DNA from: a virus
IMG/VR virus record: IMGVR_UViG_3300001850_000215
Span: 1 to 47,667 of that record
Length of the DNA stretch: 47,667 nt
Reading direction: 5' to 3' (one strand)
Part shown: positions 1-47,667 of the stretch, piece after piece
Position numbering within the stretch: position 1 is the stretch's first letter
Layout: every line of letters begins with the position of its first letter
Made by a program: the position numbers and the translations under genes
Notes under the pieces: generated by a model
What the model saw: only the letters and a program-made list of their open reading frames with translations
Database searches by the model: none
Told to the model about the DNA's origin: nothing

Positions 1-96
1 ATTGATAGAATTAGAATGTTAGATAACGATCTAATAAGACTTAATCAAAAGATTAATATCATCTTAATGCTGAAGGAAAGGAATGAAAAACAGTAA
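1..96 (+). CDS. 3' end of an unidentified upstream gene
   Basis: An open frame enters from the left edge and stops with TAA at 94-96. It encodes 31 residues with Ile/Leu spaced as in an amphipathic helix (MLDNDLIRLNQKINIILMLK), which suggests the end of a coiled coil. Its last 14 bases overlap the start of the next gene, an arrangement found throughout this window and a reason to think the frame is real. The start and function lie outside the window. Confidence 0.5.
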   Translation: MDRIRMLDNDLIRLNQKINIILMLKERNEKQ

Positions 97-1978
97 ATTA
101 TTATCTTTATTAACATCATTTAGCATATTTTTTGCTAGTTCTATTTCTACATCACAAACTCTACCTGCTGGATCTGTAGGAGTAGTAACTGGAAATACAC
201 CAAATACTTGGCAGACCTACTCTTATTCTTTTACTCCAAATATCTCGGGAACAAACTACGTTGGGTTTGCGTTTAGACAAGATCCTGCGTTCTGGACATT
301 TGATAATGCGTCTCTAACTACCCAGGGATCTACTACAAATCTTTTAACTAACGGTGGATTTACAAACGGTGGTGCAATCAGCATTACTACAAATAACGGA
401 CCGGGCACAATCCAGGCGCCAACAAACTGGGGTGTATGGTATCAAAACGGAACGTATCCTTCGGCTGCTGGAACTTGGAATGACATAGGCGGCACACACG
501 GTGGTGTTTGGTATGATGGTGCTGTAGGAACATTTGACGGTATATATCAAGGTATAGTTTTACAAGCCGGAACTACGTATACAATTAGCTTTGAGGTTTC
601 TGGCAATCATACAAGCAACGGCGGATCAGTTCAACTAGGTATTTATGCAGGACCGTGTGCAGACACATCAATTGCGGCAGCATCGTGTACTATACCAAGC
701 TCAGCAGGATTTACTACTCTTGCAACTCCTGCAGAAGGAGCTGCTGCTGGTAATCCTACACCGACAATCGTAAGCACAACAGCAGGAGTCCCAATCGTTA
801 GTTCTTCTGATGCGCGTGGAACCACAACAACTACAGTAGCAAGTACAAGAGGAACAACAACTTATGTTCCAACTACAACATTCACGGGCACAAGACAAGA
901 TCCAACGCTATCAGTAAATCGTAACATTACTACAGTAGCAACAACACCAATCACTACAGTAACTACACACACAACACCAATCACTACAACAACAATAACA
1001 ACACCAACCACAATTCAAACATGGAGTGATGGGTCTACTACGACAGTAAACGGAACACCTGTAACTACAACTTCTATTATAAACGAAATACTAACAGGAA
1101 CGTCAGTAGCAAATGAGGTAATAACAACACAAGATAATCAAAGATTCACTACGAGAATTGATCAATTAGCTAAACTTGACAAGATTAGCACACTACAAAA
1201 TAATAATTCGCTTGCTGATCCAATGTCAAGAAACAAAGCATCAGATAACAAGATTACAACAAGAGGTCCTGTAAACAAGGATTCTCAAGTATACTTTACT
1301 GGATATGCTCTTCGTTCTGGAACTAAAGACACTTATAAATATACAACAAACGTCTTTGGTATTGGATATGAAGAAAAATATAGCGATTCATTACTTCTAG
1401 GCGGCCAGTTCAATGGGGCAACTACAGATCTGAACGGAGACGACTCATCTGGTCAGTTAACAAAATATTCTATTGATCTATTTGCATTGAAAGTTGAAGA
1501 CGACTGGATCTTAAAAACAAACTTAGGTATAGCCTACAACGAATTTGAAACGTCACACTTCATGCGTGGTTTAAATCTATTAAATACAGCGTCTACTAAA
1601 GGATATGATACATGGTTTGTAAATAGGCTTTATACACCAGATATGTATGGTTTTAGACCCTTTGCAGGTTTAAAGTTTGAATATGATCGTAGAGACAGCG
1701 TATTTGAAACTGGTCCTAATCTTACAGCAGTGCGACATAAAGAAAGAAGTGACTTTGAAGTAAGTGGGCACGGCGGCATTAGATTTGAGCAAGATATCGT
1801 TGATGATCTAACTGGTGTAATCGAGGGTTTAGTTGAAACAAACAAGACAAAGTCAGCTTTTGCTGGTTTTTCTTATGCGTTTGATCAAAACTCTTCCGTC
1901 ATGTTAAAATATGCTATACAAGAAAGCGAAGGTGTAGTAAATAACATTATCGGAGCACAGATAAGGATAATGTTCTAA
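83..1978 (+). CDS. Secreted autotransporter-like beta-barrel protein
   Basis: The 631-residue protein begins with a Sec signal peptide (MKNSKLLSLLTSFSIFFASS, cleavage probably near residue 25). Residues about 30-210 look like jelly-roll, carbohydrate-binding type modules: aromatic-rich, with WTFDNASL and a repeated NLLTNGGF theme. Residues about 245-335 form a Thr-rich low-complexity linker. Residues about 400-631 alternate polar and hydrophobic residues like an outer-membrane beta-barrel and end in IRIMF; a terminal Phe is the usual signature recognised by the BAM machinery. The order signal peptide, passenger, linker, barrel is that of a classical autotransporter. It is first in a run of genes leading into csgF and csgG, so its barrel or passenger may act with the curli-type pore. 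Surface display is an inference; no catalytic motif was seen. Confidence 0.7.
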   Translation: MKNSKLLSLLTSFSIFFASSISTSQTLPAGSVGVVTGNTPNTWQTYSYSFTPNISGTNYVGFAFRQDPAFWTFDNASLTTQGSTTNLLTNGGFTNGGAISITTNNGPGTIQAPTNWGVWYQNGTYPSAAGTWNDIGGTHGGVWYDGAVGTFDGIYQGIVLQAGTTYTISFEVSGNHTSNGGSVQLGIYAGPCADTSIAAASCTIPSSAGFTTLATPAEGAAAGNPTPTIVSTTAGVPIVSSSDARGTTTTTVASTRGTTTYVPTTTFTGTRQDPTLSVNRNITTVATTPITTVTTHTTPITTTTITTPTTIQTWSDGSTTTVNGTPVTTTSIINEILTGTSVANEVITTQDNQRFTTRIDQLAKLDKISTLQNNNSLADPMSRNKASDNKITTRGPVNKDSQVYFTGYALRSGTKDTYKYTTNVFGIGYEEKYSDSLLLGGQFNGATTDLNGDDSSGQLTKYSIDLFALKVEDDWILKTNLGIAYNEFETSHFMRGLNLLNTASTKGYDTWFVNRLYTPDMYGFRPFAGLKFEYDRRDSVFETGPNLTAVRHKERSDFEVSGHGGIRFEQDIVDDLTGVIEGLVETNKTKSAFAGFSYAFDQNSSVMLKYAIQESEGVVNNIIGAQIRIMF

Positions 1979-1989
1979 GAAAGGTTAAA

Positions 1990-2496
1990 ATGTCCAGCGA
2001 CATTAAACAATTAAAGCATTACTTTAAATATATCTACTCAGCAAAAGAAGTAATTATATATTCTTTAATAGGTATATTTGTTGGGTTACTATTAGGCATG
2101 ACTGTGGCTAGAGCTAGCGAACTCTCCTTTAAGTTTAAAAATCCAGCTTTTAGTGGAGTAAACTACTCTAGTCATGTTTTTGCAATCGAGCAGCTAGAAG
2201 AACAACGTAGACAAAAAATAAAAGATGAACAAGAAAAGATCCGTAAAGATATTGAAAGCAAATTAGAACAAAGTAATTTACAGAAATTTTTAAAAAACGT
2301 AGAGGCCAGAATATATGCCCAAATATCTAAAGATGTAGTAGATAAGATGTTTGATGGAAGTGGTTCAGCTTCTGGCACTGTAATTATAGGCGGTTCAAGT
2401 GTTAGTTTTAACAATGATGGATCTAAGATAAGTCTAAATGTAGTAGACGATAAAGGTAATACTACTTTAATTACTATCCCTCTAGGGGCCTTTTGA
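1990..2496 (+). CDS. csgF: CsgF-like curli assembly factor with a membrane-anchor extension
   Basis: After an N-terminal extension, residues about 45-55 read LSFKFKNPAFSG. This matches the start of mature CsgF (MTFQFRNPNFGG in E. coli), the segment that inserts into the CsgG pore. The C-terminal third (GSSVSFNNDGSKISLNVVDD, ending in Phe) resembles the CsgF tail. In curli systems CsgF caps the CsgG channel and helps anchor the nucleator outside the cell. Unlike typical CsgF, the N terminus has about 20 polar residues before a hydrophobic helix (IIYSLIGIFVGLLLGMTVARA), so it is either a signal anchor or a long signal peptide cleaved after ARA. A charged helical segment (residues 65-110) is also unusual. 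An AAAGG ribosome site precedes the start, and the stop shares a base with the csgG ATG. Confidence 0.8.
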   Translation: MSSDIKQLKHYFKYIYSAKEVIIYSLIGIFVGLLLGMTVARASELSFKFKNPAFSGVNYSSHVFAIEQLEEQRRQKIKDEQEKIRKDIESKLEQSNLQKFLKNVEARIYAQISKDVVDKMFDGSGSASGTVIIGGSSVSFNNDGSKISLNVVDDKGNTTLITIPLGAF

Positions 2497-3269
2497 TGAA
2501 AAGATTAGTTCCTTTTATAAGCGTATTTCTAGCTTCTTGCATCACGTTAAATCCAGAAGAACCAACAACAGTAACTACGCCGGTAGTTAAACCACTAGTA
2601 GAAATAAATAAACCTGCATCTCCTGAAGCTCCTTTTTATGTAGCTGTATATCAATTTAGTGACAAGACAGGGCAAAGAAGACCTAGCGAGATGGTTGCTC
2701 ATTTAAGTAGTGCAGTTACTCAAGGTGGAGAGACTTGGCTGATCAAGGCTCTGCAAGATGCAGGTAATGGCTCCTGGTTTCGAGTAGTAGAGAGGGTTGG
2801 TCTTGAAAATCTTACTAGAGAAAGACAACTCATCAGACAGACTAGAGAACAGTATGAAGGTAAAGATGCTAAACCTCTACGACCACTCACATTTGCTTCT
2901 CTAATATTAGAGGGCGGTATTATAGGATACGATGTTAATACTATGAGCGGCGGTGTAGGAGCAAGATATCTTGGAATTGCGCCTTCTGTTCAATACAGAC
3001 AGGATCAAGTAACTATAGTTATGAGGTTGATTAGTGTTCAGACAGGAGAGGTAGTTCTCAATGTTGCTACAAGTAAAACTATCCTTAGTTCTGCTATAGG
3101 ATTAGACGTATTCAAATTTGTAGATAAAGGAACTAGGGCTTTAGAGATAGAAACTGGACTATCAGCCAATGAGCCTGTTAATTATGCAGTCAGAGCAGCT
3201 ATAGAAGCAGGCGTAGTTGAACTGATTAAAGAAGGCTCAAGAAAAGGCATTTGGAGAATATCAGAATGA
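2496..3269 (+). CDS. csgG: CsgG-like outer-membrane lipoprotein secretion pore
   Basis: This 257-residue protein is a clear CsgG homologue. It has a lipobox (VFLASC, Cys near residue 15), then FYVAVYQFSDKTGQ, then GGIIGYDVNTMSGGVGARYLG and YRQDQVTIVMRL, then NVATSKTIL and SANEPV. All of these line up in order with E. coli CsgG. CsgG forms a nonameric outer-membrane channel that exports unfolded curlin subunits. The loop that forms the constriction (Tyr, Asn and Phe in PYPASNF of E. coli) is replaced by PSEMVAHL, with one extra residue, so the pore lumen should differ. The ATG at 2496 is preferred to TTG at 2493 because it gives a standard lipoprotein start. The gene overlaps csgF by one base and the next gene by four. 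Confidence 0.93.
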   Translation: MKRLVPFISVFLASCITLNPEEPTTVTTPVVKPLVEINKPASPEAPFYVAVYQFSDKTGQRRPSEMVAHLSSAVTQGGETWLIKALQDAGNGSWFRVVERVGLENLTRERQLIRQTREQYEGKDAKPLRPLTFASLILEGGIIGYDVNTMSGGVGARYLGIAPSVQYRQDQVTIVMRLISVQTGEVVLNVATSKTILSSAIGLDVFKFVDKGTRALEIETGLSANEPVNYAVRAAIEAGVVELIKEGSRKGIWRISE

Positions 3270-3916
3270 AAAAATTAATTATACTATTAGCTTTACTCAG
3301 TTCTACTGCGTTTGCTCAAAGTAATACGCTTTATATAGAACAGTCTGGAGCTGGTTTCTCGGGAACTGTTGTTCAAGATGGCTCAACAAATAGAATTGGA
3401 ACATCTGCTAGCCCTTCTATTATTAATGGAACTACTAACACATTAACTGTTAATCAGATTGGTAGTAGTAATCTATTAGATTTTACAGTATATGGAGATA
3501 CTAATACTATTAGCATTACCAATACTGGCGATTCTAACGAAGTAACATTAAACATGGGATCTAGTGGTCAGACTAGTAGTACTAATTCCTATACCTTAGA
3601 CGTAACAGGAAGTAGTAATACTATAGATTCTACTATAAGCGGCAGTATAAATACAGTAGATATAACTGTTTTCGGAGATAGTAATTCTATTACTAATACT
3701 GTTAGTAGCAGTAATACTGAACTTACTTTATCTGTAACAGGTAGTAGTAATACTATAACTACTTCACAATCAGGAGCAGGTGCTCATAAGATAACGCATA
3801 ATCACACGGGCGATAACGGCACATTCTCTTTTAGTCAAAGTGGGGCCAATGCAAAGATTATTAATATTACTACTAGCGGTAATAATCAGTCAGTTTCTGT
3901 TTCTCAGACAGACTAA
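3266..3916 (+). CDS. Curlin-repeat (CsgA/CsgB-like) secreted fibre subunit
   Basis: The 216-residue protein starts with a signal peptide (MKKLIILLALLSSTAFAQ). The rest is a low-complexity array of imperfect repeats of roughly 20 residues built on the pattern [hydrophobic]-x-[QTN]-x-G-x-[ST]-N-[ST], for example LTVNQIGSSN, LDVTGSSNTI, LSVTGSSNTI and FSFSQSGAN. Curlin subunits share this strand-loop-strand pattern with regularly spaced Gln, Gly and Asn. Many of the canonical Gln positions are Thr or Ser here, so amyloid formation is plausible but not certain. The ATG overlaps the csgG stop (ATGA), so the two are probably translationally coupled, and it is the obvious cargo for that pore. Its last 68 bases are also read in another frame as the signal peptide of the next gene. 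Confidence 0.75.
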   Translation: MKKLIILLALLSSTAFAQSNTLYIEQSGAGFSGTVVQDGSTNRIGTSASPSIINGTTNTLTVNQIGSSNLLDFTVYGDTNTISITNTGDSNEVTLNMGSSGQTSSTNSYTLDVTGSSNTIDSTISGSINTVDITVFGDSNSITNTVSSSNTELTLSVTGSSNTITTSQSGAGAHKITHNHTGDNGTFSFSQSGANAKIINITTSGNNQSVSVSQTD

Positions 3917-4898
3917 CGCTAGAATAGGTGCTGTAACTGAACTAGTGGGACAAGCTCAAGTAACTAGAGCAACTAAAGAACAGTCTTTAAAAATGAGAGA
4001 CGGTATTGAATCTATGGATACCGTTACTACTACAAACTCTAAAGTTCGTATAGACTTCATAGATCAAACTCATGTCAATATTACTGAACATAGCGAACTA
4101 GAAATAGACGAGTATGTTTTTGATCCGTCTAGAGATTTAGCTAAACTCTCCATGAAAGTATCTTCAGGCACTGTTCAATATGCCAGCGGTCTTCTAGCCA
4201 AAAAAGTAGGAGCAGTAGATATAAAAACACCTACAGCATCTATAGCGGTTAGAGGAACAGAATTTTCTATGAGCGTAGATGAGTTGGGCAAAAGTCTAAT
4301 TATACTTTTGCCTAACTTTGATGGCTCAGTAGGAGAAATAACAGTTAGTAACGACGTAGCCTCTGTAATACTAAATAAGAGTTATCAAGCAACCATAGTT
4401 ACTAGTAGCGCCTCTCCGCCTTCTAATCCCCTTATATTAAATCTTAATGGCAGAGTTATTAACAACGATTTGCTATTAAGCGTTCCTAAACCTATTGAAA
4501 CTGTATCTAACGTAGAAAAAGATACTAGTCCATTAGATTTTGATCTTAAGATCAAAGAAGTAAATCCTCTAGATAAAGACTTACTCAAATTTGAAGAGTT
4601 AAACGTAGACTTATTGAAAAGCGATTATTTCAATACTTTTATAGGTAACTCGGATTCTATGTTTGATAACTATAGTGACAAAGACGGTCAAGTATCTGGA
4701 TATAACCCAAATACTCAAATAATAACGGTAGTTGAAGATACCTCAGTTACTATGCAAAGAAATGATATATCTATATTTTATCTTAAAGTTAATAAAGACT
4801 ATGGGTTAAAAATAGAGTATACTGGTGATAATGTATCTGCGTCATTCACTGCAGGAAATCAACAAACTAATAGCGTATTAAGGATCAGACAAAAATGA
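3849..4898 (+). CDS. Secreted FecR-domain protein
   Basis: The start MQRLLILLLAVIISQFLFLRQTNA is a textbook signal peptide; ATG 3849 is preferred to the in-frame ATG at 3840. Residues about 25-150 form a FecR domain: GAVTELVGQAQV, then SMDTVTTTNSKVRIDF, then SSGTVQY, then IKTPTASIAVRGTEF. FecR-type domains act on the periplasmic side, classically in signalling with outer-membrane receptors; FecR-CHASE2-cyclase gene pairs occur in bacteria. Residues about 200-350 are unassigned and end in a possible beta-sandwich. The signal peptide lies entirely within the 3' end of the curlin-like gene in another frame. The stop overlaps the cyclase start (ATGA). Together with the next gene it probably forms a periplasmic sensor unit; the ligand is unknown. 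Confidence 0.8.
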   Translation: MQRLLILLLAVIISQFLFLRQTNARIGAVTELVGQAQVTRATKEQSLKMRDGIESMDTVTTTNSKVRIDFIDQTHVNITEHSELEIDEYVFDPSRDLAKLSMKVSSGTVQYASGLLAKKVGAVDIKTPTASIAVRGTEFSMSVDELGKSLIILLPNFDGSVGEITVSNDVASVILNKSYQATIVTSSASPPSNPLILNLNGRVINNDLLLSVPKPIETVSNVEKDTSPLDFDLKIKEVNPLDKDLLKFEELNVDLLKSDYFNTFIGNSDSMFDNYSDKDGQVSGYNPNTQIITVVEDTSVTMQRNDISIFYLKVNKDYGLKIEYTGDNVSASFTAGNQQTNSVLRIRQK

Positions 4899-6949
4899 AA
4901 AAACTAGTCATAGCTCTTGTATGTTTAGCCTTTGGAATAACTTTAAAAATACTAGATCCAAGTATAGTAGAGATATCTAGATTGAAAGGGTTTGATCAAC
5001 TACTAACGTCTGGAATTCCTAAGATAAGTGAAACAGCAGTAATTATTGAAATAGATGAATCTTCTATAGATAAGAATGGACAATGGCCTTGGCCGCGTAA
5101 CTTAATCGCTGATGGTATTACTAAAGCAAAAAATCACGGAGCTGAAATAGTAGTATTATACCCTTTATTTGCAGAACCGGATAGACTGGGTCACGATGAG
5201 GTTTTGAAACAAGCAATAAGCAATGCAAAAGTAATTGGAACTCAGTCAGCATCTTTAAAAGGTAAGGGAGATTTAGTAACTAAGGGTTTTGCGATTGTAG
5301 GAACTACCGAAGAACAGTGGTTTTATAGATATAAAGAAGGTATAGGTAGTATTTCTGAGATATCTAAAACAGCCCAAGGCATGGGTATGATTACGACAGT
5401 TCCAGAACTGGACGGAGTTGTAAGAAAAATACCTCTAGTTATGATGGTAGGAGAAAAGTTTTACCCCTCTCTACCTTTAGAAATTGCTAGAGTTATACAA
5501 GGAGCTAGAAACTACAGGGCAAAAGTAACAGAGGCAGGACTATCAAATATATTCATAAGTAGAAATTTATCTATAGAACCAGATAAAAGAGGAGAACTAT
5601 GGATAGACTGGAACTGGTATTGGCCTGTAAAAAGTTGGAATGAGGATAACTGGGGAGATTTATCTGGTAAAATAGTATTTTTAGTTATTAATGCCGAGGG
5701 TATTACTAATACTATAGCTACTCCAGGAGGAACTAAATTAGGACACGAAGTTAGCCTAGCTGCTTGGGAATCTCTATGGAACAAAGATAAAATAACTAGA
5801 CCATATTGGGCTGATATATCTGAATTAGTATTCTTTTTAGTATTAGTAGTAATAAGTGTCGTTATAGCAGATAAGGCAAATAAATTAGTAGTAGGTATGT
5901 GGGGACTATGTGTATTAATAGTTCCATATGCAACTAGTTATGCACTGTTTAACCAATACCAATTCTTAGTCGATTGGACATTTAGCACTGTATTAGTAAC
6001 ACTATCTTATGGATATTTTGTATATACTAGATTTGTTAAGGAATTTAAACTCAAACAGCAGATTAAAAAACAATTTCAGTCTTATCTCTCAAAAGCACTT
6101 GTAGAGAAGCTACAAAAAAATCCTGAGTTGCTAAGATTAGGCGGTGATAGTAGAGAGCTATCTATTATGTTTACAGACGTTCGTGGGTTTACCTCCATAA
6201 GTGAGCATTATGGTGAAAATGTTCAAGGCTTAACGCAAATTATGAACAGATATATGACGGCGATGACTGCAAAAATTCTAGACAATGAAGGCACTTTAGA
6301 TAAATATATTGGTGATGCGCAAATGGCGTTTTGGAATGCACCACTTGACGACAAACAACATGCCAAAAACGCAGTTAAAACCGCTTTAAGTATGTTAGGA
6401 GATCTTGATGAGTTTAATAAAAGTATTGCAGCCGAAGGTGTTCCTCCTTTTGGCATGGGGCTTGGTATCAATACCGGTGTGGTTGTTGTTGGAAACATGG
6501 GTAGCGATCAGCGTTTCGATTATACTTGCCTCGGTGACTCTGTCAACCTTGCTAGTCGTTTGGAAGGACAAAGTAAACCTTATGGAGTAAAACTAGTAAT
6601 AGGACCTAAAACAGCAGAGTATGTATCTGATGAATATTTTACTCTAGAACTTGATGCTATAGCTGTTAAAGGTAAAAAGCAAGGTGTTAATATCTATACA
6701 GTATTAGATACTAATAAAAATATGGATATGCGCGGCCTATCTTACTCCAAAGAAGATCATAATGTTATGCTAAATTACTATAGAACTATGAGATTTGGTC
6801 ATGCTATTATTCTGTGTGAGAAATTATCCCGAGCTTTTAATGGGGAAATGAAAAACTATTACGAGATGATGATAGATCGTTGTCGCGAGTACGAAAAAAC
6901 CCCGCCACCAGCTAACTGGGACGGGGTTTATAGAGCTACTAGTAAGTAG
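4895..6949 (+). CDS. CHASE2-domain transmembrane class III adenylate cyclase
   Basis: The 684-residue protein has an N-terminal membrane helix and a periplasmic CHASE2 domain (residues about 20-305, with the signature IIEIDESS...WPWPR). Three membrane helices follow (about 308-385), then a cytoplasmic class III nucleotide cyclase (about 425-605). Catalytic features are visible: FTDVRGFT (metal Asp near 428), KYIGDAQMAFW (Lys, and metal Asp near 474), FDYTCLGDSVNLASR (purine-binding Asp/Thr, then the transition-state Asn and Arg). The Lys plus Asp/Thr combination favours ATP over GTP, so cAMP is the expected product. A helical tail of about 70 residues follows. The gene closes the curli-like run. 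Codons over the catalytic core (about 6170-6570) are richer in CGT, CTT, GTT and C-ending forms than the flanks. A terminator hairpin lies inside the 3' coding end. Confidence 0.92.
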   Translation: MKKLVIALVCLAFGITLKILDPSIVEISRLKGFDQLLTSGIPKISETAVIIEIDESSIDKNGQWPWPRNLIADGITKAKNHGAEIVVLYPLFAEPDRLGHDEVLKQAISNAKVIGTQSASLKGKGDLVTKGFAIVGTTEEQWFYRYKEGIGSISEISKTAQGMGMITTVPELDGVVRKIPLVMMVGEKFYPSLPLEIARVIQGARNYRAKVTEAGLSNIFISRNLSIEPDKRGELWIDWNWYWPVKSWNEDNWGDLSGKIVFLVINAEGITNTIATPGGTKLGHEVSLAAWESLWNKDKITRPYWADISELVFFLVLVVISVVIADKANKLVVGMWGLCVLIVPYATSYALFNQYQFLVDWTFSTVLVTLSYGYFVYTRFVKEFKLKQQIKKQFQSYLSKALVEKLQKNPELLRLGGDSRELSIMFTDVRGFTSISEHYGENVQGLTQIMNRYMTAMTAKILDNEGTLDKYIGDAQMAFWNAPLDDKQHAKNAVKTALSMLGDLDEFNKSIAAEGVPPFGMGLGINTGVVVVGNMGSDQRFDYTCLGDSVNLASRLEGQSKPYGVKLVIGPKTAEYVSDEYFTLELDAIAVKGKKQGVNIYTVLDTNKNMDMRGLSYSKEDHNVMLNYYRTMRFGHAIILCEKLSRAFNGEMKNYYEMMIDRCREYEKTPPPANWDGVYRATSK
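6897..6929 (-). terminator. Intrinsic terminator inside the cyclase 3' coding end
   Basis: The arms AAACCCCG (6897-6904) and CGGGGTTT (6922-6929) form an 8-bp stem. Read on the minus strand, the right half is followed by a run of six T, so it is well placed to end the minus-strand operon coming from 14006. On the plus strand the tail is TATAG, a weaker terminator for the envelope locus. The hairpin encodes residues of the cyclase tail. Confidence 0.75.
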
Positions 6950-6954
6950 TAGAT

Positions 6955-7203
6955 TTATTTCTTTTTTGCGGCTCTAGCTTTTTTAGCAAGATCAGCATCT
7001 GCTGTGTAATAAGTCTTACCTTTTGTAATAAAACTGTTAACCCTAGCATGTGCCCATTGTTGAACAGTAGCACCGGGGCGATGTCCTGTAGCCCAAGCAG
7101 CTGCTCCTCTGCGATAGACTTGTTCTAATATGCTCTTTGGTATTTTAGATGCTTTTGCTTTTGCTGCTAGTCCTTTGTCTTGTGGCTTACTTTTTAGTGG
7201 CAT
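6955..7203 (-). CDS. Small basic phage protein, DUF5824-like
   Basis: The 82-residue product starts MPLKSKPQ; an ATG four codons upstream at 7215 is also possible. The core, EQVYRRGAAAWATGHRPG followed by WAHARVNSF, resembles the small phage DUF5824 family (VFRRGVGAY...QWAMARVNAF), but I recall that family from memory only. The tail is Lys/Ala-rich. It is last in a minus-strand run of short basic genes that overlap by a few bases, and it ends just before the convergent cyclase gene. Function is unknown; such proteins are often near structural genes. Confidence 0.65.
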   Translation of the reverse strand: MPLKSKPQDKGLAAKAKASKIPKSILEQVYRRGAAAWATGHRPGATVQQWAHARVNSFITKGKTYYTADADLAKKARAAKKK

Positions 7204-7429
7204 TTTTCTTACCATATCGTTTTTGATAAGCTAAAGTATATTTACTTGGCTTAGTCTCAACGCCCTTATCTGTTTCAAATGGTTGATATGAGTAATTACC
7301 AGAACGAGCCTGTTCTCTTCTAGATGCAACTTCTTTGGCTCTTTCTCTTCTAGCCTGGCCCTTTAAAGATCCTAGATATCTTTTGATAACACGCTTACCT
7401 TCAATGGTTTCAGCAGGAACTTTTTTCAT
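7187..7429 (-). CDS. Small basic protein of unknown function
   Basis: The 80-residue product is rich in Lys, Arg and aromatic residues (RYLGSLKGQARRERAKEVAS, then NYSYQPFETDKG). No enzymatic motif is visible. The charge suggests nucleic-acid or virion association, which is inference. Its ATG overlaps the stop of the gene upstream (ATGA) and its 3' end overlaps the next start by 17 bases, so it is cotranslated with its neighbours. Confidence 0.65.
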   Translation of the reverse strand: MKKVPAETIEGKRVIKRYLGSLKGQARRERAKEVASRREQARSGNYSYQPFETDKGVETKPSKYTLAYQKRYGKKNATKK

Positions 7430-7602
7430 TTCTTCTTTTTTCTCTTTTTTACAGGATAAGATCCTGTAAGTGCTTGAGCATTCATATCAGTATTAAATTG
7501 TCCGTAAGAATAAGTAGATTTACCATATGTTGGAGTTATCTCTCCTGAACCTATGCTTCTATCCACAGACGACATACGAGGTTTTTTTGTTTTCTTTTTC
7601 AT
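7426..7602 (-). CDS. 58-residue Lys-rich small protein
   Basis: This frame runs from ATG at 7602 to TGA at 7426 and encodes a protein with Lys clusters at both ends and a Gly/Ser/Tyr-rich middle (SIGSGEITPTYGKSTYSYGQ). Its start overlaps the stop of the upstream gene by four bases, and its stop overlaps the next ATG by four, the same geometry as its neighbours. That is the main evidence that it is translated. Function is not recognised. Confidence 0.6.
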   Translation of the reverse strand: MKKKTKKPRMSSVDRSIGSGEITPTYGKSTYSYGQFNTDMNAQALTGSYPVKKRKKKK

Positions 7603-7946
7603 CTTTTTCTAGGATTACTTAGCTTACTACCGCCAGGACCAGCCCAGAGTTCTTTACGAGCCCAGTAGTTAGGAGAAAATTTATCATCTTTAGTAAGATT
7701 ACCGCTTTTATCTCTAATACCTGCACTCCTAGTTAAATAGTTTTTTCTAGCTTCTGCACTGTAGTTATGTCCGTATCCTTTTTGTCCAAAGTGTACTACT
7801 TTAACTTCATCACCTTTTTTAGCTAGAACCATGCGCTTTTTCTCTTCTTTTGTAGATGAGCGGGATTTATTAAATCCTGGAAAAACTGTTCCACGATATT
7901 CTATCTTGCCATCTCCCAGACGTTTTACATCTTTAGAACTAGCCAT
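7599..7946 (-). CDS. Small basic protein of a conserved phage family
   Basis: The 115-residue product contains FPGFNKSRSS, LAKKGDEVKVVHFGQKGYGH and SPNYWARKELWAGP. This three-part pattern (Gly-Phe-Asn-Lys, a VKVVxFG strand, a C-terminal YWARK-W) recurs in small proteins of many marine phages; I think of the DUF6321 type but am not certain of the name. An AAGGAA ribosome site lies 8 bases before the ATG. It is the first gene after a strong promoter at 7997-8025, so it leads a four-gene unit. Function is unknown. Confidence 0.65.
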   Translation of the reverse strand: MASSKDVKRLGDGKIEYRGTVFPGFNKSRSSTKEEKKRMVLAKKGDEVKVVHFGQKGYGHNYSAEARKNYLTRSAGIRDKSGNLTKDDKFSPNYWARKELWAGPGGSKLSNPRKR

Positions 7947-7996
7947 GTTATTTTTCCTTTAAAATAGCTATATGATACTCATACAGAATTATTATT

Positions 7997-8025
7997 AATA
8001 TACCTAGTAATAGATATATAGTCAA
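7997..8025 (-). promoter_or_regulatory. Sigma70-type promoter for the small-protein unit
   Basis: On the minus strand TTGACT (8025-8020) and TATATT (8002-7997) are separated by exactly 17 bases. Transcription should begin near 7990, leaving a leader of about 44 bases with an AAGGAA ribosome site before the ATG at 7946. Confidence 0.75.
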
Positions 8026-8026
8026 T

Positions 8027-8140
8027 TTATTTATTTTTAGAATTCTTCTGCTTATCTTTTATACGAGACAATAACTCTTCTTCAGTTAAAACCTTAGCTA
8101 AGTTATCTTGTATTATTTTTTTAACTGATTGTTTACCCAT
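8027..8140 (-). CDS. 37-residue charged peptide
   Basis: The ATG at 8138-8140 lies inside the end of the IF-1 gene (8-base overlap) and the frame stops at 8027. The product is an amphipathic, Lys/Glu-rich helix ([20 protein letters not shown]). Coupling to infA by overlap supports translation. No family is recognised; it could be a regulator of its neighbour. Confidence 0.45.
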
Positions 8141-8345
8141 TTCTATAAGTTATGCGACCTCTGTGAAGATCATAAGGACTAACCTCTACACGCACTTTAT
8201 CTCCTATAGATATTCTAATATTATTTTTCCTAATCTTTCCATTAAGATAGGCTAATAATATATTACCATTTATATTTACTTTAAAGGTAGCATTAGGGAG
8301 GGCTTCCATAACCACTCCCTCTAATTCAATTAACTCTTTGGACAT
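8133..8345 (-). CDS. infA: Translation initiation factor IF-1
   Basis: The 70-residue product matches bacterial IF-1 over its whole length: [15 protein letters not shown], then [19 protein letters not shown], then [14 protein letters not shown]. coli IF-1 has GKMRKNYIRI..GDKV.VE..PYDL.KGRI at the same places. It is one OB-fold domain of normal size with the conserved basic RNA-binding positions, so it should bind the ribosomal A site during initiation. A phage copy would let the virus tune initiation. It sits in a minus-strand operon of short overlapping genes. A phage S21 gene and tmRNA lie 6-7 kb away. Confidence 0.93.
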
Positions 8346-8505
8346 AATAGTTATAGATCTTCTCGAATACTTCCCATTGTCTATTGGTTAGTTGTGGAAA
8401 TTTTTTCTGGTAGTTTATCATACTCTTAATCATATTACGTTGATAATCTGGTAATTGTTTTTGCATTAACTCTTCTTCTTGTTTCTTAGTTATTCTTCGT
8501 TTCAT
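8326..8505 (-). CDS. 59-residue protein of unknown function
   Basis: ATG at 8505, TGA at 8326. The product has a basic start ([17 protein letters not shown]) and an aromatic C-terminal half ([15 protein letters not shown]). It overlaps the nuclease gene upstream by four bases (ATGA) and infA downstream by 20 bases, so all three are probably cotranslated. No motif is recognised. Confidence 0.55.
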
Positions 8506-9212
8506 TTTTGCTTTTCATATTGATTTATTCTATACTTAAGTTCTGGTATAAAAGGTAAAGTTTGATGCTCGAATATTTGAACATCTGAGTTTTCTACCGT
8601 AATCAATACAACTATTTTTTTGAGATTAGTATTGAACATCTCATTGTGGGCATAAGCATAAGCCGTGCACTGTATAAAGTAGTCTTTAATATCTTTGATT
8701 TGTTTTTTCTTTTTAGAGGTTTTAAAGTCTATAACAGCAGGAACGCCGTTCCACTCTCCAAACATATCTACTCTTCCTGCATATCTAAGAACTTTAGACC
8801 ATACAGGTATTTCCTGAGCCCATACATTGGTAATGCCACGTTTAGTGCTCTCAATAAGATTAATTATCATTTTCTGAGTAGTAGATTCTTCTGATAGTAT
8901 TTCTTGGTGCCAACTATTACTACCGTTCCAGTATTTTTCTAAGTAGCTGTGAACAATCTCACCTCTGTCAGTAGCAAGTTTAGATATTCTAGCCGCTTCT
9001 TCTTCTCCTACTTTATCTTTCCATTTCTGGAGCCAGATATTATTAGCAGTCTTACCTAGTATAGTAGTAACGCTGGGATAATCGCCGTCAGGAGTTTTAT
9101 AGACCCTACCAGTCTCCGAAGTTTCAGCTTTTATGTCTTTACAGATATCGTAGTTAAAATTTGTCAATTTGATTACCGAATACGTCCCACCCTGGTCGCT
9201 GTGTTCTAGCAA
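8502..9212 (-). CDS. PD-(D/E)XK nuclease, RecB/Cas4-like
   Basis: The 236-residue frame shows the RecB-family nuclease pattern: RGEIVHSYLEKYW (helix with His), RYAGRVDMFG, then VPAVIDFKTSKK (the D-x-K active site), then YFIQCTAYAYAH (motif with Gln and Tyr). Such enzymes cut or trim DNA ends; in phages they serve recombination or host DNA breakdown. The furthest upstream start overlaps the methylase by 59 bases; a TTG at 9167, just before the methylase stop, is a plausible shorter start. It lies between an adenine methylase and a small gene before infA. Pairing with the methylase as a restriction-modification system is possible but unsupported by any specificity domain. Confidence 0.75.
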   Translation of the reverse strand: MLEHSDQGGTYSVIKLTNFNYDICKDIKAETSETGRVYKTPDGDYPSVTTILGKTANNIWLQKWKDKVGEEEAARISKLATDRGEIVHSYLEKYWNGSNSWHQEILSEESTTQKMIINLIESTKRGITNVWAQEIPVWSKVLRYAGRVDMFGEWNGVPAVIDFKTSKKKKQIKDIKDYFIQCTAYAYAHNEMFNTNLKKIVVLITVENSDVQIFEHQTLPFIPELKYRINQYEKQK

Positions 9213-9753
9213 ACATTTCTAGGTAAGGTCCGTCAAATAGCCTTTCTATTCTATCATAGGCTTCATCAGGTTTTCTACTATGCTCTCGAAGCGGAGAGAT
9301 AATTACTTGTCTAACACCCTTATCTTTTCTCTCAAGTGTTTTACCACGTCTACCAAGTAGACACAGCTCTGCGTTGGCTCTAGTATAGTATCCAAGGTTC
9401 ATTCGGATATCTTTGTCTACATCTAGGGCTTTTAGGTTAGCTGTTTTATTAGTTTTGACCCAAGTAAAGGCACAAGTCTTATACTCAAACCCCCATGCTT
9501 TCATTACCTCAAAACTCTTATCAAGAATAGGAAAAGTGACCCACATAAATAATATAGAGTTAGGGGCTGATATCTTTTTGACTGGTAATTTTTTGATATC
9601 ATCTAAAGTCATTACTTTATAGTCTGGGCTTCTATCTCCACCTGCTTCTGAATAAGTTTCAAAAGTCCACGGAGGATCTGCGTATATAACAGAATATTGT
9701 TTGTCTGTGTTAAAAATATCTATATTCACTATTACCTCAAAGAAATGAGCCAC
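9154..9753 (-). CDS. MT-A70-type N6-adenine methyltransferase
   Basis: The 199-residue protein carries YADPPWTF (catalytic DPPW, residues 26-29), then SILFMWVTFP, AWGFEYKTCAFTWVK, and near the C terminus ISPLREHSRKPDEAYDRIE and LEMFAR, the ordered motifs of the MT-A70 family. It should transfer a methyl group from S-adenosylmethionine to adenine N6 in DNA, probably to protect phage DNA or mark it for regulation. It has no target recognition domain, so recognition is expected to be short and self-contained. The gene overlaps the nuclease downstream and a tiny membrane peptide frame upstream. Confidence 0.88.
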   Translation of the reverse strand: MAHFFEVIVNIDIFNTDKQYSVIYADPPWTFETYSEAGGDRSPDYKVMTLDDIKKLPVKKISAPNSILFMWVTFPILDKSFEVMKAWGFEYKTCAFTWVKTNKTANLKALDVDKDIRMNLGYYTRANAELCLLGRRGKTLERKDKGVRQVIISPLREHSRKPDEAYDRIERLFDGPYLEMFARTQRPGWDVFGNQIDKF

Positions 9754-9800
9754 AGGACTATTAATCCCATGGCTGCTATAATCATACTAATCGTCTTCAT
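9732..9800 (-). CDS. 22-residue hydrophobic peptide (tentative)
   Basis: A frame from ATG 9800 to TAA 9732 encodes MKTISMIIAAMGLIVLWLIS plus two residues, a single membrane helix. It overlaps the upstream gene by 14 bases and the methylase start by 22. It fills what would otherwise be a gap between two coupled genes, and a similar tiny membrane gene occurs at 10485-10589. It is very short, so chance cannot be excluded. Confidence 0.35.
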   Translation of the reverse strand: MKTISMIIAAMGLIVLWLISLR

Positions 9801-10059
9801 CCGTTATCTCACTACCGGATAGCATCATATGTTTCATTGACTCGATGCCTCCTATAGCCAAGATAATATCAAATTCTCCTGCTAATATGGAAAATATTTT
9901 ATTATCAGATCCCATACCTACAGCTGCGATACCTGTCAGTTTACCTTCGCTTATCATCTCTCGCATTTCGTCAACAACTTTTAACATCATATCCTTGGTA
10001 GATAGATTTCCAGTTGATTTTTTATTTTTAAGGTCTTGAAAGTTAATTATATTATCCAT
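9787..10059 (-). CDS. 90-residue protein of unknown function
   Basis: The product has a helical first half (MLKVVDEMREMISEGKLTG) and a small beta-like core (IAAVGMGSDNKIFSILAGEF), ending in an acidic tail. I do not recognise the family. It starts one base after the RNase HI stop and ends overlapping the next small frame, so it belongs to the same operon. Confidence 0.6.
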   Translation of the reverse strand: MDNIINFQDLKNKKSTGNLSTKDMMLKVVDEMREMISEGKLTGIAAVGMGSDNKIFSILAGEFDIILAIGGIESMKHMMLSGSEITDEDD

Positions 10060-10060
10060 T

Positions 10061-10492
10061 TTAACAGCACTCTCTAGCTAAGGTATCTACCTCTTCGTTT
10101 TCGGGTATACCTGAGTGTGCAGGAACCCATTTCCACTGCACTTTTAGATGACTAGAAATAAAATCTAATTCTTTCCAAAGATCTTGATTTTTTACAGGTT
10201 TACCATTGGCTGTTTTCCAACCATTACGTTTCCAACCATAGATCCATTCTGTAATACCTTTTTTAAGGTATTGGCTATCCGTATTAATTTCTACTTCATC
10301 AACTTCTAAGTTAGTGTTTTTAAGAGCTTCAATAGCTGCTCTTAGCTCCATTCTGTTGTTAGTAGTATGTGCTTCCTTGCCTATTACAATTTTAGGATCT
10401 CTGTCTGTATAGTGAATCTTAGCAGCAAAACCTCCAGGTCCTGGATTGCCTCGACAAGCTCCATCACAAAATATAATAGCTTTATTAATCAC
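10061..10492 (-). CDS. rnhA: Ribonuclease HI
   Basis: The 143-residue protein has the RNase HI layout: FCDGACRGNPGPGG (Asp10), NNRMELRAAI (Glu49), INTDSQYL (Asp72), WVPAHSGIPENEEVDTLA (His126, Asp136). It cleaves the RNA strand of RNA-DNA hybrids, in phage replication mostly to remove primers. The basic-protrusion segment (WKRNGWKTANGKPV) is present, so this is the longer E. coli type. The length is a little short of E. coli RnhA (155 residues). It overlaps a tiny membrane gene at its start. Confidence 0.95.
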   Translation of the reverse strand: MINKAIIFCDGACRGNPGPGGFAAKIHYTDRDPKIVIGKEAHTTNNRMELRAAIEALKNTNLEVDEVEINTDSQYLKKGITEWIYGWKRNGWKTANGKPVKNQDLWKELDFISSHLKVQWKWVPAHSGIPENEEVDTLARECC

Positions 10493-10589
10493 CTAGTAAT
10501 CCTCTTACAGCGGAAAAAACCGCTAAAAACAATCCAATCAAAAATACCATGAACATTATAGATATAAATAAACCTAAAATTAATTCCAT
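10485..10589 (-). CDS. 34-residue single-pass membrane peptide
   Basis: ATG at 10589, TAA at 10485. The product is almost one long membrane helix (LILGLFISIMFMVFLIGLFL) with a short basic end (VRGLLGD). It overlaps the HNH gene stop by 10 bases and the RNase HI start by 8, the coupling seen between all genes in this operon. Possible roles include a small envelope regulator or holin-like peptide, but nothing in the sequence decides this. Confidence 0.5.
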   Translation of the reverse strand: MELILGLFISIMFMVFLIGLFLAVFSAVRGLLGD

Positions 10590-11146
10590 GCTACTATAAC
10601 CTCACCTTTCCAGCTTGGTAGGTAATCTACCCAAGAAGGATGATATACGGTAACTGGGAACAGTTTTCTAAGCTCTATCAATTGTTCATGTGTTGGATGC
10701 CAAGGTATAAAGTTAGGCTTCCAGCGACCTACAGGTAGGTGGTCAGATTTAAGGTAGTTACACGTAGGGCATGCTGCTACTACGTTTGTCCACTCATCTT
10801 TACCACCTTTAGACATAGGTATTACGTGGTCACGGGTTATTGTCTCCGTAGTAAGTTGTATACTACAGTAAGCACAATGCCCTTTATCTCTATATAGGAG
10901 AGAACTTTTAGTTAGGATAGGTCTTTGAGTTCTTTTAACATACTCTTTGCGTATGATAATAGAAGGCCAATTAATTTTAACCCTAGGATTAGGAGTTTTA
11001 ATAGCTGCCCCATAGTCTGAAACTACAGAACAGGTATCTGCAAAAATTCTTATTACAGCTTGTTTTGCGCTTATTATGTGAAGGGGTAATACACTGATAG
11101 GTGTATAATCGGCGTTTAGAACCAAGGTTTTATAATTTGGTGTCAT
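10580..11146 (-). CDS. HNH endonuclease
   Basis: The 188-residue protein has a C-terminal HNH module: CAYCSIQL, TRDHVIPMSKGG, WTNVVAACPTCNYLKSD, with two CxxC pairs for structural zinc and the catalytic His. The N-terminal half (LVLNADYTPISVLPL) is the usual start of this stand-alone phage HNH family, which appears widely beside replication genes. It may cut DNA for packaging, homing or host degradation. A minus-strand promoter (TTGACT, 17 bases, TAAGAT) ends 7 bases before the ATG, so the mRNA may have no leader. Confidence 0.88.
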   Translation of the reverse strand: MTPNYKTLVLNADYTPISVLPLHIISAKQAVIRIFADTCSVVSDYGAAIKTPNPRVKINWPSIIIRKEYVKRTQRPILTKSSLLYRDKGHCAYCSIQLTTETITRDHVIPMSKGGKDEWTNVVAACPTCNYLKSDHLPVGRWKPNFIPWHPTHEQLIELRKLFPVTVYHPSWVDYLPSWKGEVIVAWN

Positions 11147-11153
11147 TTTTATT

Positions 11154-11182
11154 ATCTTAATATAAGTTTAACATCTAGTCAA
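11154..11182 (-). promoter_or_regulatory. Promoter for the HNH/RNase HI operon, probably leaderless
   Basis: TTGACT (11182-11177), 17-base spacer, TAAGAT (11159-11154), then 7 bases to the HNH ATG at 11146. The -35 box begins within the T-run of the Hsp20 terminator, so termination of one unit and initiation of the next are fused. Confidence 0.65.
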
Positions 11183-11188
11183 ATAAAA

Positions 11189-11214
11189 ACAGAGGGAGAT
11201 TGCTCTCCCTCTGT
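11189..11214 (-). terminator. Intrinsic terminator after hsp20
   Basis: On the minus strand an 11-bp perfect stem (arms 11204-11214 and 11189-11199, ACAGAGGGAGA type) with a 4-base loop is followed by TTTTTATTT. It ends the Hsp20 transcript and adjoins the promoter for the HNH gene. The stretch 11215-11259 between it and the Hsp20 stop has no supported gene. Confidence 0.92.
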
Positions 11215-11259
11215 CACTACTTAAGCCATTCCAGCTCTTCTTCTGTGTATGGCCACATT

Positions 11260-11652
11260 TTACTTAATTGGTAGCTTAGTAACCTTTTCTGGATTACGAG
11301 AAAAAGTGATCTTTAGCATACCATCCTTAAGCGTTACCTCATCTACAAGGAAAACAGGTGAGATAGGGAATACTGTCTTAAAAGATTTCTTAGTTAGACC
11401 CTGATGAACCCAACGTAGTGAGTTCTCTGGATAGGCTGAAGAAGGTTGAGCTTCTACAGTCAGGCGTCCATCTACGTATTCTACAGATAGGTCGTCTTTA
11501 TTATATCCGGCGACCGCCATCTCTAGCACGTAGGACCCGTTCTTCTCGTCCTTGTAAAGATTATATGGTAGGAAAGTCTTTGCCGAAGCTAGATAGTCTA
11601 GCTGACCAAAAATAGCATCTTCGATCTGGCGAATAATATCAATTGTAGTCAT
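11260..11652 (-). CDS. hsp20: Small heat-shock protein (Hsp20/alpha-crystallin)
   Basis: The 130-residue protein has an alpha-crystallin domain: YVLEMAVAGYNKDDLSVEYVDGRLTVEA, later LTKKSFKTVFPI, then VTLKDGMLKITFSRNP. It should act as an ATP-independent holdase for unfolding proteins. Hsp20 genes are frequent in T4-like phages, where the role is thought to be virion assembly or stress survival. It has its own promoter (11713-11740), a strong AAGGAG ribosome site and its own terminator, so it is a one-gene unit. Its leader folds into a 5' hairpin and a second small hairpin that can pair with the ribosome site. Confidence 0.92.
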   Translation of the reverse strand: MTTIDIIRQIEDAIFGQLDYLASAKTFLPYNLYKDEKNGSYVLEMAVAGYNKDDLSVEYVDGRLTVEAQPSSAYPENSLRWVHQGLTKKSFKTVFPISPVFLVDEVTLKDGMLKITFSRNPEKVTKLPIK

Positions 11653-11659
11653 GTTTTTT

Positions 11660-11740
11660 ATCTCCTTAAAAGCAAGATTTCATACGTCCCAAATGGCAAC
11701 GTATAGATATATAGTATAAGAGTTTTGTAGTAACTAGCAA
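11660..11740 (-). promoter_or_regulatory. hsp20 promoter and structured leader
   Basis: The promoter is TTGCTA (11740-11735), 16 bases, TATACT (11718-11713), with a predicted start near 11706. The leader opens with a 6-bp hairpin (11699-11704 with 11682-11687). A second element (11660-11678) can pair UCUU or AUCU with the AGGAGAU that contains the ribosome site, a weak, heat-sensitive type of pairing. An RNA thermometer is possible but not shown. Confidence 0.6.
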
Positions 11741-11747
11741 ATAAAAA

Positions 11748-12017
11748 TTATTCGCAAAGTTCTACAAGACTCAAGACTTGTTCATTTTTCTCTTCAAGCT
11801 CGTCTCTATTGCGCTTGAAAACTGCAACAGCAGTTGCACGAGTGATGCCACTAGGTAGTCCATACTCAGCTTTAAGATATCCTTGAACTTCTTTGATAAC
11901 ATCTCTGGCTGATTCGATGATTATAAGCTGATCTACAATCGCATCAATCTTATTCTTAAAATCTTGAGGATCTAGAGCCTTTGGCTCAGGTTTCTCTTTC
12001 TTTGGTTTCTCTGTCAT
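11748..12017 (-). CDS. Small helical protein, perhaps DsbA-like DNA-binding
   Basis: The 89-residue product has a Lys/Pro-rich start, then helices ending IKEVQGYLKAEYGLPSG, AVFKRNRDELEEKNEQVLSL. Length and pattern recall T4 DsbA, an 89-residue double-strand DNA-binding protein with a similar alternation of helices and a conserved HKxNRD/E-like segment, but the similarity is weak. It is cotranscribed with the 11986-12360 gene, overlapping it by 32 bases. Treat the function as open. Confidence 0.5.
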   Translation of the reverse strand: MTEKPKKEKPEPKALDPQDFKNKIDAIVDQLIIIESARDVIKEVQGYLKAEYGLPSGITRATAVAVFKRNRDELEEKNEQVLSLVELCE

Positions 12018-12360
12018 TTGTAATTACTTTAAATCCTTTTCTTATCTCATTAGGTGATTGCCTAATTAATTTTTTTGCTTCTAGCAATGCTAAGACGCTT
12101 TGGAATACTACATTAGTCATACTATAAGCTTCCTTAGCTTTATCTGTGTGAATTACTTTCAACACTAAGTTGTTTGCCAATATTAGATTGGCAGCGCCTA
12201 TCTTAACAGATCCATCATCTCTAGGAGATACTAGTTGCCATTTTTGACACTCATATACTGCTTGTCCGTCAGTTTCAATAACATCAACAGGGTCAGAGGC
12301 TAAGATATCTAGTATCTTGTCTACTAGTTCTAGGCTTAGACTTGAATGGTTGGTGACCAC
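11986..12360 (-). CDS. 124-residue protein of unknown function
   Basis: The protein has a helical start (LSLELVDKILDILASD) and a mixed core (KIGAANLILANNLVLKVIH). No motif is recognised. It overlaps the glycosylase upstream by 25 bases and the next gene downstream by 32, so the three are likely translated together. The high Ile/Val/Leu content suggests a compact soluble fold. Confidence 0.6.
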   Translation of the reverse strand: MVTNHSSLSLELVDKILDILASDPVDVIETDGQAVYECQKWQLVSPRDDGSVKIGAANLILANNLVLKVIHTDKAKEAYSMTNVVFQSVLALLEAKKLIRQSPNEIRKGFKVITNDRETKERET

Positions 12361-13169
12361 CAGGTTGTCCTACCATCGTCTAGGGTAACTTTTTGAATAG
12401 GGTTACCATAGGGATCTTCTTTTTTACTATATACCATTACGCCTAGTCTGGCCTTCATCATCTCATCTGGTTTGCTAGGAAACTGGATGTATGTGCCATG
12501 ATTAGCATATAGATCGCTATAGTTTCGTATGGTAGCGCCGCCCATCTCGTAGCTATTTCTAAGCACTTGCTTGACGCTATCGTATAGTCTAGATAGTTCT
12601 TCAACACTGCATTCCTTTACTTTTTTAGACGGATTAAGCCTAGATAAAAATAGGCTTTCACTCTTATAGATATTGCCTACTCCAGATATAGCTTTTTGCT
12701 CCATTAAGAAGCTAACAAGGGTTTTATTTTTGTGTTTCTCGCATATCTGTAACCACACTTGTAATTCTGGTGGATTAGATAGCATATCTGGACCCAACTC
12801 TTTGAGCTTCTTATCTAGATCTCCTTTAGAGTTAGTTATTTTCAGCGTTCCAAAATTTCGCATATCGCAATAGTATACACTAGTCTCGTCACTAAAATTG
12901 AACTTAACTCTGGCATAGTTATTCGGTTCTGTCTTATAGCTACCTGTCATGCCTAGAGTAGAGAATATCCACTGAGTCTCAAGAGACCACCAGATAAACT
13001 TACCATGACACTTAACCTCCTTAACCCTCTCAGGTTTAAGAGTAGAAAGTCCAGATATAGGAGTTTTAGTATACCTACCAGATACTGGAACTATAGATGT
13101 TAAGGTTTTACCATTAACAACTTGATCTAATTGAGTAGTAACGTGTAATACTTCAGGACCTTCTGGCAT
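12336..13169 (-). CDS. Fpg/Nei-family DNA glycosylase with a zincless finger
   Basis: The 277-residue protein begins MPEGPEV, so Pro2 and Glu3, the catalytic residues of Fpg/Nei enzymes, are present after Met removal. LGMTGS and QKAISGVGNIYKSESLF (helix-two-turn-helix, with the conserved Asn and Lys) follow. The C-terminal hairpin has no Cys: where a zinc finger has GR.T..CP.CQ this protein has GRTTWWSPTIQ, keeping the DNA-intercalating Arg. It should excise oxidised bases and nick the abasic site. Zincless members are known among NEIL1-like and viral enzymes. It overlaps genes on both sides. With the UV endonuclease at 26655 it makes a DNA repair set. Confidence 0.9.
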   Translation of the reverse strand: MPEGPEVLHVTTQLDQVVNGKTLTSIVPVSGRYTKTPISGLSTLKPERVKEVKCHGKFIWWSLETQWIFSTLGMTGSYKTEPNNYARVKFNFSDETSVYYCDMRNFGTLKITNSKGDLDKKLKELGPDMLSNPPELQVWLQICEKHKNKTLVSFLMEQKAISGVGNIYKSESLFLSRLNPSKKVKECSVEELSRLYDSVKQVLRNSYEMGGATIRNYSDLYANHGTYIQFPSKPDEMMKARLGVMVYSKKEDPYGNPIQKVTLDDGRTTWWSPTIQV

Positions 13170-13440
13170 TTTTATTCTTTTGTCTAAGCTGATTTACTTT
13201 TTCTTTAGCATAGTCAAGTTCGCTAAGAGTTTGACAAAATGCATTAAGAGTTTTAACAAAATCTATAGGAGAATATCCACAACTCTCATGAAATCCTATA
13301 GTTAGAACAGGCACAACAGAGAAGTAGTCTCGTCTCTTATAGAAATGAACTAGACCTGAATCATCTTTTGTCCAAGTATATCTTGAATCTAGATGTTTAG
13401 CATCAGTAGCTATTTTGTCAAAATTATATGATTGATTCAT
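13153..13440 (-). CDS. 95-residue protein of unknown function
   Basis: The product has a mixed N-terminal half (WTKDDSGLVHFYKRRDYFSV, VVPVLTIGFHESCGYS) and a basic coiled C terminus (AKEKVNQLRQKNKNARRS). No family recognised. A -10-like TATAAA lies exactly 6 bases before the ATG at 13440, as at other leaderless starts here, but no good -35 is visible. It overlaps the glycosylase by 17 bases. Confidence 0.6.
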   Translation of the reverse strand: MNQSYNFDKIATDAKHLDSRYTWTKDDSGLVHFYKRRDYFSVVPVLTIGFHESCGYSPIDFVKTLNAFCQTLSELDYAKEKVNQLRQKNKNARRS

Positions 13441-13489
13441 CGTATCTTTATAAGATAATTTATAGCAGAAAATTTGACAGTTTACCAGC

Positions 13490-13810
13490 TCAATTATTCT
13501 GAGGCTGGAGGGCTAGATACTCACTAAGAGTAAGATCAGATTCAATCATCTTGGGCCTAGTTGGTACTACGTCTACACCCCAGAAATCTTCATGATACTC
13601 CTTAGTGTAGTATCTGCTTTTTTCAATAGAATCAAGAGTCGCACAGGCACGACGTGCGGCAGTATTATAGCTCTTTACATCGAGCGGCATAATAGCCCTA
13701 TTGTAAGCATAGTTAAACCACTTTATGGATTCACTAGGATTCCAGCGACACATATTAGCAGCATCCGTAACTAGACGGTTAAAATCCATATCGAGACCGA
13801 TAATTTTCAT
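13490..13810 (-). CDS. 106-residue protein of unknown function
   Basis: The product contains DAANMCRWNPSESIKWFNYA and a C-terminal PKMIESDLTLSEYLALQ. Helices dominate. I do not recognise it. It follows the 13812-14006 gene by one base, with an AGAGGA ribosome site before the ATG. The gap 13441-13489 downstream contains only AT-rich sequence. Confidence 0.6.
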   Translation of the reverse strand: MKIIGLDMDFNRLVTDAANMCRWNPSESIKWFNYAYNRAIMPLDVKSYNTAARRACATLDSIEKSRYYTKEYHEDFWGVDVVPTRPKMIESDLTLSEYLALQPQNN

Positions 13811-13811
13811 A

Positions 13812-14006
13812 TTACTTATTCCTCTTTTTCTGTGACTTCTGATCTTTAGTTTCTAAATAGTCTTGATAGACCCTTTTAATAAATAGGGCTCCTACAAACT
13901 CTCCAGATTGTTCTTTAATTTTAAGATATTCGTCCATTACTTGTGTTTGGCCGTAACGATTGGCCATAGTTTCAAAAAATTGTTTACCTTCAGTGTAATA
14001 GCTCAT
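13812..14006 (-). CDS. 64-residue small protein, first gene of the leftward operon
   Basis: The product is helical and charged (FFETMANRYGQTQVMDEYLK), with a Lys-rich tail. Function is unknown. It is the first gene read from the divergent control region at 14007-14113; a promoter with TTGCCT, 17 bases and TATAAT ends exactly 6 bases before its ATG, so its message should be leaderless. Confidence 0.65.
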   Translation of the reverse strand: MSYYTEGKQFFETMANRYGQTQVMDEYLKIKEQSGEFVGALFIKRVYQDYLETKDQKSQKKRNK

Positions 14007-14012
14007 TCTTTT

Positions 14013-14041
14013 ATTATATTATGTTTACAAGTCTTAGGCAA
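14013..14041 (-). promoter_or_regulatory. Leftward leaderless promoter
   Basis: On the minus strand TTGCCT (14041-14036), a 17-base spacer and a perfect TATAAT (14018-14013) are followed by AAAAGA and the ATG at 14006. Start of transcription should coincide with the start codon. It is paired back to back with the rightward promoter at 14080-14107. Confidence 0.85.
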
Positions 14042-14079
14042 TAAAAAAATAAGAGAGAATGGTCAAATAAAGAAAATAT

Positions 14080-14107
14080 TTGACATCTAAGTTTATTATG
14101 CTATAGT
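14080..14107 (+). promoter_or_regulatory. Rightward leaderless promoter
   Basis: Consensus TTGACA (14080-14085), a 16-base spacer and TATAGT (14102-14107) are followed by 6 bases and the ATG at 14114. No ribosome site can fit. This is the rightward half of a divergent control region. Confidence 0.85.
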
Positions 14108-14113
14108 AATTGA

Positions 14114-14290
14114 ATGTATATAACCCCTCAAGAGCTGAAATCTCAGGTTAGAGATCTAAGAGCAGAGCTTCTTGCTATTGCAAAAGATCTAGGAGGAGAA
14201 ATTCAATTTCTTAATCAAAGAATTAATGAACTCTATTCTATCATTGAAAATCAGTCAGAGACAATCAGGAAGTTAACTAATGTTCAGTAA
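14114..14290 (+). CDS. 58-residue coiled-coil protein
   Basis: The frame opens at ATG 14114, six bases after a -10 box, and ends TAA 14288-14290. The product is a single long amphipathic helix with heptad Leu/Ile (VRDLRAELLAIAKDLGGEIQ, FLNQRINELYSII), so it is probably an oligomeric coiled coil. Its stop overlaps the next start by 11 bases. Leading a rightward operon from a strong promoter suggests early expression. No family recognised. Confidence 0.65.
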   Translation: MYITPQELKSQVRDLRAELLAIAKDLGGEIQFLNQRINELYSIIENQSETIRKLTNVQ

Positions 14291-14552
14291 ACTCTACGGT
14301 TTTTATCACGATTTTAATACAGAATCTCTAATAGCAGCTAGATTTCAAGAATTGAAAGATAGTGGTATATTTTTAGAGATGGAAGCTATACCCGCGTCAG
14401 ATCAATTAGCAGCTCTATGGGGAGTTAACGTATTTCCTACTTTTATTCTTTCAAAGTATAACGCTAGAGGTCCTATTTTACAAGGCGCTTTTCCTGGTCA
14501 CGATATGTTAGCTTGGTTAAATAAATACAAAATTATAGGTAATAACGAATAA
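14280..14552 (+). CDS. Thioredoxin-fold-like protein without a CxxC
   Basis: The 90-residue product reads as the second half of a thioredoxin fold: AIPASDQLAALWGVNVFPTF (the usual position of the cis-Pro strand), then GAFPGHDMLAWLNKY (last strand and helix). There is no CxxC motif and no Cys at all, so redox activity is not expected. It may be a degenerate thioredoxin-like binding protein. The stop shares one base with the start of the S21 gene. Confidence 0.5.
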   Translation: MFSKLYGFYHDFNTESLIAARFQELKDSGIFLEMEAIPASDQLAALWGVNVFPTFILSKYNARGPILQGAFPGHDMLAWLNKYKIIGNNE

Positions 14553-14821
14553 TGAAAATTTACGTAAGACACAACGACGTTACTAAAGCATATAAGATAT
14601 TGATGAAAAAAGTTAACGATGAAGGAGTGTTTAAGACTTTAAAATCTAAAGAACACCACCTTAGCAAGAGTCAAAAGATTAGAGCAAAAAAGAAAATCGC
14701 GCTATCTAGATTTAGAAAAGAACAAAAGAAAAAGCGCATGATAGAACAGAGACAAGAAGAAAAGTTCTTACTCTATTCAAAAAAATCAGGTAATCAACAA
14801 CCTAACCGGAAATATTCTTAA
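14552..14821 (+). CDS. rpsU: Ribosomal protein bS21
   Basis: The 89-residue protein begins MKIYVRHNDVTKAYKILMKK, then EGVFKTLKSKEHHLSKSQK, then a long run of Lys/Arg-rich helix. That is the bS21 layout (VxVREN-x-A-x-RRF-KR, G-x3-E-x-R-x-R-x2-Y-x-KP, K-R-K-x3-A-x-R). The C terminus is extended by about 15 residues beyond E. coli S21. bS21 binds the small subunit near the mRNA exit and the 16S 3' end, and affects which messages are initiated. Phages of aquatic bacteria carry bS21 more often than other ribosomal proteins. It is in the rightward operon from the divergent promoter. Confidence 0.85.
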   Translation: MKIYVRHNDVTKAYKILMKKVNDEGVFKTLKSKEHHLSKSQKIRAKKKIALSRFRKEQKKKRMIEQRQEEKFLLYSKKSGNQQPNRKYS

Positions 14822-14830
14822 AAATATAAC

Positions 14831-14859
14831 TTGGCTAGTCCTTATAGATTTCATATAAT
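14831..14859 (+). promoter_or_regulatory. Leaderless promoter
   Basis: TTGGCT (14831-14836), a 17-base spacer and a perfect TATAAT (14854-14859) are followed by 6 bases and the ATG at 14866. This is the same geometry as at 14114, 14006, 23659 and 42614. Confidence 0.8.
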
Positions 14860-14865
14860 CAATAT

Positions 14866-15126
14866 ATGAAAGCATATAAAGGAAAATTCAAAAAGAAAGA
14901 TGGATCTGAGCGAGAGATGGTTTTTGCTAAGATTCATGACATTGTTAAATATAACAATGAGTTTATCGCAGCTAAAATCGTAGGAGACGGAACTCCTAAA
15001 AACTATAAACCCGGACAAGAGCTTGTATGGGATATAGAAGTAGATGATTTTAGAGTTTTTAACTGGGAGAAAGCAACAGAAGTAGAAGAGATTACTATTT
15101 CTGAAAGTATTTTTGAAGGGAGTTAA
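14866..15126 (+). CDS. 86-residue beta-rich small protein
   Basis: The product shows strands separated by turns: MKAYKGKFKKKDGSEREMVF, then PGQELVWDIEVDDFRVFNW, then an acidic tail. The K-x-DG-S-x-R-x-M-x-F start and the D-x-R-x-FN-W end suggest an SH3-like small barrel of the kind found in short phage proteins that replace or bind WYL/SH3 domains; this is weak. Its mRNA should be leaderless. The next gene begins immediately after its stop. Confidence 0.6.
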   Translation: MKAYKGKFKKKDGSEREMVFAKIHDIVKYNNEFIAAKIVGDGTPKNYKPGQELVWDIEVDDFRVFNWEKATEVEEITISESIFEGS

Positions 15127-15297
15127 ATGACTGACGTTGATAGTGTTTTAGCACACGCAAGACGACTTTACCATCATTATAATAACTTAGAACCTCCTAA
15201 CAGACAATATTCGCGTGTAGCCGATGATTTTGGTTCTATAATTGAAAACTTAGAGTATATACAATCAAAGTTACACAATGTTTCAGTTAAAACATAA
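15127..15297 (+). CDS. 56-residue protein of unknown function
   Basis: ATG directly follows the previous stop (TAAATG). The product is mainly helical (VLAHARRLYHHYNNLEPPNR) with no recognised motif. Its 3' end overlaps the next gene by 20 bases. Tight coupling on both sides supports expression. Confidence 0.55.
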   Translation: MTDVDSVLAHARRLYHHYNNLEPPNRQYSRVADDFGSIIENLEYIQSKLHNVSVKT

Positions 15298-15466
15298 CCT
15301 TTTTACAAGTGAGATCGGTATAGAATACAACTATAACTACTGGTCTATATATAATGCCAAGGGCAAACTAGTCTTGGCTACTAAAAGTGAAACTATAGCT
15401 AAAAAAGCGTTAGATAAATTAAATCACGCCTTAGCTGAAAAAATCTCGTTGATAGCAACGAAATAA
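15278..15466 (+). CDS. 62-residue protein ending at the tmRNA
   Basis: The product has a Tyr-rich start (EIGIEYNYNYWSIYNAKGKL) then a helix (SETIAKKALDKLNHALAEK). Function is unknown. Its last codons also form the TCGTTG/CAACGA hairpin that looks like the 5' end of the tmRNA acceptor piece, so the tmRNA may be cut out of the operon transcript or the gene's end may be shared. Confidence 0.55.
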   Translation: MFQLKHNLFTSEIGIEYNYNYWSIYNAKGKLVLATKSETIAKKALDKLNHALAEKISLIATK

Positions 15467-15660
15467 GCATACTGGACCGGAGGGCAGAGCTCCGCGCCTC
15501 CACCAAACTTGAGGGGGCGAATTAGGATCGACAGGTGTGTAAAGGTTGAAGTAGAGATAGGCGCGCAAGCAGCCTTAATCGCAAGACATAAAATAAATGC
15601 TAACGATAACAGCATCGAAGGTATCCGCCTAGCGGCATGACTTCTGCGGTATGGGCTCCA
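15440..15660 (+). ncRNA. ssrA: Circularly permuted two-piece tmRNA
   Basis: The acceptor piece comes first: P2 strand near 15467-15474, T-stem CGGAG/CTCCG (15478-15482, 15490-15494) around the loop GGCAGAG, acceptor strand CGCCTCC (15495-15501) and ACCA to 15505. A 7-base spacer follows. The coding piece opens with GGGGGCG (15513-15519), which pairs with the acceptor strand over all 7 positions (one G-U), then the conserved AGGATCGACAGG. GTGTGT (15535-15540) pairs with GCATAC (15468-15473) as P2. The tag frame is 15599-15640 and reads ANDNSIEGIRLAA then TGA. The ANDN start is usual for alphaproteobacterial tags and the LAA end suits ClpXP. The CCGC-CTA-GCGG hairpin near the stop fits P5. Outer ends are approximate. 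Confidence 0.93.
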
Positions 15661-15701
15661 CCGTATTACCTAACGGGCCTATTTTCTTAGAAAGATACTA
15701 T

Positions 15702-16403
15702 ATGTTTATCTACTGGCGCGTTTGCGAGATGCAAAAATCCATCAGTTATGTTAATAGGTGGAAAAACTACAATAAAACAGAAATTCTTAAAAAGTGTTGG
15801 CTATCTCTTCAAGAGTCAGTATCTAAAGACGACAAGATTATCTTAATAGAAGATAATGTAACTCAAGAAACCTTAGATTGGTTACTAGAAACTAGTAAAA
15901 CAACAGTATCTATAGTTCATGTTCCTGAGCATACTTGGGAATTTCATCAACATACTGTTACTCTTTTTAATACTTTAAAATATTATGTAAAAGATCAAGA
16001 ACAGGCAAGCCACTTCATTGTAGAAGATGACTATATGTTTGTTCCTAATGGACTAGCAATTTTTAAACAGGCAGTAGATAACTGGAATCAGGGATTTGCT
16101 GTTCCATATGATTATATCGATAGATATACTGATCAAAAACCCACACAAATAGTTTTAGGCCCAGACAGGCACTGGCGGACCGTAGATAGTATTACTATGA
16201 CGGTTGCAGCCAAAGGCTTTGTCTGGGTTAAGTATATGCAGGATCTTGAGCAAGCAGCCCCTACTAGTAATGATAAAGTATTTGAGGATATCTTAAAACA
16301 AGTTCCTTGTATCTCACCCCTACCAACTCTTGCAAGCCATCTAACAGAACATCATATAAGTCCTTATATGAATGTCGATGCTCTTTGGGATTATTATAAA
16401 TGA
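15702..16403 (+). CDS. Glycosyltransferase-like protein, GT-A type
   Basis: The 233-residue product (ATG 15702 with AGAAAG upstream) contains KIILIEDNVTQETLDWLL, then HFIVEDDYMFVPNGLAIFK, where EDD resembles the metal-binding DxD of GT-A enzymes, then a C-terminal SPYMNVDALWDYYK. The in-frame extension back to 15651 runs into the tmRNA and is rejected. It opens a nine-gene sugar cluster and its stop overlaps the epimerase start by four bases. Donor and acceptor are unknown. Confidence 0.65.
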   Translation: MFIYWRVCEMQKSISYVNRWKNYNKTEILKKCWLSLQESVSKDDKIILIEDNVTQETLDWLLETSKTTVSIVHVPEHTWEFHQHTVTLFNTLKYYVKDQEQASHFIVEDDYMFVPNGLAIFKQAVDNWNQGFAVPYDYIDRYTDQKPTQIVLGPDRHWRTVDSITMTVAAKGFVWVKYMQDLEQAAPTSNDKVFEDILKQVPCISPLPTLASHLTEHHISPYMNVDALWDYYK

Positions 16404-17404
16404 AAATATATATAACAGGCATAGCAGGCTTTTTAGGTAGTCACCTAGCTAAAAGATTTTTGATGAAAGGTCATACCGTAGCAGGTTGTGATAATCTCAT
16501 CGGAGGTTACCTAGATAACTGTCCTGCTCCTGCTGATTTTAAGCAAATAGATATCTTAGACTATGCATCTCTTTCAGAGCATATGAAGGGATCTGATATA
16601 GTTATTCATACTGCAGCTCTTGCATATGAAGGACTATCTGTATTTAGTCCTAAACTTGTTACAGAAAATATCTATGCAGGAACTATGAGTGTTGCTACTT
16701 CTGCTGTGGCGTGTAAGGCAAAACTACTATTGAACTGTAGTTCAATGGCTAGATATGGTTTAATAGAACCTCCCTTTACTGAGGCTTCTATTTGTAACCC
16801 AATTGACCCATATGGGTTAGCAAAATACCAAGCTGAACAAGCTATTAACTTAATGAGTGATATACATGGTATAAAAGTAATCCATGTGGTTCCACATAAT
16901 ATTATTGGAACTCATCAGAAGTATGATGATCCATATAGAAATGTGGTATCTATTTTTATTAATTCACTGCTACAAAGTAATAAGCTCATTATTTACGGAG
17001 ATGGTTTACAAAAGAGAAGTTTTAGTCCCGTAGTAGATTGTTTAAATGCAATAATTAAAATTATTGAAAGAGACAATATTGCTAATAAAGAGATATTTAA
17101 TATAGGTCCAGAAGGTAACGAGATGACTATTAAAGACCTAGCCTATAAGATAGCACATCTATGTGCTATCTATCCTAGTGTTCAGTATCTTGCTGACAGA
17201 CCTCAAGAAGTAAAAAATGCTTGGTGTAGCAGCGAAAAAGCAAGAGTAGAACTTAATTACTCTCCTAACACTAACATAAATGATACTATCAAAGAAATGG
17301 TAGACTGGATTAAAGGTAAAGGTCCAAAGCCGTTTGACTATAAATTACCTATAGAAATCATCAACGAAAAGACGCCTAAAACTTGGACAGAAAAACTATA
17401 CTAA
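16400..17404 (+). CDS. NAD-dependent nucleotide-sugar epimerase/dehydratase
   Basis: The 334-residue protein is an extended short-chain dehydrogenase: ITGIAGFLGSHLAKRF (NAD-binding GxxGxxG), DIVIHTAAL, LLNCSSMARYG (catalytic Ser), YGLAKYQAEQ (Tyr-x3-Lys), then NIGPEGNEMTIKDLA and WCSSEKARVELNY. It should interconvert or dehydrate an NDP-sugar, as GalE or RmlB relatives do; the exact reaction cannot be read from sequence. It lies between glycosyltransferase genes and overlaps both. Confidence 0.9.
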   Translation: MKIYITGIAGFLGSHLAKRFLMKGHTVAGCDNLIGGYLDNCPAPADFKQIDILDYASLSEHMKGSDIVIHTAALAYEGLSVFSPKLVTENIYAGTMSVATSAVACKAKLLLNCSSMARYGLIEPPFTEASICNPIDPYGLAKYQAEQAINLMSDIHGIKVIHVVPHNIIGTHQKYDDPYRNVVSIFINSLLQSNKLIIYGDGLQKRSFSPVVDCLNAIIKIIERDNIANKEIFNIGPEGNEMTIKDLAYKIAHLCAIYPSVQYLADRPQEVKNAWCSSEKARVELNYSPNTNINDTIKEMVDWIKGKGPKPFDYKLPIEIINEKTPKTWTEKLY

Positions 17405-18345
17405 TACATAACTCCCAAGCTATGGGAGATTGTTTAATGGGTACACATGCTGCTCGTTTTATCAAACAAGCACATCCAGATTCTAATATAGTTTTTTGTA
17501 TTAGAGAGAACTTTGAACTAACTACCACTAAAATAATAGGTCAAGGAGTTATGGAAACCTTAGACATCTTATCTTTGCAAGAAGGTATAGATGATGTAGG
17601 CATAGTTCTGGCAGATGGCCGAGTTATGAGTAGAAAAAATAGCATACAAAACGGTATATATAAAGTATACAATCAACACGGTTGGTATGCTGATCTAGGT
17701 ATTGTCAAAAGTGCTTTAGTAGATATAGCAGAAGAAATAGGTTGGAATAACGTAAATACAGAAACAAATTTTTCTGTAGGAGAACAGCTAGATAAAAGAC
17801 CTGTATTCTCTGTAGTTACTGCAGGTCCTTTAGATTGGGATAGGAAATTAGGTCAAAACATAGACTTAGCTAAAGTTTTTGGATATCTTAGACATCTTAT
17901 ACCAGAAGCAACTATTATACCTTTAGGTAGAGATATTAATCAACAGACATATCTAGAAGCCTTAAAAACTCTTAGCACCTGTCATCTTTATATAGGGCCA
18001 ATGGGATCTATGACAGCAGCAGCTGCCGGGTTAGGAGTTGATACTATTAATGTATGTAGCGTATTTCCACCATCTTTTGATTCTCCAGAATTTTATCATT
18101 CTGGAAATCATCATAGCGTGACTGCTAAAAACGATAAACACTGTATAACTTATAAGTGTATTAAAGCAGCATATTATAAAAAAGACGAAATAAAAATAAA
18201 TAATCCAGAGGTCGAAAACCATTTCTGGACACAAACCTGTAAGTATATGCCAGATAATAAATCTTGCGTAGCTAATATAACAGCAGAGGACATTATAGAG
18301 AAGATTGATTTATGGTTCGCACGGTCAAATTTAAAGAACAGATAG
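17383..18345 (+). CDS. Heptosyltransferase-like glycosyltransferase (GT9)
   Basis: The 320-residue protein begins KTILIHNSQAMGDCLMGTHA, the GT-B N-terminal pattern of GT9 enzymes (ILI...GD-x-x-x-x-P). It later has VVTAGPLDWDRKLG and CHLYIGPMGSMTAAAAGLGV, which matches the donor-site pattern D/GPxGS...A...G. ADP-heptose or a related sugar is the likely donor. A TTG start at 17383 is chosen because it keeps the first beta strand; the overlap with the epimerase is 22 bases. The 3' end overlaps a methyltransferase by 34 bases. Confidence 0.75.
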   Translation: MDRKTILIHNSQAMGDCLMGTHAARFIKQAHPDSNIVFCIRENFELTTTKIIGQGVMETLDILSLQEGIDDVGIVLADGRVMSRKNSIQNGIYKVYNQHGWYADLGIVKSALVDIAEEIGWNNVNTETNFSVGEQLDKRPVFSVVTAGPLDWDRKLGQNIDLAKVFGYLRHLIPEATIIPLGRDINQQTYLEALKTLSTCHLYIGPMGSMTAAAAGLGVDTINVCSVFPPSFDSPEFYHSGNHHSVTAKNDKHCITYKCIKAAYYKKDEIKINNPEVENHFWTQTCKYMPDNKSCVANITAEDIIEKIDLWFARSNLKNR

Positions 18346-18821
18346 TTCCAGAATATATAACTAATGGTTATCATACTAGGTTTATTGAACCTGTAGCTCT
18401 AGAAGTATGTAAAGGTGAAGGACTTGATGTAGGTTGTAATCGTCCTGAATGGGCGTTAAAAGGTGCAAGACCTATCGATCCATTAATAAACCCAAACGAA
18501 CACGCTACTTCATTGCCTCTAAGATATGGCGGCTGGGATTATATCTATAGTTCACATTGCTTAGAGCACATACCTAATTATATGGAAGCTTTGACTTTCT
18601 GGACTGCTATGCTCAAGAATAAAGGCATCTTATTTTTATATCTACCCCATCATGACTGTAGATATTGGAGACCTTGGGAAATGCCTACCAAGAAACACCT
18701 TCATCAGTTTTATCCAGATCAAATGGAAGATGTCTTTAAAAATCTAGGCTATACAAATATTTTTGTAAGCGGAAGAGATCTTGCTTATAGCTTTGCCGTA
18801 TATGGAGAAAAAAGTGAATAA
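18312..18821 (+). CDS. Class I SAM-dependent methyltransferase
   Basis: The 169-residue protein has GEGLDVGCNRPEWALKG (SAM-binding motif I), DYIYSSHCLEHIPNY (motif IV region with HCLEH) and GILFLYLPHHDCRYW. This is the methyltransferase_11 pattern common in polysaccharide clusters. It probably methylates a sugar or lipid intermediate. It overlaps both neighbours, so it is part of the sugar operon. Confidence 0.85.
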   Translation: MVRTVKFKEQIVPEYITNGYHTRFIEPVALEVCKGEGLDVGCNRPEWALKGARPIDPLINPNEHATSLPLRYGGWDYIYSSHCLEHIPNYMEALTFWTAMLKNKGILFLYLPHHDCRYWRPWEMPTKKHLHQFYPDQMEDVFKNLGYTNIFVSGRDLAYSFAVYGEKSE

Positions 18822-19566
18822 AGTAAGTATCATATGTCCTTATATCTTTGAAAACGAAATAACACATTTAAAAAATGCATCTATGGATATAGATGTAGAA
18901 TTTATTTTTGAAGAAGACAGTGCTAGGATAGGCGCTGACCTAATGTATCAAAGATTATGGAAACGTGTATCTCCTAATGATGTAATTATCTTACACTCCG
19001 ATATGGACTTTGTAGATGGTGTTGCCACTTGGTATACCAATCTGTTATCATATGTTAATAAGTATCCAGAAGCAGGATTATTTGGATGTAAGCTTTTATA
19101 TCCACTGAAAGATTCAAAAGGGGATAAGCTAATTCAGTCCGCTGGCGGTAAGTTTTTAGAAGACGGTAAACCCGACCATTTTGGCTCTGGTATAGACGTC
19201 TTTTCTCAAAAAACCTTTAAGGAAGTAGAACCAGACTTAGGCCAATACGACTTTGTAAGAGAAGTAGCATGGACCACTTTTGGCGGCATCTATATTAGAA
19301 GACAGGTATTAGATCAGGTGGGAGATTTCGATCCTGACTATGAATGGTCCTATAACAGAGATGTTGATTATTGCTTAAAAGCTCGAGAAAAAGGTTGGAA
19401 AATATACCAAGTGCCTACCTCTCTTTATCATTTTGAAACTAAAGATGTGAAAAGAATTAGAACTAAATCTAATGTTGAGGCAGAAACCAGAAATCTAGCT
19501 ACACTAATTTCTAAATGGAAAGGCTCAGAGTTTTATAGAACTCTCGATATGAGAGTGAATGACTAA
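18802..19566 (+). CDS. Family 2 glycosyltransferase
   Basis: Starting at ATG 18802 the protein has KVSIICPYIFENEI, a DVIILHSDMDFVDG segment with a DxD metal site, GLFGCKLLYP, and WTTFGGIYIRRQVLDQVGDF followed by RDVDYCLKAREKG. The last two are typical of the GT2 acceptor side (GG...R...DE..F...DVDLC.R...G). It transfers a sugar from a nucleotide donor in the cytoplasm. The TTG start at 18781 would place 7 extra residues inside the methyltransferase gene. Confidence 0.88.
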   Translation: MEKKVNKVSIICPYIFENEITHLKNASMDIDVEFIFEEDSARIGADLMYQRLWKRVSPNDVIILHSDMDFVDGVATWYTNLLSYVNKYPEAGLFGCKLLYPLKDSKGDKLIQSAGGKFLEDGKPDHFGSGIDVFSQKTFKEVEPDLGQYDFVREVAWTTFGGIYIRRQVLDQVGDFDPDYEWSYNRDVDYCLKAREKGWKIYQVPTSLYHFETKDVKRIRTKSNVEAETRNLATLISKWKGSEFYRTLDMRVND

Positions 19567-19801
19567 ATATATTAAAAAGGAAGATTTAGAAAAAATTATA
19601 GATAGCACTGTTACTGAAACTAAAAAAGAAGAAAAACCCATCATCTTAAAATCTTATTTCGGTTGGGTTGCTACTATACTGTTTTTTATGTTAGCTATAC
19701 TAACAATACTTATAATTACGATACCCATAGTAGTTATATTTAGTATACCCATATGGTTAGAGCTATGGTTACGTGGAGAATTAAAAAATGACGGAAGATA
19801 A
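19559..19801 (+). CDS. Small two-helix membrane protein
   Basis: The 80-residue product has a charged N-terminal third (KKEDLEKIIDSTVTETKKEE) then two hydrophobic stretches (FGWVATILFFMLAILTILII, VVIFSIPIWLELWL). It may anchor the sugar enzymes at the membrane, which is inference from position. It overlaps both neighbours (ATGACTAA at the start, 14 bases at the end). Confidence 0.6.
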   Translation: MTKYIKKEDLEKIIDSTVTETKKEEKPIILKSYFGWVATILFFMLAILTILIITIPIVVIFSIPIWLELWLRGELKNDGR

Positions 19802-20537
19802 AGTAACAAAGTTAATAGAGTTAGCTAAAAACTCTTACGAAGATGCACAAAGAAACAAATCTAAAATTACCAATGATTGGCGAATTATGGATCAGCTATG
19901 CGTATCTTCAAAAAGATTCAAAAATTTATTAAACAATCTATGTTCGATGGATAACTGCTGTTATTTAGAACTAGGCTGTTTTAGAGGTGGCACCCTTATG
20001 GCTGCTCTTTACAACAATAAACCTCTCAGTGCTTATGCTGTAGATAATTTTTCATTTAATCCACTAGATCAGTATAAAGATCCTGAGACAGGTAAACTAT
20101 CACACTATAATCCAGAAGGATGGGCTAATGTAAGGATCAATCTTATAGAAAACCTAGAAAGATTAGGTTTAGATAAGTCTGTTAAGTTATTTATGGGAGA
20201 TTGGAATAAAATATCTCCAACATTTATCAAGCATAGAATTAATATAGTTCATCTAGACATAAATCTTAGCACCGTAGATATATTAAATTTTTACGATAAT
20301 AAATTTGATGACGCATTTGTATTAGTAGTATCTAATTATAATGAGCCTACTATTAGAGAGGATTTTAAAACCTATATTACTTCTAAAAAATATGCAATTA
20401 AGCATGAAATTGTAAATTACAGCTCTTCTAATTCTGATTCAGAAGGTTGGTGGAATGGTTTAGGTGTATTTGTTATTCAGAAAAACAACGGAGAAGTAAA
20501 TGAGAAAAAAGTCAGTAATCAGCCTAATCAGCTATGA
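19788..20537 (+). CDS. SAM-dependent methyltransferase
   Basis: The 249-residue protein has NCCYLELGCFRGGTLMAAL (motif I), SAYAVDNFSF (acidic motif II) and INIVHLDINLS (motif IV-like), as in the methyltransferase_24 group. The substrate is unknown; the context is sugar or surface-polymer modification. The 3' end overlaps the next glycosyltransferase by 38 bases. Confidence 0.75.
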   Translation: MTEDKVTKLIELAKNSYEDAQRNKSKITNDWRIMDQLCVSSKRFKNLLNNLCSMDNCCYLELGCFRGGTLMAALYNNKPLSAYAVDNFSFNPLDQYKDPETGKLSHYNPEGWANVRINLIENLERLGLDKSVKLFMGDWNKISPTFIKHRINIVHLDINLSTVDILNFYDNKFDDAFVLVVSNYNEPTIREDFKTYITSKKYAIKHEIVNYSSSNSDSEGWWNGLGVFVIQKNNGEVNEKKVSNQPNQL

Positions 20538-21321
20538 TGCAGAATATTTACCAGATAGCATACGTAGTTATTATGATTTCGTAGATGAAATCGTATTAGG
20601 ATTAGATGAGGATAGAGTTACCTGGAGTGGTAATAAGTTTTCTTTTAATGAAGGAGAGCTTTACAAAAATCTAAAACAAATAGATGTAGATAATAAGATA
20701 TCTATTATTGAACATAATTTTCATCAAAGCAAAGTGGCTCTTGAAAACGATAATTTCGAAAGAAACTATCTGAAGTCTCATTGCTCACATGATTGGGTTT
20801 TTAGCATTGATGCAGACGAAACGCTTATAAATACAAAAGAATTTTTTCTTAAATTTCTACCATTAGTGGAGAGATATCACAATAAAGTCGATCTGTTGTT
20901 TACATGGTTTTTACCTTATAAAGAGTTAGACGATTCATTCTTAGTTATTGCTAATAATGATAATTCTTGGTTCAGGGGAGATACCCAAGGTTTTGTAACG
21001 CACAAAGATAATACTTTTACTTATTGTAGATGGACTAATAATAAAAGACATCTAATGTCTCCTTTATCTATTTTACACTGGAGTTTCTGTAGATCAGAAC
21101 AGAAATTAGGTCAAAAACTAAATAATTTTGGTCACAGTGATAAGACTGCAGGAGATCCTTTCTTTCACAATTGGAAGTTAGTTAATAAAGATAACTACCA
21201 ACAGTTAAGGAATTTTAAAACAAGTGGATATGGTGCTAATCAGTGGGAAAAATTGATTAGAATCCCTAAAAATGAATTTTACGGTGTCGCAACCAACGAG
21301 GCTAGAAGAGTATATACATGA
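20500..21321 (+). CDS. Family 2-like glycosyltransferase
   Basis: The 273-residue protein has SVISLISYDAEYLPDSIRSY, VDEIVLGLDEDR, and HDWVFSIDADETLI, where DAD is the metal-binding site of GT-A enzymes. Later segments (LHWSFCRSEQKLGQKLNNFG) are found in glycan-processing GT2 relatives. The ATG is preceded by GGAGAAGTAA. It overlaps the following gene by four bases. Confidence 0.8.
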   Translation: MRKKSVISLISYDAEYLPDSIRSYYDFVDEIVLGLDEDRVTWSGNKFSFNEGELYKNLKQIDVDNKISIIEHNFHQSKVALENDNFERNYLKSHCSHDWVFSIDADETLINTKEFFLKFLPLVERYHNKVDLLFTWFLPYKELDDSFLVIANNDNSWFRGDTQGFVTHKDNTFTYCRWTNNKRHLMSPLSILHWSFCRSEQKLGQKLNNFGHSDKTAGDPFFHNWKLVNKDNYQQLRNFKTSGYGANQWEKLIRIPKNEFYGVATNEARRVYT

Positions 21322-22481
21322 ATATAGAGATAGTAGGTAAATTTTTTGATAATCACAGTCTATCAATAGTAAATAGAAATTTAGCTATTGAACTAGATAA
21401 GATATTTGAAAATACAGATAATAAAATAACAATTACTCCTATAGATCAATTTAATCCCGATGCAAAAGTAAATAAGACTATAGCAAAAAGATTAATAGAA
21501 CTATCTAAGATTAAGCCAGATATTATAGATATACAACTTAGACATACTTATCCACCTATGTGGGTATGGCCTAATAATCCTAAGACTAAAGTTGTATTTA
21601 TTCAGCCTTGGGAATTTTCTAGGGTGCCTTTTGAATGGCAATATAAGTTTGAAACTTTTGCAGATCATGTTATAGTTCCAAGTAACTGGACTAAAGATAG
21701 ATATTTAGAAGGTGGAGTTAATCCTGCTAATATATCTGTAATCCCTAACGGGTATAATCCAGAAATATTTAACAAAACCGGACCTTTAACATCTTTATTT
21801 GATGATAAGAAATTTACCTTTACATTTGTTGGCTGTGGTCAGTTTAGAAAAGGTATTGATATACTAATAGATGTTTTTAAAGATAGTTTTGTAAAGGCAG
21901 ATTCAATCAGACTGTTTATTAAAGATTCTCCACAAATTTACGGTCAGAACAACATCTTACATGAGATAACTAGAATTCAATACCATAAAGGATGTGCAGA
22001 AATTATTTTCAACGACGATTCTCTATCCGAAGAAGAAATGGCTGGTATCTACAGATCTACTGACGTATTGGTGCATCCTTATCGAGGAGAAGGTTTTGGT
22101 ATGCATGTTCAAGAAGCTATGGCTTGTGGAGCATTACCTCTAGTAACGGGAGGGGGTGCAACAGATGATTTCATAAATGATGAATGTGGTCTTAGAATTA
22201 ATTCTAGTCGTAGATTTATTAACTTAACAGAAGAAAGAGTCTTTGCTACAAAACCGGGAGACAGCCTTTCAAATATGGGTTCTCACGGATGGATACTTGA
22301 GCCAGATGCAACTGATTTTAAACATAAAATGATGTATCTATACTACCATCAGGAAAAAGATTCTGTTCTTTCCAAGGTAAATAATGCTAAACTAACAACA
22401 TGGCAGCTAGCAGCCCAGATGTATGCAAGCGTATTTCAAAACATTGTCAATCAAGATAGGAATCCAATAAGGATCAAGTAA
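21318..22481 (+). CDS. Family 4 glycosyltransferase (GT-B)
   Basis: The 387-residue protein has the GT-B two-domain layout with VVFIQPWEF and HVIVPSNWTKDRY in the N domain. The C domain has FTFVGCGQFRKGIDILIDVF, then STDVLVHPYRGEGFGMHVQEAMACG, the E-x7-E retaining signature of GT4 (Glu in GEGFG and Glu in QEA). It is the last clearly sugar-related gene in the cluster and the next gene begins directly after its stop. Confidence 0.9.
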   Translation: MNIEIVGKFFDNHSLSIVNRNLAIELDKIFENTDNKITITPIDQFNPDAKVNKTIAKRLIELSKIKPDIIDIQLRHTYPPMWVWPNNPKTKVVFIQPWEFSRVPFEWQYKFETFADHVIVPSNWTKDRYLEGGVNPANISVIPNGYNPEIFNKTGPLTSLFDDKKFTFTFVGCGQFRKGIDILIDVFKDSFVKADSIRLFIKDSPQIYGQNNILHEITRIQYHKGCAEIIFNDDSLSEEEMAGIYRSTDVLVHPYRGEGFGMHVQEAMACGALPLVTGGGATDDFINDECGLRINSSRRFINLTEERVFATKPGDSLSNMGSHGWILEPDATDFKHKMMYLYYHQEKDSVLSKVNNAKLTTWQLAAQMYASVFQNIVNQDRNPIRIK

Positions 22482-22754
22482 ATGTTAGAAGAAGTAGACT
22501 TTGGTATCGCATATATGAAAAATGAATATACAGGCGTCAAAGTCACCATGAGTCCTTTTAGGAATAACATATACATTCATATCAGAGAATATATTTTTGA
22601 TCCAGATATAGAAATATGGTTCCCTACTAAAAAGGGTTATGCACTAAATGGATATGAGGTAGATTCTGTTATAGATCTTTTAGAAAAAGCTAGTATTAGA
22701 TTGAGTAAAGAGATTAAACCAGAAGATCAATTAAATTTTAATTTCGAGGAGTAA
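22482..22754 (+). CDS. PC4-like single-strand DNA-binding protein
   Basis: The 90-residue product has GVKVTMSPFRNNIYIHIREY, then DPDIEIWFPTKKGYALNGYE, then an amphipathic helix. Human PC4 and bacterial relatives share the order V.S.F.G...V.IREYY.D.DG...P..KGI.L...., so this is a good match. Members are homodimers that bind single-stranded DNA; phage T5 encodes one too, to my recollection. It may coat or open DNA for transcription or replication. It starts directly after a glycosyltransferase and is followed two bases later by an HTH gene. Confidence 0.75.
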   Translation: MLEEVDFGIAYMKNEYTGVKVTMSPFRNNIYIHIREYIFDPDIEIWFPTKKGYALNGYEVDSVIDLLEKASIRLSKEIKPEDQLNFNFEE

Positions 22755-22756
22755 TA

Positions 22757-23077
22757 ATGAGTACTAAAGCATGGTCAGATGAAGAAGAATCTAAACTGAA
22801 AGAGCTATACCTAAATCAAACACAAGATATAGAAGAGATAGCTCAAGAATTCCCACATAAGGGATATAGAAGTATTATCTCTAAACTAGTTCAGTTAAAG
22901 ATCTATCAAAAGCCTGAAGAGGCACAGCCTGATAAGACGAAAACAGTTAAACTAATGCTAAGAGATCTAGAAACAATGCTTGATATAGAAATTGAAGGCA
23001 CTAATCTTAATAAAAAAGAAAATTTAAAAAATCTAGTCGAATCAGTAACTAAACTATACTCACTTGCAAATAAATGA
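22757..23077 (+). CDS. Small SANT/HTH-type DNA-binding protein
   Basis: The 106-residue product begins with AWSDEEESKLKELYLNQTQ, IEEIAQEFPHKGYRSIISKL, a Myb/SANT-like three-helix unit. The C-terminal half (TVKLMLRDLETMLDIEIEG, KKENLKNLVESVTKLYSL) may dimerise. The N-terminal unit resembles each of the four repeats in the 25554-26231 protein, so the two are probably related. An AGGAG site precedes the ATG, and it overlaps the kinase gene by four bases. Confidence 0.65.
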   Translation: MSTKAWSDEEESKLKELYLNQTQDIEEIAQEFPHKGYRSIISKLVQLKIYQKPEEAQPDKTKTVKLMLRDLETMLDIEIEGTNLNKKENLKNLVESVTKLYSLANK

Positions 23078-23646
23078 TAATAGGTATAAGTGGTAAGCTA
23101 TACAGCGGCAAGAACACCTTTGCTGCATGCTTATTGAGAGAATTTGATTATCGCGGTATAACTTTTCATCTAAAATCTTTTGGTTTTAAGCTAAAAAAAA
23201 TAGGAGCTTATCTGACTAATACGCCAGAAGATTTATGGTTTACTCAAGAAGGTAAACAACAATATCTAAATGCCTGGGGTATGACAATAGGGGAGTTTCA
23301 ACAAAAACTTGGAACAGAAGCTATGAGAGAGTGCATTCATAAAGATGGATGGGTAATGGCTCTTATGGCGGATTATGACCCTTTTTGTAATTGGATTGTT
23401 ACAGACGTTAGATTCCTTAACGAGGCTGAGTCAATAAAGTCTAGAGGTGGAATCATAATTAGAATAGAGGGTGATCCTTTAGGTAAAAGACATACGTCTA
23501 CTAGAGACATAAACCATCCTAGTGAAACTTCTCTAGATAGCTATACTAGTTTTGACTATATAATACAGAATAATTCTACGATTGATAATTTACAAATGCA
23601 AGCAAGTCATATTGCTTTAAACTTGCTAAGAACTACTTTTATTTAA
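23074..23646 (+). CDS. Deoxynucleoside monophosphate kinase
   Basis: The 190-residue protein starts MIIGISGKLYSGKNTFAACL, a P-loop with Lys and Asn-Thr as in T4 gp1-type dNMP kinases. It continues with GEFQQKLGTEAMRECIHKDG and NWIVTDVRFLNEAESIKSRGG, both typical of that family. It should phosphorylate dNMPs for DNA synthesis, which fits the RNR, dUTPase and ThyX genes further right. It ends 12 bases before the DNA ligase start. Confidence 0.88.
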   Translation: MIIGISGKLYSGKNTFAACLLREFDYRGITFHLKSFGFKLKKIGAYLTNTPEDLWFTQEGKQQYLNAWGMTIGEFQQKLGTEAMRECIHKDGWVMALMADYDPFCNWIVTDVRFLNEAESIKSRGGIIIRIEGDPLGKRHTSTRDINHPSETSLDSYTSFDYIIQNNSTIDNLQMQASHIALNLLRTTFI

Positions 23647-23652
23647 TATAAT
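23623..23652 (+). promoter_or_regulatory. Leaderless promoter for DNA ligase
   Basis: TTGCTA (23623-23628), an 18-base spacer and TATAAT (23647-23652) are followed by ACAAAA and the ATG at 23659. The promoter lies mostly within the end of the dNMP kinase gene. The 6-base gap means no room for a ribosome site. Confidence 0.75.
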
Positions 23653-23658
23653 ACAAAA

Positions 23659-25407
23659 ATGAATTATCAAGAACTTAAAGAGCTTATCAAAAAGCACTGC
23701 TATCTTTATTACGATGTTAATCGTCCAGAGATTTCAGATCAAGAGTTCGATCGTCTCTATGATGCGCTAGAAGCCATAGAAGATGCTCAAGGCTGGTCAG
23801 ATTATGATTCTCCTACTCGTAAAGTTGGTGGCTCTAAAGGTAAAGTCAAGCACAAGCACAGGCTTTATTCTCTAAAAAAGATCTATGATAAGGAAGAGCT
23901 AGATCCAGCATTCAAGGTGGTAACACCCAAGATTGACGGAGCAAACATAACTCTAATCTATAAGAAAGGTAAGTTTACTCTTGCCCTTACTCGTGGAGAT
24001 GGAGAGTTTGGCGAGGACGTAACTCATCTAGTTAAGCATATTCAGAATATCCCTATGGAAGTATCTTCAAAATATGAAGAACTTGTAATTAATGGCGAGT
24101 GTGTAACTGATAATGAAGTTACTAACTTTCGTAATTACGTATCTGGTGCTCTGGGACTTGACTCCGCAGAAGAATTCAAAACCCGTAATATTAAATTCAT
24201 AGCTCACGAATGGCTAGGGGTTGATATTGATTATAAGACTAGGATGAACATAGTAAAAACTATGGGATTCTTAACCGTTATGGATGGAGAGATACTTAAT
24301 AAGTATCCTCAAGACGGAGAAGTCTATAGGCTAGATTCTTACAAAGATAGTGTTAGACTTGGGTGGACTTCCAAATACCCTCGTTTCGCTGTCGCCCTTA
24401 AACCTCGAGGTCTCTTAACAGCTATTGCTGAGCTACAAAATGTAGTTTGGGTAGTTGGAAGGACTGGTAGTGTTAATCCGGTAGGAATTGTATCTCCAAT
24501 CACTTTGGATGGTGCAGTTATTACTAGGGTAACTCTACATAATATTGGCATTATTGAAGAACATGATCTTGCTCTAGGCGATATTATAGAGATTGAAAGA
24601 GCCGGCGGAGTAATTCCTAAATTTATTCGTGTAGTAGATAAAACAAAGACTAATAACAAAATTACTGCACGACACGCTGAAGAACAACTAGGTATTAAAA
24701 CCTATCGTAATGGTCCTAAACTATTTTGCGAAGACCACGAAGATCTAAGTGCGCCTAAGGTTTTGGAACATTTTATCAAGACTATGGGTATCAAAGGTCT
24801 CGGCCCTTCTAGCGTTAGCAAAATGAAACTGTCTCACCCTCTTGATCTATACAAAGATCAAAACTGGAACCTACTAGGAGCTAATGGTTCAAAGGTAAAA
24901 GCTGAGATTGAAAAAAGCAAGAATAAGCCATACCCGGTTGTTCTTGCAGCTCTAGGTATTCCTCAGATTGGACTAACCCTGGCTGAGAAAATTGTTAAAA
25001 AGATACCTAATTTTAACAGACTACGCGACGTAGAAACTATTAAAATTGAAAGCGTAGCTGAGAAAACTATAGACAGTATTCTCAGCTGGTTAGATATCAA
25101 TGAGGACTGGGTAACTGAGCTACCTCTTAATCTATCTATTGATATGACTCTAGAGAGTATCACAGCTCCTATCTCTAAAAACAAGAAAATCTGTATTACT
25201 GGCAAGTTTGACCTAACTAGGGAGGAACTCGCTGAAATTCTAACAGGTTACGGATATGAAGTAAAAAACACGGTAACTCGTGATCTTCATACCCTAATTA
25301 GTGGCGGAGATACTACGTCTAGTAAGTATAAAAAAGCTGAGCAATACGGTATTAACATTATAGACTTTTGGTCAAACAAAGAAAAGATCCTAACTGGTCA
25401 ATTCTAA
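23659..25407 (+). CDS. ligA: NAD-dependent DNA ligase with BRCT domain
   Basis: The 582-residue protein has a short Ia domain (YYDVNRPEISDQEFDRLY), an adenylation domain with TPKIDGANI (Lys91 receives AMP), TRGDGEFGEDVT, INGECV and YPRFAVALKPRG. An OB fold follows (NPVGIVSPITLDGAVITRVT, LHN, GDIIEIERAGGVIPK), then HhH repeats (GLGPSSVSK, GIPQIGLTLA) and a C-terminal BRCT domain (KKICITGKFDLTREELAEIL). The zinc-finger segment keeps only one Cys and a His (LFCEDHEDL) in place of four Cys. It is shorter than the roughly 670 residues of bacterial LigA. It seals nicks, probably during replication and repair. Transcription likely starts at its own start codon. Confidence 0.95.
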   Translation: MNYQELKELIKKHCYLYYDVNRPEISDQEFDRLYDALEAIEDAQGWSDYDSPTRKVGGSKGKVKHKHRLYSLKKIYDKEELDPAFKVVTPKIDGANITLIYKKGKFTLALTRGDGEFGEDVTHLVKHIQNIPMEVSSKYEELVINGECVTDNEVTNFRNYVSGALGLDSAEEFKTRNIKFIAHEWLGVDIDYKTRMNIVKTMGFLTVMDGEILNKYPQDGEVYRLDSYKDSVRLGWTSKYPRFAVALKPRGLLTAIAELQNVVWVVGRTGSVNPVGIVSPITLDGAVITRVTLHNIGIIEEHDLALGDIIEIERAGGVIPKFIRVVDKTKTNNKITARHAEEQLGIKTYRNGPKLFCEDHEDLSAPKVLEHFIKTMGIKGLGPSSVSKMKLSHPLDLYKDQNWNLLGANGSKVKAEIEKSKNKPYPVVLAALGIPQIGLTLAEKIVKKIPNFNRLRDVETIKIESVAEKTIDSILSWLDINEDWVTELPLNLSIDMTLESITAPISKNKKICITGKFDLTREELAEILTGYGYEVKNTVTRDLHTLISGGDTTSSKYKKAEQYGINIIDFWSNKEKILTGQF

Positions 25408-25460
25408 TTTTGATAAAGTTTTTAATCATACCATTAAAGAAACTTGTTTACACTTTAATC

Positions 25461-25489
25461 TTGCTCAGCTCTAAGTTCGCTGATATAAT
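25461..25489 (+). promoter_or_regulatory. Promoter for the four-repeat HTH gene
   Basis: TTGCTC (25461-25466), 17 bases and a perfect TATAAT (25484-25489) predict a start near 25496 and a leader of about 58 bases. The leader contains AGAGGAAAA before the ATG. Upstream, 25416-25445 forms an AT-rich imperfect hairpin (AAGTTT-TTAAT with ATTAA-AAACTT) that may end the ligase transcript; it lacks a T-run. Confidence 0.8.
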
Positions 25490-25553
25490 CAGAACATAAT
25501 CAATCGGGAAGATAGCTGATTGAAAACACATAAAAGAGGAAAATATATAAATC

Positions 25554-26231
25554 ATGTCAAAGTTTGAATACACAGACGAAATGGTTGCTCGCATGCAGTC
25601 ACTTTGCGCAGGTGGAGTCACCGAGGAAGTCGTTGAGTCTATTTGCACTGAGTTCGAGTTCCCACGTCGTTCAGTAACTGCCAAGCTACGTAAGCTAGGC
25701 TACGATGTGCCTAAGAAGCCAGGCGCAGCCCCAATCTTCTCTCCTGAGGAGACCGAGGCACTAAAGCAGTATCTAGCTGCAAATAGCGGTAAGTTTACCG
25801 CAGAGGAGATCGCTGCTAATTTCGGTGGCGGTAACTTCAATGCCCGCCAGATCAACGGTAAGGCTCTCTCACTAGAGATGACTCAGCACATCAAGCCAGC
25901 TGAGAAGAAGGTAGCTCCAAAGAGCTATACTGCTGAGGAAGAGGCTCTAATCCGTCAGCTAGTCGGTAATGGCGCTCATCTAGAGGACATTGCTGCCAAG
26001 CTAAACAAGCCTGTCAATTCAGTTCGTGGTAAGCTTCTATCAATGGAGCTAAAGGCACCACAGCGTGACAAGAAGGCTACCAAGACCGATCCATACGAGG
26101 GTATCGAGGAGATGGCCGACAAGACCGTAGCCGAGATTGCTGCTCACTTCGGCAAGACCGAGCGCGGTGTTCGCACTGTTCTCACTCGTCGTAAGATGGC
26201 TTGCGCCGATTACCAGCCAAAGGCTGAGTAA
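25554..26231 (+). CDS. Four-repeat HTH/SANT-like DNA-binding protein, codon-optimised
   Basis: The 225-residue protein contains four tandem three-helix units, at residues about 4-52, 62-108, 123-166 and 181-215, each with the pattern [FY]-[ST]-x-E-E-x-x-x-[LI]...I-A-x-x-F/L-x-x-x-x-x-S/G-V-x-x-K/R-L. The pattern is Myb/SANT or sigma-region-4-like. Codon use is strikingly different from neighbours: Lys is almost always AAG, Glu GAG, with many GCC, GAC and CGT codons, and the gene looks visibly richer in GC. With its own promoter, ribosome site and terminator, it should be very highly expressed. A nucleoid-like or genome-coating protein is my best guess. The N-terminal half of the 22757 protein resembles one unit. 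Confidence 0.75.
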   Translation: MSKFEYTDEMVARMQSLCAGGVTEEVVESICTEFEFPRRSVTAKLRKLGYDVPKKPGAAPIFSPEETEALKQYLAANSGKFTAEEIAANFGGGNFNARQINGKALSLEMTQHIKPAEKKVAPKSYTAEEEALIRQLVGNGAHLEDIAAKLNKPVNSVRGKLLSMELKAPQRDKKATKTDPYEGIEEMADKTVAEIAAHFGKTERGVRTVLTRRKMACADYQPKAE

Positions 26232-26255
26232 TTGCTCAAGTAAGTTGAGGGGAAA

Positions 26256-26286
26256 AAGCGGTAGGGTTCAAAGCCTACCGCTTTTT
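26256..26286 (+). terminator. Intrinsic terminator after the four-repeat HTH gene
   Basis: AAGCGGTAGG (26257-26266) pairs over 10 bp with CCTACCGCTT (26275-26284), with an 8-base loop and a T-run. The next ATG is only a few bases further on, so the following gene depends on readthrough or an unseen promoter. Confidence 0.95.
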
Positions 26287-26293
26287 TATTTTT

Positions 26294-26611
26294 ATGAGTA
26301 AAGACCTAGAACCGTTTGAACTATTCAATCTACCCGAGAATACACTGAACTATGTATTATCTCTTCCAGAAGAAGAGAAGACTGGTTATTTTCATAGTAT
26401 AATTTCTAGATTTTATAGTGATAGTGAACTTAGTAATGAAAAATATAAAGAGCTACAAGTAGCTTATAGAGCTAGTTTTATGCTTGAAAAAATATATAGA
26501 AACAACAAAGCCTTAAGAGATGGTTTTAGGCCTGTATACTCAAAGACCGGTCTTATACGAGATCTAATAAACGATTTATATTTTATAGAAGAAAACCTAC
26601 ACGTTCATTAA
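26294..26611 (+). CDS. 105-residue protein of unknown function
   Basis: The product is helical and charged (LPENTLNYVLSLPEEEKTGY, YKELQVAYRASFMLEKIYRN). No motif is recognised. It starts 8 bases after the terminator hairpin with no visible promoter or ribosome site. Its low-GC codon use is normal for this genome, in contrast to the gene before it. Confidence 0.6.
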   Translation: MSKDLEPFELFNLPENTLNYVLSLPEEEKTGYFHSIISRFYSDSELSNEKYKELQVAYRASFMLEKIYRNNKALRDGFRPVYSKTGLIRDLINDLYFIEENLHVH

Positions 26612-26654
26612 ACATTCTACTAGCTAAATATAAGTAAAAATTGTAATATATAGT

Positions 26655-27662
26655 ATGACTAATTTAACAGGATATTGGCTATCTGAAAAGCCTACATACA
26701 GACTTGCAACGTGTTGTATGTTTGATAAACCCCCTCTAGATAAAATGAACATGGGCACTACTACTAAAACAAGCGCCCTGTCTAATCACAGAAAACCGCT
26801 AGATAAAGCAATCTACAATGCTAACAAGCTACTAGAACAGCTAACCTATCTAGCAACACAACCAGAGGAGCTCAGATATTGGAGAATTAGTTCTGAGCTA
26901 TTCCCGTGCTACACGGTGAAAGAGATAAACCCTTATTATGCAGAAATTGAAGAAACACTTAGAGACATTCTTGGACGTGCTGGTAAACTCGCCATTTCTA
27001 GCCGGATTCGCCTTAGTAGCCATCCTGGTCAGTTCACTGTCCTTGGTTCAAACCGCTCTGACGTGGTTACAAACTCCGTAGAAGATTTGCACTATCACGC
27101 GCAAATTTTTAAATGGATGGGTATACCTGCTAGAGAAGCTATTATCAACATACACTTACAAGGTTTGTATGGTGGTAAGCACGTAGACGGTATTAACAGA
27201 TTTGCCACTAACTATCAATATCTAGATGACTATACGCAAAAAGCTTTGACCGTCGAAAACGAAGACAAGCCTAATGGATATGATATTGAGCATACTCTAG
27301 AACTAGCTAGTAAAATTCCTATTAGGTGTATGTTAGATGTGCATCACTATTACTGTCATCGTAAGGGAGAGGACTATATCACGCATACTCATCCTTACTT
27401 TAAAGAATTTTTGAAGACTTGGTATCCTATCAGACCCGCGATGCATAAAAGTCAAAGTAAAATAGGGTCTTCTAGAATGAACGAACACTCAGACGAATTT
27501 CACGATGAGTTTTTCTCTAGTATCGCAGTTCCTATGCTAGAGTATACTGATATTGAGTGTGAGCTTAAAAACAAATGGACAGGTGTTCAGAATTTCTACA
27601 ATTATGTAAAAGAAGAAGAACAACTAATTGGTGAAAGTCTAAGACTTAAGACCATAAATTAA
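26655..27662 (+). CDS. uvdE: UV damage endonuclease (UvdE/UvsE family)
   Basis: The 335-residue protein shows family motifs: LRYWRISSELFP (from R-x-SS), RLSSHPGQFTVLGS (metal-binding His and Gln), EDLHYHAQIFKWMG, NIHLQGLYGGK, LTVENEDKP (metal Glu), MLDVHHYYCH, and a late HKSQSK. It is a TIM-barrel enzyme that nicks 5' to UV photoproducts, an alternative to excision repair that suits sunlit water. The segment 26960-27080 uses more C-ending and CGN codons than the rest. A -10-like TAATAT lies 5 bases before the ATG, with only a weak -35 (TAGCTA). Confidence 0.93.
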   Translation: MTNLTGYWLSEKPTYRLATCCMFDKPPLDKMNMGTTTKTSALSNHRKPLDKAIYNANKLLEQLTYLATQPEELRYWRISSELFPCYTVKEINPYYAEIEETLRDILGRAGKLAISSRIRLSSHPGQFTVLGSNRSDVVTNSVEDLHYHAQIFKWMGIPAREAIINIHLQGLYGGKHVDGINRFATNYQYLDDYTQKALTVENEDKPNGYDIEHTLELASKIPIRCMLDVHHYYCHRKGEDYITHTHPYFKEFLKTWYPIRPAMHKSQSKIGSSRMNEHSDEFHDEFFSSIAVPMLEYTDIECELKNKWTGVQNFYNYVKEEEQLIGESLRLKTIN

Positions 27663-27683
27663 TTCAATACATTTCTATATATT

Positions 27684-27725
27684 AATGCGTTAGTTTCAAT
27701 TTAAGTTGACTAACGCATTTTTATT
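27684..27725 (+). terminator. Intrinsic terminator after uvdE
   Basis: AATGCGTTAGT (27684-27694) and ACTAACGCATT (27709-27719) form a perfect 11-bp stem followed by TTTATTT. The right arm holds part of the -35 of the next promoter, so termination and initiation overlap. Confidence 0.92.
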
Positions 27726-27734
27726 TGCTAGAAT
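27706..27734 (+). promoter_or_regulatory. Promoter for the replication operon
   Basis: TTGACT (27706-27711), 17 bases, TAGAAT (27729-27734). The predicted start is near 27741, giving a 15-base leader with AAGGA 7 bases before ATG 27756. The -35 box is inside the right arm of the uvdE terminator. Confidence 0.8.
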
Positions 27735-27755
27735 CTATTGATGTAAGGATTGAAC

Positions 27756-28520
27756 ATGGCTGTAAAAAAAGAAATACCAGAGTCTAAAATTAGACAGGTT
27801 ATCTGGATGCTTAAGGCAGGTAAAACTAAAAAGGCCTGCTGTGAACATCTAGGTATTGCTTATAATACCAAAAGACTAGATACTATTATTACGGAGTTCA
27901 AAGAAGGTATCGAAAGAGAAGAGCGCCTTAAGAAAGAAATTCGCGCTAAGCCTATCGAAGAAACTACTAAAAAGCAGATTATTGATTCATATTTAAAAGG
28001 TGAATCAGCCTCTGCAATAGCTGAGAGTTTATACCTAACTCCACAAAAAGTTAAACAAGTTCTTATAGAAGGTAACGTTCCTATCAGGGCTCGCTCAAAA
28101 AGAGGCGAAGCCAATGTGGACCATGTCATTCAAGACCTTGACAAAAAGTTTGTCAAGGGTGAGAAAGTATTTGTTGCCAAAGTTAACGGATTTGCTATAG
28201 TAAAAGAAATATATGATGAAGAGTATTTAGAGAGGTTTGACAACGCTCATCTAAAATCTGTAGAGTTGTATGCTTGGTCCAAACTAATTCCAGATCAAGA
28301 ACCTGTAGAAGGTGTTCATTTTGAATCCTACTATGTTCTTGACGACGGGAGTGAGTGGAAACGCGAAGCTGCTCAAAACTTCATTAACAGAGTTACAAAA
28401 ATAATTGAAGAAACAGGAAGAGAGACTTACCTGGTATACCATACCGGAGAGTATTGCTATTTTGCAGAATACTATCGTAGAGATCTTTTCCCGATAGCAG
28501 GGAGTAGCCCAGTTGCTTGA
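27756..28520 (+). CDS. Two-HTH protein at the head of the replication operon
   Basis: The 254-residue protein has two helix-turn-helix units (IRQVIWMLKAGKTKKACCEH with LGIAYNTKRL; IIDSYLKGESASAIAESLYL with TPQKVKQVLIEG), the second like a resolvase/terminase HTH. The C-terminal 120 residues are a mixed domain (AKVNGFAIVKEIYDEEYLER, TYLVYHTGEYCYFAEYYRRD) I do not recognise. It may bind the origin or load the helicase, since it is directly followed by dnaB with an 8-base overlap. ATG 27756 is chosen over TTG 27750 because of ribosome-site spacing. Confidence 0.65.
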   Translation: MAVKKEIPESKIRQVIWMLKAGKTKKACCEHLGIAYNTKRLDTIITEFKEGIEREERLKKEIRAKPIEETTKKQIIDSYLKGESASAIAESLYLTPQKVKQVLIEGNVPIRARSKRGEANVDHVIQDLDKKFVKGEKVFVAKVNGFAIVKEIYDEEYLERFDNAHLKSVELYAWSKLIPDQEPVEGVHFESYYVLDDGSEWKREAAQNFINRVTKIIEETGRETYLVYHTGEYCYFAEYYRRDLFPIAGSSPVA

Positions 28521-29883
28521 TTTACAAAAACTAACTCTAGGCAGACTATTAGAGTCTAGAGATAATGACTTTTATTCAAAACTCATGTCTGAATATTTTT
28601 CAGGCATGAACCTTGTCTTATATGACAAGATAAAAAGCTTTTATAAAGCTAACTTACGTCTTCCAAGCATTGACGAACTACTAGTAGTTCATAAAGATGT
28701 GTCTCTACAAGATTATATAGAGACACAAATCTTAAATGATACTAATAAGTATGAAACCATAGCTAATGCATTCTTAGTAGCGCAGCTACAAGATCACTAT
28801 GTTAGGGAAGAGAGCATAAGATTTCTAGATAAGTTTATGGATGATTTTGAGAATCTAGAAAAAGTAGAAATTATCGATAAGCTACAAGAACACGTATTAC
28901 AATTAAATAAGGCTGCGCCATCTGTAGATGAGCTATTCGACGTAGGAGAATTAGAATTCTTTCCTAAAGGTGACGATTTTATCTTATATCCATCAGGTCT
29001 TAGCACAGAATATGATTCAGTTAATGGAGGATTTGCTCTCCAGGAATTAGTCTTGCTAGGAGGTCGTAGGGGTAGTGGAAAATCGATCATAAGTCTTAAT
29101 TGTGCTTACAATAGATTCAAACAAGGAGCTACTGTAGCCTTTTTCACAATTGAGATGAGATATAAAGAAGTATACGATCGACTTCTATCTATTATCAGCG
29201 AAGTTCCTTTCCTTGATATCTATAGAAATGAATTACGAGAAGATCAGAAAGTGAAAATATTACAGGCCAAGGTAGATACATTCTATCAGCCCAATCCTGA
29301 ACTTCTTAAGCTAGTAGAAGAAACAACTAAGACTAAAGATTTTGATAGGTTTGAACTAGAGATGAAAAATCGTAAGTTCCCTATGAAAGATAATAGATTT
29401 TTCCTAATAGATGATGAAAGCCTCAACTTGTCTAGAATAGATCACTATTGTAACCTATTCAGTAGTAAATACCCTAATTTTAGTATGGCAGTTGTAGACT
29501 ATATCAATATTATTAAGATACCAGATCAGAAAGATTGGAAATCTCAGATTGTTCTGTCTGATAGTTTGAAATCTATGGCTAGAAAATACAACGTAACCGT
29601 TCTTTCTCCATTCCAGATTGATTCATCTGGAGAAGCCAGATTCGCAAAAGGTATCTTAGATTTCGCAGATAGAGCTTTCAGCTTTATGCCTGTAGATCAG
29701 GAAAAAGATCCAGATAAACTTAAGATGATGACTTCAAAAATTAGAAACGGTAAAACTCTTAACTTTGAAGTATTTATGAATTGGCCATGTGTTAAGATTG
29801 ATCCAACACAGAGCAAAGTTATTAATGAGAACTTATTGCCAGGAGAAAGATATGGATCAGAAGAATCTTCAAAGGATCTATAA
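28513..29883 (+). CDS. DnaB/gp41-type replicative DNA helicase
   Basis: The 456-residue protein has an N-terminal helical domain and a RecA-like C domain. The motifs are GGRRGSGKSIISLNCAYNRF (Walker A), ATVAFFTIEMRYKEVYDRLL (H1a-like), SMAVVDYINIIK (Walker B), SLKSMARKYNVTVLSPFQID (H3 with Gln), and a C-terminal SKIRNGKTLNFE (Arg finger region). It should unwind DNA at the fork as a hexamer, working with the adjacent primase. The start is a TTG at 28513 overlapping the upstream gene by 8 bases. Confidence 0.9.
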   Translation: MLDLQKLTLGRLLESRDNDFYSKLMSEYFSGMNLVLYDKIKSFYKANLRLPSIDELLVVHKDVSLQDYIETQILNDTNKYETIANAFLVAQLQDHYVREESIRFLDKFMDDFENLEKVEIIDKLQEHVLQLNKAAPSVDELFDVGELEFFPKGDDFILYPSGLSTEYDSVNGGFALQELVLLGGRRGSGKSIISLNCAYNRFKQGATVAFFTIEMRYKEVYDRLLSIISEVPFLDIYRNELREDQKVKILQAKVDTFYQPNPELLKLVEETTKTKDFDRFELEMKNRKFPMKDNRFFLIDDESLNLSRIDHYCNLFSSKYPNFSMAVVDYINIIKIPDQKDWKSQIVLSDSLKSMARKYNVTVLSPFQIDSSGEARFAKGILDFADRAFSFMPVDQEKDPDKLKMMTSKIRNGKTLNFEVFMNWPCVKIDPTQSKVINENLLPGERYGSEESSKDL

Positions 29884-29887
29884 ATAA

Positions 29888-30742
29888 ATGGACTTAATAA
29901 CAATATTAGATGATAGAGGGATTCCTTATAAGAAAACTAATAATCCTTCTACAATTCTTATTAGATGCACTTCTGGATTACACGAAGACAGAGATCCTTC
30001 TCTAAGTTATAACTTAGAGAAGAATGTCTTTAAATGTTGGAGCTGTGATTTCAAAGGCGGTGGTTCTAAGTTTCTTCAGTCTATAGGAATTGTTACGCGA
30101 GTTCCTATAGAAACTAAACAAAAGTTTAAAGTCCAGAAGCTAAAACAAAAGCTAACGGCATTTATAGAAAAAGACAATCTTAAACTTCCTAATACCATGC
30201 CTGTAGATTTTCCCTTCAAAGGAATATCAGAAGATGTATTACAGGAATTTGGAACTTTCTTAACGCATGAGATGGGGATGGAAGATTATATTTGCATACC
30301 CGTATATCAATTTGGTAGACTTAGATTCATTGAAGGCAGGCTTAGACTTGCCAGTAGTAAAAAACCGAAATACTTTCGTAGACCAATGGGAGCCTCTGTA
30401 ACTCAGATACTATTCCCTTTGGATAAGATAGAGAAAACAAAAGAAATTATCTTAGTAGAAGGTATATTTGATATGTTAAATATGTGGCAACACGGATTTA
30501 AAAATGTCTTATGTATCTTTGGAACGCAGAATTTCGGTCCTAAAAAAGTAGAATTATTAGATCAGATAGGTATTACTAAAGTCCATATATTGATGGATGG
30601 AGATTCTGCTGGTGTTAGAGCAGCATCTAGTATTCAAAAACTATTAGAATCTAACAGTATCGAAACAAGAAATATCAGTTTACCTCCTGGAAGAGATCCA
30701 GGAGATCTTTCAAAATATGAATTGGAACAAGCCATAAAATGA
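29888..30742 (+). CDS. DNA primase with zinc finger and TOPRIM domain
   Basis: The 284-residue protein starts with a CHC2-like zinc ribbon (IRCTSGLHEDRDPSLS, then VFKCWSCDFKGGG). A TOPRIM-type core follows (IILVEGIFDMLNMWQHGF with Glu; VHILMDGDSAGVRAASS with DxD), ending in an APPGRDPGD-like segment (LPPGRDPGDLSKYEL). It makes RNA primers, coupled to the helicase encoded four bases upstream. It is about the size of phage T4 gp61 or the T7 gp4 primase half. The stop overlaps the polymerase ATG by four bases. Confidence 0.92.
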   Translation: MDLITILDDRGIPYKKTNNPSTILIRCTSGLHEDRDPSLSYNLEKNVFKCWSCDFKGGGSKFLQSIGIVTRVPIETKQKFKVQKLKQKLTAFIEKDNLKLPNTMPVDFPFKGISEDVLQEFGTFLTHEMGMEDYICIPVYQFGRLRFIEGRLRLASSKKPKYFRRPMGASVTQILFPLDKIEKTKEIILVEGIFDMLNMWQHGFKNVLCIFGTQNFGPKKVELLDQIGITKVHILMDGDSAGVRAASSIQKLLESNSIETRNISLPPGRDPGDLSKYELEQAIK

Positions 30743-32988
30743 CAAAACTAGCTTTCGTATGCGCTTCTGTAGCTGACAAGACGCTCGACTCTTGGCTAAA
30801 AGAATTAGCGCCCAAAACATTACAATCTAACTACGATATAAAATACCTATGTTCATCTCCTAAAGAGAAAATCCTTAAGAAGGATGTTGATCTTGAGATG
30901 GCCGTATTAGACACTTATCCCTTTGTAGTCCCTGTCGGAGCAGAGGCTCTTAAGTATGTCTGCGGTATGACAGGTATTACTAAATATAATGGAACAGTGG
31001 TAAAAGAGAAATATATACCACTGATGCATCCTAATATTATTTCAGTTAAACCCCAGAGTAAAGATGAAATAGTAAAAGCTCTCTCTACTATCACTGAGCT
31101 AGTAGAAGGTAAATTTACCGTAGTTGTAAACGAGAAATACCACCAATATATTGATAGTAAAGATTTGTTTACAGAATATCTAGATACTAGGTTCAGAGAT
31201 GCAAAAGAGATAGTATGCGATATTGAGACCACTGGATTATCATTCATGGATAATGATATTATCGGTGTAGCCTTTAGCACTAGACCTCACGAAGGTGTTT
31301 TCGTATCTAAAGATGTTATTGTTTCTTTCAACGAGGAGCTAAAAAGTCTTTTAAAAACTAAAAAGGTTATTTTCCATAACGGCAAGTTCGATCAGCAATT
31401 TCTAAAGTATCATTTCAACTGGGAATTTCCAGATTTTGAAGATACAATGCTTTTGCATTACTGTCTAGAAGAGGCAGTAGGAACCCACGGACTAAAGCCT
31501 CTAGCTCTGAAATATACAGATCTAGGTGATTATGAACGTGAGTTAGATGAATATAAAAAGAATTTCTGTAGAAAGAGTAAGATAAAACTAGAAGATTTTA
31601 ATTACGGAATGTTGCCTTTAGACATCCTGTCTCCTTACGCTTGTAAGGATGCGGATGCAAGCTTTCAGCTATATTTAAAGTTCAAGCCTCTTGTAGATAA
31701 AAACTCTAAGTTTAAAGTATTATATGAAACTATCTTACTACCCGCTAGTAAATCTCTTATGACCCTAGAGAGAAACGGTGGGCCTATTGATGTAGAGTTC
31801 GCTAAATCTCTAGTAGATGGATATAATGTAGAAATCAAAGAAGTCTTAGATAAAATATATAAAGACGAAGCTGTTGCGCGTTTTGAACGTATCTATGAAA
31901 AAACTTTTAATCCTAACAGCACAATGCAGCTGCGGGAACTATTCTTCTCAATTCTCAGACTAGAGCCTGTTAAAAAGACAGATAGCGGAGCTTGGTCTAC
32001 TGATAAAGAAGTATTAGAAGAACTAGATCATCCTCTAGCTAATCTCATCCTTGATCTTCGTAAGAAGAAAAAGATCGCAGATACCTATCTAGAAGGTATT
32101 ATTTCTGGTCTTAACTCAGATAATAGACTTCGTAGTGGTTTTAATATTCATGGAACTACTAGTGGCCGTCTATCAAGCTCTGGTGTAATTAACTATCAGA
32201 ATATACCTAGAGATAACAAAGATATTAAGAAGATGTTTAAGGCTCGTCCAGGATTTAAGATTGTTCAGGGAGACTTGAAAACTGCAGAAGTATATTATGC
32301 AGCAGTTCTGAGCAACGATGCCTTCCTACAGAAAGCGTTCGTAGAGAAAGTAGACTTCCATTCGTATATTGCAAAACAGATCTTCAACTTACCTTGTAAG
32401 GTAGAAGAAGTAAAAAAGCTGTATCCAGATAATAGACAGTGGGCAAAAGCTATCACCTTCGGCATCATGTATCAAGCAGGTCCTGGTAAGATTGCCGAAA
32501 CTGCAAACGTAACATACCAAGAAGCCAAGTCTTTCATCCTAAAATATTTTAGAGAGGCTAGTAACCTAAAGGTTTGGATTGATGGGGCTAATGATTTCAT
32601 TACCCACAATGCTTATATCTATAGTTTCTTTGGTAGAAAGCGCAGACTTCCGGAAAGCAAGTCTCCTAATAGAGGCGTAGCTGGACATGCAATTAGATCT
32701 GGAGTTAATTTCCTAGTTCAAAGTGTGGCCTCAGATATCAATCTATTGGGTCTTGTAGATGCTATGAAATGGATTGAAGATAATAACTATCAAGATAGTA
32801 TTATCCCTTTTACAGTGGTTCATGACTCTATTGTTGCCGAGGTAAGAGAAGATCTAGTAGATACTTGGGCTATTAATATGCGTAACTGTATTCAAAAAGA
32901 TCGTGGTATTAGTATTCCTAATTGTCCTATAGAAGTAGATTTTGAAATAGGAGACAGTTGGGGAGAGCTTGAGTCATTCAAAGTATAA
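30739..32988 (+). CDS. polA: Family A DNA polymerase with UDG-like N-terminal domain
   Basis: Residues 1-125 resemble a family 4-type uracil-DNA glycosylase: FVVPVGAEALKYVCG and, at 95-100, MHPNII, but without the Fe-S Cys set. Residues about 155-330 are a 3'-5' exonuclease: CDIETTGL (D161, E163), FHNGKFDQQF, YACKDADASF. Residues about 380-749 are the polymerase: TSGRLSS, motif A QGDLKTAEVYYAAVLS (normally DYSQIELR), motif B RQWAKAITFGIMYQ, motif C VVHDSIVAEV (HDS in place of the usual HDE). Phe in motif B suits ordinary dNTP choice. The glycosylase-like domain may recognise or read uracil. The 5' nuclease is encoded separately at 42614. It sits directly after primase. Confidence 0.94.
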   Translation: MTKLAFVCASVADKTLDSWLKELAPKTLQSNYDIKYLCSSPKEKILKKDVDLEMAVLDTYPFVVPVGAEALKYVCGMTGITKYNGTVVKEKYIPLMHPNIISVKPQSKDEIVKALSTITELVEGKFTVVVNEKYHQYIDSKDLFTEYLDTRFRDAKEIVCDIETTGLSFMDNDIIGVAFSTRPHEGVFVSKDVIVSFNEELKSLLKTKKVIFHNGKFDQQFLKYHFNWEFPDFEDTMLLHYCLEEAVGTHGLKPLALKYTDLGDYERELDEYKKNFCRKSKIKLEDFNYGMLPLDILSPYACKDADASFQLYLKFKPLVDKNSKFKVLYETILLPASKSLMTLERNGGPIDVEFAKSLVDGYNVEIKEVLDKIYKDEAVARFERIYEKTFNPNSTMQLRELFFSILRLEPVKKTDSGAWSTDKEVLEELDHPLANLILDLRKKKKIADTYLEGIISGLNSDNRLRSGFNIHGTTSGRLSSSGVINYQNIPRDNKDIKKMFKARPGFKIVQGDLKTAEVYYAAVLSNDAFLQKAFVEKVDFHSYIAKQIFNLPCKVEEVKKLYPDNRQWAKAITFGIMYQAGPGKIAETANVTYQEAKSFILKYFREASNLKVWIDGANDFITHNAYIYSFFGRKRRLPESKSPNRGVAGHAIRSGVNFLVQSVASDINLLGLVDAMKWIEDNNYQDSIIPFTVVHDSIVAEVREDLVDTWAINMRNCIQKDRGISIPNCPIEVDFEIGDSWGELESFKV

Positions 32989-33481
32989 AGATATAGTTTT
33001 TCCTTTTTTCGGTAGAAAACAGAATCCTTACAGTGTGAAGTATAAAAAAGATATAATTCTTGTTAAAATACATTCACATAGTAAGGATGCTGTGTTAGAC
33101 TATGTAACAGAAGATAATAAAAACCTATCATATTTTACTAGACTGGCTGATTTAGACAATAGGTTAGAGTTTGAAGTAACCTGTAGAAATTTAACAGAAT
33201 TACTGAATACTAAAGTAAATTGGGGTGTGGACAGTCAAGGTAAAGTATTCGATTTAGTTAATATGGAAAGACTACCGGCTAGGATAGCTAAAATAAGAAA
33301 ATTTAAAGAAGGACTAATATGGGTAAACTTGGTAAGCTATCCATTAGAGATTTCTAAAACGATTGACTTATCCAGTTTAGATCTATCCGTATTGAAAGCC
33401 GTTATAGTCTATGTAGATAAAACCTGGGTTTTATATAACTTTACTTATGAAAATGAAATAGGAAATTATATCTCCGTATGA
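32969..33481 (+). CDS. 170-residue protein of unknown function
   Basis: The product looks beta-rich (KYKKDIILVKIHSHSKDAVL, FKEGLIWVNLVSYPLEIS, VLKAVIVYVDKTWVLYNFTY). Function not recognised. It begins with TTG inside the polymerase 3' end (20-base overlap) and ends overlapping the helicase ATG by four bases. Its position between polymerase and a UvsW-like helicase suggests a replication or recombination accessory role. Confidence 0.6.
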   Translation: MSHSKYKDIVFPFFGRKQNPYSVKYKKDIILVKIHSHSKDAVLDYVTEDNKNLSYFTRLADLDNRLEFEVTCRNLTELLNTKVNWGVDSQGKVFDLVNMERLPARIAKIRKFKEGLIWVNLVSYPLEISKTIDLSSLDLSVLKAVIVYVDKTWVLYNFTYENEIGNYISV

Positions 33482-34776
33482 AAATCAAAAAAGCAACCAT
33501 AAAAGAAAAAATAATTATACATCGAGAAGACGTAGAAGATACAAGTGATTTTGAATCTCTATATCTCTACAATTACGGAGACGAATTCTTTTCATCTCTA
33601 GAAGAGATAGATGATTATTATCTAGTTCCTAGTAATTCATTATTTAAATTGGAAATAGCCGAGCTTAAGGACGAAAGAGTTAAAATTGATATAGATCCCC
33701 CACTACAATTCAATGGAAGTTTAAGGCCGGAACAGTTAGAAGCTGTACGGCCTTTTTTTCCAAATGGAATAGGTCAAAGAGGTCTTAACTCAGGACTACT
33801 ACAAGCACCTTGCGGATGGGGAAAAACTTTTGCAGCTTGCAATCTTATTGCAGAAGCTAGTTTAACAACCTTAATAATAGTTCATACAAAATTATTATTC
33901 TATCAGTGGGTGGAAGAGTTAAAAAAACTCATACCTAATCAAGAAATTGGTATGATAGGTGATGGTAAGTTTAATCTTAAACCTATTACCGTGGCTATAT
34001 ATAAGAGTGCTAATAATAATATAGAAGCCATAAAAGATGAGTTTTCTTTAGTCATAGTAGACGAGGCACATCTATGTCCAGCAGAGACATTTTCAGAAAC
34101 AGTTAATAATATAAATTCAAAGTATAAGATAGCAATTACAGCTACTCCTGCTAGAAAAGACGGACATCATCTTGTATTACCCGATTATTTCGGAGATAAA
34201 TTAGTAGTAGCTAAAGATAGTAGAAAATTAGCAGATTGTCACTTTGAAATAGTAAAGACTGGTATACCTTTTATGATATTCAATATCAATAGAGATTGGA
34301 CAGCAAAACTATCTGAACTAGGAGAAAATCCTAAATATCTAAATCTAGTGGCTGATAAAGCTAAAGAAAAGATAAATGAAGGTAGATGCTTATTAGTTCT
34401 CTCTGAAAGAGTATCTATGTTAAAAGAACTTCAAAAACTAATACCAGATAGCAAACTCTTAATAGGAGAAACTCCTCAGACAGAAAGAGATAAAATCTTA
34501 AATTCCGCTGGAAAAGAAGTCAAAGCTATCTTAACTACTAAGATATTTGATGAGGGCATAAGCTGTCATAGATTGGATACAATCTTATTAACCTGCCCTA
34601 ATAATAATCCTATCAAACTAGAACAGCGAGTTGGTAGAATAATTAGACTACATCCTGATAAAAAAGACCCATTGATAGTAGACTTTTGGCTAAACGGTCA
34701 TATAGTAAACGCTCAACAATCTAAGAGAATTCAATGGTATCTAAATAAAGGATTCAAGCCAATTGATACAATTTAA
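33478..34776 (+). CDS. uvsW: UvsW-like superfamily 2 DNA helicase
   Basis: The 432-residue protein has motifs in order: LRPEQLEAVRPFF (Q-like motif), APCGWGKTFAA (Walker A, residues 110-120), LIIVHTKLLFYQW, LVIVDEAHLCPA (DEAH), IAITATPARKDG, then the second domain with LLVLSERVSML, ILTTKIFDEGISCHRLD and EQRVGRIIRLHPD (Arg finger). UvsW-type enzymes unwind R-loops and branched DNA and promote fork regression. It is about 70 residues shorter than T4 UvsW. It overlaps both neighbours. Confidence 0.9.
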   Translation: MKIKKATIKEKIIIHREDVEDTSDFESLYLYNYGDEFFSSLEEIDDYYLVPSNSLFKLEIAELKDERVKIDIDPPLQFNGSLRPEQLEAVRPFFPNGIGQRGLNSGLLQAPCGWGKTFAACNLIAEASLTTLIIVHTKLLFYQWVEELKKLIPNQEIGMIGDGKFNLKPITVAIYKSANNNIEAIKDEFSLVIVDEAHLCPAETFSETVNNINSKYKIAITATPARKDGHHLVLPDYFGDKLVVAKDSRKLADCHFEIVKTGIPFMIFNINRDWTAKLSELGENPKYLNLVADKAKEKINEGRCLLVLSERVSMLKELQKLIPDSKLLIGETPQTERDKILNSAGKEVKAILTTKIFDEGISCHRLDTILLTCPNNNPIKLEQRVGRIIRLHPDKKDPLIVDFWLNGHIVNAQQSKRIQWYLNKGFKPIDTI

Positions 34777-35227
34777 TTGGTATGAGTTAAAGTCATGTAG
34801 TGAAAATGTGCCTGAAGGTATAATCATGTTGACTTTTGCTCTTAGTAAAGGCTATAATTCAATTATAAGTTCTTCAGAGAGTTTAATACTCTCTAGACTT
34901 AATATTGATTATATACCTCAGATCTTATATCGTAAAAGATATATAATTAAAACTAACAAAGGAATTGTTAGTAATTATAATACTCTTATGCCACAGTGTT
35001 ACTTTAGTGAATATGAGTGGCTATACGATACAGAATCTGTATATAATAAACTAGTATATATCTATTCTTTAAGTCAAAGATCCATAACAAATAAAAATTT
35101 GTATATTCCAGAAAGCTATTTAGAAGATAGATACTGGGATAATCCTTACTTAAAACACAGAGATACAAAAATATGGTTCAAACCAGAACTTACACGCATA
35201 ACAAATAAACTAAACCAAAGGAGATAA
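34763..35227 (+). CDS. 154-residue protein of unknown function
   Basis: The product is rich in Tyr, Ser and Ile (MLTFALSKGYNSIISSSESL, LYDTESVYNKLVYIYSLSQR) and mixed alpha/beta. I do not recognise it. It overlaps the helicase end by 14 bases and lies three bases before the SSB gene, so it is cotranscribed with both. The AT-rich codon use is typical here. Confidence 0.6.
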   Translation: MIQFNWYELKSCSENVPEGIIMLTFALSKGYNSIISSSESLILSRLNIDYIPQILYRKRYIIKTNKGIVSNYNTLMPQCYFSEYEWLYDTESVYNKLVYIYSLSQRSITNKNLYIPESYLEDRYWDNPYLKHRDTKIWFKPELTRITNKLNQRR

Positions 35228-35230
35228 AAT

Positions 35231-35875
35231 ATGGTTTCATGGGATCAAGCTAAAACAACTACAAGAGCAGACAAGAAAGTAATTGAGAGGCTAACTCTCG
35301 CATCAGAAGTAAAAGTTAGATTTGTCGGAGAGGTTCTTCCTCGATACGTCTACTGGGTAATCACAAAAGAAGGCAAGAAGATGCCTGTAGAGTGCCTACA
35401 GTTCGATAGACAGACTGAGACATTCAATAGCAATGCCAAAGACCCAATCAAGGAGCTTCCAGCAGATCTATACTCTGAGAAGCCACAGTTCGCATACGTT
35501 TGTAACGTCCTTGATAGATCAGATGGTAAGATCAAACTATTCGACGTAAAGTCAACAATCTATAAGCAGATTGTAGATTATGCTCGTAATCCTGAGTATG
35601 GTAACCCCGCAGACCTAGATAAGGGTTATGACATGACTATTAAGAAGGAAAAGACAGGTCCTCTACCACAAAATGTAAAGTATACCTGTGTTCCAGCTAG
35701 AACAAGCAAGGCATTAACTGCCGAAGAGCGTGCTCTAGAGCTTTACGAAATATCCAAGATGTATAAGCGCCCTACTTACGAAGAGCAGAAGAAATGGCTA
35801 CTAGATAACACTATGTTGTTCAGCACTCTAACTGATAGCCATCTAACTCCCGAGTCAGTTGAGGATCTTAACTAA
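35231..35875 (+). CDS. Single-strand DNA-binding protein, gp32-like
   Basis: The 214-residue protein has an OB-fold-like middle (EVKVRFVGEVLPRYVYWVIT, PQFAYVCNVLDRSDGKIKLF) followed by STIYKQIVDYARNPEYGNP and DMTIKKEKTG, the pattern of T4 gp32-type proteins (V...G..K....I..L....G........D..I.K...G). The zinc site of gp32 is not visible. An acidic C-terminal tail (LTPESVEDLN) is typical of SSBs and binds partner enzymes. An AGGAG site precedes the ATG. Codons are biased towards AAG, GAG and TTC, suggesting high expression. Confidence 0.7.
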   Translation: MVSWDQAKTTTRADKKVIERLTLASEVKVRFVGEVLPRYVYWVITKEGKKMPVECLQFDRQTETFNSNAKDPIKELPADLYSEKPQFAYVCNVLDRSDGKIKLFDVKSTIYKQIVDYARNPEYGNPADLDKGYDMTIKKEKTGPLPQNVKYTCVPARTSKALTAEERALELYEISKMYKRPTYEEQKKWLLDNTMLFSTLTDSHLTPESVEDLN

Positions 35876-36729
35876 TGAGTAAAGTAACAAAACTAACTGA
35901 TCTTGTTACTAAGCCTCAGGAGTCTGTTATTGAGCAGGCTCCTAAAACTCACCAGATACAGCTAGTGCCTGAAGAGTTGCAGAAACACAACATTTTCTTT
36001 GCAACACCGTGCTACGGCGGAATGCTAACAGATCAATTTTTTCTATCGATGTTTAAGCTTACACAAGCTTTAAATCATTTTAAAATTAACTACAGACTTA
36101 CTACTCTTAGAAATGAGAGTCTCGTAACTAGAGCTAGAAATATTCTAACAGCAATGTTCTTAGAAAGTGATTGCACACATCTAATGTTCATTGATGCAGA
36201 TATTGAGTTTGAGCCAGATTCTGTATTAAGAATGTTAGCAATGAATAAGCCACTCATAGCAGCGGCTTATCCTAAGAAAACTGTTGACTGGGAAAGCGTA
36301 AAAAAAGCTGCACTAGAAGGAAAAGATGATATCTCTAAATATAGTGCACAGTATGCTATAAATCTAAAATTTAAAGATCCAAGGACTAAAGAGATAAACG
36401 TAGATGGAGGTGCTATAGAAGTTATGGATGCCTCTACTGGATTCTTTATGGTCCAGAGAGTAGTCTTTGAAAAGATGATTCAGGCGTATCCTGAGCTACA
36501 CTATAAGAACGATAGCTCTATCGACCCTAAATTTAATCCTCATTGCTATGCCTTGTTTGATACTTGGTTAGATCCAGACGACAATAGGTATCTATCAGAA
36601 GACTATACTTTCTGTCGCAGATGGCAAAAGATTGGTGGAAAGATTTGGCTAGACCCTAACACTAGATTAAGCCATGTCGGAGCTTTTACATTCCCTGGAG
36701 ATGTAAGTAGAATCTTTGGAACGCGTTAA
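35875..36729 (+). CDS. Glycosyltransferase-like protein within the replication block
   Basis: The 284-residue protein has IFFATPCYGGMLTDQFFLSM, ESLVTRARNILTAMF, then CTHLMFIDADIEFEPDSVLR with a DxD metal site and later TWLDPDDNRYLSEDYTFCRR, as in the phage GT-A family common in marine myoviruses. It could modify phage DNA, a sugar polymer, or a virion protein. Its place between SSB and SbcD, away from the sugar cluster, argues for a role linked to DNA, which is inference. Its stop is followed at once by the hairpin cluster. Confidence 0.75.
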   Translation: MSKVTKLTDLVTKPQESVIEQAPKTHQIQLVPEELQKHNIFFATPCYGGMLTDQFFLSMFKLTQALNHFKINYRLTTLRNESLVTRARNILTAMFLESDCTHLMFIDADIEFEPDSVLRMLAMNKPLIAAAYPKKTVDWESVKKAALEGKDDISKYSAQYAINLKFKDPRTKEINVDGGAIEVMDASTGFFMVQRVVFEKMIQAYPELHYKNDSSIDPKFNPHCYALFDTWLDPDDNRYLSEDYTFCRRWQKIGGKIWLDPNTRLSHVGAFTFPGDVSRIFGTR

Positions 36730-36950
36730 CCGCGTTATGTCTCTCCGAGACAGCGCTGGGGGTTTTCCGAGACGGCGTGTGGGGTCTTGTCAACAGGCAC
36801 AAGACTCCCACGTACTCGTTATGTCTCTCCGAGACAGCGAGATTGCAGCGTGTATGCGTTATGCCTCTCCGAGGCAAGATGAAGACGAGTGCGCCATATG
36901 GAGAACCGCTGGCACATATATGCAACAACGTCTCATACGTTATTTATAGC
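36730..36950 (+). ncRNA. Cluster of covarying hairpins in a GC-richer gap
   Basis: No convincing gene fits here. Three stems share a GTTATG-stem-TCC-loop plan: 36732-36756 (GCGTT, AT bulge, GTCTC, TCC, GAGAC, AGCGC), 36815-36841 (CTCGTT, AT bulge, GTCTC, TCC, GAGAC, AGCGAG) and 36856-36877 (GCCTC, TCC, GAGGC). Changes GTCTC/GAGAC to GCCTC/GAGGC and GCGTT/AGCGC to CTCGTT/AGCGAG keep pairing. A 12-bp hairpin (36779-36790 with 36799-36811, one bulge) lies between the first two, and a half-copy (TCCGAGACGGCG) sits at 36766-36777. AACGT/ACGTT closes near 36927-36941. The GC content is visibly above the surroundings. Strand is assumed. Confidence 0.65.
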
Positions 36951-36970
36951 ACATTATAGAAAGCTTTTCA

Positions 36971-37933
36971 ATGTTTAAAATCTTACATAGTGCAGATTGG
37001 CACATACTCTTACATAAAAAGAAGGTTCCCTGGGAGTGGCAACACCAGAGATTTAACCTATTCTTTGAGAAGCTTCTTGAACTAGAAGAAGAGTGTGATG
37101 TCCATATCATCGCAGGAGATGTCTTTGATAAGAAGCCAGAACCTGATGAAGTAGCTCTTTTCTTATCCTATATCCATAGAGTAAAGAGAAAGACATTCAT
37201 TATTCCTGGCAATCATGAGGCTACCTCTAGAGGTGAATCGTTCTTAAAACACTTCACAGGTGAGTATAAGATCAATAATCCACTAGTAGAGGTTATCTGC
37301 TATAATGCCTCAAGAGCTACACATACGGCTATGTTTCAGTTCTTTCCGTATGGCGAGATGCAACTAGATAATCTACCGAGACCTATTCCTGGTCATATCC
37401 TAGTCACGCATATACGTGGAGAGGTGCCTCCGCATATTACAGCTGAATATGACTTTGAGAAGTTACAGCCGTGGAAACTAGTTCTTTGCGGGGATCTTCA
37501 TCACAACCACAAGTATCGGGATATGCCTGTCTATTATCCTGGTAGTCCTATGAATGTAAGTTTTGATAGGAGTGAAGACAGAGAGTATGGGGTTAACATT
37601 ATTGAAGGAACCCTTGACGACTATAGGGTAAGGTTTGTTCCCTTAGACCTGCCACGTTTGCTTAGACGCAGAATTAAGAGCGGTGAACAGATGATAGCTA
37701 ATAGTCGCGATCATGTGGTCTACGAGGTAGTTGGTAGCGTCGATGAACTAGCTAAGGTGGAAGCGTCAGAACTCCTAGACAAGAAGATAGCGCATAGAGC
37801 CGAAGAGGTAAGCGCCCTAGATCTCTCAGGACTCTCGCTAGTAGAAGAACTAGAGAGATATTTACAGCACCAAAAAGTAGAAGATGTCGAAGGGGTTACT
37901 AAGACCTTTAAAGACCTAGGAGTAGTAAGATGA
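36971..37933 (+). CDS. sbcD: SbcD/gp47-like recombination nuclease
   Basis: The 320-residue protein has the calcineurin-like phosphoesterase motifs: HSADWHI (D-x-H), IIAGDVFDKKP (GD-x-x-D), IPGNHEATSRG (GNHE), LVTHIRGE and LCGDLHHNHKY (GD-x-H). It pairs with the next gene as the Mre11/Rad50 (gp47/gp46) complex that resects DNA ends for recombination-dependent replication. The stop overlaps the next ATG by four bases. It is preceded by the hairpin cluster and a GAAAG ribosome site. Confidence 0.94.
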   Translation: MFKILHSADWHILLHKKKVPWEWQHQRFNLFFEKLLELEEECDVHIIAGDVFDKKPEPDEVALFLSYIHRVKRKTFIIPGNHEATSRGESFLKHFTGEYKINNPLVEVICYNASRATHTAMFQFFPYGEMQLDNLPRPIPGHILVTHIRGEVPPHITAEYDFEKLQPWKLVLCGDLHHNHKYRDMPVYYPGSPMNVSFDRSEDREYGVNIIEGTLDDYRVRFVPLDLPRLLRRRIKSGEQMIANSRDHVVYEVVGSVDELAKVEASELLDKKIAHRAEEVSALDLSGLSLVEELERYLQHQKVEDVEGVTKTFKDLGVVR

Positions 37934-39756
37934 ATGTTCAACTGCGTAGCCTGAGCTGGTCCAATATGTTTAGCTATGGGCCGGGTAACAGGCTCAACCT
38001 AGAGGGAGCTAAGATCTCACAGCTATCAGGAGTCAACGGAAATGGTAAGACTAGTATCTCTCTTATTATCCAAGAGTTGCTCTATAGTAAGAATGTGAAG
38101 GGTATTAAGAAAGGCGATATTCTTAACCGATATACCACTTCTAAGGGCTGGTCTGGTCAGATCAGTTTCATGGTAGGTAAAGACCTCTATGATCTCACAG
38201 TTGAAAGAGTGGGAGATGCTAGCAAGGTAAAACTCCTAAAGAATGGAACAGATTTCACAGAGCATAAAATCCCAGATACCTATAAGAAGATCCAACAGAT
38301 CCTTGGTATGCCATTCGAGGTATTCTCTCAGCTAACCTATCAGAGCAGCACCGATCTCTTAGACTTTATCAAAGCTACAGATACCAATCGTAAAAAATTC
38401 TTGATTAACCTCTTTAACCTAGAGAGATACCTAGAGATAGGCGATGTTCTTAAGGTCAAGCTCACCGAACTAGAGCACAACCTATCTACGCAGCAAGGTG
38501 AGCTAACAGGTGTGAAGAGGTTCCTAGAAACTACTACAGTTTCTGAACGCAAAACTCTCAAACCTGTGGTCTCTTGGAATAGCGAAGCCGAAGGTCGTAA
38601 GGCTAAGCTAAAGATACAGCTAGACGACTTCAAATCACAGTGCGCTAAGATAGAGAACAACTTGATGATGATTAAGGAGCGAGACACTCTGCAGTTTGAT
38701 ATGACTATATCTAAACCTCAGCTCACTCCAGGTCTTCAAGATAATATGCGTAGACTAGAACGAGAGATAGCAGTAGGAAATCAAAAGGTAAAAGACCTAA
38801 CTAAGAATAAAAATAATATTGATACTAGTGATTCTTGCTATGCCTGCGGTCAGCATATAGATAACTCTAGAGGCGTAAAGCTAAAGCAAGATATAGATCT
38901 TGAGATAGCTAGTGCGACAGGAGCTGTTAGACGCGCTTCAGGTGATCTCCAGACTTTACAGACTCGAGAACAGGAAGAACGTAATCAGTATCAACTCTGG
39001 TCTTCAAATCAGAGAGCTATTGAGAGATTTGAACAACTAAGTCAGCTTATTGATACCTCTCTACCTACAACTTATCCAGATTATAATCAGATAAAGACTG
39101 AATATGGTGAAGTTTCACAACAACTAGACGATCTTAAGAAACTTATAGATGACACCACAAAGTATAATGAACAGGTCCACATCCACAATACAAGAGTAGA
39201 AACCCTAACTGAGCAACGTAGAGATTTTTTAGCTAGACAAGAATTACTAGAAAAGGATATACTTAATATCAAAGTTAAGATTAATCATTTGAACATTCTA
39301 AAGAAGGCGTTCTCCACTTCAGGTATTGTAGCCTATAAGCTAGAGAACTTAACTAAGCAGCTAGAGAGTACTATCAATTACTACCTAGCTGAACTCTCTG
39401 ATGGTCAATTTCAGATTATCTTCCGACTCAATGGTGAAAAACTTAATATCGTTGTAGCTAATAACGGTAAAGAGACACCCATCGAAACAGTTTCCGGTGG
39501 TGAATTTGGTAGAATTCAAACCTCTATCCTACTCGCCATAAGGAACCTATTATCTAAAATAGGCGGAAGTAAAATAAACGTCCTATTCTTAGACGAGATT
39601 ACTGGCGTCTTAGACGCCTCTGGTAAAGAAAGACTAGTAGATATCTTAATGCAAGAAGATGCTAATACATTCTTTATCTCACACGATTTTGAGCACCCGC
39701 TCATAGAAAAAATACAGATTAAAAAACGAAATAATATATCAAAATTAGGAGAATAA
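37930..39756 (+). CDS. sbcC: SbcC/gp46-like recombination ATPase
   Basis: The 608-residue protein has an N-terminal Walker A (SGVNGNGKTS, Lys near 40), long coiled-coil arms with a zinc hook CYACGQ (near residue 303), and a C-terminal VSGGEFGRIQTSILLAIRNL (ABC signature) with NVLFLDEITGVLDASG (Walker B) and FISHD (switch His). This is the SMC/Rad50 layout at the short T4 gp46 scale. It holds DNA ends for the nuclease encoded upstream. It is one base from the RNR start. Confidence 0.95.
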   Translation: MNVQLRSLSWSNMFSYGPGNRLNLEGAKISQLSGVNGNGKTSISLIIQELLYSKNVKGIKKGDILNRYTTSKGWSGQISFMVGKDLYDLTVERVGDASKVKLLKNGTDFTEHKIPDTYKKIQQILGMPFEVFSQLTYQSSTDLLDFIKATDTNRKKFLINLFNLERYLEIGDVLKVKLTELEHNLSTQQGELTGVKRFLETTTVSERKTLKPVVSWNSEAEGRKAKLKIQLDDFKSQCAKIENNLMMIKERDTLQFDMTISKPQLTPGLQDNMRRLEREIAVGNQKVKDLTKNKNNIDTSDSCYACGQHIDNSRGVKLKQDIDLEIASATGAVRRASGDLQTLQTREQEERNQYQLWSSNQRAIERFEQLSQLIDTSLPTTYPDYNQIKTEYGEVSQQLDDLKKLIDDTTKYNEQVHIHNTRVETLTEQRRDFLARQELLEKDILNIKVKINHLNILKKAFSTSGIVAYKLENLTKQLESTINYYLAELSDGQFQIIFRLNGEKLNIVVANNGKETPIETVSGGEFGRIQTSILLAIRNLLSKIGGSKINVLFLDEITGVLDASGKERLVDILMQEDANTFFISHDFEHPLIEKIQIKKRNNISKLGE

Positions 39757-39757
39757 T

Positions 39758-41881
39758 ATGATTGCACCAGGAACAAAGCCTTCTCACTTTCATCTAAGTG
39801 ACAAATTTAAACAAGAACTTCAAAATACTCCAGAACAATGGGGTTTTGGCGGTCTATCTTCTTTTACGTTTTATAGAACGTATTCAAGAAAGAAAGCAAA
39901 CGGAACTATGGAAACATGGGCTGATTGTGTTATTAGAGTTATCGAGGGTATGTTTACTATCCTAAAAACTCACGCTAAACTATCTCACATTCCTTGGAAT
40001 GATAAGAAAGCTGCAAAACACGCACAAGAAGCAGCTACACGTATGTTTGAGTTTAAATGGCTCCCTCCTGGTAGAGGTCTATGGATGATGGGAACTCCAT
40101 TCGTATGGGAAAAAGGTGGAGCCTGCCTTAATAACTGCGCCTTCGTCTCTACAGAAAATATTGAATCCGAACTATCTAAACCATTCGCATTCTTGATGGA
40201 TATGTCAATGGTAGGAGTAGGGGTAGGGTTCGATACCAAGGGCGCCGATAAACTAGCAGTAACCGTTCCTGTAGGAAGATCAGAAACTATAGTAGTAGAT
40301 GATTCTAGAGAAGGATGGGTAGAGGCTATTTCTTGCCTAATTGATTCTTATTTAGAGCCGGGATCTACTCCTGTAGAGATTAATACCTCTCTTGTTCGTC
40401 CGTATGGAGATCCTATTGCTGGATTTGGTGGTGTTGCTTCTGGGCCAGAGCCACTAGAGCAGGGTTTTTATGGTATCAGAGATGTTCTTGAGAAGAGAGC
40501 TATGAGTGATGATAGACTACTATCCTCTACAGACATCGTAGATATTATGAACCTAATAGGTAAGATTGTAGTAGCCGGAAATGTTCGTAGAACAGCAGAA
40601 ATAGCTTTTGCTGAGCCAGATGATGCTGAGTTCATTGAGATGAAGCGTTGGGATAAGTTTGGGGTAGAGACCGGCAGCATCGCTCCTCCAGAACTAAAGG
40701 CTCTTTCAGAAGAAGATTATAATGCTTATAACGCTGACTGGAATGCCAGAGGAGAGATTGCTAAAAGATATGCTAAATACGAGTGGTCTTATAAGTTTGG
40801 TGGCTGGCGTTGGGCTTCTAACAATTCTCTTTTTGCCTATGTGGGAATGGATTATACTGACGCAGCTAAAAGTATTGCAGTAAATGGAGAGCCAGGTTTT
40901 GCATGGTTAGATAATATGCAAAAGTACGGTCGTATGAAGGACGGCATCAATAATAAGGACTATCGCGTGCGTGGGGGTAATCCTTGCCTTGAGCAAAGTC
41001 TTGAACCATATGAACTATGCTGTCTTGTAGAAAATTTCCCTGCTAAGCACAAAGACTACTGGGACTATCAGAGAACACTTAAATTCTCTTACATGTATGC
41101 CAAGACTGTAACACTAGTAGCAACCCATTGGGCCGAGACTAACGCAGTAATTACCCGTAATCGTAGAATTGGATGTTCTCAGAGCGGTATCCAGACAGCA
41201 ATGCTCAAGTTCGGCAGACATAAGTATTTCGATCAGTTCTGCGATAGAGCCTATACATACATTCAATATGTAGATCAGAAATATGCTGAATGGTTAGGAG
41301 TTCCTAAGAGCATTAAGACAACTTCTGTAAAGCCCAGCGGAACTGTCTCGCTAGTAGCCGGAGAGCTACCTGGTATTCACTATGCGGAAAGCGAGAGTTA
41401 CTATAGAACAGTTAGAGTAGCTTCTAATTCTCCATTCGTTCCTCTTCTTAAAGAGGCTGGATATAGAATTGAACCAGCAGTATCTGATCCTACTAGAACC
41501 TTAGTAGTATATTTCCCCGTAATTTTAAGAGATGGGACTATCTCTAATAAGAACATATCTATTTGGGAACAGTTTGCCAACGCAGTAGATATGCAACATT
41601 ATTGGGCAGATAACCAAGTATCTATTACTATTACCTTTAATCAAACTGAAGCAGATCAAATTGCAAGAGCCCTATCTGCTTTTGATAACAGACTTAAGGG
41701 AGTCTCGCTACTACCTGCCTCTGACCACGGATATGCTCAAGCTCCATATACTCCTGCTCCACGCGATGAGCTAGAAGCCTATGCTGCAACACTAAAGCCT
41801 ATCAATTTCGATAGCTTAACCAAAGAAGGTGATAATGCAGATGCTAATAAGTTCTGTGATGGAGACGCTTGCTTAATATGA
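39758..41881 (+). CDS. nrdJ: Class II (B12-dependent) ribonucleotide reductase
   Basis: The 707-residue protein resembles monomeric adenosylcobalamin-dependent ribonucleoside-triphosphate reductases: LPPGRGLWMMGT, ACLNNCAFVST, MSMVGVGVGFD, NPCLEQSLEPYELCCLVENFP (active-site Cys and Glu), SVKPSGTVSLVAGELPGIH, and a C-terminal FCDGDACLI with a C-x4-C pair like the redox Cys of the Lactobacillus enzyme. It makes dNTPs directly from NTPs and needs host or environmental cobalamin. The glutaredoxin gene overlapping its stop may reduce the C-terminal pair. An AGGAGAAT ribosome site precedes the ATG. Confidence 0.93.
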   Translation: MIAPGTKPSHFHLSDKFKQELQNTPEQWGFGGLSSFTFYRTYSRKKANGTMETWADCVIRVIEGMFTILKTHAKLSHIPWNDKKAAKHAQEAATRMFEFKWLPPGRGLWMMGTPFVWEKGGACLNNCAFVSTENIESELSKPFAFLMDMSMVGVGVGFDTKGADKLAVTVPVGRSETIVVDDSREGWVEAISCLIDSYLEPGSTPVEINTSLVRPYGDPIAGFGGVASGPEPLEQGFYGIRDVLEKRAMSDDRLLSSTDIVDIMNLIGKIVVAGNVRRTAEIAFAEPDDAEFIEMKRWDKFGVETGSIAPPELKALSEEDYNAYNADWNARGEIAKRYAKYEWSYKFGGWRWASNNSLFAYVGMDYTDAAKSIAVNGEPGFAWLDNMQKYGRMKDGINNKDYRVRGGNPCLEQSLEPYELCCLVENFPAKHKDYWDYQRTLKFSYMYAKTVTLVATHWAETNAVITRNRRIGCSQSGIQTAMLKFGRHKYFDQFCDRAYTYIQYVDQKYAEWLGVPKSIKTTSVKPSGTVSLVAGELPGIHYAESESYYRTVRVASNSPFVPLLKEAGYRIEPAVSDPTRTLVVYFPVILRDGTISNKNISIWEQFANAVDMQHYWADNQVSITITFNQTEADQIARALSAFDNRLKGVSLLPASDHGYAQAPYTPAPRDELEAYAATLKPINFDSLTKEGDNADANKFCDGDACLI

Positions 41882-42114
41882 AAATACAAGTATATGGAAA
41901 ACAAAATTGTCCTTACTGTGTAAAGGCAAAAGAATGGCTAGAAGCTAGAAATCTTCAATATACCTATACAGACGTATTAAAAGATATATCTATAGCCGAT
42001 TTAATCTCTATAAAAGAGAGATACAATATGAATACTGTTCCGATTATAGTCATTAATGATGAGTTAATCGGAGGATATACTGACCTAGTAAAGTTAGATA
42101 TACCGTCACAGTAA
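41878..42114 (+). CDS. Glutaredoxin
   Basis: The 78-residue protein has QNCPYCVKAKEWL (CPYC active site), NTVPIIVIND (TVP, cis-Pro glutathione site) and IGGYTDLVKL (GG-x-D). It should reduce disulphides, most likely those of the neighbouring ribonucleotide reductase. The ATG at 41878 overlaps the RNR stop by four bases, so the two are coupled. The alternative start nine bases upstream adds only three residues. Confidence 0.93.
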   Translation: MKIQVYGKQNCPYCVKAKEWLEARNLQYTYTDVLKDISIADLISIKERYNMNTVPIIVINDELIGGYTDLVKLDIPSQ

Positions 42115-42135
42115 CAGAAAGAGAGAACGTATGCT

Positions 42136-42582
42136 TTGGCTAGTAAAAGCAAACTTAAAGGATCAGCTTTTGAAGCTAAGATACGAGATAAGTTAACAGA
42201 AGAACTAGGAATTAAATTTGAGAGAACTCCTCTAAGCGGAAGTATATCTTATCTTAGAGGAGATCTCTGGGTTCCTTCAGATACTAAGGGTTTTGAATAT
42301 GTTATAGAGTGTAAACACTACTCAGAACTAGAATTTAATAATTTGCTAACCGCAAAAAGCACAGATATATTAGAATTCTGGAAACAAGCCTTAGACGAAT
42401 CTCAAACTATGAATAAACATCCATTAGTAATTTTTAGATGGAATAGAAGTAAAGATTTTATTCTTTGGAATACAGATTTAGACTTGGATCACCAAGTAGA
42501 ATATAAAGTATTTGGTTATAAGTTTAAAATGGGTCTATTATCTGATTGGATAGATAAGTTTAAACTTACTAAAGTAGCTTGA
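42136..42582 (+). CDS. PD-(D/E)XK endonuclease, resolvase-like
   Basis: The 148-residue protein has KGSAFEAKIRDKL, FERTPLSGSISYLRGDLWVP (catalytic Asp) and EYVIECKHYSEL (E-x-K), the order of Holliday junction resolvase or restriction-like endonucleases. It may resolve recombination intermediates or act as a packaging-related nuclease. A TTG start at 42136 is used; the ATG at 42131 is in another frame. It is followed by the flap nuclease unit. Confidence 0.75.
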   Translation: MASKSKLKGSAFEAKIRDKLTEELGIKFERTPLSGSISYLRGDLWVPSDTKGFEYVIECKHYSELEFNNLLTAKSTDILEFWKQALDESQTMNKHPLVIFRWNRSKDFILWNTDLDLDHQVEYKVFGYKFKMGLLSDWIDKFKLTKVA

Positions 42583-42607
42583 CCTATCTACTAAAGCATA
42601 GTATAAT
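42579..42607 (+). promoter_or_regulatory. Leaderless promoter for the flap nuclease unit
   Basis: TTGACC (42579-42584), 17 bases and TATAAT (42602-42607), then ACTAAT and ATG 42614. Same 6-base spacing as the other leaderless starts. The -35 overlaps the 3' end of the nuclease gene. Confidence 0.8.
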
Positions 42608-42613
42608 ACTAAT

Positions 42614-43495
42614 ATGATAGAGAATGATACAAAAGGTTGGAATGACTTATCTGAATTAGATAGTTACATTCCAGAGAAACCCGTTGTAGGCGGTAAGAGT
42701 ATCTTAATTTGTGACGGTAACAACTTAGGATACAGATATCTACAGCGTAGAAACTATAATAACTTTAAAGATGACTATGCTAGAACAGTAGAGAGCTTAG
42801 CTAAAAGCTATGGTTGCAAAGATATCTTAGTAGCTTTTGATTTTGGTAAGAGCTACTATAGAACTAGTCTTTATCCTGAATATAAAGCTACTCGTAAAAA
42901 GCCTCAAGATGAAAAAGAGAAAGAACATTACGACCAGTTCTTTGCATGTCTAAACGACGTTGCAGATACTATTCCATTTGCAGTAGCAAAGTTTAGAGGA
43001 GTAGAGGCTGACGATCTTATTACACACGCAGTCCTAAGAAACAGGAACACCGCAGATCATATCTGGATTATCTCAAGCGATAGAGACATCTATCAGCTCT
43101 TAGATAAGAATGTTAGTATCTTTAATATTTTCTCAAGAAAAGAGATAACAGTAGAATCTCTCTATGAGAAATTTCAAGTTACTCCTAAAGAATACATGAT
43201 TTCCAGAATTATCTCTGGAGACGATGGAGATAATATTATCGGCATCGACGGGATCGGCGAGAAAAGAGCAACTGCCCTAGCCAGAGAGCATAAGACTTTT
43301 ACTGGTCTACTTGAAGCCCTACCAGTTAAAGGTCGTTCTAAATACATCCAAAACCTAAATGCAGGTAAAGATACCCTGATCAGAAACGAAAGACTTATCA
43401 ACCTTATCAAATACAATGAAGAAGCAATTCTCTCTGGTAAGGGAGAAGAAGTAACATTAGAGGCACTAAATGCAATCACCACATTCAACCATTAA
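42614..43495 (+). CDS. 5'-3' exonuclease / flap endonuclease
   Basis: The 293-residue protein has ILICDGNNLGYRYL (metal Asp), LVAFDFGKSYYRTSLYPEYK, FRGVEADDLITHA (two Asp), WIISSDRDIYQLL (two Asp) and GDDGDNIIGIDGIGEKRA (helix-hairpin-helix with Asp). These are the motifs of T4 RNase H and the Pol I 5' nuclease. It removes primers and flaps, supplying the 5' nuclease missing from the polymerase here. It is read from its own promoter and ends overlapping the dUTPase start by 26 bases. Confidence 0.94.
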   Translation: MIENDTKGWNDLSELDSYIPEKPVVGGKSILICDGNNLGYRYLQRRNYNNFKDDYARTVESLAKSYGCKDILVAFDFGKSYYRTSLYPEYKATRKKPQDEKEKEHYDQFFACLNDVADTIPFAVAKFRGVEADDLITHAVLRNRNTADHIWIISSDRDIYQLLDKNVSIFNIFSRKEITVESLYEKFQVTPKEYMISRIISGDDGDNIIGIDGIGEKRATALAREHKTFTGLLEALPVKGRSKYIQNLNAGKDTLIRNERLINLIKYNEEAILSGKGEEVTLEALNAITTFNH

Positions 43496-43949
43496 GGTTA
43501 AAGTAGAAAAAACTGGTAAAGCAGTTGTCTTAGAAAAGCAACTAGATACTAGTTGGGATATCACCAGACATTTTGAATTTGATGCTGGATACGATGTCAG
43601 GGCTGCTATCTATGAACCTAGAACCTTATTTGCAAAAACCTATGCAATGATACCTATTGGTCTCAAGTTTGAGATTTTAGATCCGTATTGGGAAATACAG
43701 GTTAGATCAAGAAGCGGCTTAGCAGCTAAACATGGCATATTTGTTTTAAACAGTCCTGGAACCATAGATTATGCATATAGACAAGAAGTTCAGGTAATCT
43801 TGTTTAATAATGGAAGCAAAGATTTTGTTATCAATCCAGGGGATAGAATAGCTCAAATATGTGTCAGACCTGTTCCGCAAGTAGATTTTATCTACGGTCA
43901 GGTAGAAGAAACCCTTAGAGGTGGATTTGGTAGTTCTGGTGTCTCCTAA
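43470..43949 (+). CDS. dut: dUTPase
   Basis: The 159-residue protein shows the five trimeric dUTPase motifs: DAGYDVRA, RSRSGLAAKHGI, NSPGTIDYAYRQEVQVIL, NPGDRIAQI and RGGFGSSG near the C terminus. It hydrolyses dUTP to dUMP, keeping uracil out of DNA and supplying ThyX. The start overlaps the flap nuclease gene. With ThyX and a UDG-like polymerase domain it forms a uracil-handling set. Confidence 0.95.
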   Translation: MQSPHSTIKVKVEKTGKAVVLEKQLDTSWDITRHFEFDAGYDVRAAIYEPRTLFAKTYAMIPIGLKFEILDPYWEIQVRSRSGLAAKHGIFVLNSPGTIDYAYRQEVQVILFNNGSKDFVINPGDRIAQICVRPVPQVDFIYGQVEETLRGGFGSSGVS

Positions 43950-44127
43950 AAAATATTTTGATTGGTTTTTATGGGTCATTAGTATAGTTATGACTATACT
44001 AATATACATAGCATATGAACCTTATTTTTACCTATATATGAGCGTAGTATATATAACAACTATGTTCTTACTAATCAAATCCTTATTCGACTTCAATACT
44101 AGAATGAAACGGTGGTTAAATTTTTAA
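43939..44127 (+). CDS. Small two-helix membrane protein
   Basis: The frame has two membrane helices (FLWVISIVMTILIYIAYEPY, LYMSVVYITTMFLLIKSLF) and a basic tail (FNTRMKRWLNF). I use a GTG at 43939 inside the dUTPase end; a GTG at 43921 is the alternative. The stop shares a base with the thyX ATG. Function is unknown. Confidence 0.55.
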   Translation: MSPKKYFDWFLWVISIVMTILIYIAYEPYFYLYMSVVYITTMFLLIKSLFDFNTRMKRWLNF

Positions 44128-44807
44128 TGAAAGTAAAACTTATCAGCTACTCACAACCTACAGATGAGTTATATAACTTAGGTATTACAGATGCACAAGA
44201 ACTTGTGGCATACTGCGCTCGTGTTTCTAATCCTAGTAATCAGTTTAACACAGAAACTAGTGAAAAACTAATTAACTATTTAATTAAGCATAAACACTGG
44301 TCACCGTTAGAGATGGTTAATGTATGTCTAGAGATAGAGACTACTAGAGACATAGCACATCAAATAGTAAGACACAGATCTTTTTCTTTTCAAGAATTCT
44401 CCCAAAGATATGCTAATCCTAGTAGTCTAGGAGAGATGTTTGAAGTAAGAGAAACTAGACTTCAAGATCCTAAAAATAGACAAAACTCTATTGAGATAGA
44501 TCTATCAAATCCTGAACATGAGGATATAGATAAAGCTTGGAGAGAATATCAAGCATCGATAATTTACGTGACTCAACAATACTATAAGTGGGCTATAGAA
44601 CACGGGATTGCTAAAGAACAGGCTAGAGTTATCTTACCGGAAGGTAATACTAAAACTAAGATATATATGAATGGAAGTCTTCGTAGCTGGATTCACTATA
44701 TTGACTTAAGAGGAGATAACGGCACTCAGAAAGAACACAGGTTAATAGCCCTAGAATGCGCAAAAGTAATATCTGAAGTGTTTCCAATGAAGAAAACCCC
44801 GGAATAA
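44127..44807 (+). CDS. thyX: Flavin-dependent thymidylate synthase
   Basis: The 226-residue protein has the ThyX signature RHRSFSFQEFSQRY (RHR-x-x-S-x5-S-x-R), preceded by HKHWSPLEM and followed by EQARVILPEG and SLRSWIHYIDLR. It methylates dUMP to dTMP using FAD and methylenetetrahydrofolate. ATG 44127 is preferred to GTG 44112 since it overlaps the upstream stop by one base. The stop codon is inside the loop of the terminator. Confidence 0.96.
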   Translation: MKVKLISYSQPTDELYNLGITDAQELVAYCARVSNPSNQFNTETSEKLINYLIKHKHWSPLEMVNVCLEIETTRDIAHQIVRHRSFSFQEFSQRYANPSSLGEMFEVRETRLQDPKNRQNSIEIDLSNPEHEDIDKAWREYQASIIYVTQQYYKWAIEHGIAKEQARVILPEGNTKTKIYMNGSLRSWIHYIDLRGDNGTQKEHRLIALECAKVISEVFPMKKTPE

Positions 44808-44820
44808 CTTCCGGGGTTTT
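44793..44820. terminator. Bidirectional terminator between convergent operons
   Basis: AAAACCCCGGAA (44793-44804) pairs perfectly over 12 bp with TTCCGGGGTTTT (44809-44820), loop TAAC. Each strand ends in a T-run, so it ends both the rightward replication operon and the leftward small-protein genes. The thyX stop is in the loop. Confidence 0.95.
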
Positions 44821-44822
44821 TA

Positions 44823-45086
44823 CTATTTGGTCTTTTTTCTAGACCTTGTTGTTTTAGCTGGTTTAGGCAACTTACCAGAAGAAGTAGATTCTACAGATCC
44901 CATCGGTAAACCTAACGTAGGTTTACCGCTGAGTCTATAATAAGTACTATCTACTCTAAATTGTTGTCCATACTGTTTAGGAACGCTTGGGTGATTTTTA
45001 CCATAGTCCAAACCTCCGTGAGGATATGGATGCCCTTCTAAAACTATCTTAGCAGATCTAGGTTTTTTTGTTTTTTTAGTAGCCAT
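44823..45086 (-). CDS. Small protein with a TYYR-SG-PTLG motif
   Basis: The 87-residue product has a Lys-rich start, HPYPHGGLDYGKNHPSVPKQ, then STYYRLSGKPTLGLPMG and a Ser/Lys-rich tail. The TYYR[VL]SG-x-PTLG-x-P motif recurs in the 45284 protein, so they are paralogous. It appears disordered and basic. It lies in a leftward run next to the tail-fibre gene, so a virion-associated role is likely but unproved. Confidence 0.65.
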   Translation of the reverse strand: MATKKTKKPRSAKIVLEGHPYPHGGLDYGKNHPSVPKQYGQQFRVDSTYYRLSGKPTLGLPMGSVESTSSGKLPKPAKTTRSRKKTK

Positions 45087-45087
45087 A

Positions 45088-45282
45088 TCACTTAGGGCTA
45101 TTTACAGGTTTTTCTTGTCCGTAATCTAAATTACGTCTAGACTTATCTGTTTTAACTCCTGCATTAATACCATTATAAGTAGGCTTTAATACATCGTTAA
45201 CTTCGTCAACATCACGACCTGTAACATCTCCGTAAGTGCTACGGATTGCCATAATTCTACCAGATCCTAATGGTCCTGCCAT
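45088..45282 (-). CDS. Small Gly/Asp-rich protein
   Basis: The 64-residue product starts MAGPLGSGRIMAIRSTYGDV and continues DVDEVNDVLKPTYNG, then a basic end. No family recognised. ATG 45282 lies two bases after the upstream stop; the GTG at 45297 is an alternative. It belongs to the leftward small-protein run and precedes 44823 by one base. Confidence 0.55.
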   Translation of the reverse strand: MAGPLGSGRIMAIRSTYGDVTGRDVDEVNDVLKPTYNGINAGVKTDKSRRNLDYGQEKPVNSPK

Positions 45283-45283
45283 A

Positions 45284-45568
45284 TTAGTTTCTCGCACTAT
45301 TATTAGGCGCCATATTAGGAACAGTAATTTTCTTTAATGGTGAACCTAGATGTGTAGAAGCTGGTTTATCTAGACCACCGTTTGGATTACCTAGAGTAGG
45401 ACCTCCTGATACACGATAATATGTATCTGGGTTGTTTAGATCGTACTTTGTTGTTCCACTAGCAACTCCACTGCCTGGCTTGCTAGTGTTTGGATCAGTT
45501 CCTCCAACAGGGGTTAGTTTATGCTTCATTAGCACAGGCTTTCCACTTGTTTCGTTGTTCATAGCCAT
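45284..45568 (-). CDS. Small protein with a TYYR-SG-PTLG motif
   Basis: The 94-residue product is Pro/Gly/Ser/Thr-rich and contains PDTYYRVSGGPTLGNPNGGL, matching the motif in the 44823 product. It seems largely unfolded. An AAGGAG site 6 bases before the ATG is strong, suggesting good translation. Position near the tail fibre suggests virion association. Confidence 0.65.
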   Translation of the reverse strand: MAMNNETSGKPVLMKHKLTPVGGTDPNTSKPGSGVASGTTKYDLNNPDTYYRVSGGPTLGNPNGGLDKPASTHLGSPLKKITVPNMAPNNSARN

Positions 45569-45577
45569 GTTATCTCC

Positions 45578-45697
45578 TTATTTCTTTGCACCCTGCTTTT
45601 TCATAATAGCTTTTTGAAGAGCAGGAGGAAGTTTTTTCTGTTTAGCGGTTAAACCCGCATCTTTTTTCATTGTATCTTTTTTCATAGCTTTTGCCAT
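45578..45697 (-). CDS. 39-residue Lys/Ala-rich small protein
   Basis: Starting MAKAMKKDTMKKDAGLTAKQ and ending KKLPPALQKAIMKKQGAKK, it matches the theme of tiny phage proteins with a K-x-LPPALQKAI core. A TAAGGA ribosome site supports ATG 45697. An in-frame ATG at 45751 would add 18 residues and overlap the upstream stop (ATGA), so a longer form of 57 residues is also possible. Confidence 0.6.
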   Translation of the reverse strand: MAKAMKKDTMKKDAGLTAKQKKLPPALQKAIMKKQGAKK

Positions 45698-45747
45698 TTT
45701 AGATTTCCTTATAGTTGAGCTTTCCTGAAGAAACCCAGGAGCTATAC

Positions 45748-46071
45748 TCATTTTTTTACAATACCGTCCAGCTTAACTTCTAATTCCATTTCTGCTGGTT
45801 CTTCTTGCTCAGGCATTTCATCTAGCTCCTCTACCTCTGCAGGCTCGTCTTCTGATTCGCTATTAGATGTCTGCTGATCTTGATTAGAGAATTTCATATA
45901 ACTATATACTGAATTAATATAATAATCTAGCTTGGAAAACTTATCTTGAAGCCAAGCCGGTAGCTGTTGGTCATCTTTTATCATTGGTAGGAGATCTTGA
46001 GAAAATACAATAAGTTTTCTTAAGGTATTTTTCGCCATCTCTCCTTCGTAGTCATATTCTTTTTCAGTCAT
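45748..46071 (-). CDS. 107-residue acidic protein
   Basis: The first half is helical ([40 protein letters not shown]) and the C-terminal half is strongly acidic ([20 protein letters not shown]). No family recognised. It overlaps the upstream 47-residue gene by four bases (ATGA). An acidic tail next to Lys-rich neighbours could pair with them, which is speculation. Confidence 0.6.
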
Positions 46072-46211
46072 TTTTTTACCTTCTTAGGTTTTGACTTACC
46101 AGCAGAGGACAGAGCTATAGCTACTGCTTGTTTCTGAGGGTATCCTTCTTTTACCATCTTACTGATATTAGAAGATATGGTTTTTTGAGATTTACCTTTC
46201 TTTAGTGGCAT
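46068..46211 (-). CDS. 47-residue basic protein of a common phage family
   Basis: The product [20 protein letters not shown], then [20 protein letters not shown], matches a very common tiny phage protein ([34 protein letters not shown], DUF6496-like by memory). Function is unknown although it is widespread near structural genes. An AGGAG ribosome site precedes the ATG and a promoter lies just upstream. Confidence 0.8.
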
Positions 46212-46229
46212 CTTAATCTCCTTTTCATT

Positions 46230-46258
46230 ATTCTATAAAACTCGAAGTTCTTTGGCAA
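46230..46258 (-). promoter_or_regulatory. Promoter for the leftward small-protein genes
   Basis: TTGCCA (46258-46253), 17 bases, TAGAAT (46235-46230) on the minus strand; the predicted start is near 46223 with AAGGAG before ATG 46211. It lies in the 58-base gap after the tail-fibre stop. Confidence 0.65.
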
Positions 46259-46269
46259 AGTTAATTTTA

Positions 46270-47667
46270 TTAACTAGTAAAGGCTCTGATAAGCACGCGT
46301 AACCCGGATGGAACAGAACTATCAGTAAACTGTATAGTATCGTTACCACTATTATAGATAAAATCTACACCATTAACTTGATCTACTCCGTTAAGAGAGC
46401 TATATACGTATCCTAAGCCTGCAGGATTACTAGAACTTACCCTTATGAAGAAACAATTACTAGTTCCAGAACTTACATTAGTATTATATCTAGGCTGGAG
46501 ATTTAGTCCTAGAGCACTATCTACGTAAGCTTTGGTTGCTGCATTAGAAGCACTGGTAGGCGGACCAGAGAGAGTTAACTCCCCAGTCATTATATCTCCG
46601 GCTTTAGATACTTTAGCATTAACGTTACTTTGAACGGAGTTCAAATTCGCGTTTAAAGAAATATAAGTATTATAATCATTAGCTGAGAACTGTTGATAAG
46701 TAGTGAAGTCATTAGCTTGCGCTGAGCGATAAGTAGTTAAATCATTAGCTAAAGCTGAGTTATAAGTAGTTAAGTCGTTAGCCTGAGCAGAACGATAAGT
46801 AGTTAAATCATTAGCCAGTGCTGAATTGTAAGTAGTTAAGTCATTAGCTAAAGCATTAGCAAAAGTTCTAATATCGTTATCGCGCGCCCATTGATAGGTA
46901 ACGAAGTCATTACCAAGAGCATTATTATATGTAGTTAAATCGTTAGCTAATGCAATACTATAAGTTGCAAAGTCATTAGCACGTGCGCTGAGCAGGGTAG
47001 AGTGGTCATTGCCTTGTGCACTATTCCACGTGGCTAAGTCATTAGCACGTGCACTAAGTAAGGTAGAGTGGTCGTTACCCTGAGCGCTATTCCACGTGGC
47101 TAGGTCATTAGCACGCGCACTGAGAAGAGTAGAGTGGTCGTTACCCTGAGCACTATTCCAAGTGGATAAGTCATTAGCTAAGGCTGAGCGATAAGTAGTC
47201 AAGTCATTAGACTGATAATCTTGAGCTCTAGCAATATCATCTGCACTAGTAAGAGTTCCTACCCCAACTCTAAACTTTGAAGCTGACGTAGAGGCATATA
47301 TAAGATTAGCAATGAGAGCGCTGCTTGTTCCAGCGACTTGAAGACCTGAACCTTCTGCAAGTGCGTCAGTGCTATTCCAATTTATAATTACGGTTTTATC
47401 TTCTGTTGTAATATTTGATACATTAGCAGTTAGAGTATCTCCAAGAACAAATAGATTACCCTCAATAATTAAGTCGACTGCAAAAGTTTTTGAACTTGTA
47501 AATTTAAAAGTAGGATCGCTAGTTATATTTTTATAAGTATTATATACGTTAGTATTTAATGTATTATATGTTGATAAATCATTTGCTAGCGCAGAATTGT
47601 AAGTTGCCAGATCGTTAGCACGTGCGCTGAGTAGGGTAGAATGGTCATTACCCTGAGCGCTATTCCA
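46270..47667 (-). CDS. Tail-fibre-like protein, 5' end outside the window
   Basis: The frame is open from the right edge to a stop at 46270 (465 residues). Residues near the start and in the middle are hendecad (11-residue) repeats of the type ANDLTTYNSAL, with a 22-residue super-repeat (WNSAQGNDHSTLLSARANDL) occurring several times. The 11-residue period implies a straight or right-handed trimeric coiled-coil shaft. Between the repeat blocks a beta-rich insert is seen (SKTFAVDLIIEGNLFVLGDT). Then SKAGDIMTGELTLSG and NAATKAYVDSAL form the standard phage fibre motif, followed by a C-terminal globular domain of about 95 residues that probably contacts the receptor. The apparent start at 47202 is not real, as the frame continues upstream. 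Confidence 0.88.
   Translation of the reverse strand, partial: WNSAQGNDHSTLLSARANDLATYNSALANDLSTYNTLNTNVYNTYKNITSDPTFKFTSSKTFAVDLIIEGNLFVLGDTLTANVSNITTEDKTVIINWNSTDALAEGSGLQVAGTSSALIANLIYASTSASKFRVGVGTLTSADDIARAQDYQSNDLTTYRSALANDLSTWNSAQGNDHSTLLSARANDLATWNSAQGNDHSTLLSARANDLATWNSAQGNDHSTLLSARANDFATYSIALANDLTTYNNALGNDFVTYQWARDNDIRTFANALANDLTTYNSALANDLTTYRSAQANDLTTYNSALANDLTTYRSAQANDFTTYQQFSANDYNTYISLNANLNSVQSNVNAKVSKAGDIMTGELTLSGPPTSASNAATKAYVDSALGLNLQPRYNTNVSSGTSNCFFIRVSSSNPAGLGYVYSSLNGVDQVNGVDFIYNSGNDTIQFTDSSVPSGLRVLIRAFTS
46651..47209 (-). repeat. 33-base repeats in the tail-fibre gene
   Basis: This stretch consists of tandem 33-base units encoding AND-x-x-T-[YW]-x-x-[AS]-[LQR]. Three near-identical 66-base double units, with codon-level identity over CATTCTACCCT and GCACGTGCTAACGA, lie within about 46975-47165; a further copy is at the window edge (47640-47667). 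Recent duplication is likely in the 66-base units, older divergence in the 33-base ones. Confidence 0.85.

Follow-up and report, generated by a model that had tools for sequence, protein, structure and literature searches.

Leaderless promoters predicted at operon heads of an uncultivated T5-related phage clade, one of them kept clade-wide

How would translation begin at operon heads whose promoters leave no room for a ribosome-binding site? The question is raised by an IMG/VR phage record of 47.7 kb, which was analyzed as a whole and is referred to here as the window. Its replication genes run in the T5-type order—ligase, D5-like regulator, helicase, primase, polymerase, helicase, SbcD/SbcC-like, exonuclease, and dUTPase—and this gene order matches that of Salmonella phage S124. 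The polymerase and ligase share ∼40% and ∼36% identity, respectively, with those of cultured T5-like phages, and no cultured close relative of the window was found. Judged by sequence, the phage belongs to an uncultivated, T5-related clade, for which we claim no membership in the family Demerecviridae.

A sequence-only reading of the window had proposed a distinct class of leaderless promoters, in which the −10 box is followed by exactly 6 nt and an ATG. All five of its main examples are present, with both boxes, spacers of 16 to 18 nt, and a gap of exactly 6 nt. The promoter of a leftward operon (14004 to 14041, minus strand) consists of TTGCCT (14041 to 14036), 17 nt, TATAAT (14018 to 14013), 6 nt, and the ATG (14006 to 14004) of gene 13812 to 14006. 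The other four are on the plus strand. The first of them (14080 to 14116) has TTGACA (14080 to 14085), 16 nt, TATAGT (14102 to 14107), 6 nt, and the ATG (14114 to 14116) of gene 14114 to 14290, which heads a rightward operon. A second (14831 to 14868) serves gene 14866 to 15126, with TTGGCT (14831 to 14836), 17 nt, TATAAT (14854 to 14859), 6 nt, and ATG (14866 to 14868). The NAD-dependent DNA ligase gene has TTGCTA (23623 to 23628), 18 nt, TATAAT (23647 to 23652), 6 nt, and ATG (23659 to 23661; whole site 23623 to 23661), and the 5′-3′ exonuclease gene has TTGACC (42579 to 42584), 17 nt, TATAAT (42602 to 42607), 6 nt, and ATG (42614 to 42616; whole site 42579 to 42616). A sixth, near-leaderless promoter (11144 to 11182, minus strand), also correctly described in that reading, precedes the HNH gene (10580 to 11146) with TTGACT (11182 to 11177), 17 nt, TAAGAT (11159 to 11154), a gap of 7 nt, and ATG (11146 to 11144). 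The sites follow the sigma-70 pattern (−35 TTGacN, 16 to 18 nt, −10 TAtaaT), and every leaderless site has ATG as its start codon. One proposed member, 13440(−), was struck from the class because its −10-like TATAAA is missing from the orthologue in G007, a 72-kb relative of the window.

Is a gap of 6 nt more frequent than chance would allow? Taken alone, the bare pattern TATARTN6ATG counts for little: it occurs six times across the window against 2.35 expected in shuffles, and 6 was reached in 5 of 100 shuffles. One of the six, the TATAATN6ATG at 34976, lies within a gene and was rejected. We rely on a motif search at fixed distance from gene starts, the check that the earlier reading had called for, in which starts were called mechanically and scored with a generic, hand-made sigma-70 −35/−10 matrix. 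Here gap 6 stands far beyond chance. Of the window's 70 genes, 5 have a scored promoter at gap 6 and one has it at gap 7, whereas every other gap averages 0.022 genes; a Markov null gave 0.000 at gap 6, with a maximum of 0 in 200 draws. G007 has gap 6 in 8 of 119 genes (against 0.043); further leaderless heads lie on its other arm. In deduplicated relatives, 32 genes have gap 6 and 9 have gap 7, whereas the other gaps average 2.07 genes each, and the distribution of −10-to-ATG distances has two peaks, one at 6 to 7 nt and a broad one at ∼20 to 30 nt. None of the scored promoters at gap 6 in the window, G007, G012, or G010 preceded a GTG or TTG start.

We then compared the six sites with those of close relatives, most of them metagenomic fragments, at ∼75 to 80% DNA identity to the window. 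The −10 boxes show 0 of 42 possible changes and the −35 boxes 5 of 42, while 56 of 119 spacer positions have changed. The gaps of 6 to 7 nt carry 15 substitutions in 43 positions and no insertion or deletion. Sequence thus drifts at these six sites while the boxes and the distance stay fixed. In G007, for example, the 14006(−) orthologue keeps both TATAAT and gap 6, and the HNH 11146(−) orthologue reads TTGACC-17-TAAGAT-7-ATG. Very strong consensus promoter-like sites also occur inside coding sequence at 6524(−), where the site is antisense, and at 34853(+); these are conserved in relatives as well, which may reflect protein conservation.

How deep does this conservation reach? The gene at 14114 to 14290 (+) encodes a 58-aa protein of coiled-coil appearance with no PHROG or Pfam match. 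We fetched homologues of the 14866 gene from viral contigs and found the 14114 family within them by protein profile, so that membership was set by protein rather than promoter, although the profile seeds derived from earlier promoter hits. This yielded 54 distinct homologues (median pairwise amino-acid identity 0.39), which share ancestry and are not 54 independent events. A promoter of the form TTG[AC].., 16 to 17 nt, TAnnnT stands at gap 6 (43 genes) or 7 (6 genes) in 49 of the 54; the five misfits are two genes with gap 10, a third with CATACT at gap 6, a fourth that is ambiguous, and a fifth without a promoter. Spacer identity in the family is 0.38, not far above expectation for unrelated AT-rich DNA. 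A Shine-Dalgarno site is absent from 40 of 41 leaderless 14114-type heads. Transcription starts usually favor a pyrimidine at −1 and a purine at +1, and a pyrimidine directly precedes the ATG in 38 of 43 14114-type genes compared with 215 of 524 control genes (Fisher P = 8e-10), a bias that fits a +1 on the A of the ATG. Fixed boxes and an exact gap amid diverging spacers, together with this pyrimidine and the two-peaked gap distribution, support the proposal of a distinct leaderless class at operon heads.

Is there space for a ribosome site behind other promoters, as the same reading supposed? The predicted leaders say so. At 27729(+) (27706 to 27758), TTGACT-17-TAGAAT-6-A(+1) precedes a 15-nt leader, AUGUAAGGAUUGAAC, which contains AAGGA and ends at the ATG at 27756. 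At 25484(+) (25461 to 25556), the D5-like regulator has TTGCTC-17-TATAAT and a ∼58-nt leader with GAGG before the ATG at 25554, an arrangement conserved in G007. The 8002(−) promoter has a predicted leader of ∼44 nt. An ATG also sits at the predicted +1 of the 27729(+) promoter, with TAA directly after it (ATGTAA, 27741 to 27746), ahead of the real start at 27756; it is not conserved, since G007 has ATA there. Similarly, upstream of the exonuclease homologue in contigs L029 and L030, a tiny frame (ATGAAAGGT...) opens with an ATG on or beside the predicted +1. Such tiny frames at the +1 of leadered promoters may have arisen by chance or be remnants of leaderless starts. In the tested stretch of Salmonella phage S124, scored promoter gaps ranged from 26 to 74 with none at 6; for that stretch, then, leaderless heads are rejected as a general feature of the T5-like module.

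Leaders have come and gone at other genes. In phages with the 14114 type, the 14866-type gene also has a sigma-70 promoter of comparable kind, but in 35 of 37 scored instances it stands at a gap of 20 to 30 nt with a TGGAG-like Shine-Dalgarno site; the window and its close relative account for both gap-6 cases. The 14006-type gene mostly has AAGGA-type leaders elsewhere and is leaderless solely in the window lineage. The simplest reading of these sequences is that the window lineage lost leaders and Shine-Dalgarno sites at 14006(−) and 14866(+). The ligase keeps its leaderless promoter in L013 to L016, is also leaderless, with TATTAT+6 and a −35 of TTTCAT, in L038 to L043 and L047, has TATCAT+5 in L046, and has leaders with GAGG or AGG in L017 to L020 and L044 to L045. 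The exonuclease promoter is kept in L009 to L012 with diverged spacers, whereas the homologue in L029 and L030 has a short leader instead. DNA polymerase is leaderless in G012, G010, and their close relatives but not in the window, and the 27756 gene, leadered in the window, is leaderless in G012 (gap 7). The leaderless form is gained and lost at many heads and held fixed at one, the 14114 type.

What mechanism would these sites serve? We think it very likely that they are sigma-70-type promoters placed so that +1 coincides with the A of the ATG; the resulting mRNAs would lack a leader, and ribosomes would bind them at the 5′-AUG without a Shine-Dalgarno site. A host sigma-70-type RNA polymerase would start at the A of the AUG, and ribosomes would load directly on that 5′-terminal AUG. 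Leaderless translation is generally promoted by IF2 and initiator tRNA, raised IF3 inhibits it (PMC9031893), and it needs AUG: in the alphaproteobacterium Sinorhizobium meliloti, 171 of 171 leaderless starts are AUG (PMC3616915). The next genes of the rightward run—14280 and 14552 to 14821 (+), the latter encoding a bS21-like ribosomal protein (Ribosomal_S21, E 3.7e-9)—would be translated by coupling to the leaderless first gene, which is plausible because both overlap the preceding stop codon. On this reading, two evolutionary layers are superimposed: an ancient leaderless head at the divergent junction, the 14114 gene, kept clade-wide, and a later spread in the window lineage to 14006(−) and 14866(+) through loss of leader and Shine-Dalgarno site. 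Ligase, exonuclease, and polymerase genes have switched between leadered and leaderless states in different lineages.

The same architecture could instead be a by-product of compaction, in which a dense genome crowds its promoters into the short gap and the tail of the upstream gene until leaders vanish, and leaderless translation itself is not selected. This would change the purpose of the arrangement rather than the arrangement, and we hold it to be unlikely, though it is the rival to be taken most seriously. It would account for the ligase head at 23659, where the −35 lies inside the preceding gene and the −10 box plus 6 nt fill the entire intergenic gap, for the exonuclease head at 42614, where the −35 overlaps the end of the preceding gene, and for the frequency of leader gains and losses. 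Yet at 54 of 56 loci the most conserved case, the 14114 type, faces a divergent neighbor across an intergenic region, usually of 40 to 130 nt, with nothing forcing compaction, and its gap stays at 6 to 7 nt while the 14866-type gap in these phages ranges over 20 to 30 nt.

Transcription might also start 1 to 4 nt upstream of the ATG, leaving a very short leader and a near-leaderless message still translated from its bound 5′ end. Sigma-70 start choice is flexible by 1 to 2 nt, and gaps of 7 and 10 occur in some 14114 homologues; we nevertheless judge this quite improbable, given that 43 of 49 stand at exactly 6 and that the pyrimidine bias before the ATG is the one expected if the A is +1. That the boxes are chance AT-rich hexamers, with the genes expressed by read-through or from other promoters, gains a little from the marginal count of the bare pattern in the window but is contradicted by the comparative data (scored sites at gene starts, with boxes and gap conserved) and has almost no chance of being right.

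How do these heads, which we continue to read as leaderless, compare with known systems? Leaderless middle and late transcripts of Thermus phage phiYS40 were reportedly described by Sevostyanova et al. in 2007. Leaderless phage transcripts are known from lambda (cI), from phiYS40 (PMC3594737), and from cluster O mycobacteriophages (PMC4351075). Phage phiYS40 is likewise a lytic phage with many leaderless messages, for which a rise in IF2 and a fall in IF3 were proposed to favor them; most of its middle and late genes are leaderless, in a Thermus host. Here the arrangement, complete with a −35 box, marks five or six heads, and the phages form an uncultivated T5-related clade that encodes bS21 and tmRNA. 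Cluster O phages have divergent leaderless promoters, but they are unrelated phages of unrelated hosts, known from five close relatives, in contrast to conservation over 54 homologues and a leadered contrast in the same genomes here. TA-led bacterial genes (Zheng et al. 2011, PMC3160421; Deinococcus-Thermus, PMC12340547) share this signature, with a −10 box lying ∼12 nt ahead of the start codon; they are cellular, and some groups depend little on a −35 box, which is present here. As in those genes, the −10 ends ∼6 nt before the start more often than chance allows, the start is AUG, and a Shine-Dalgarno site is lacking. The lambda cI leaderless mRNA (cited in PMC9031893) is also a phage message that starts at its AUG in a divergent control region. 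It is a repressor maintenance transcript, unlike the small genes, ligase, and exonuclease found here, among which no repressor was identified.

What surrounds the 14114-type head? At 56 of 56 loci, a bS21 gene follows it on the same strand, 0.2 to 6 kb downstream, a distance at which a shared operon is not always evident. The window also carries a permuted tmRNA of alphaproteobacterial type (∼15384 to 15731; tag ANDNSIEGIRLAA). ARAGORN found permuted tmRNAs downstream of the 14866-type gene in 25 of 43 loci in relatives, and Rfam tmRNA matches were present at 9 of 9 such loci scanned. This tmRNA does no more than suggest Alphaproteobacteria as hosts; a Mediterraneibacter MAG contig, the lone match in a scan of genome contigs with the tmRNA segment, was judged a chance match and discarded as a host clue. 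A viral contig, L053, shares the tmRNA segment (at 9123 to 9142 of L053) with the window and otherwise has no DNA similarity to it. The 14114-type gene, the window's bS21, and its tmRNA were absent from the cultured phages searched, as was the 14866-type gene, queried with relatives L110 and L085. Elsewhere, the window encodes curli-type genes (1990 to 4895: CsgF, CsgG, a protein with a weak curlin-repeat match, and a FecR-domain protein), adjoined by a protein with CHASE2 and adenylate/guanylate cyclase catalytic domains (4895 to 6949), and a protein with many similar ANDLTTYxSAL-type repeats (46270 to 47202, minus strand). Curli operons or genes have been reported in marine phages with permuted tmRNA (PMC9004378), and phage-encoded bS21 is already known (PMC6375957, PMC9723584). 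A clade-wide leaderless head beside phage bS21 and tmRNA appears to be new: limited literature searches found no report combining such a head with phage bS21 and permuted tmRNA.

What might the arrangement mean for these phages? In practical terms, their gene heads escape methods that expect a ribosome-binding site, and the fixed gap offers a rule for start-codon annotation and promoter calling in uncultivated members of the clade. A bolder idea, which we regard as a long shot, is that its leaderless head exempts the rightward operon from translation remodeling by the phage's own bS21 (and tmRNA). If so, phage bS21 (and tmRNA) would redirect host ribosomes away from Shine-Dalgarno-led messages, or among them, while the 14114-headed operon stayed translated, and the window lineage would have extended Shine-Dalgarno-independent starts to more operons. 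Read from sequence alone, a leaderless 14114-type head is kept across a diverse clade while a nearby gene keeps its Shine-Dalgarno leader, in phages that encode a bS21 of their own and, in many cases, a permuted tmRNA. Leaderless and leadered neighbors within the same genomes thus provide a natural paired comparison on the purpose of leaderless translation.
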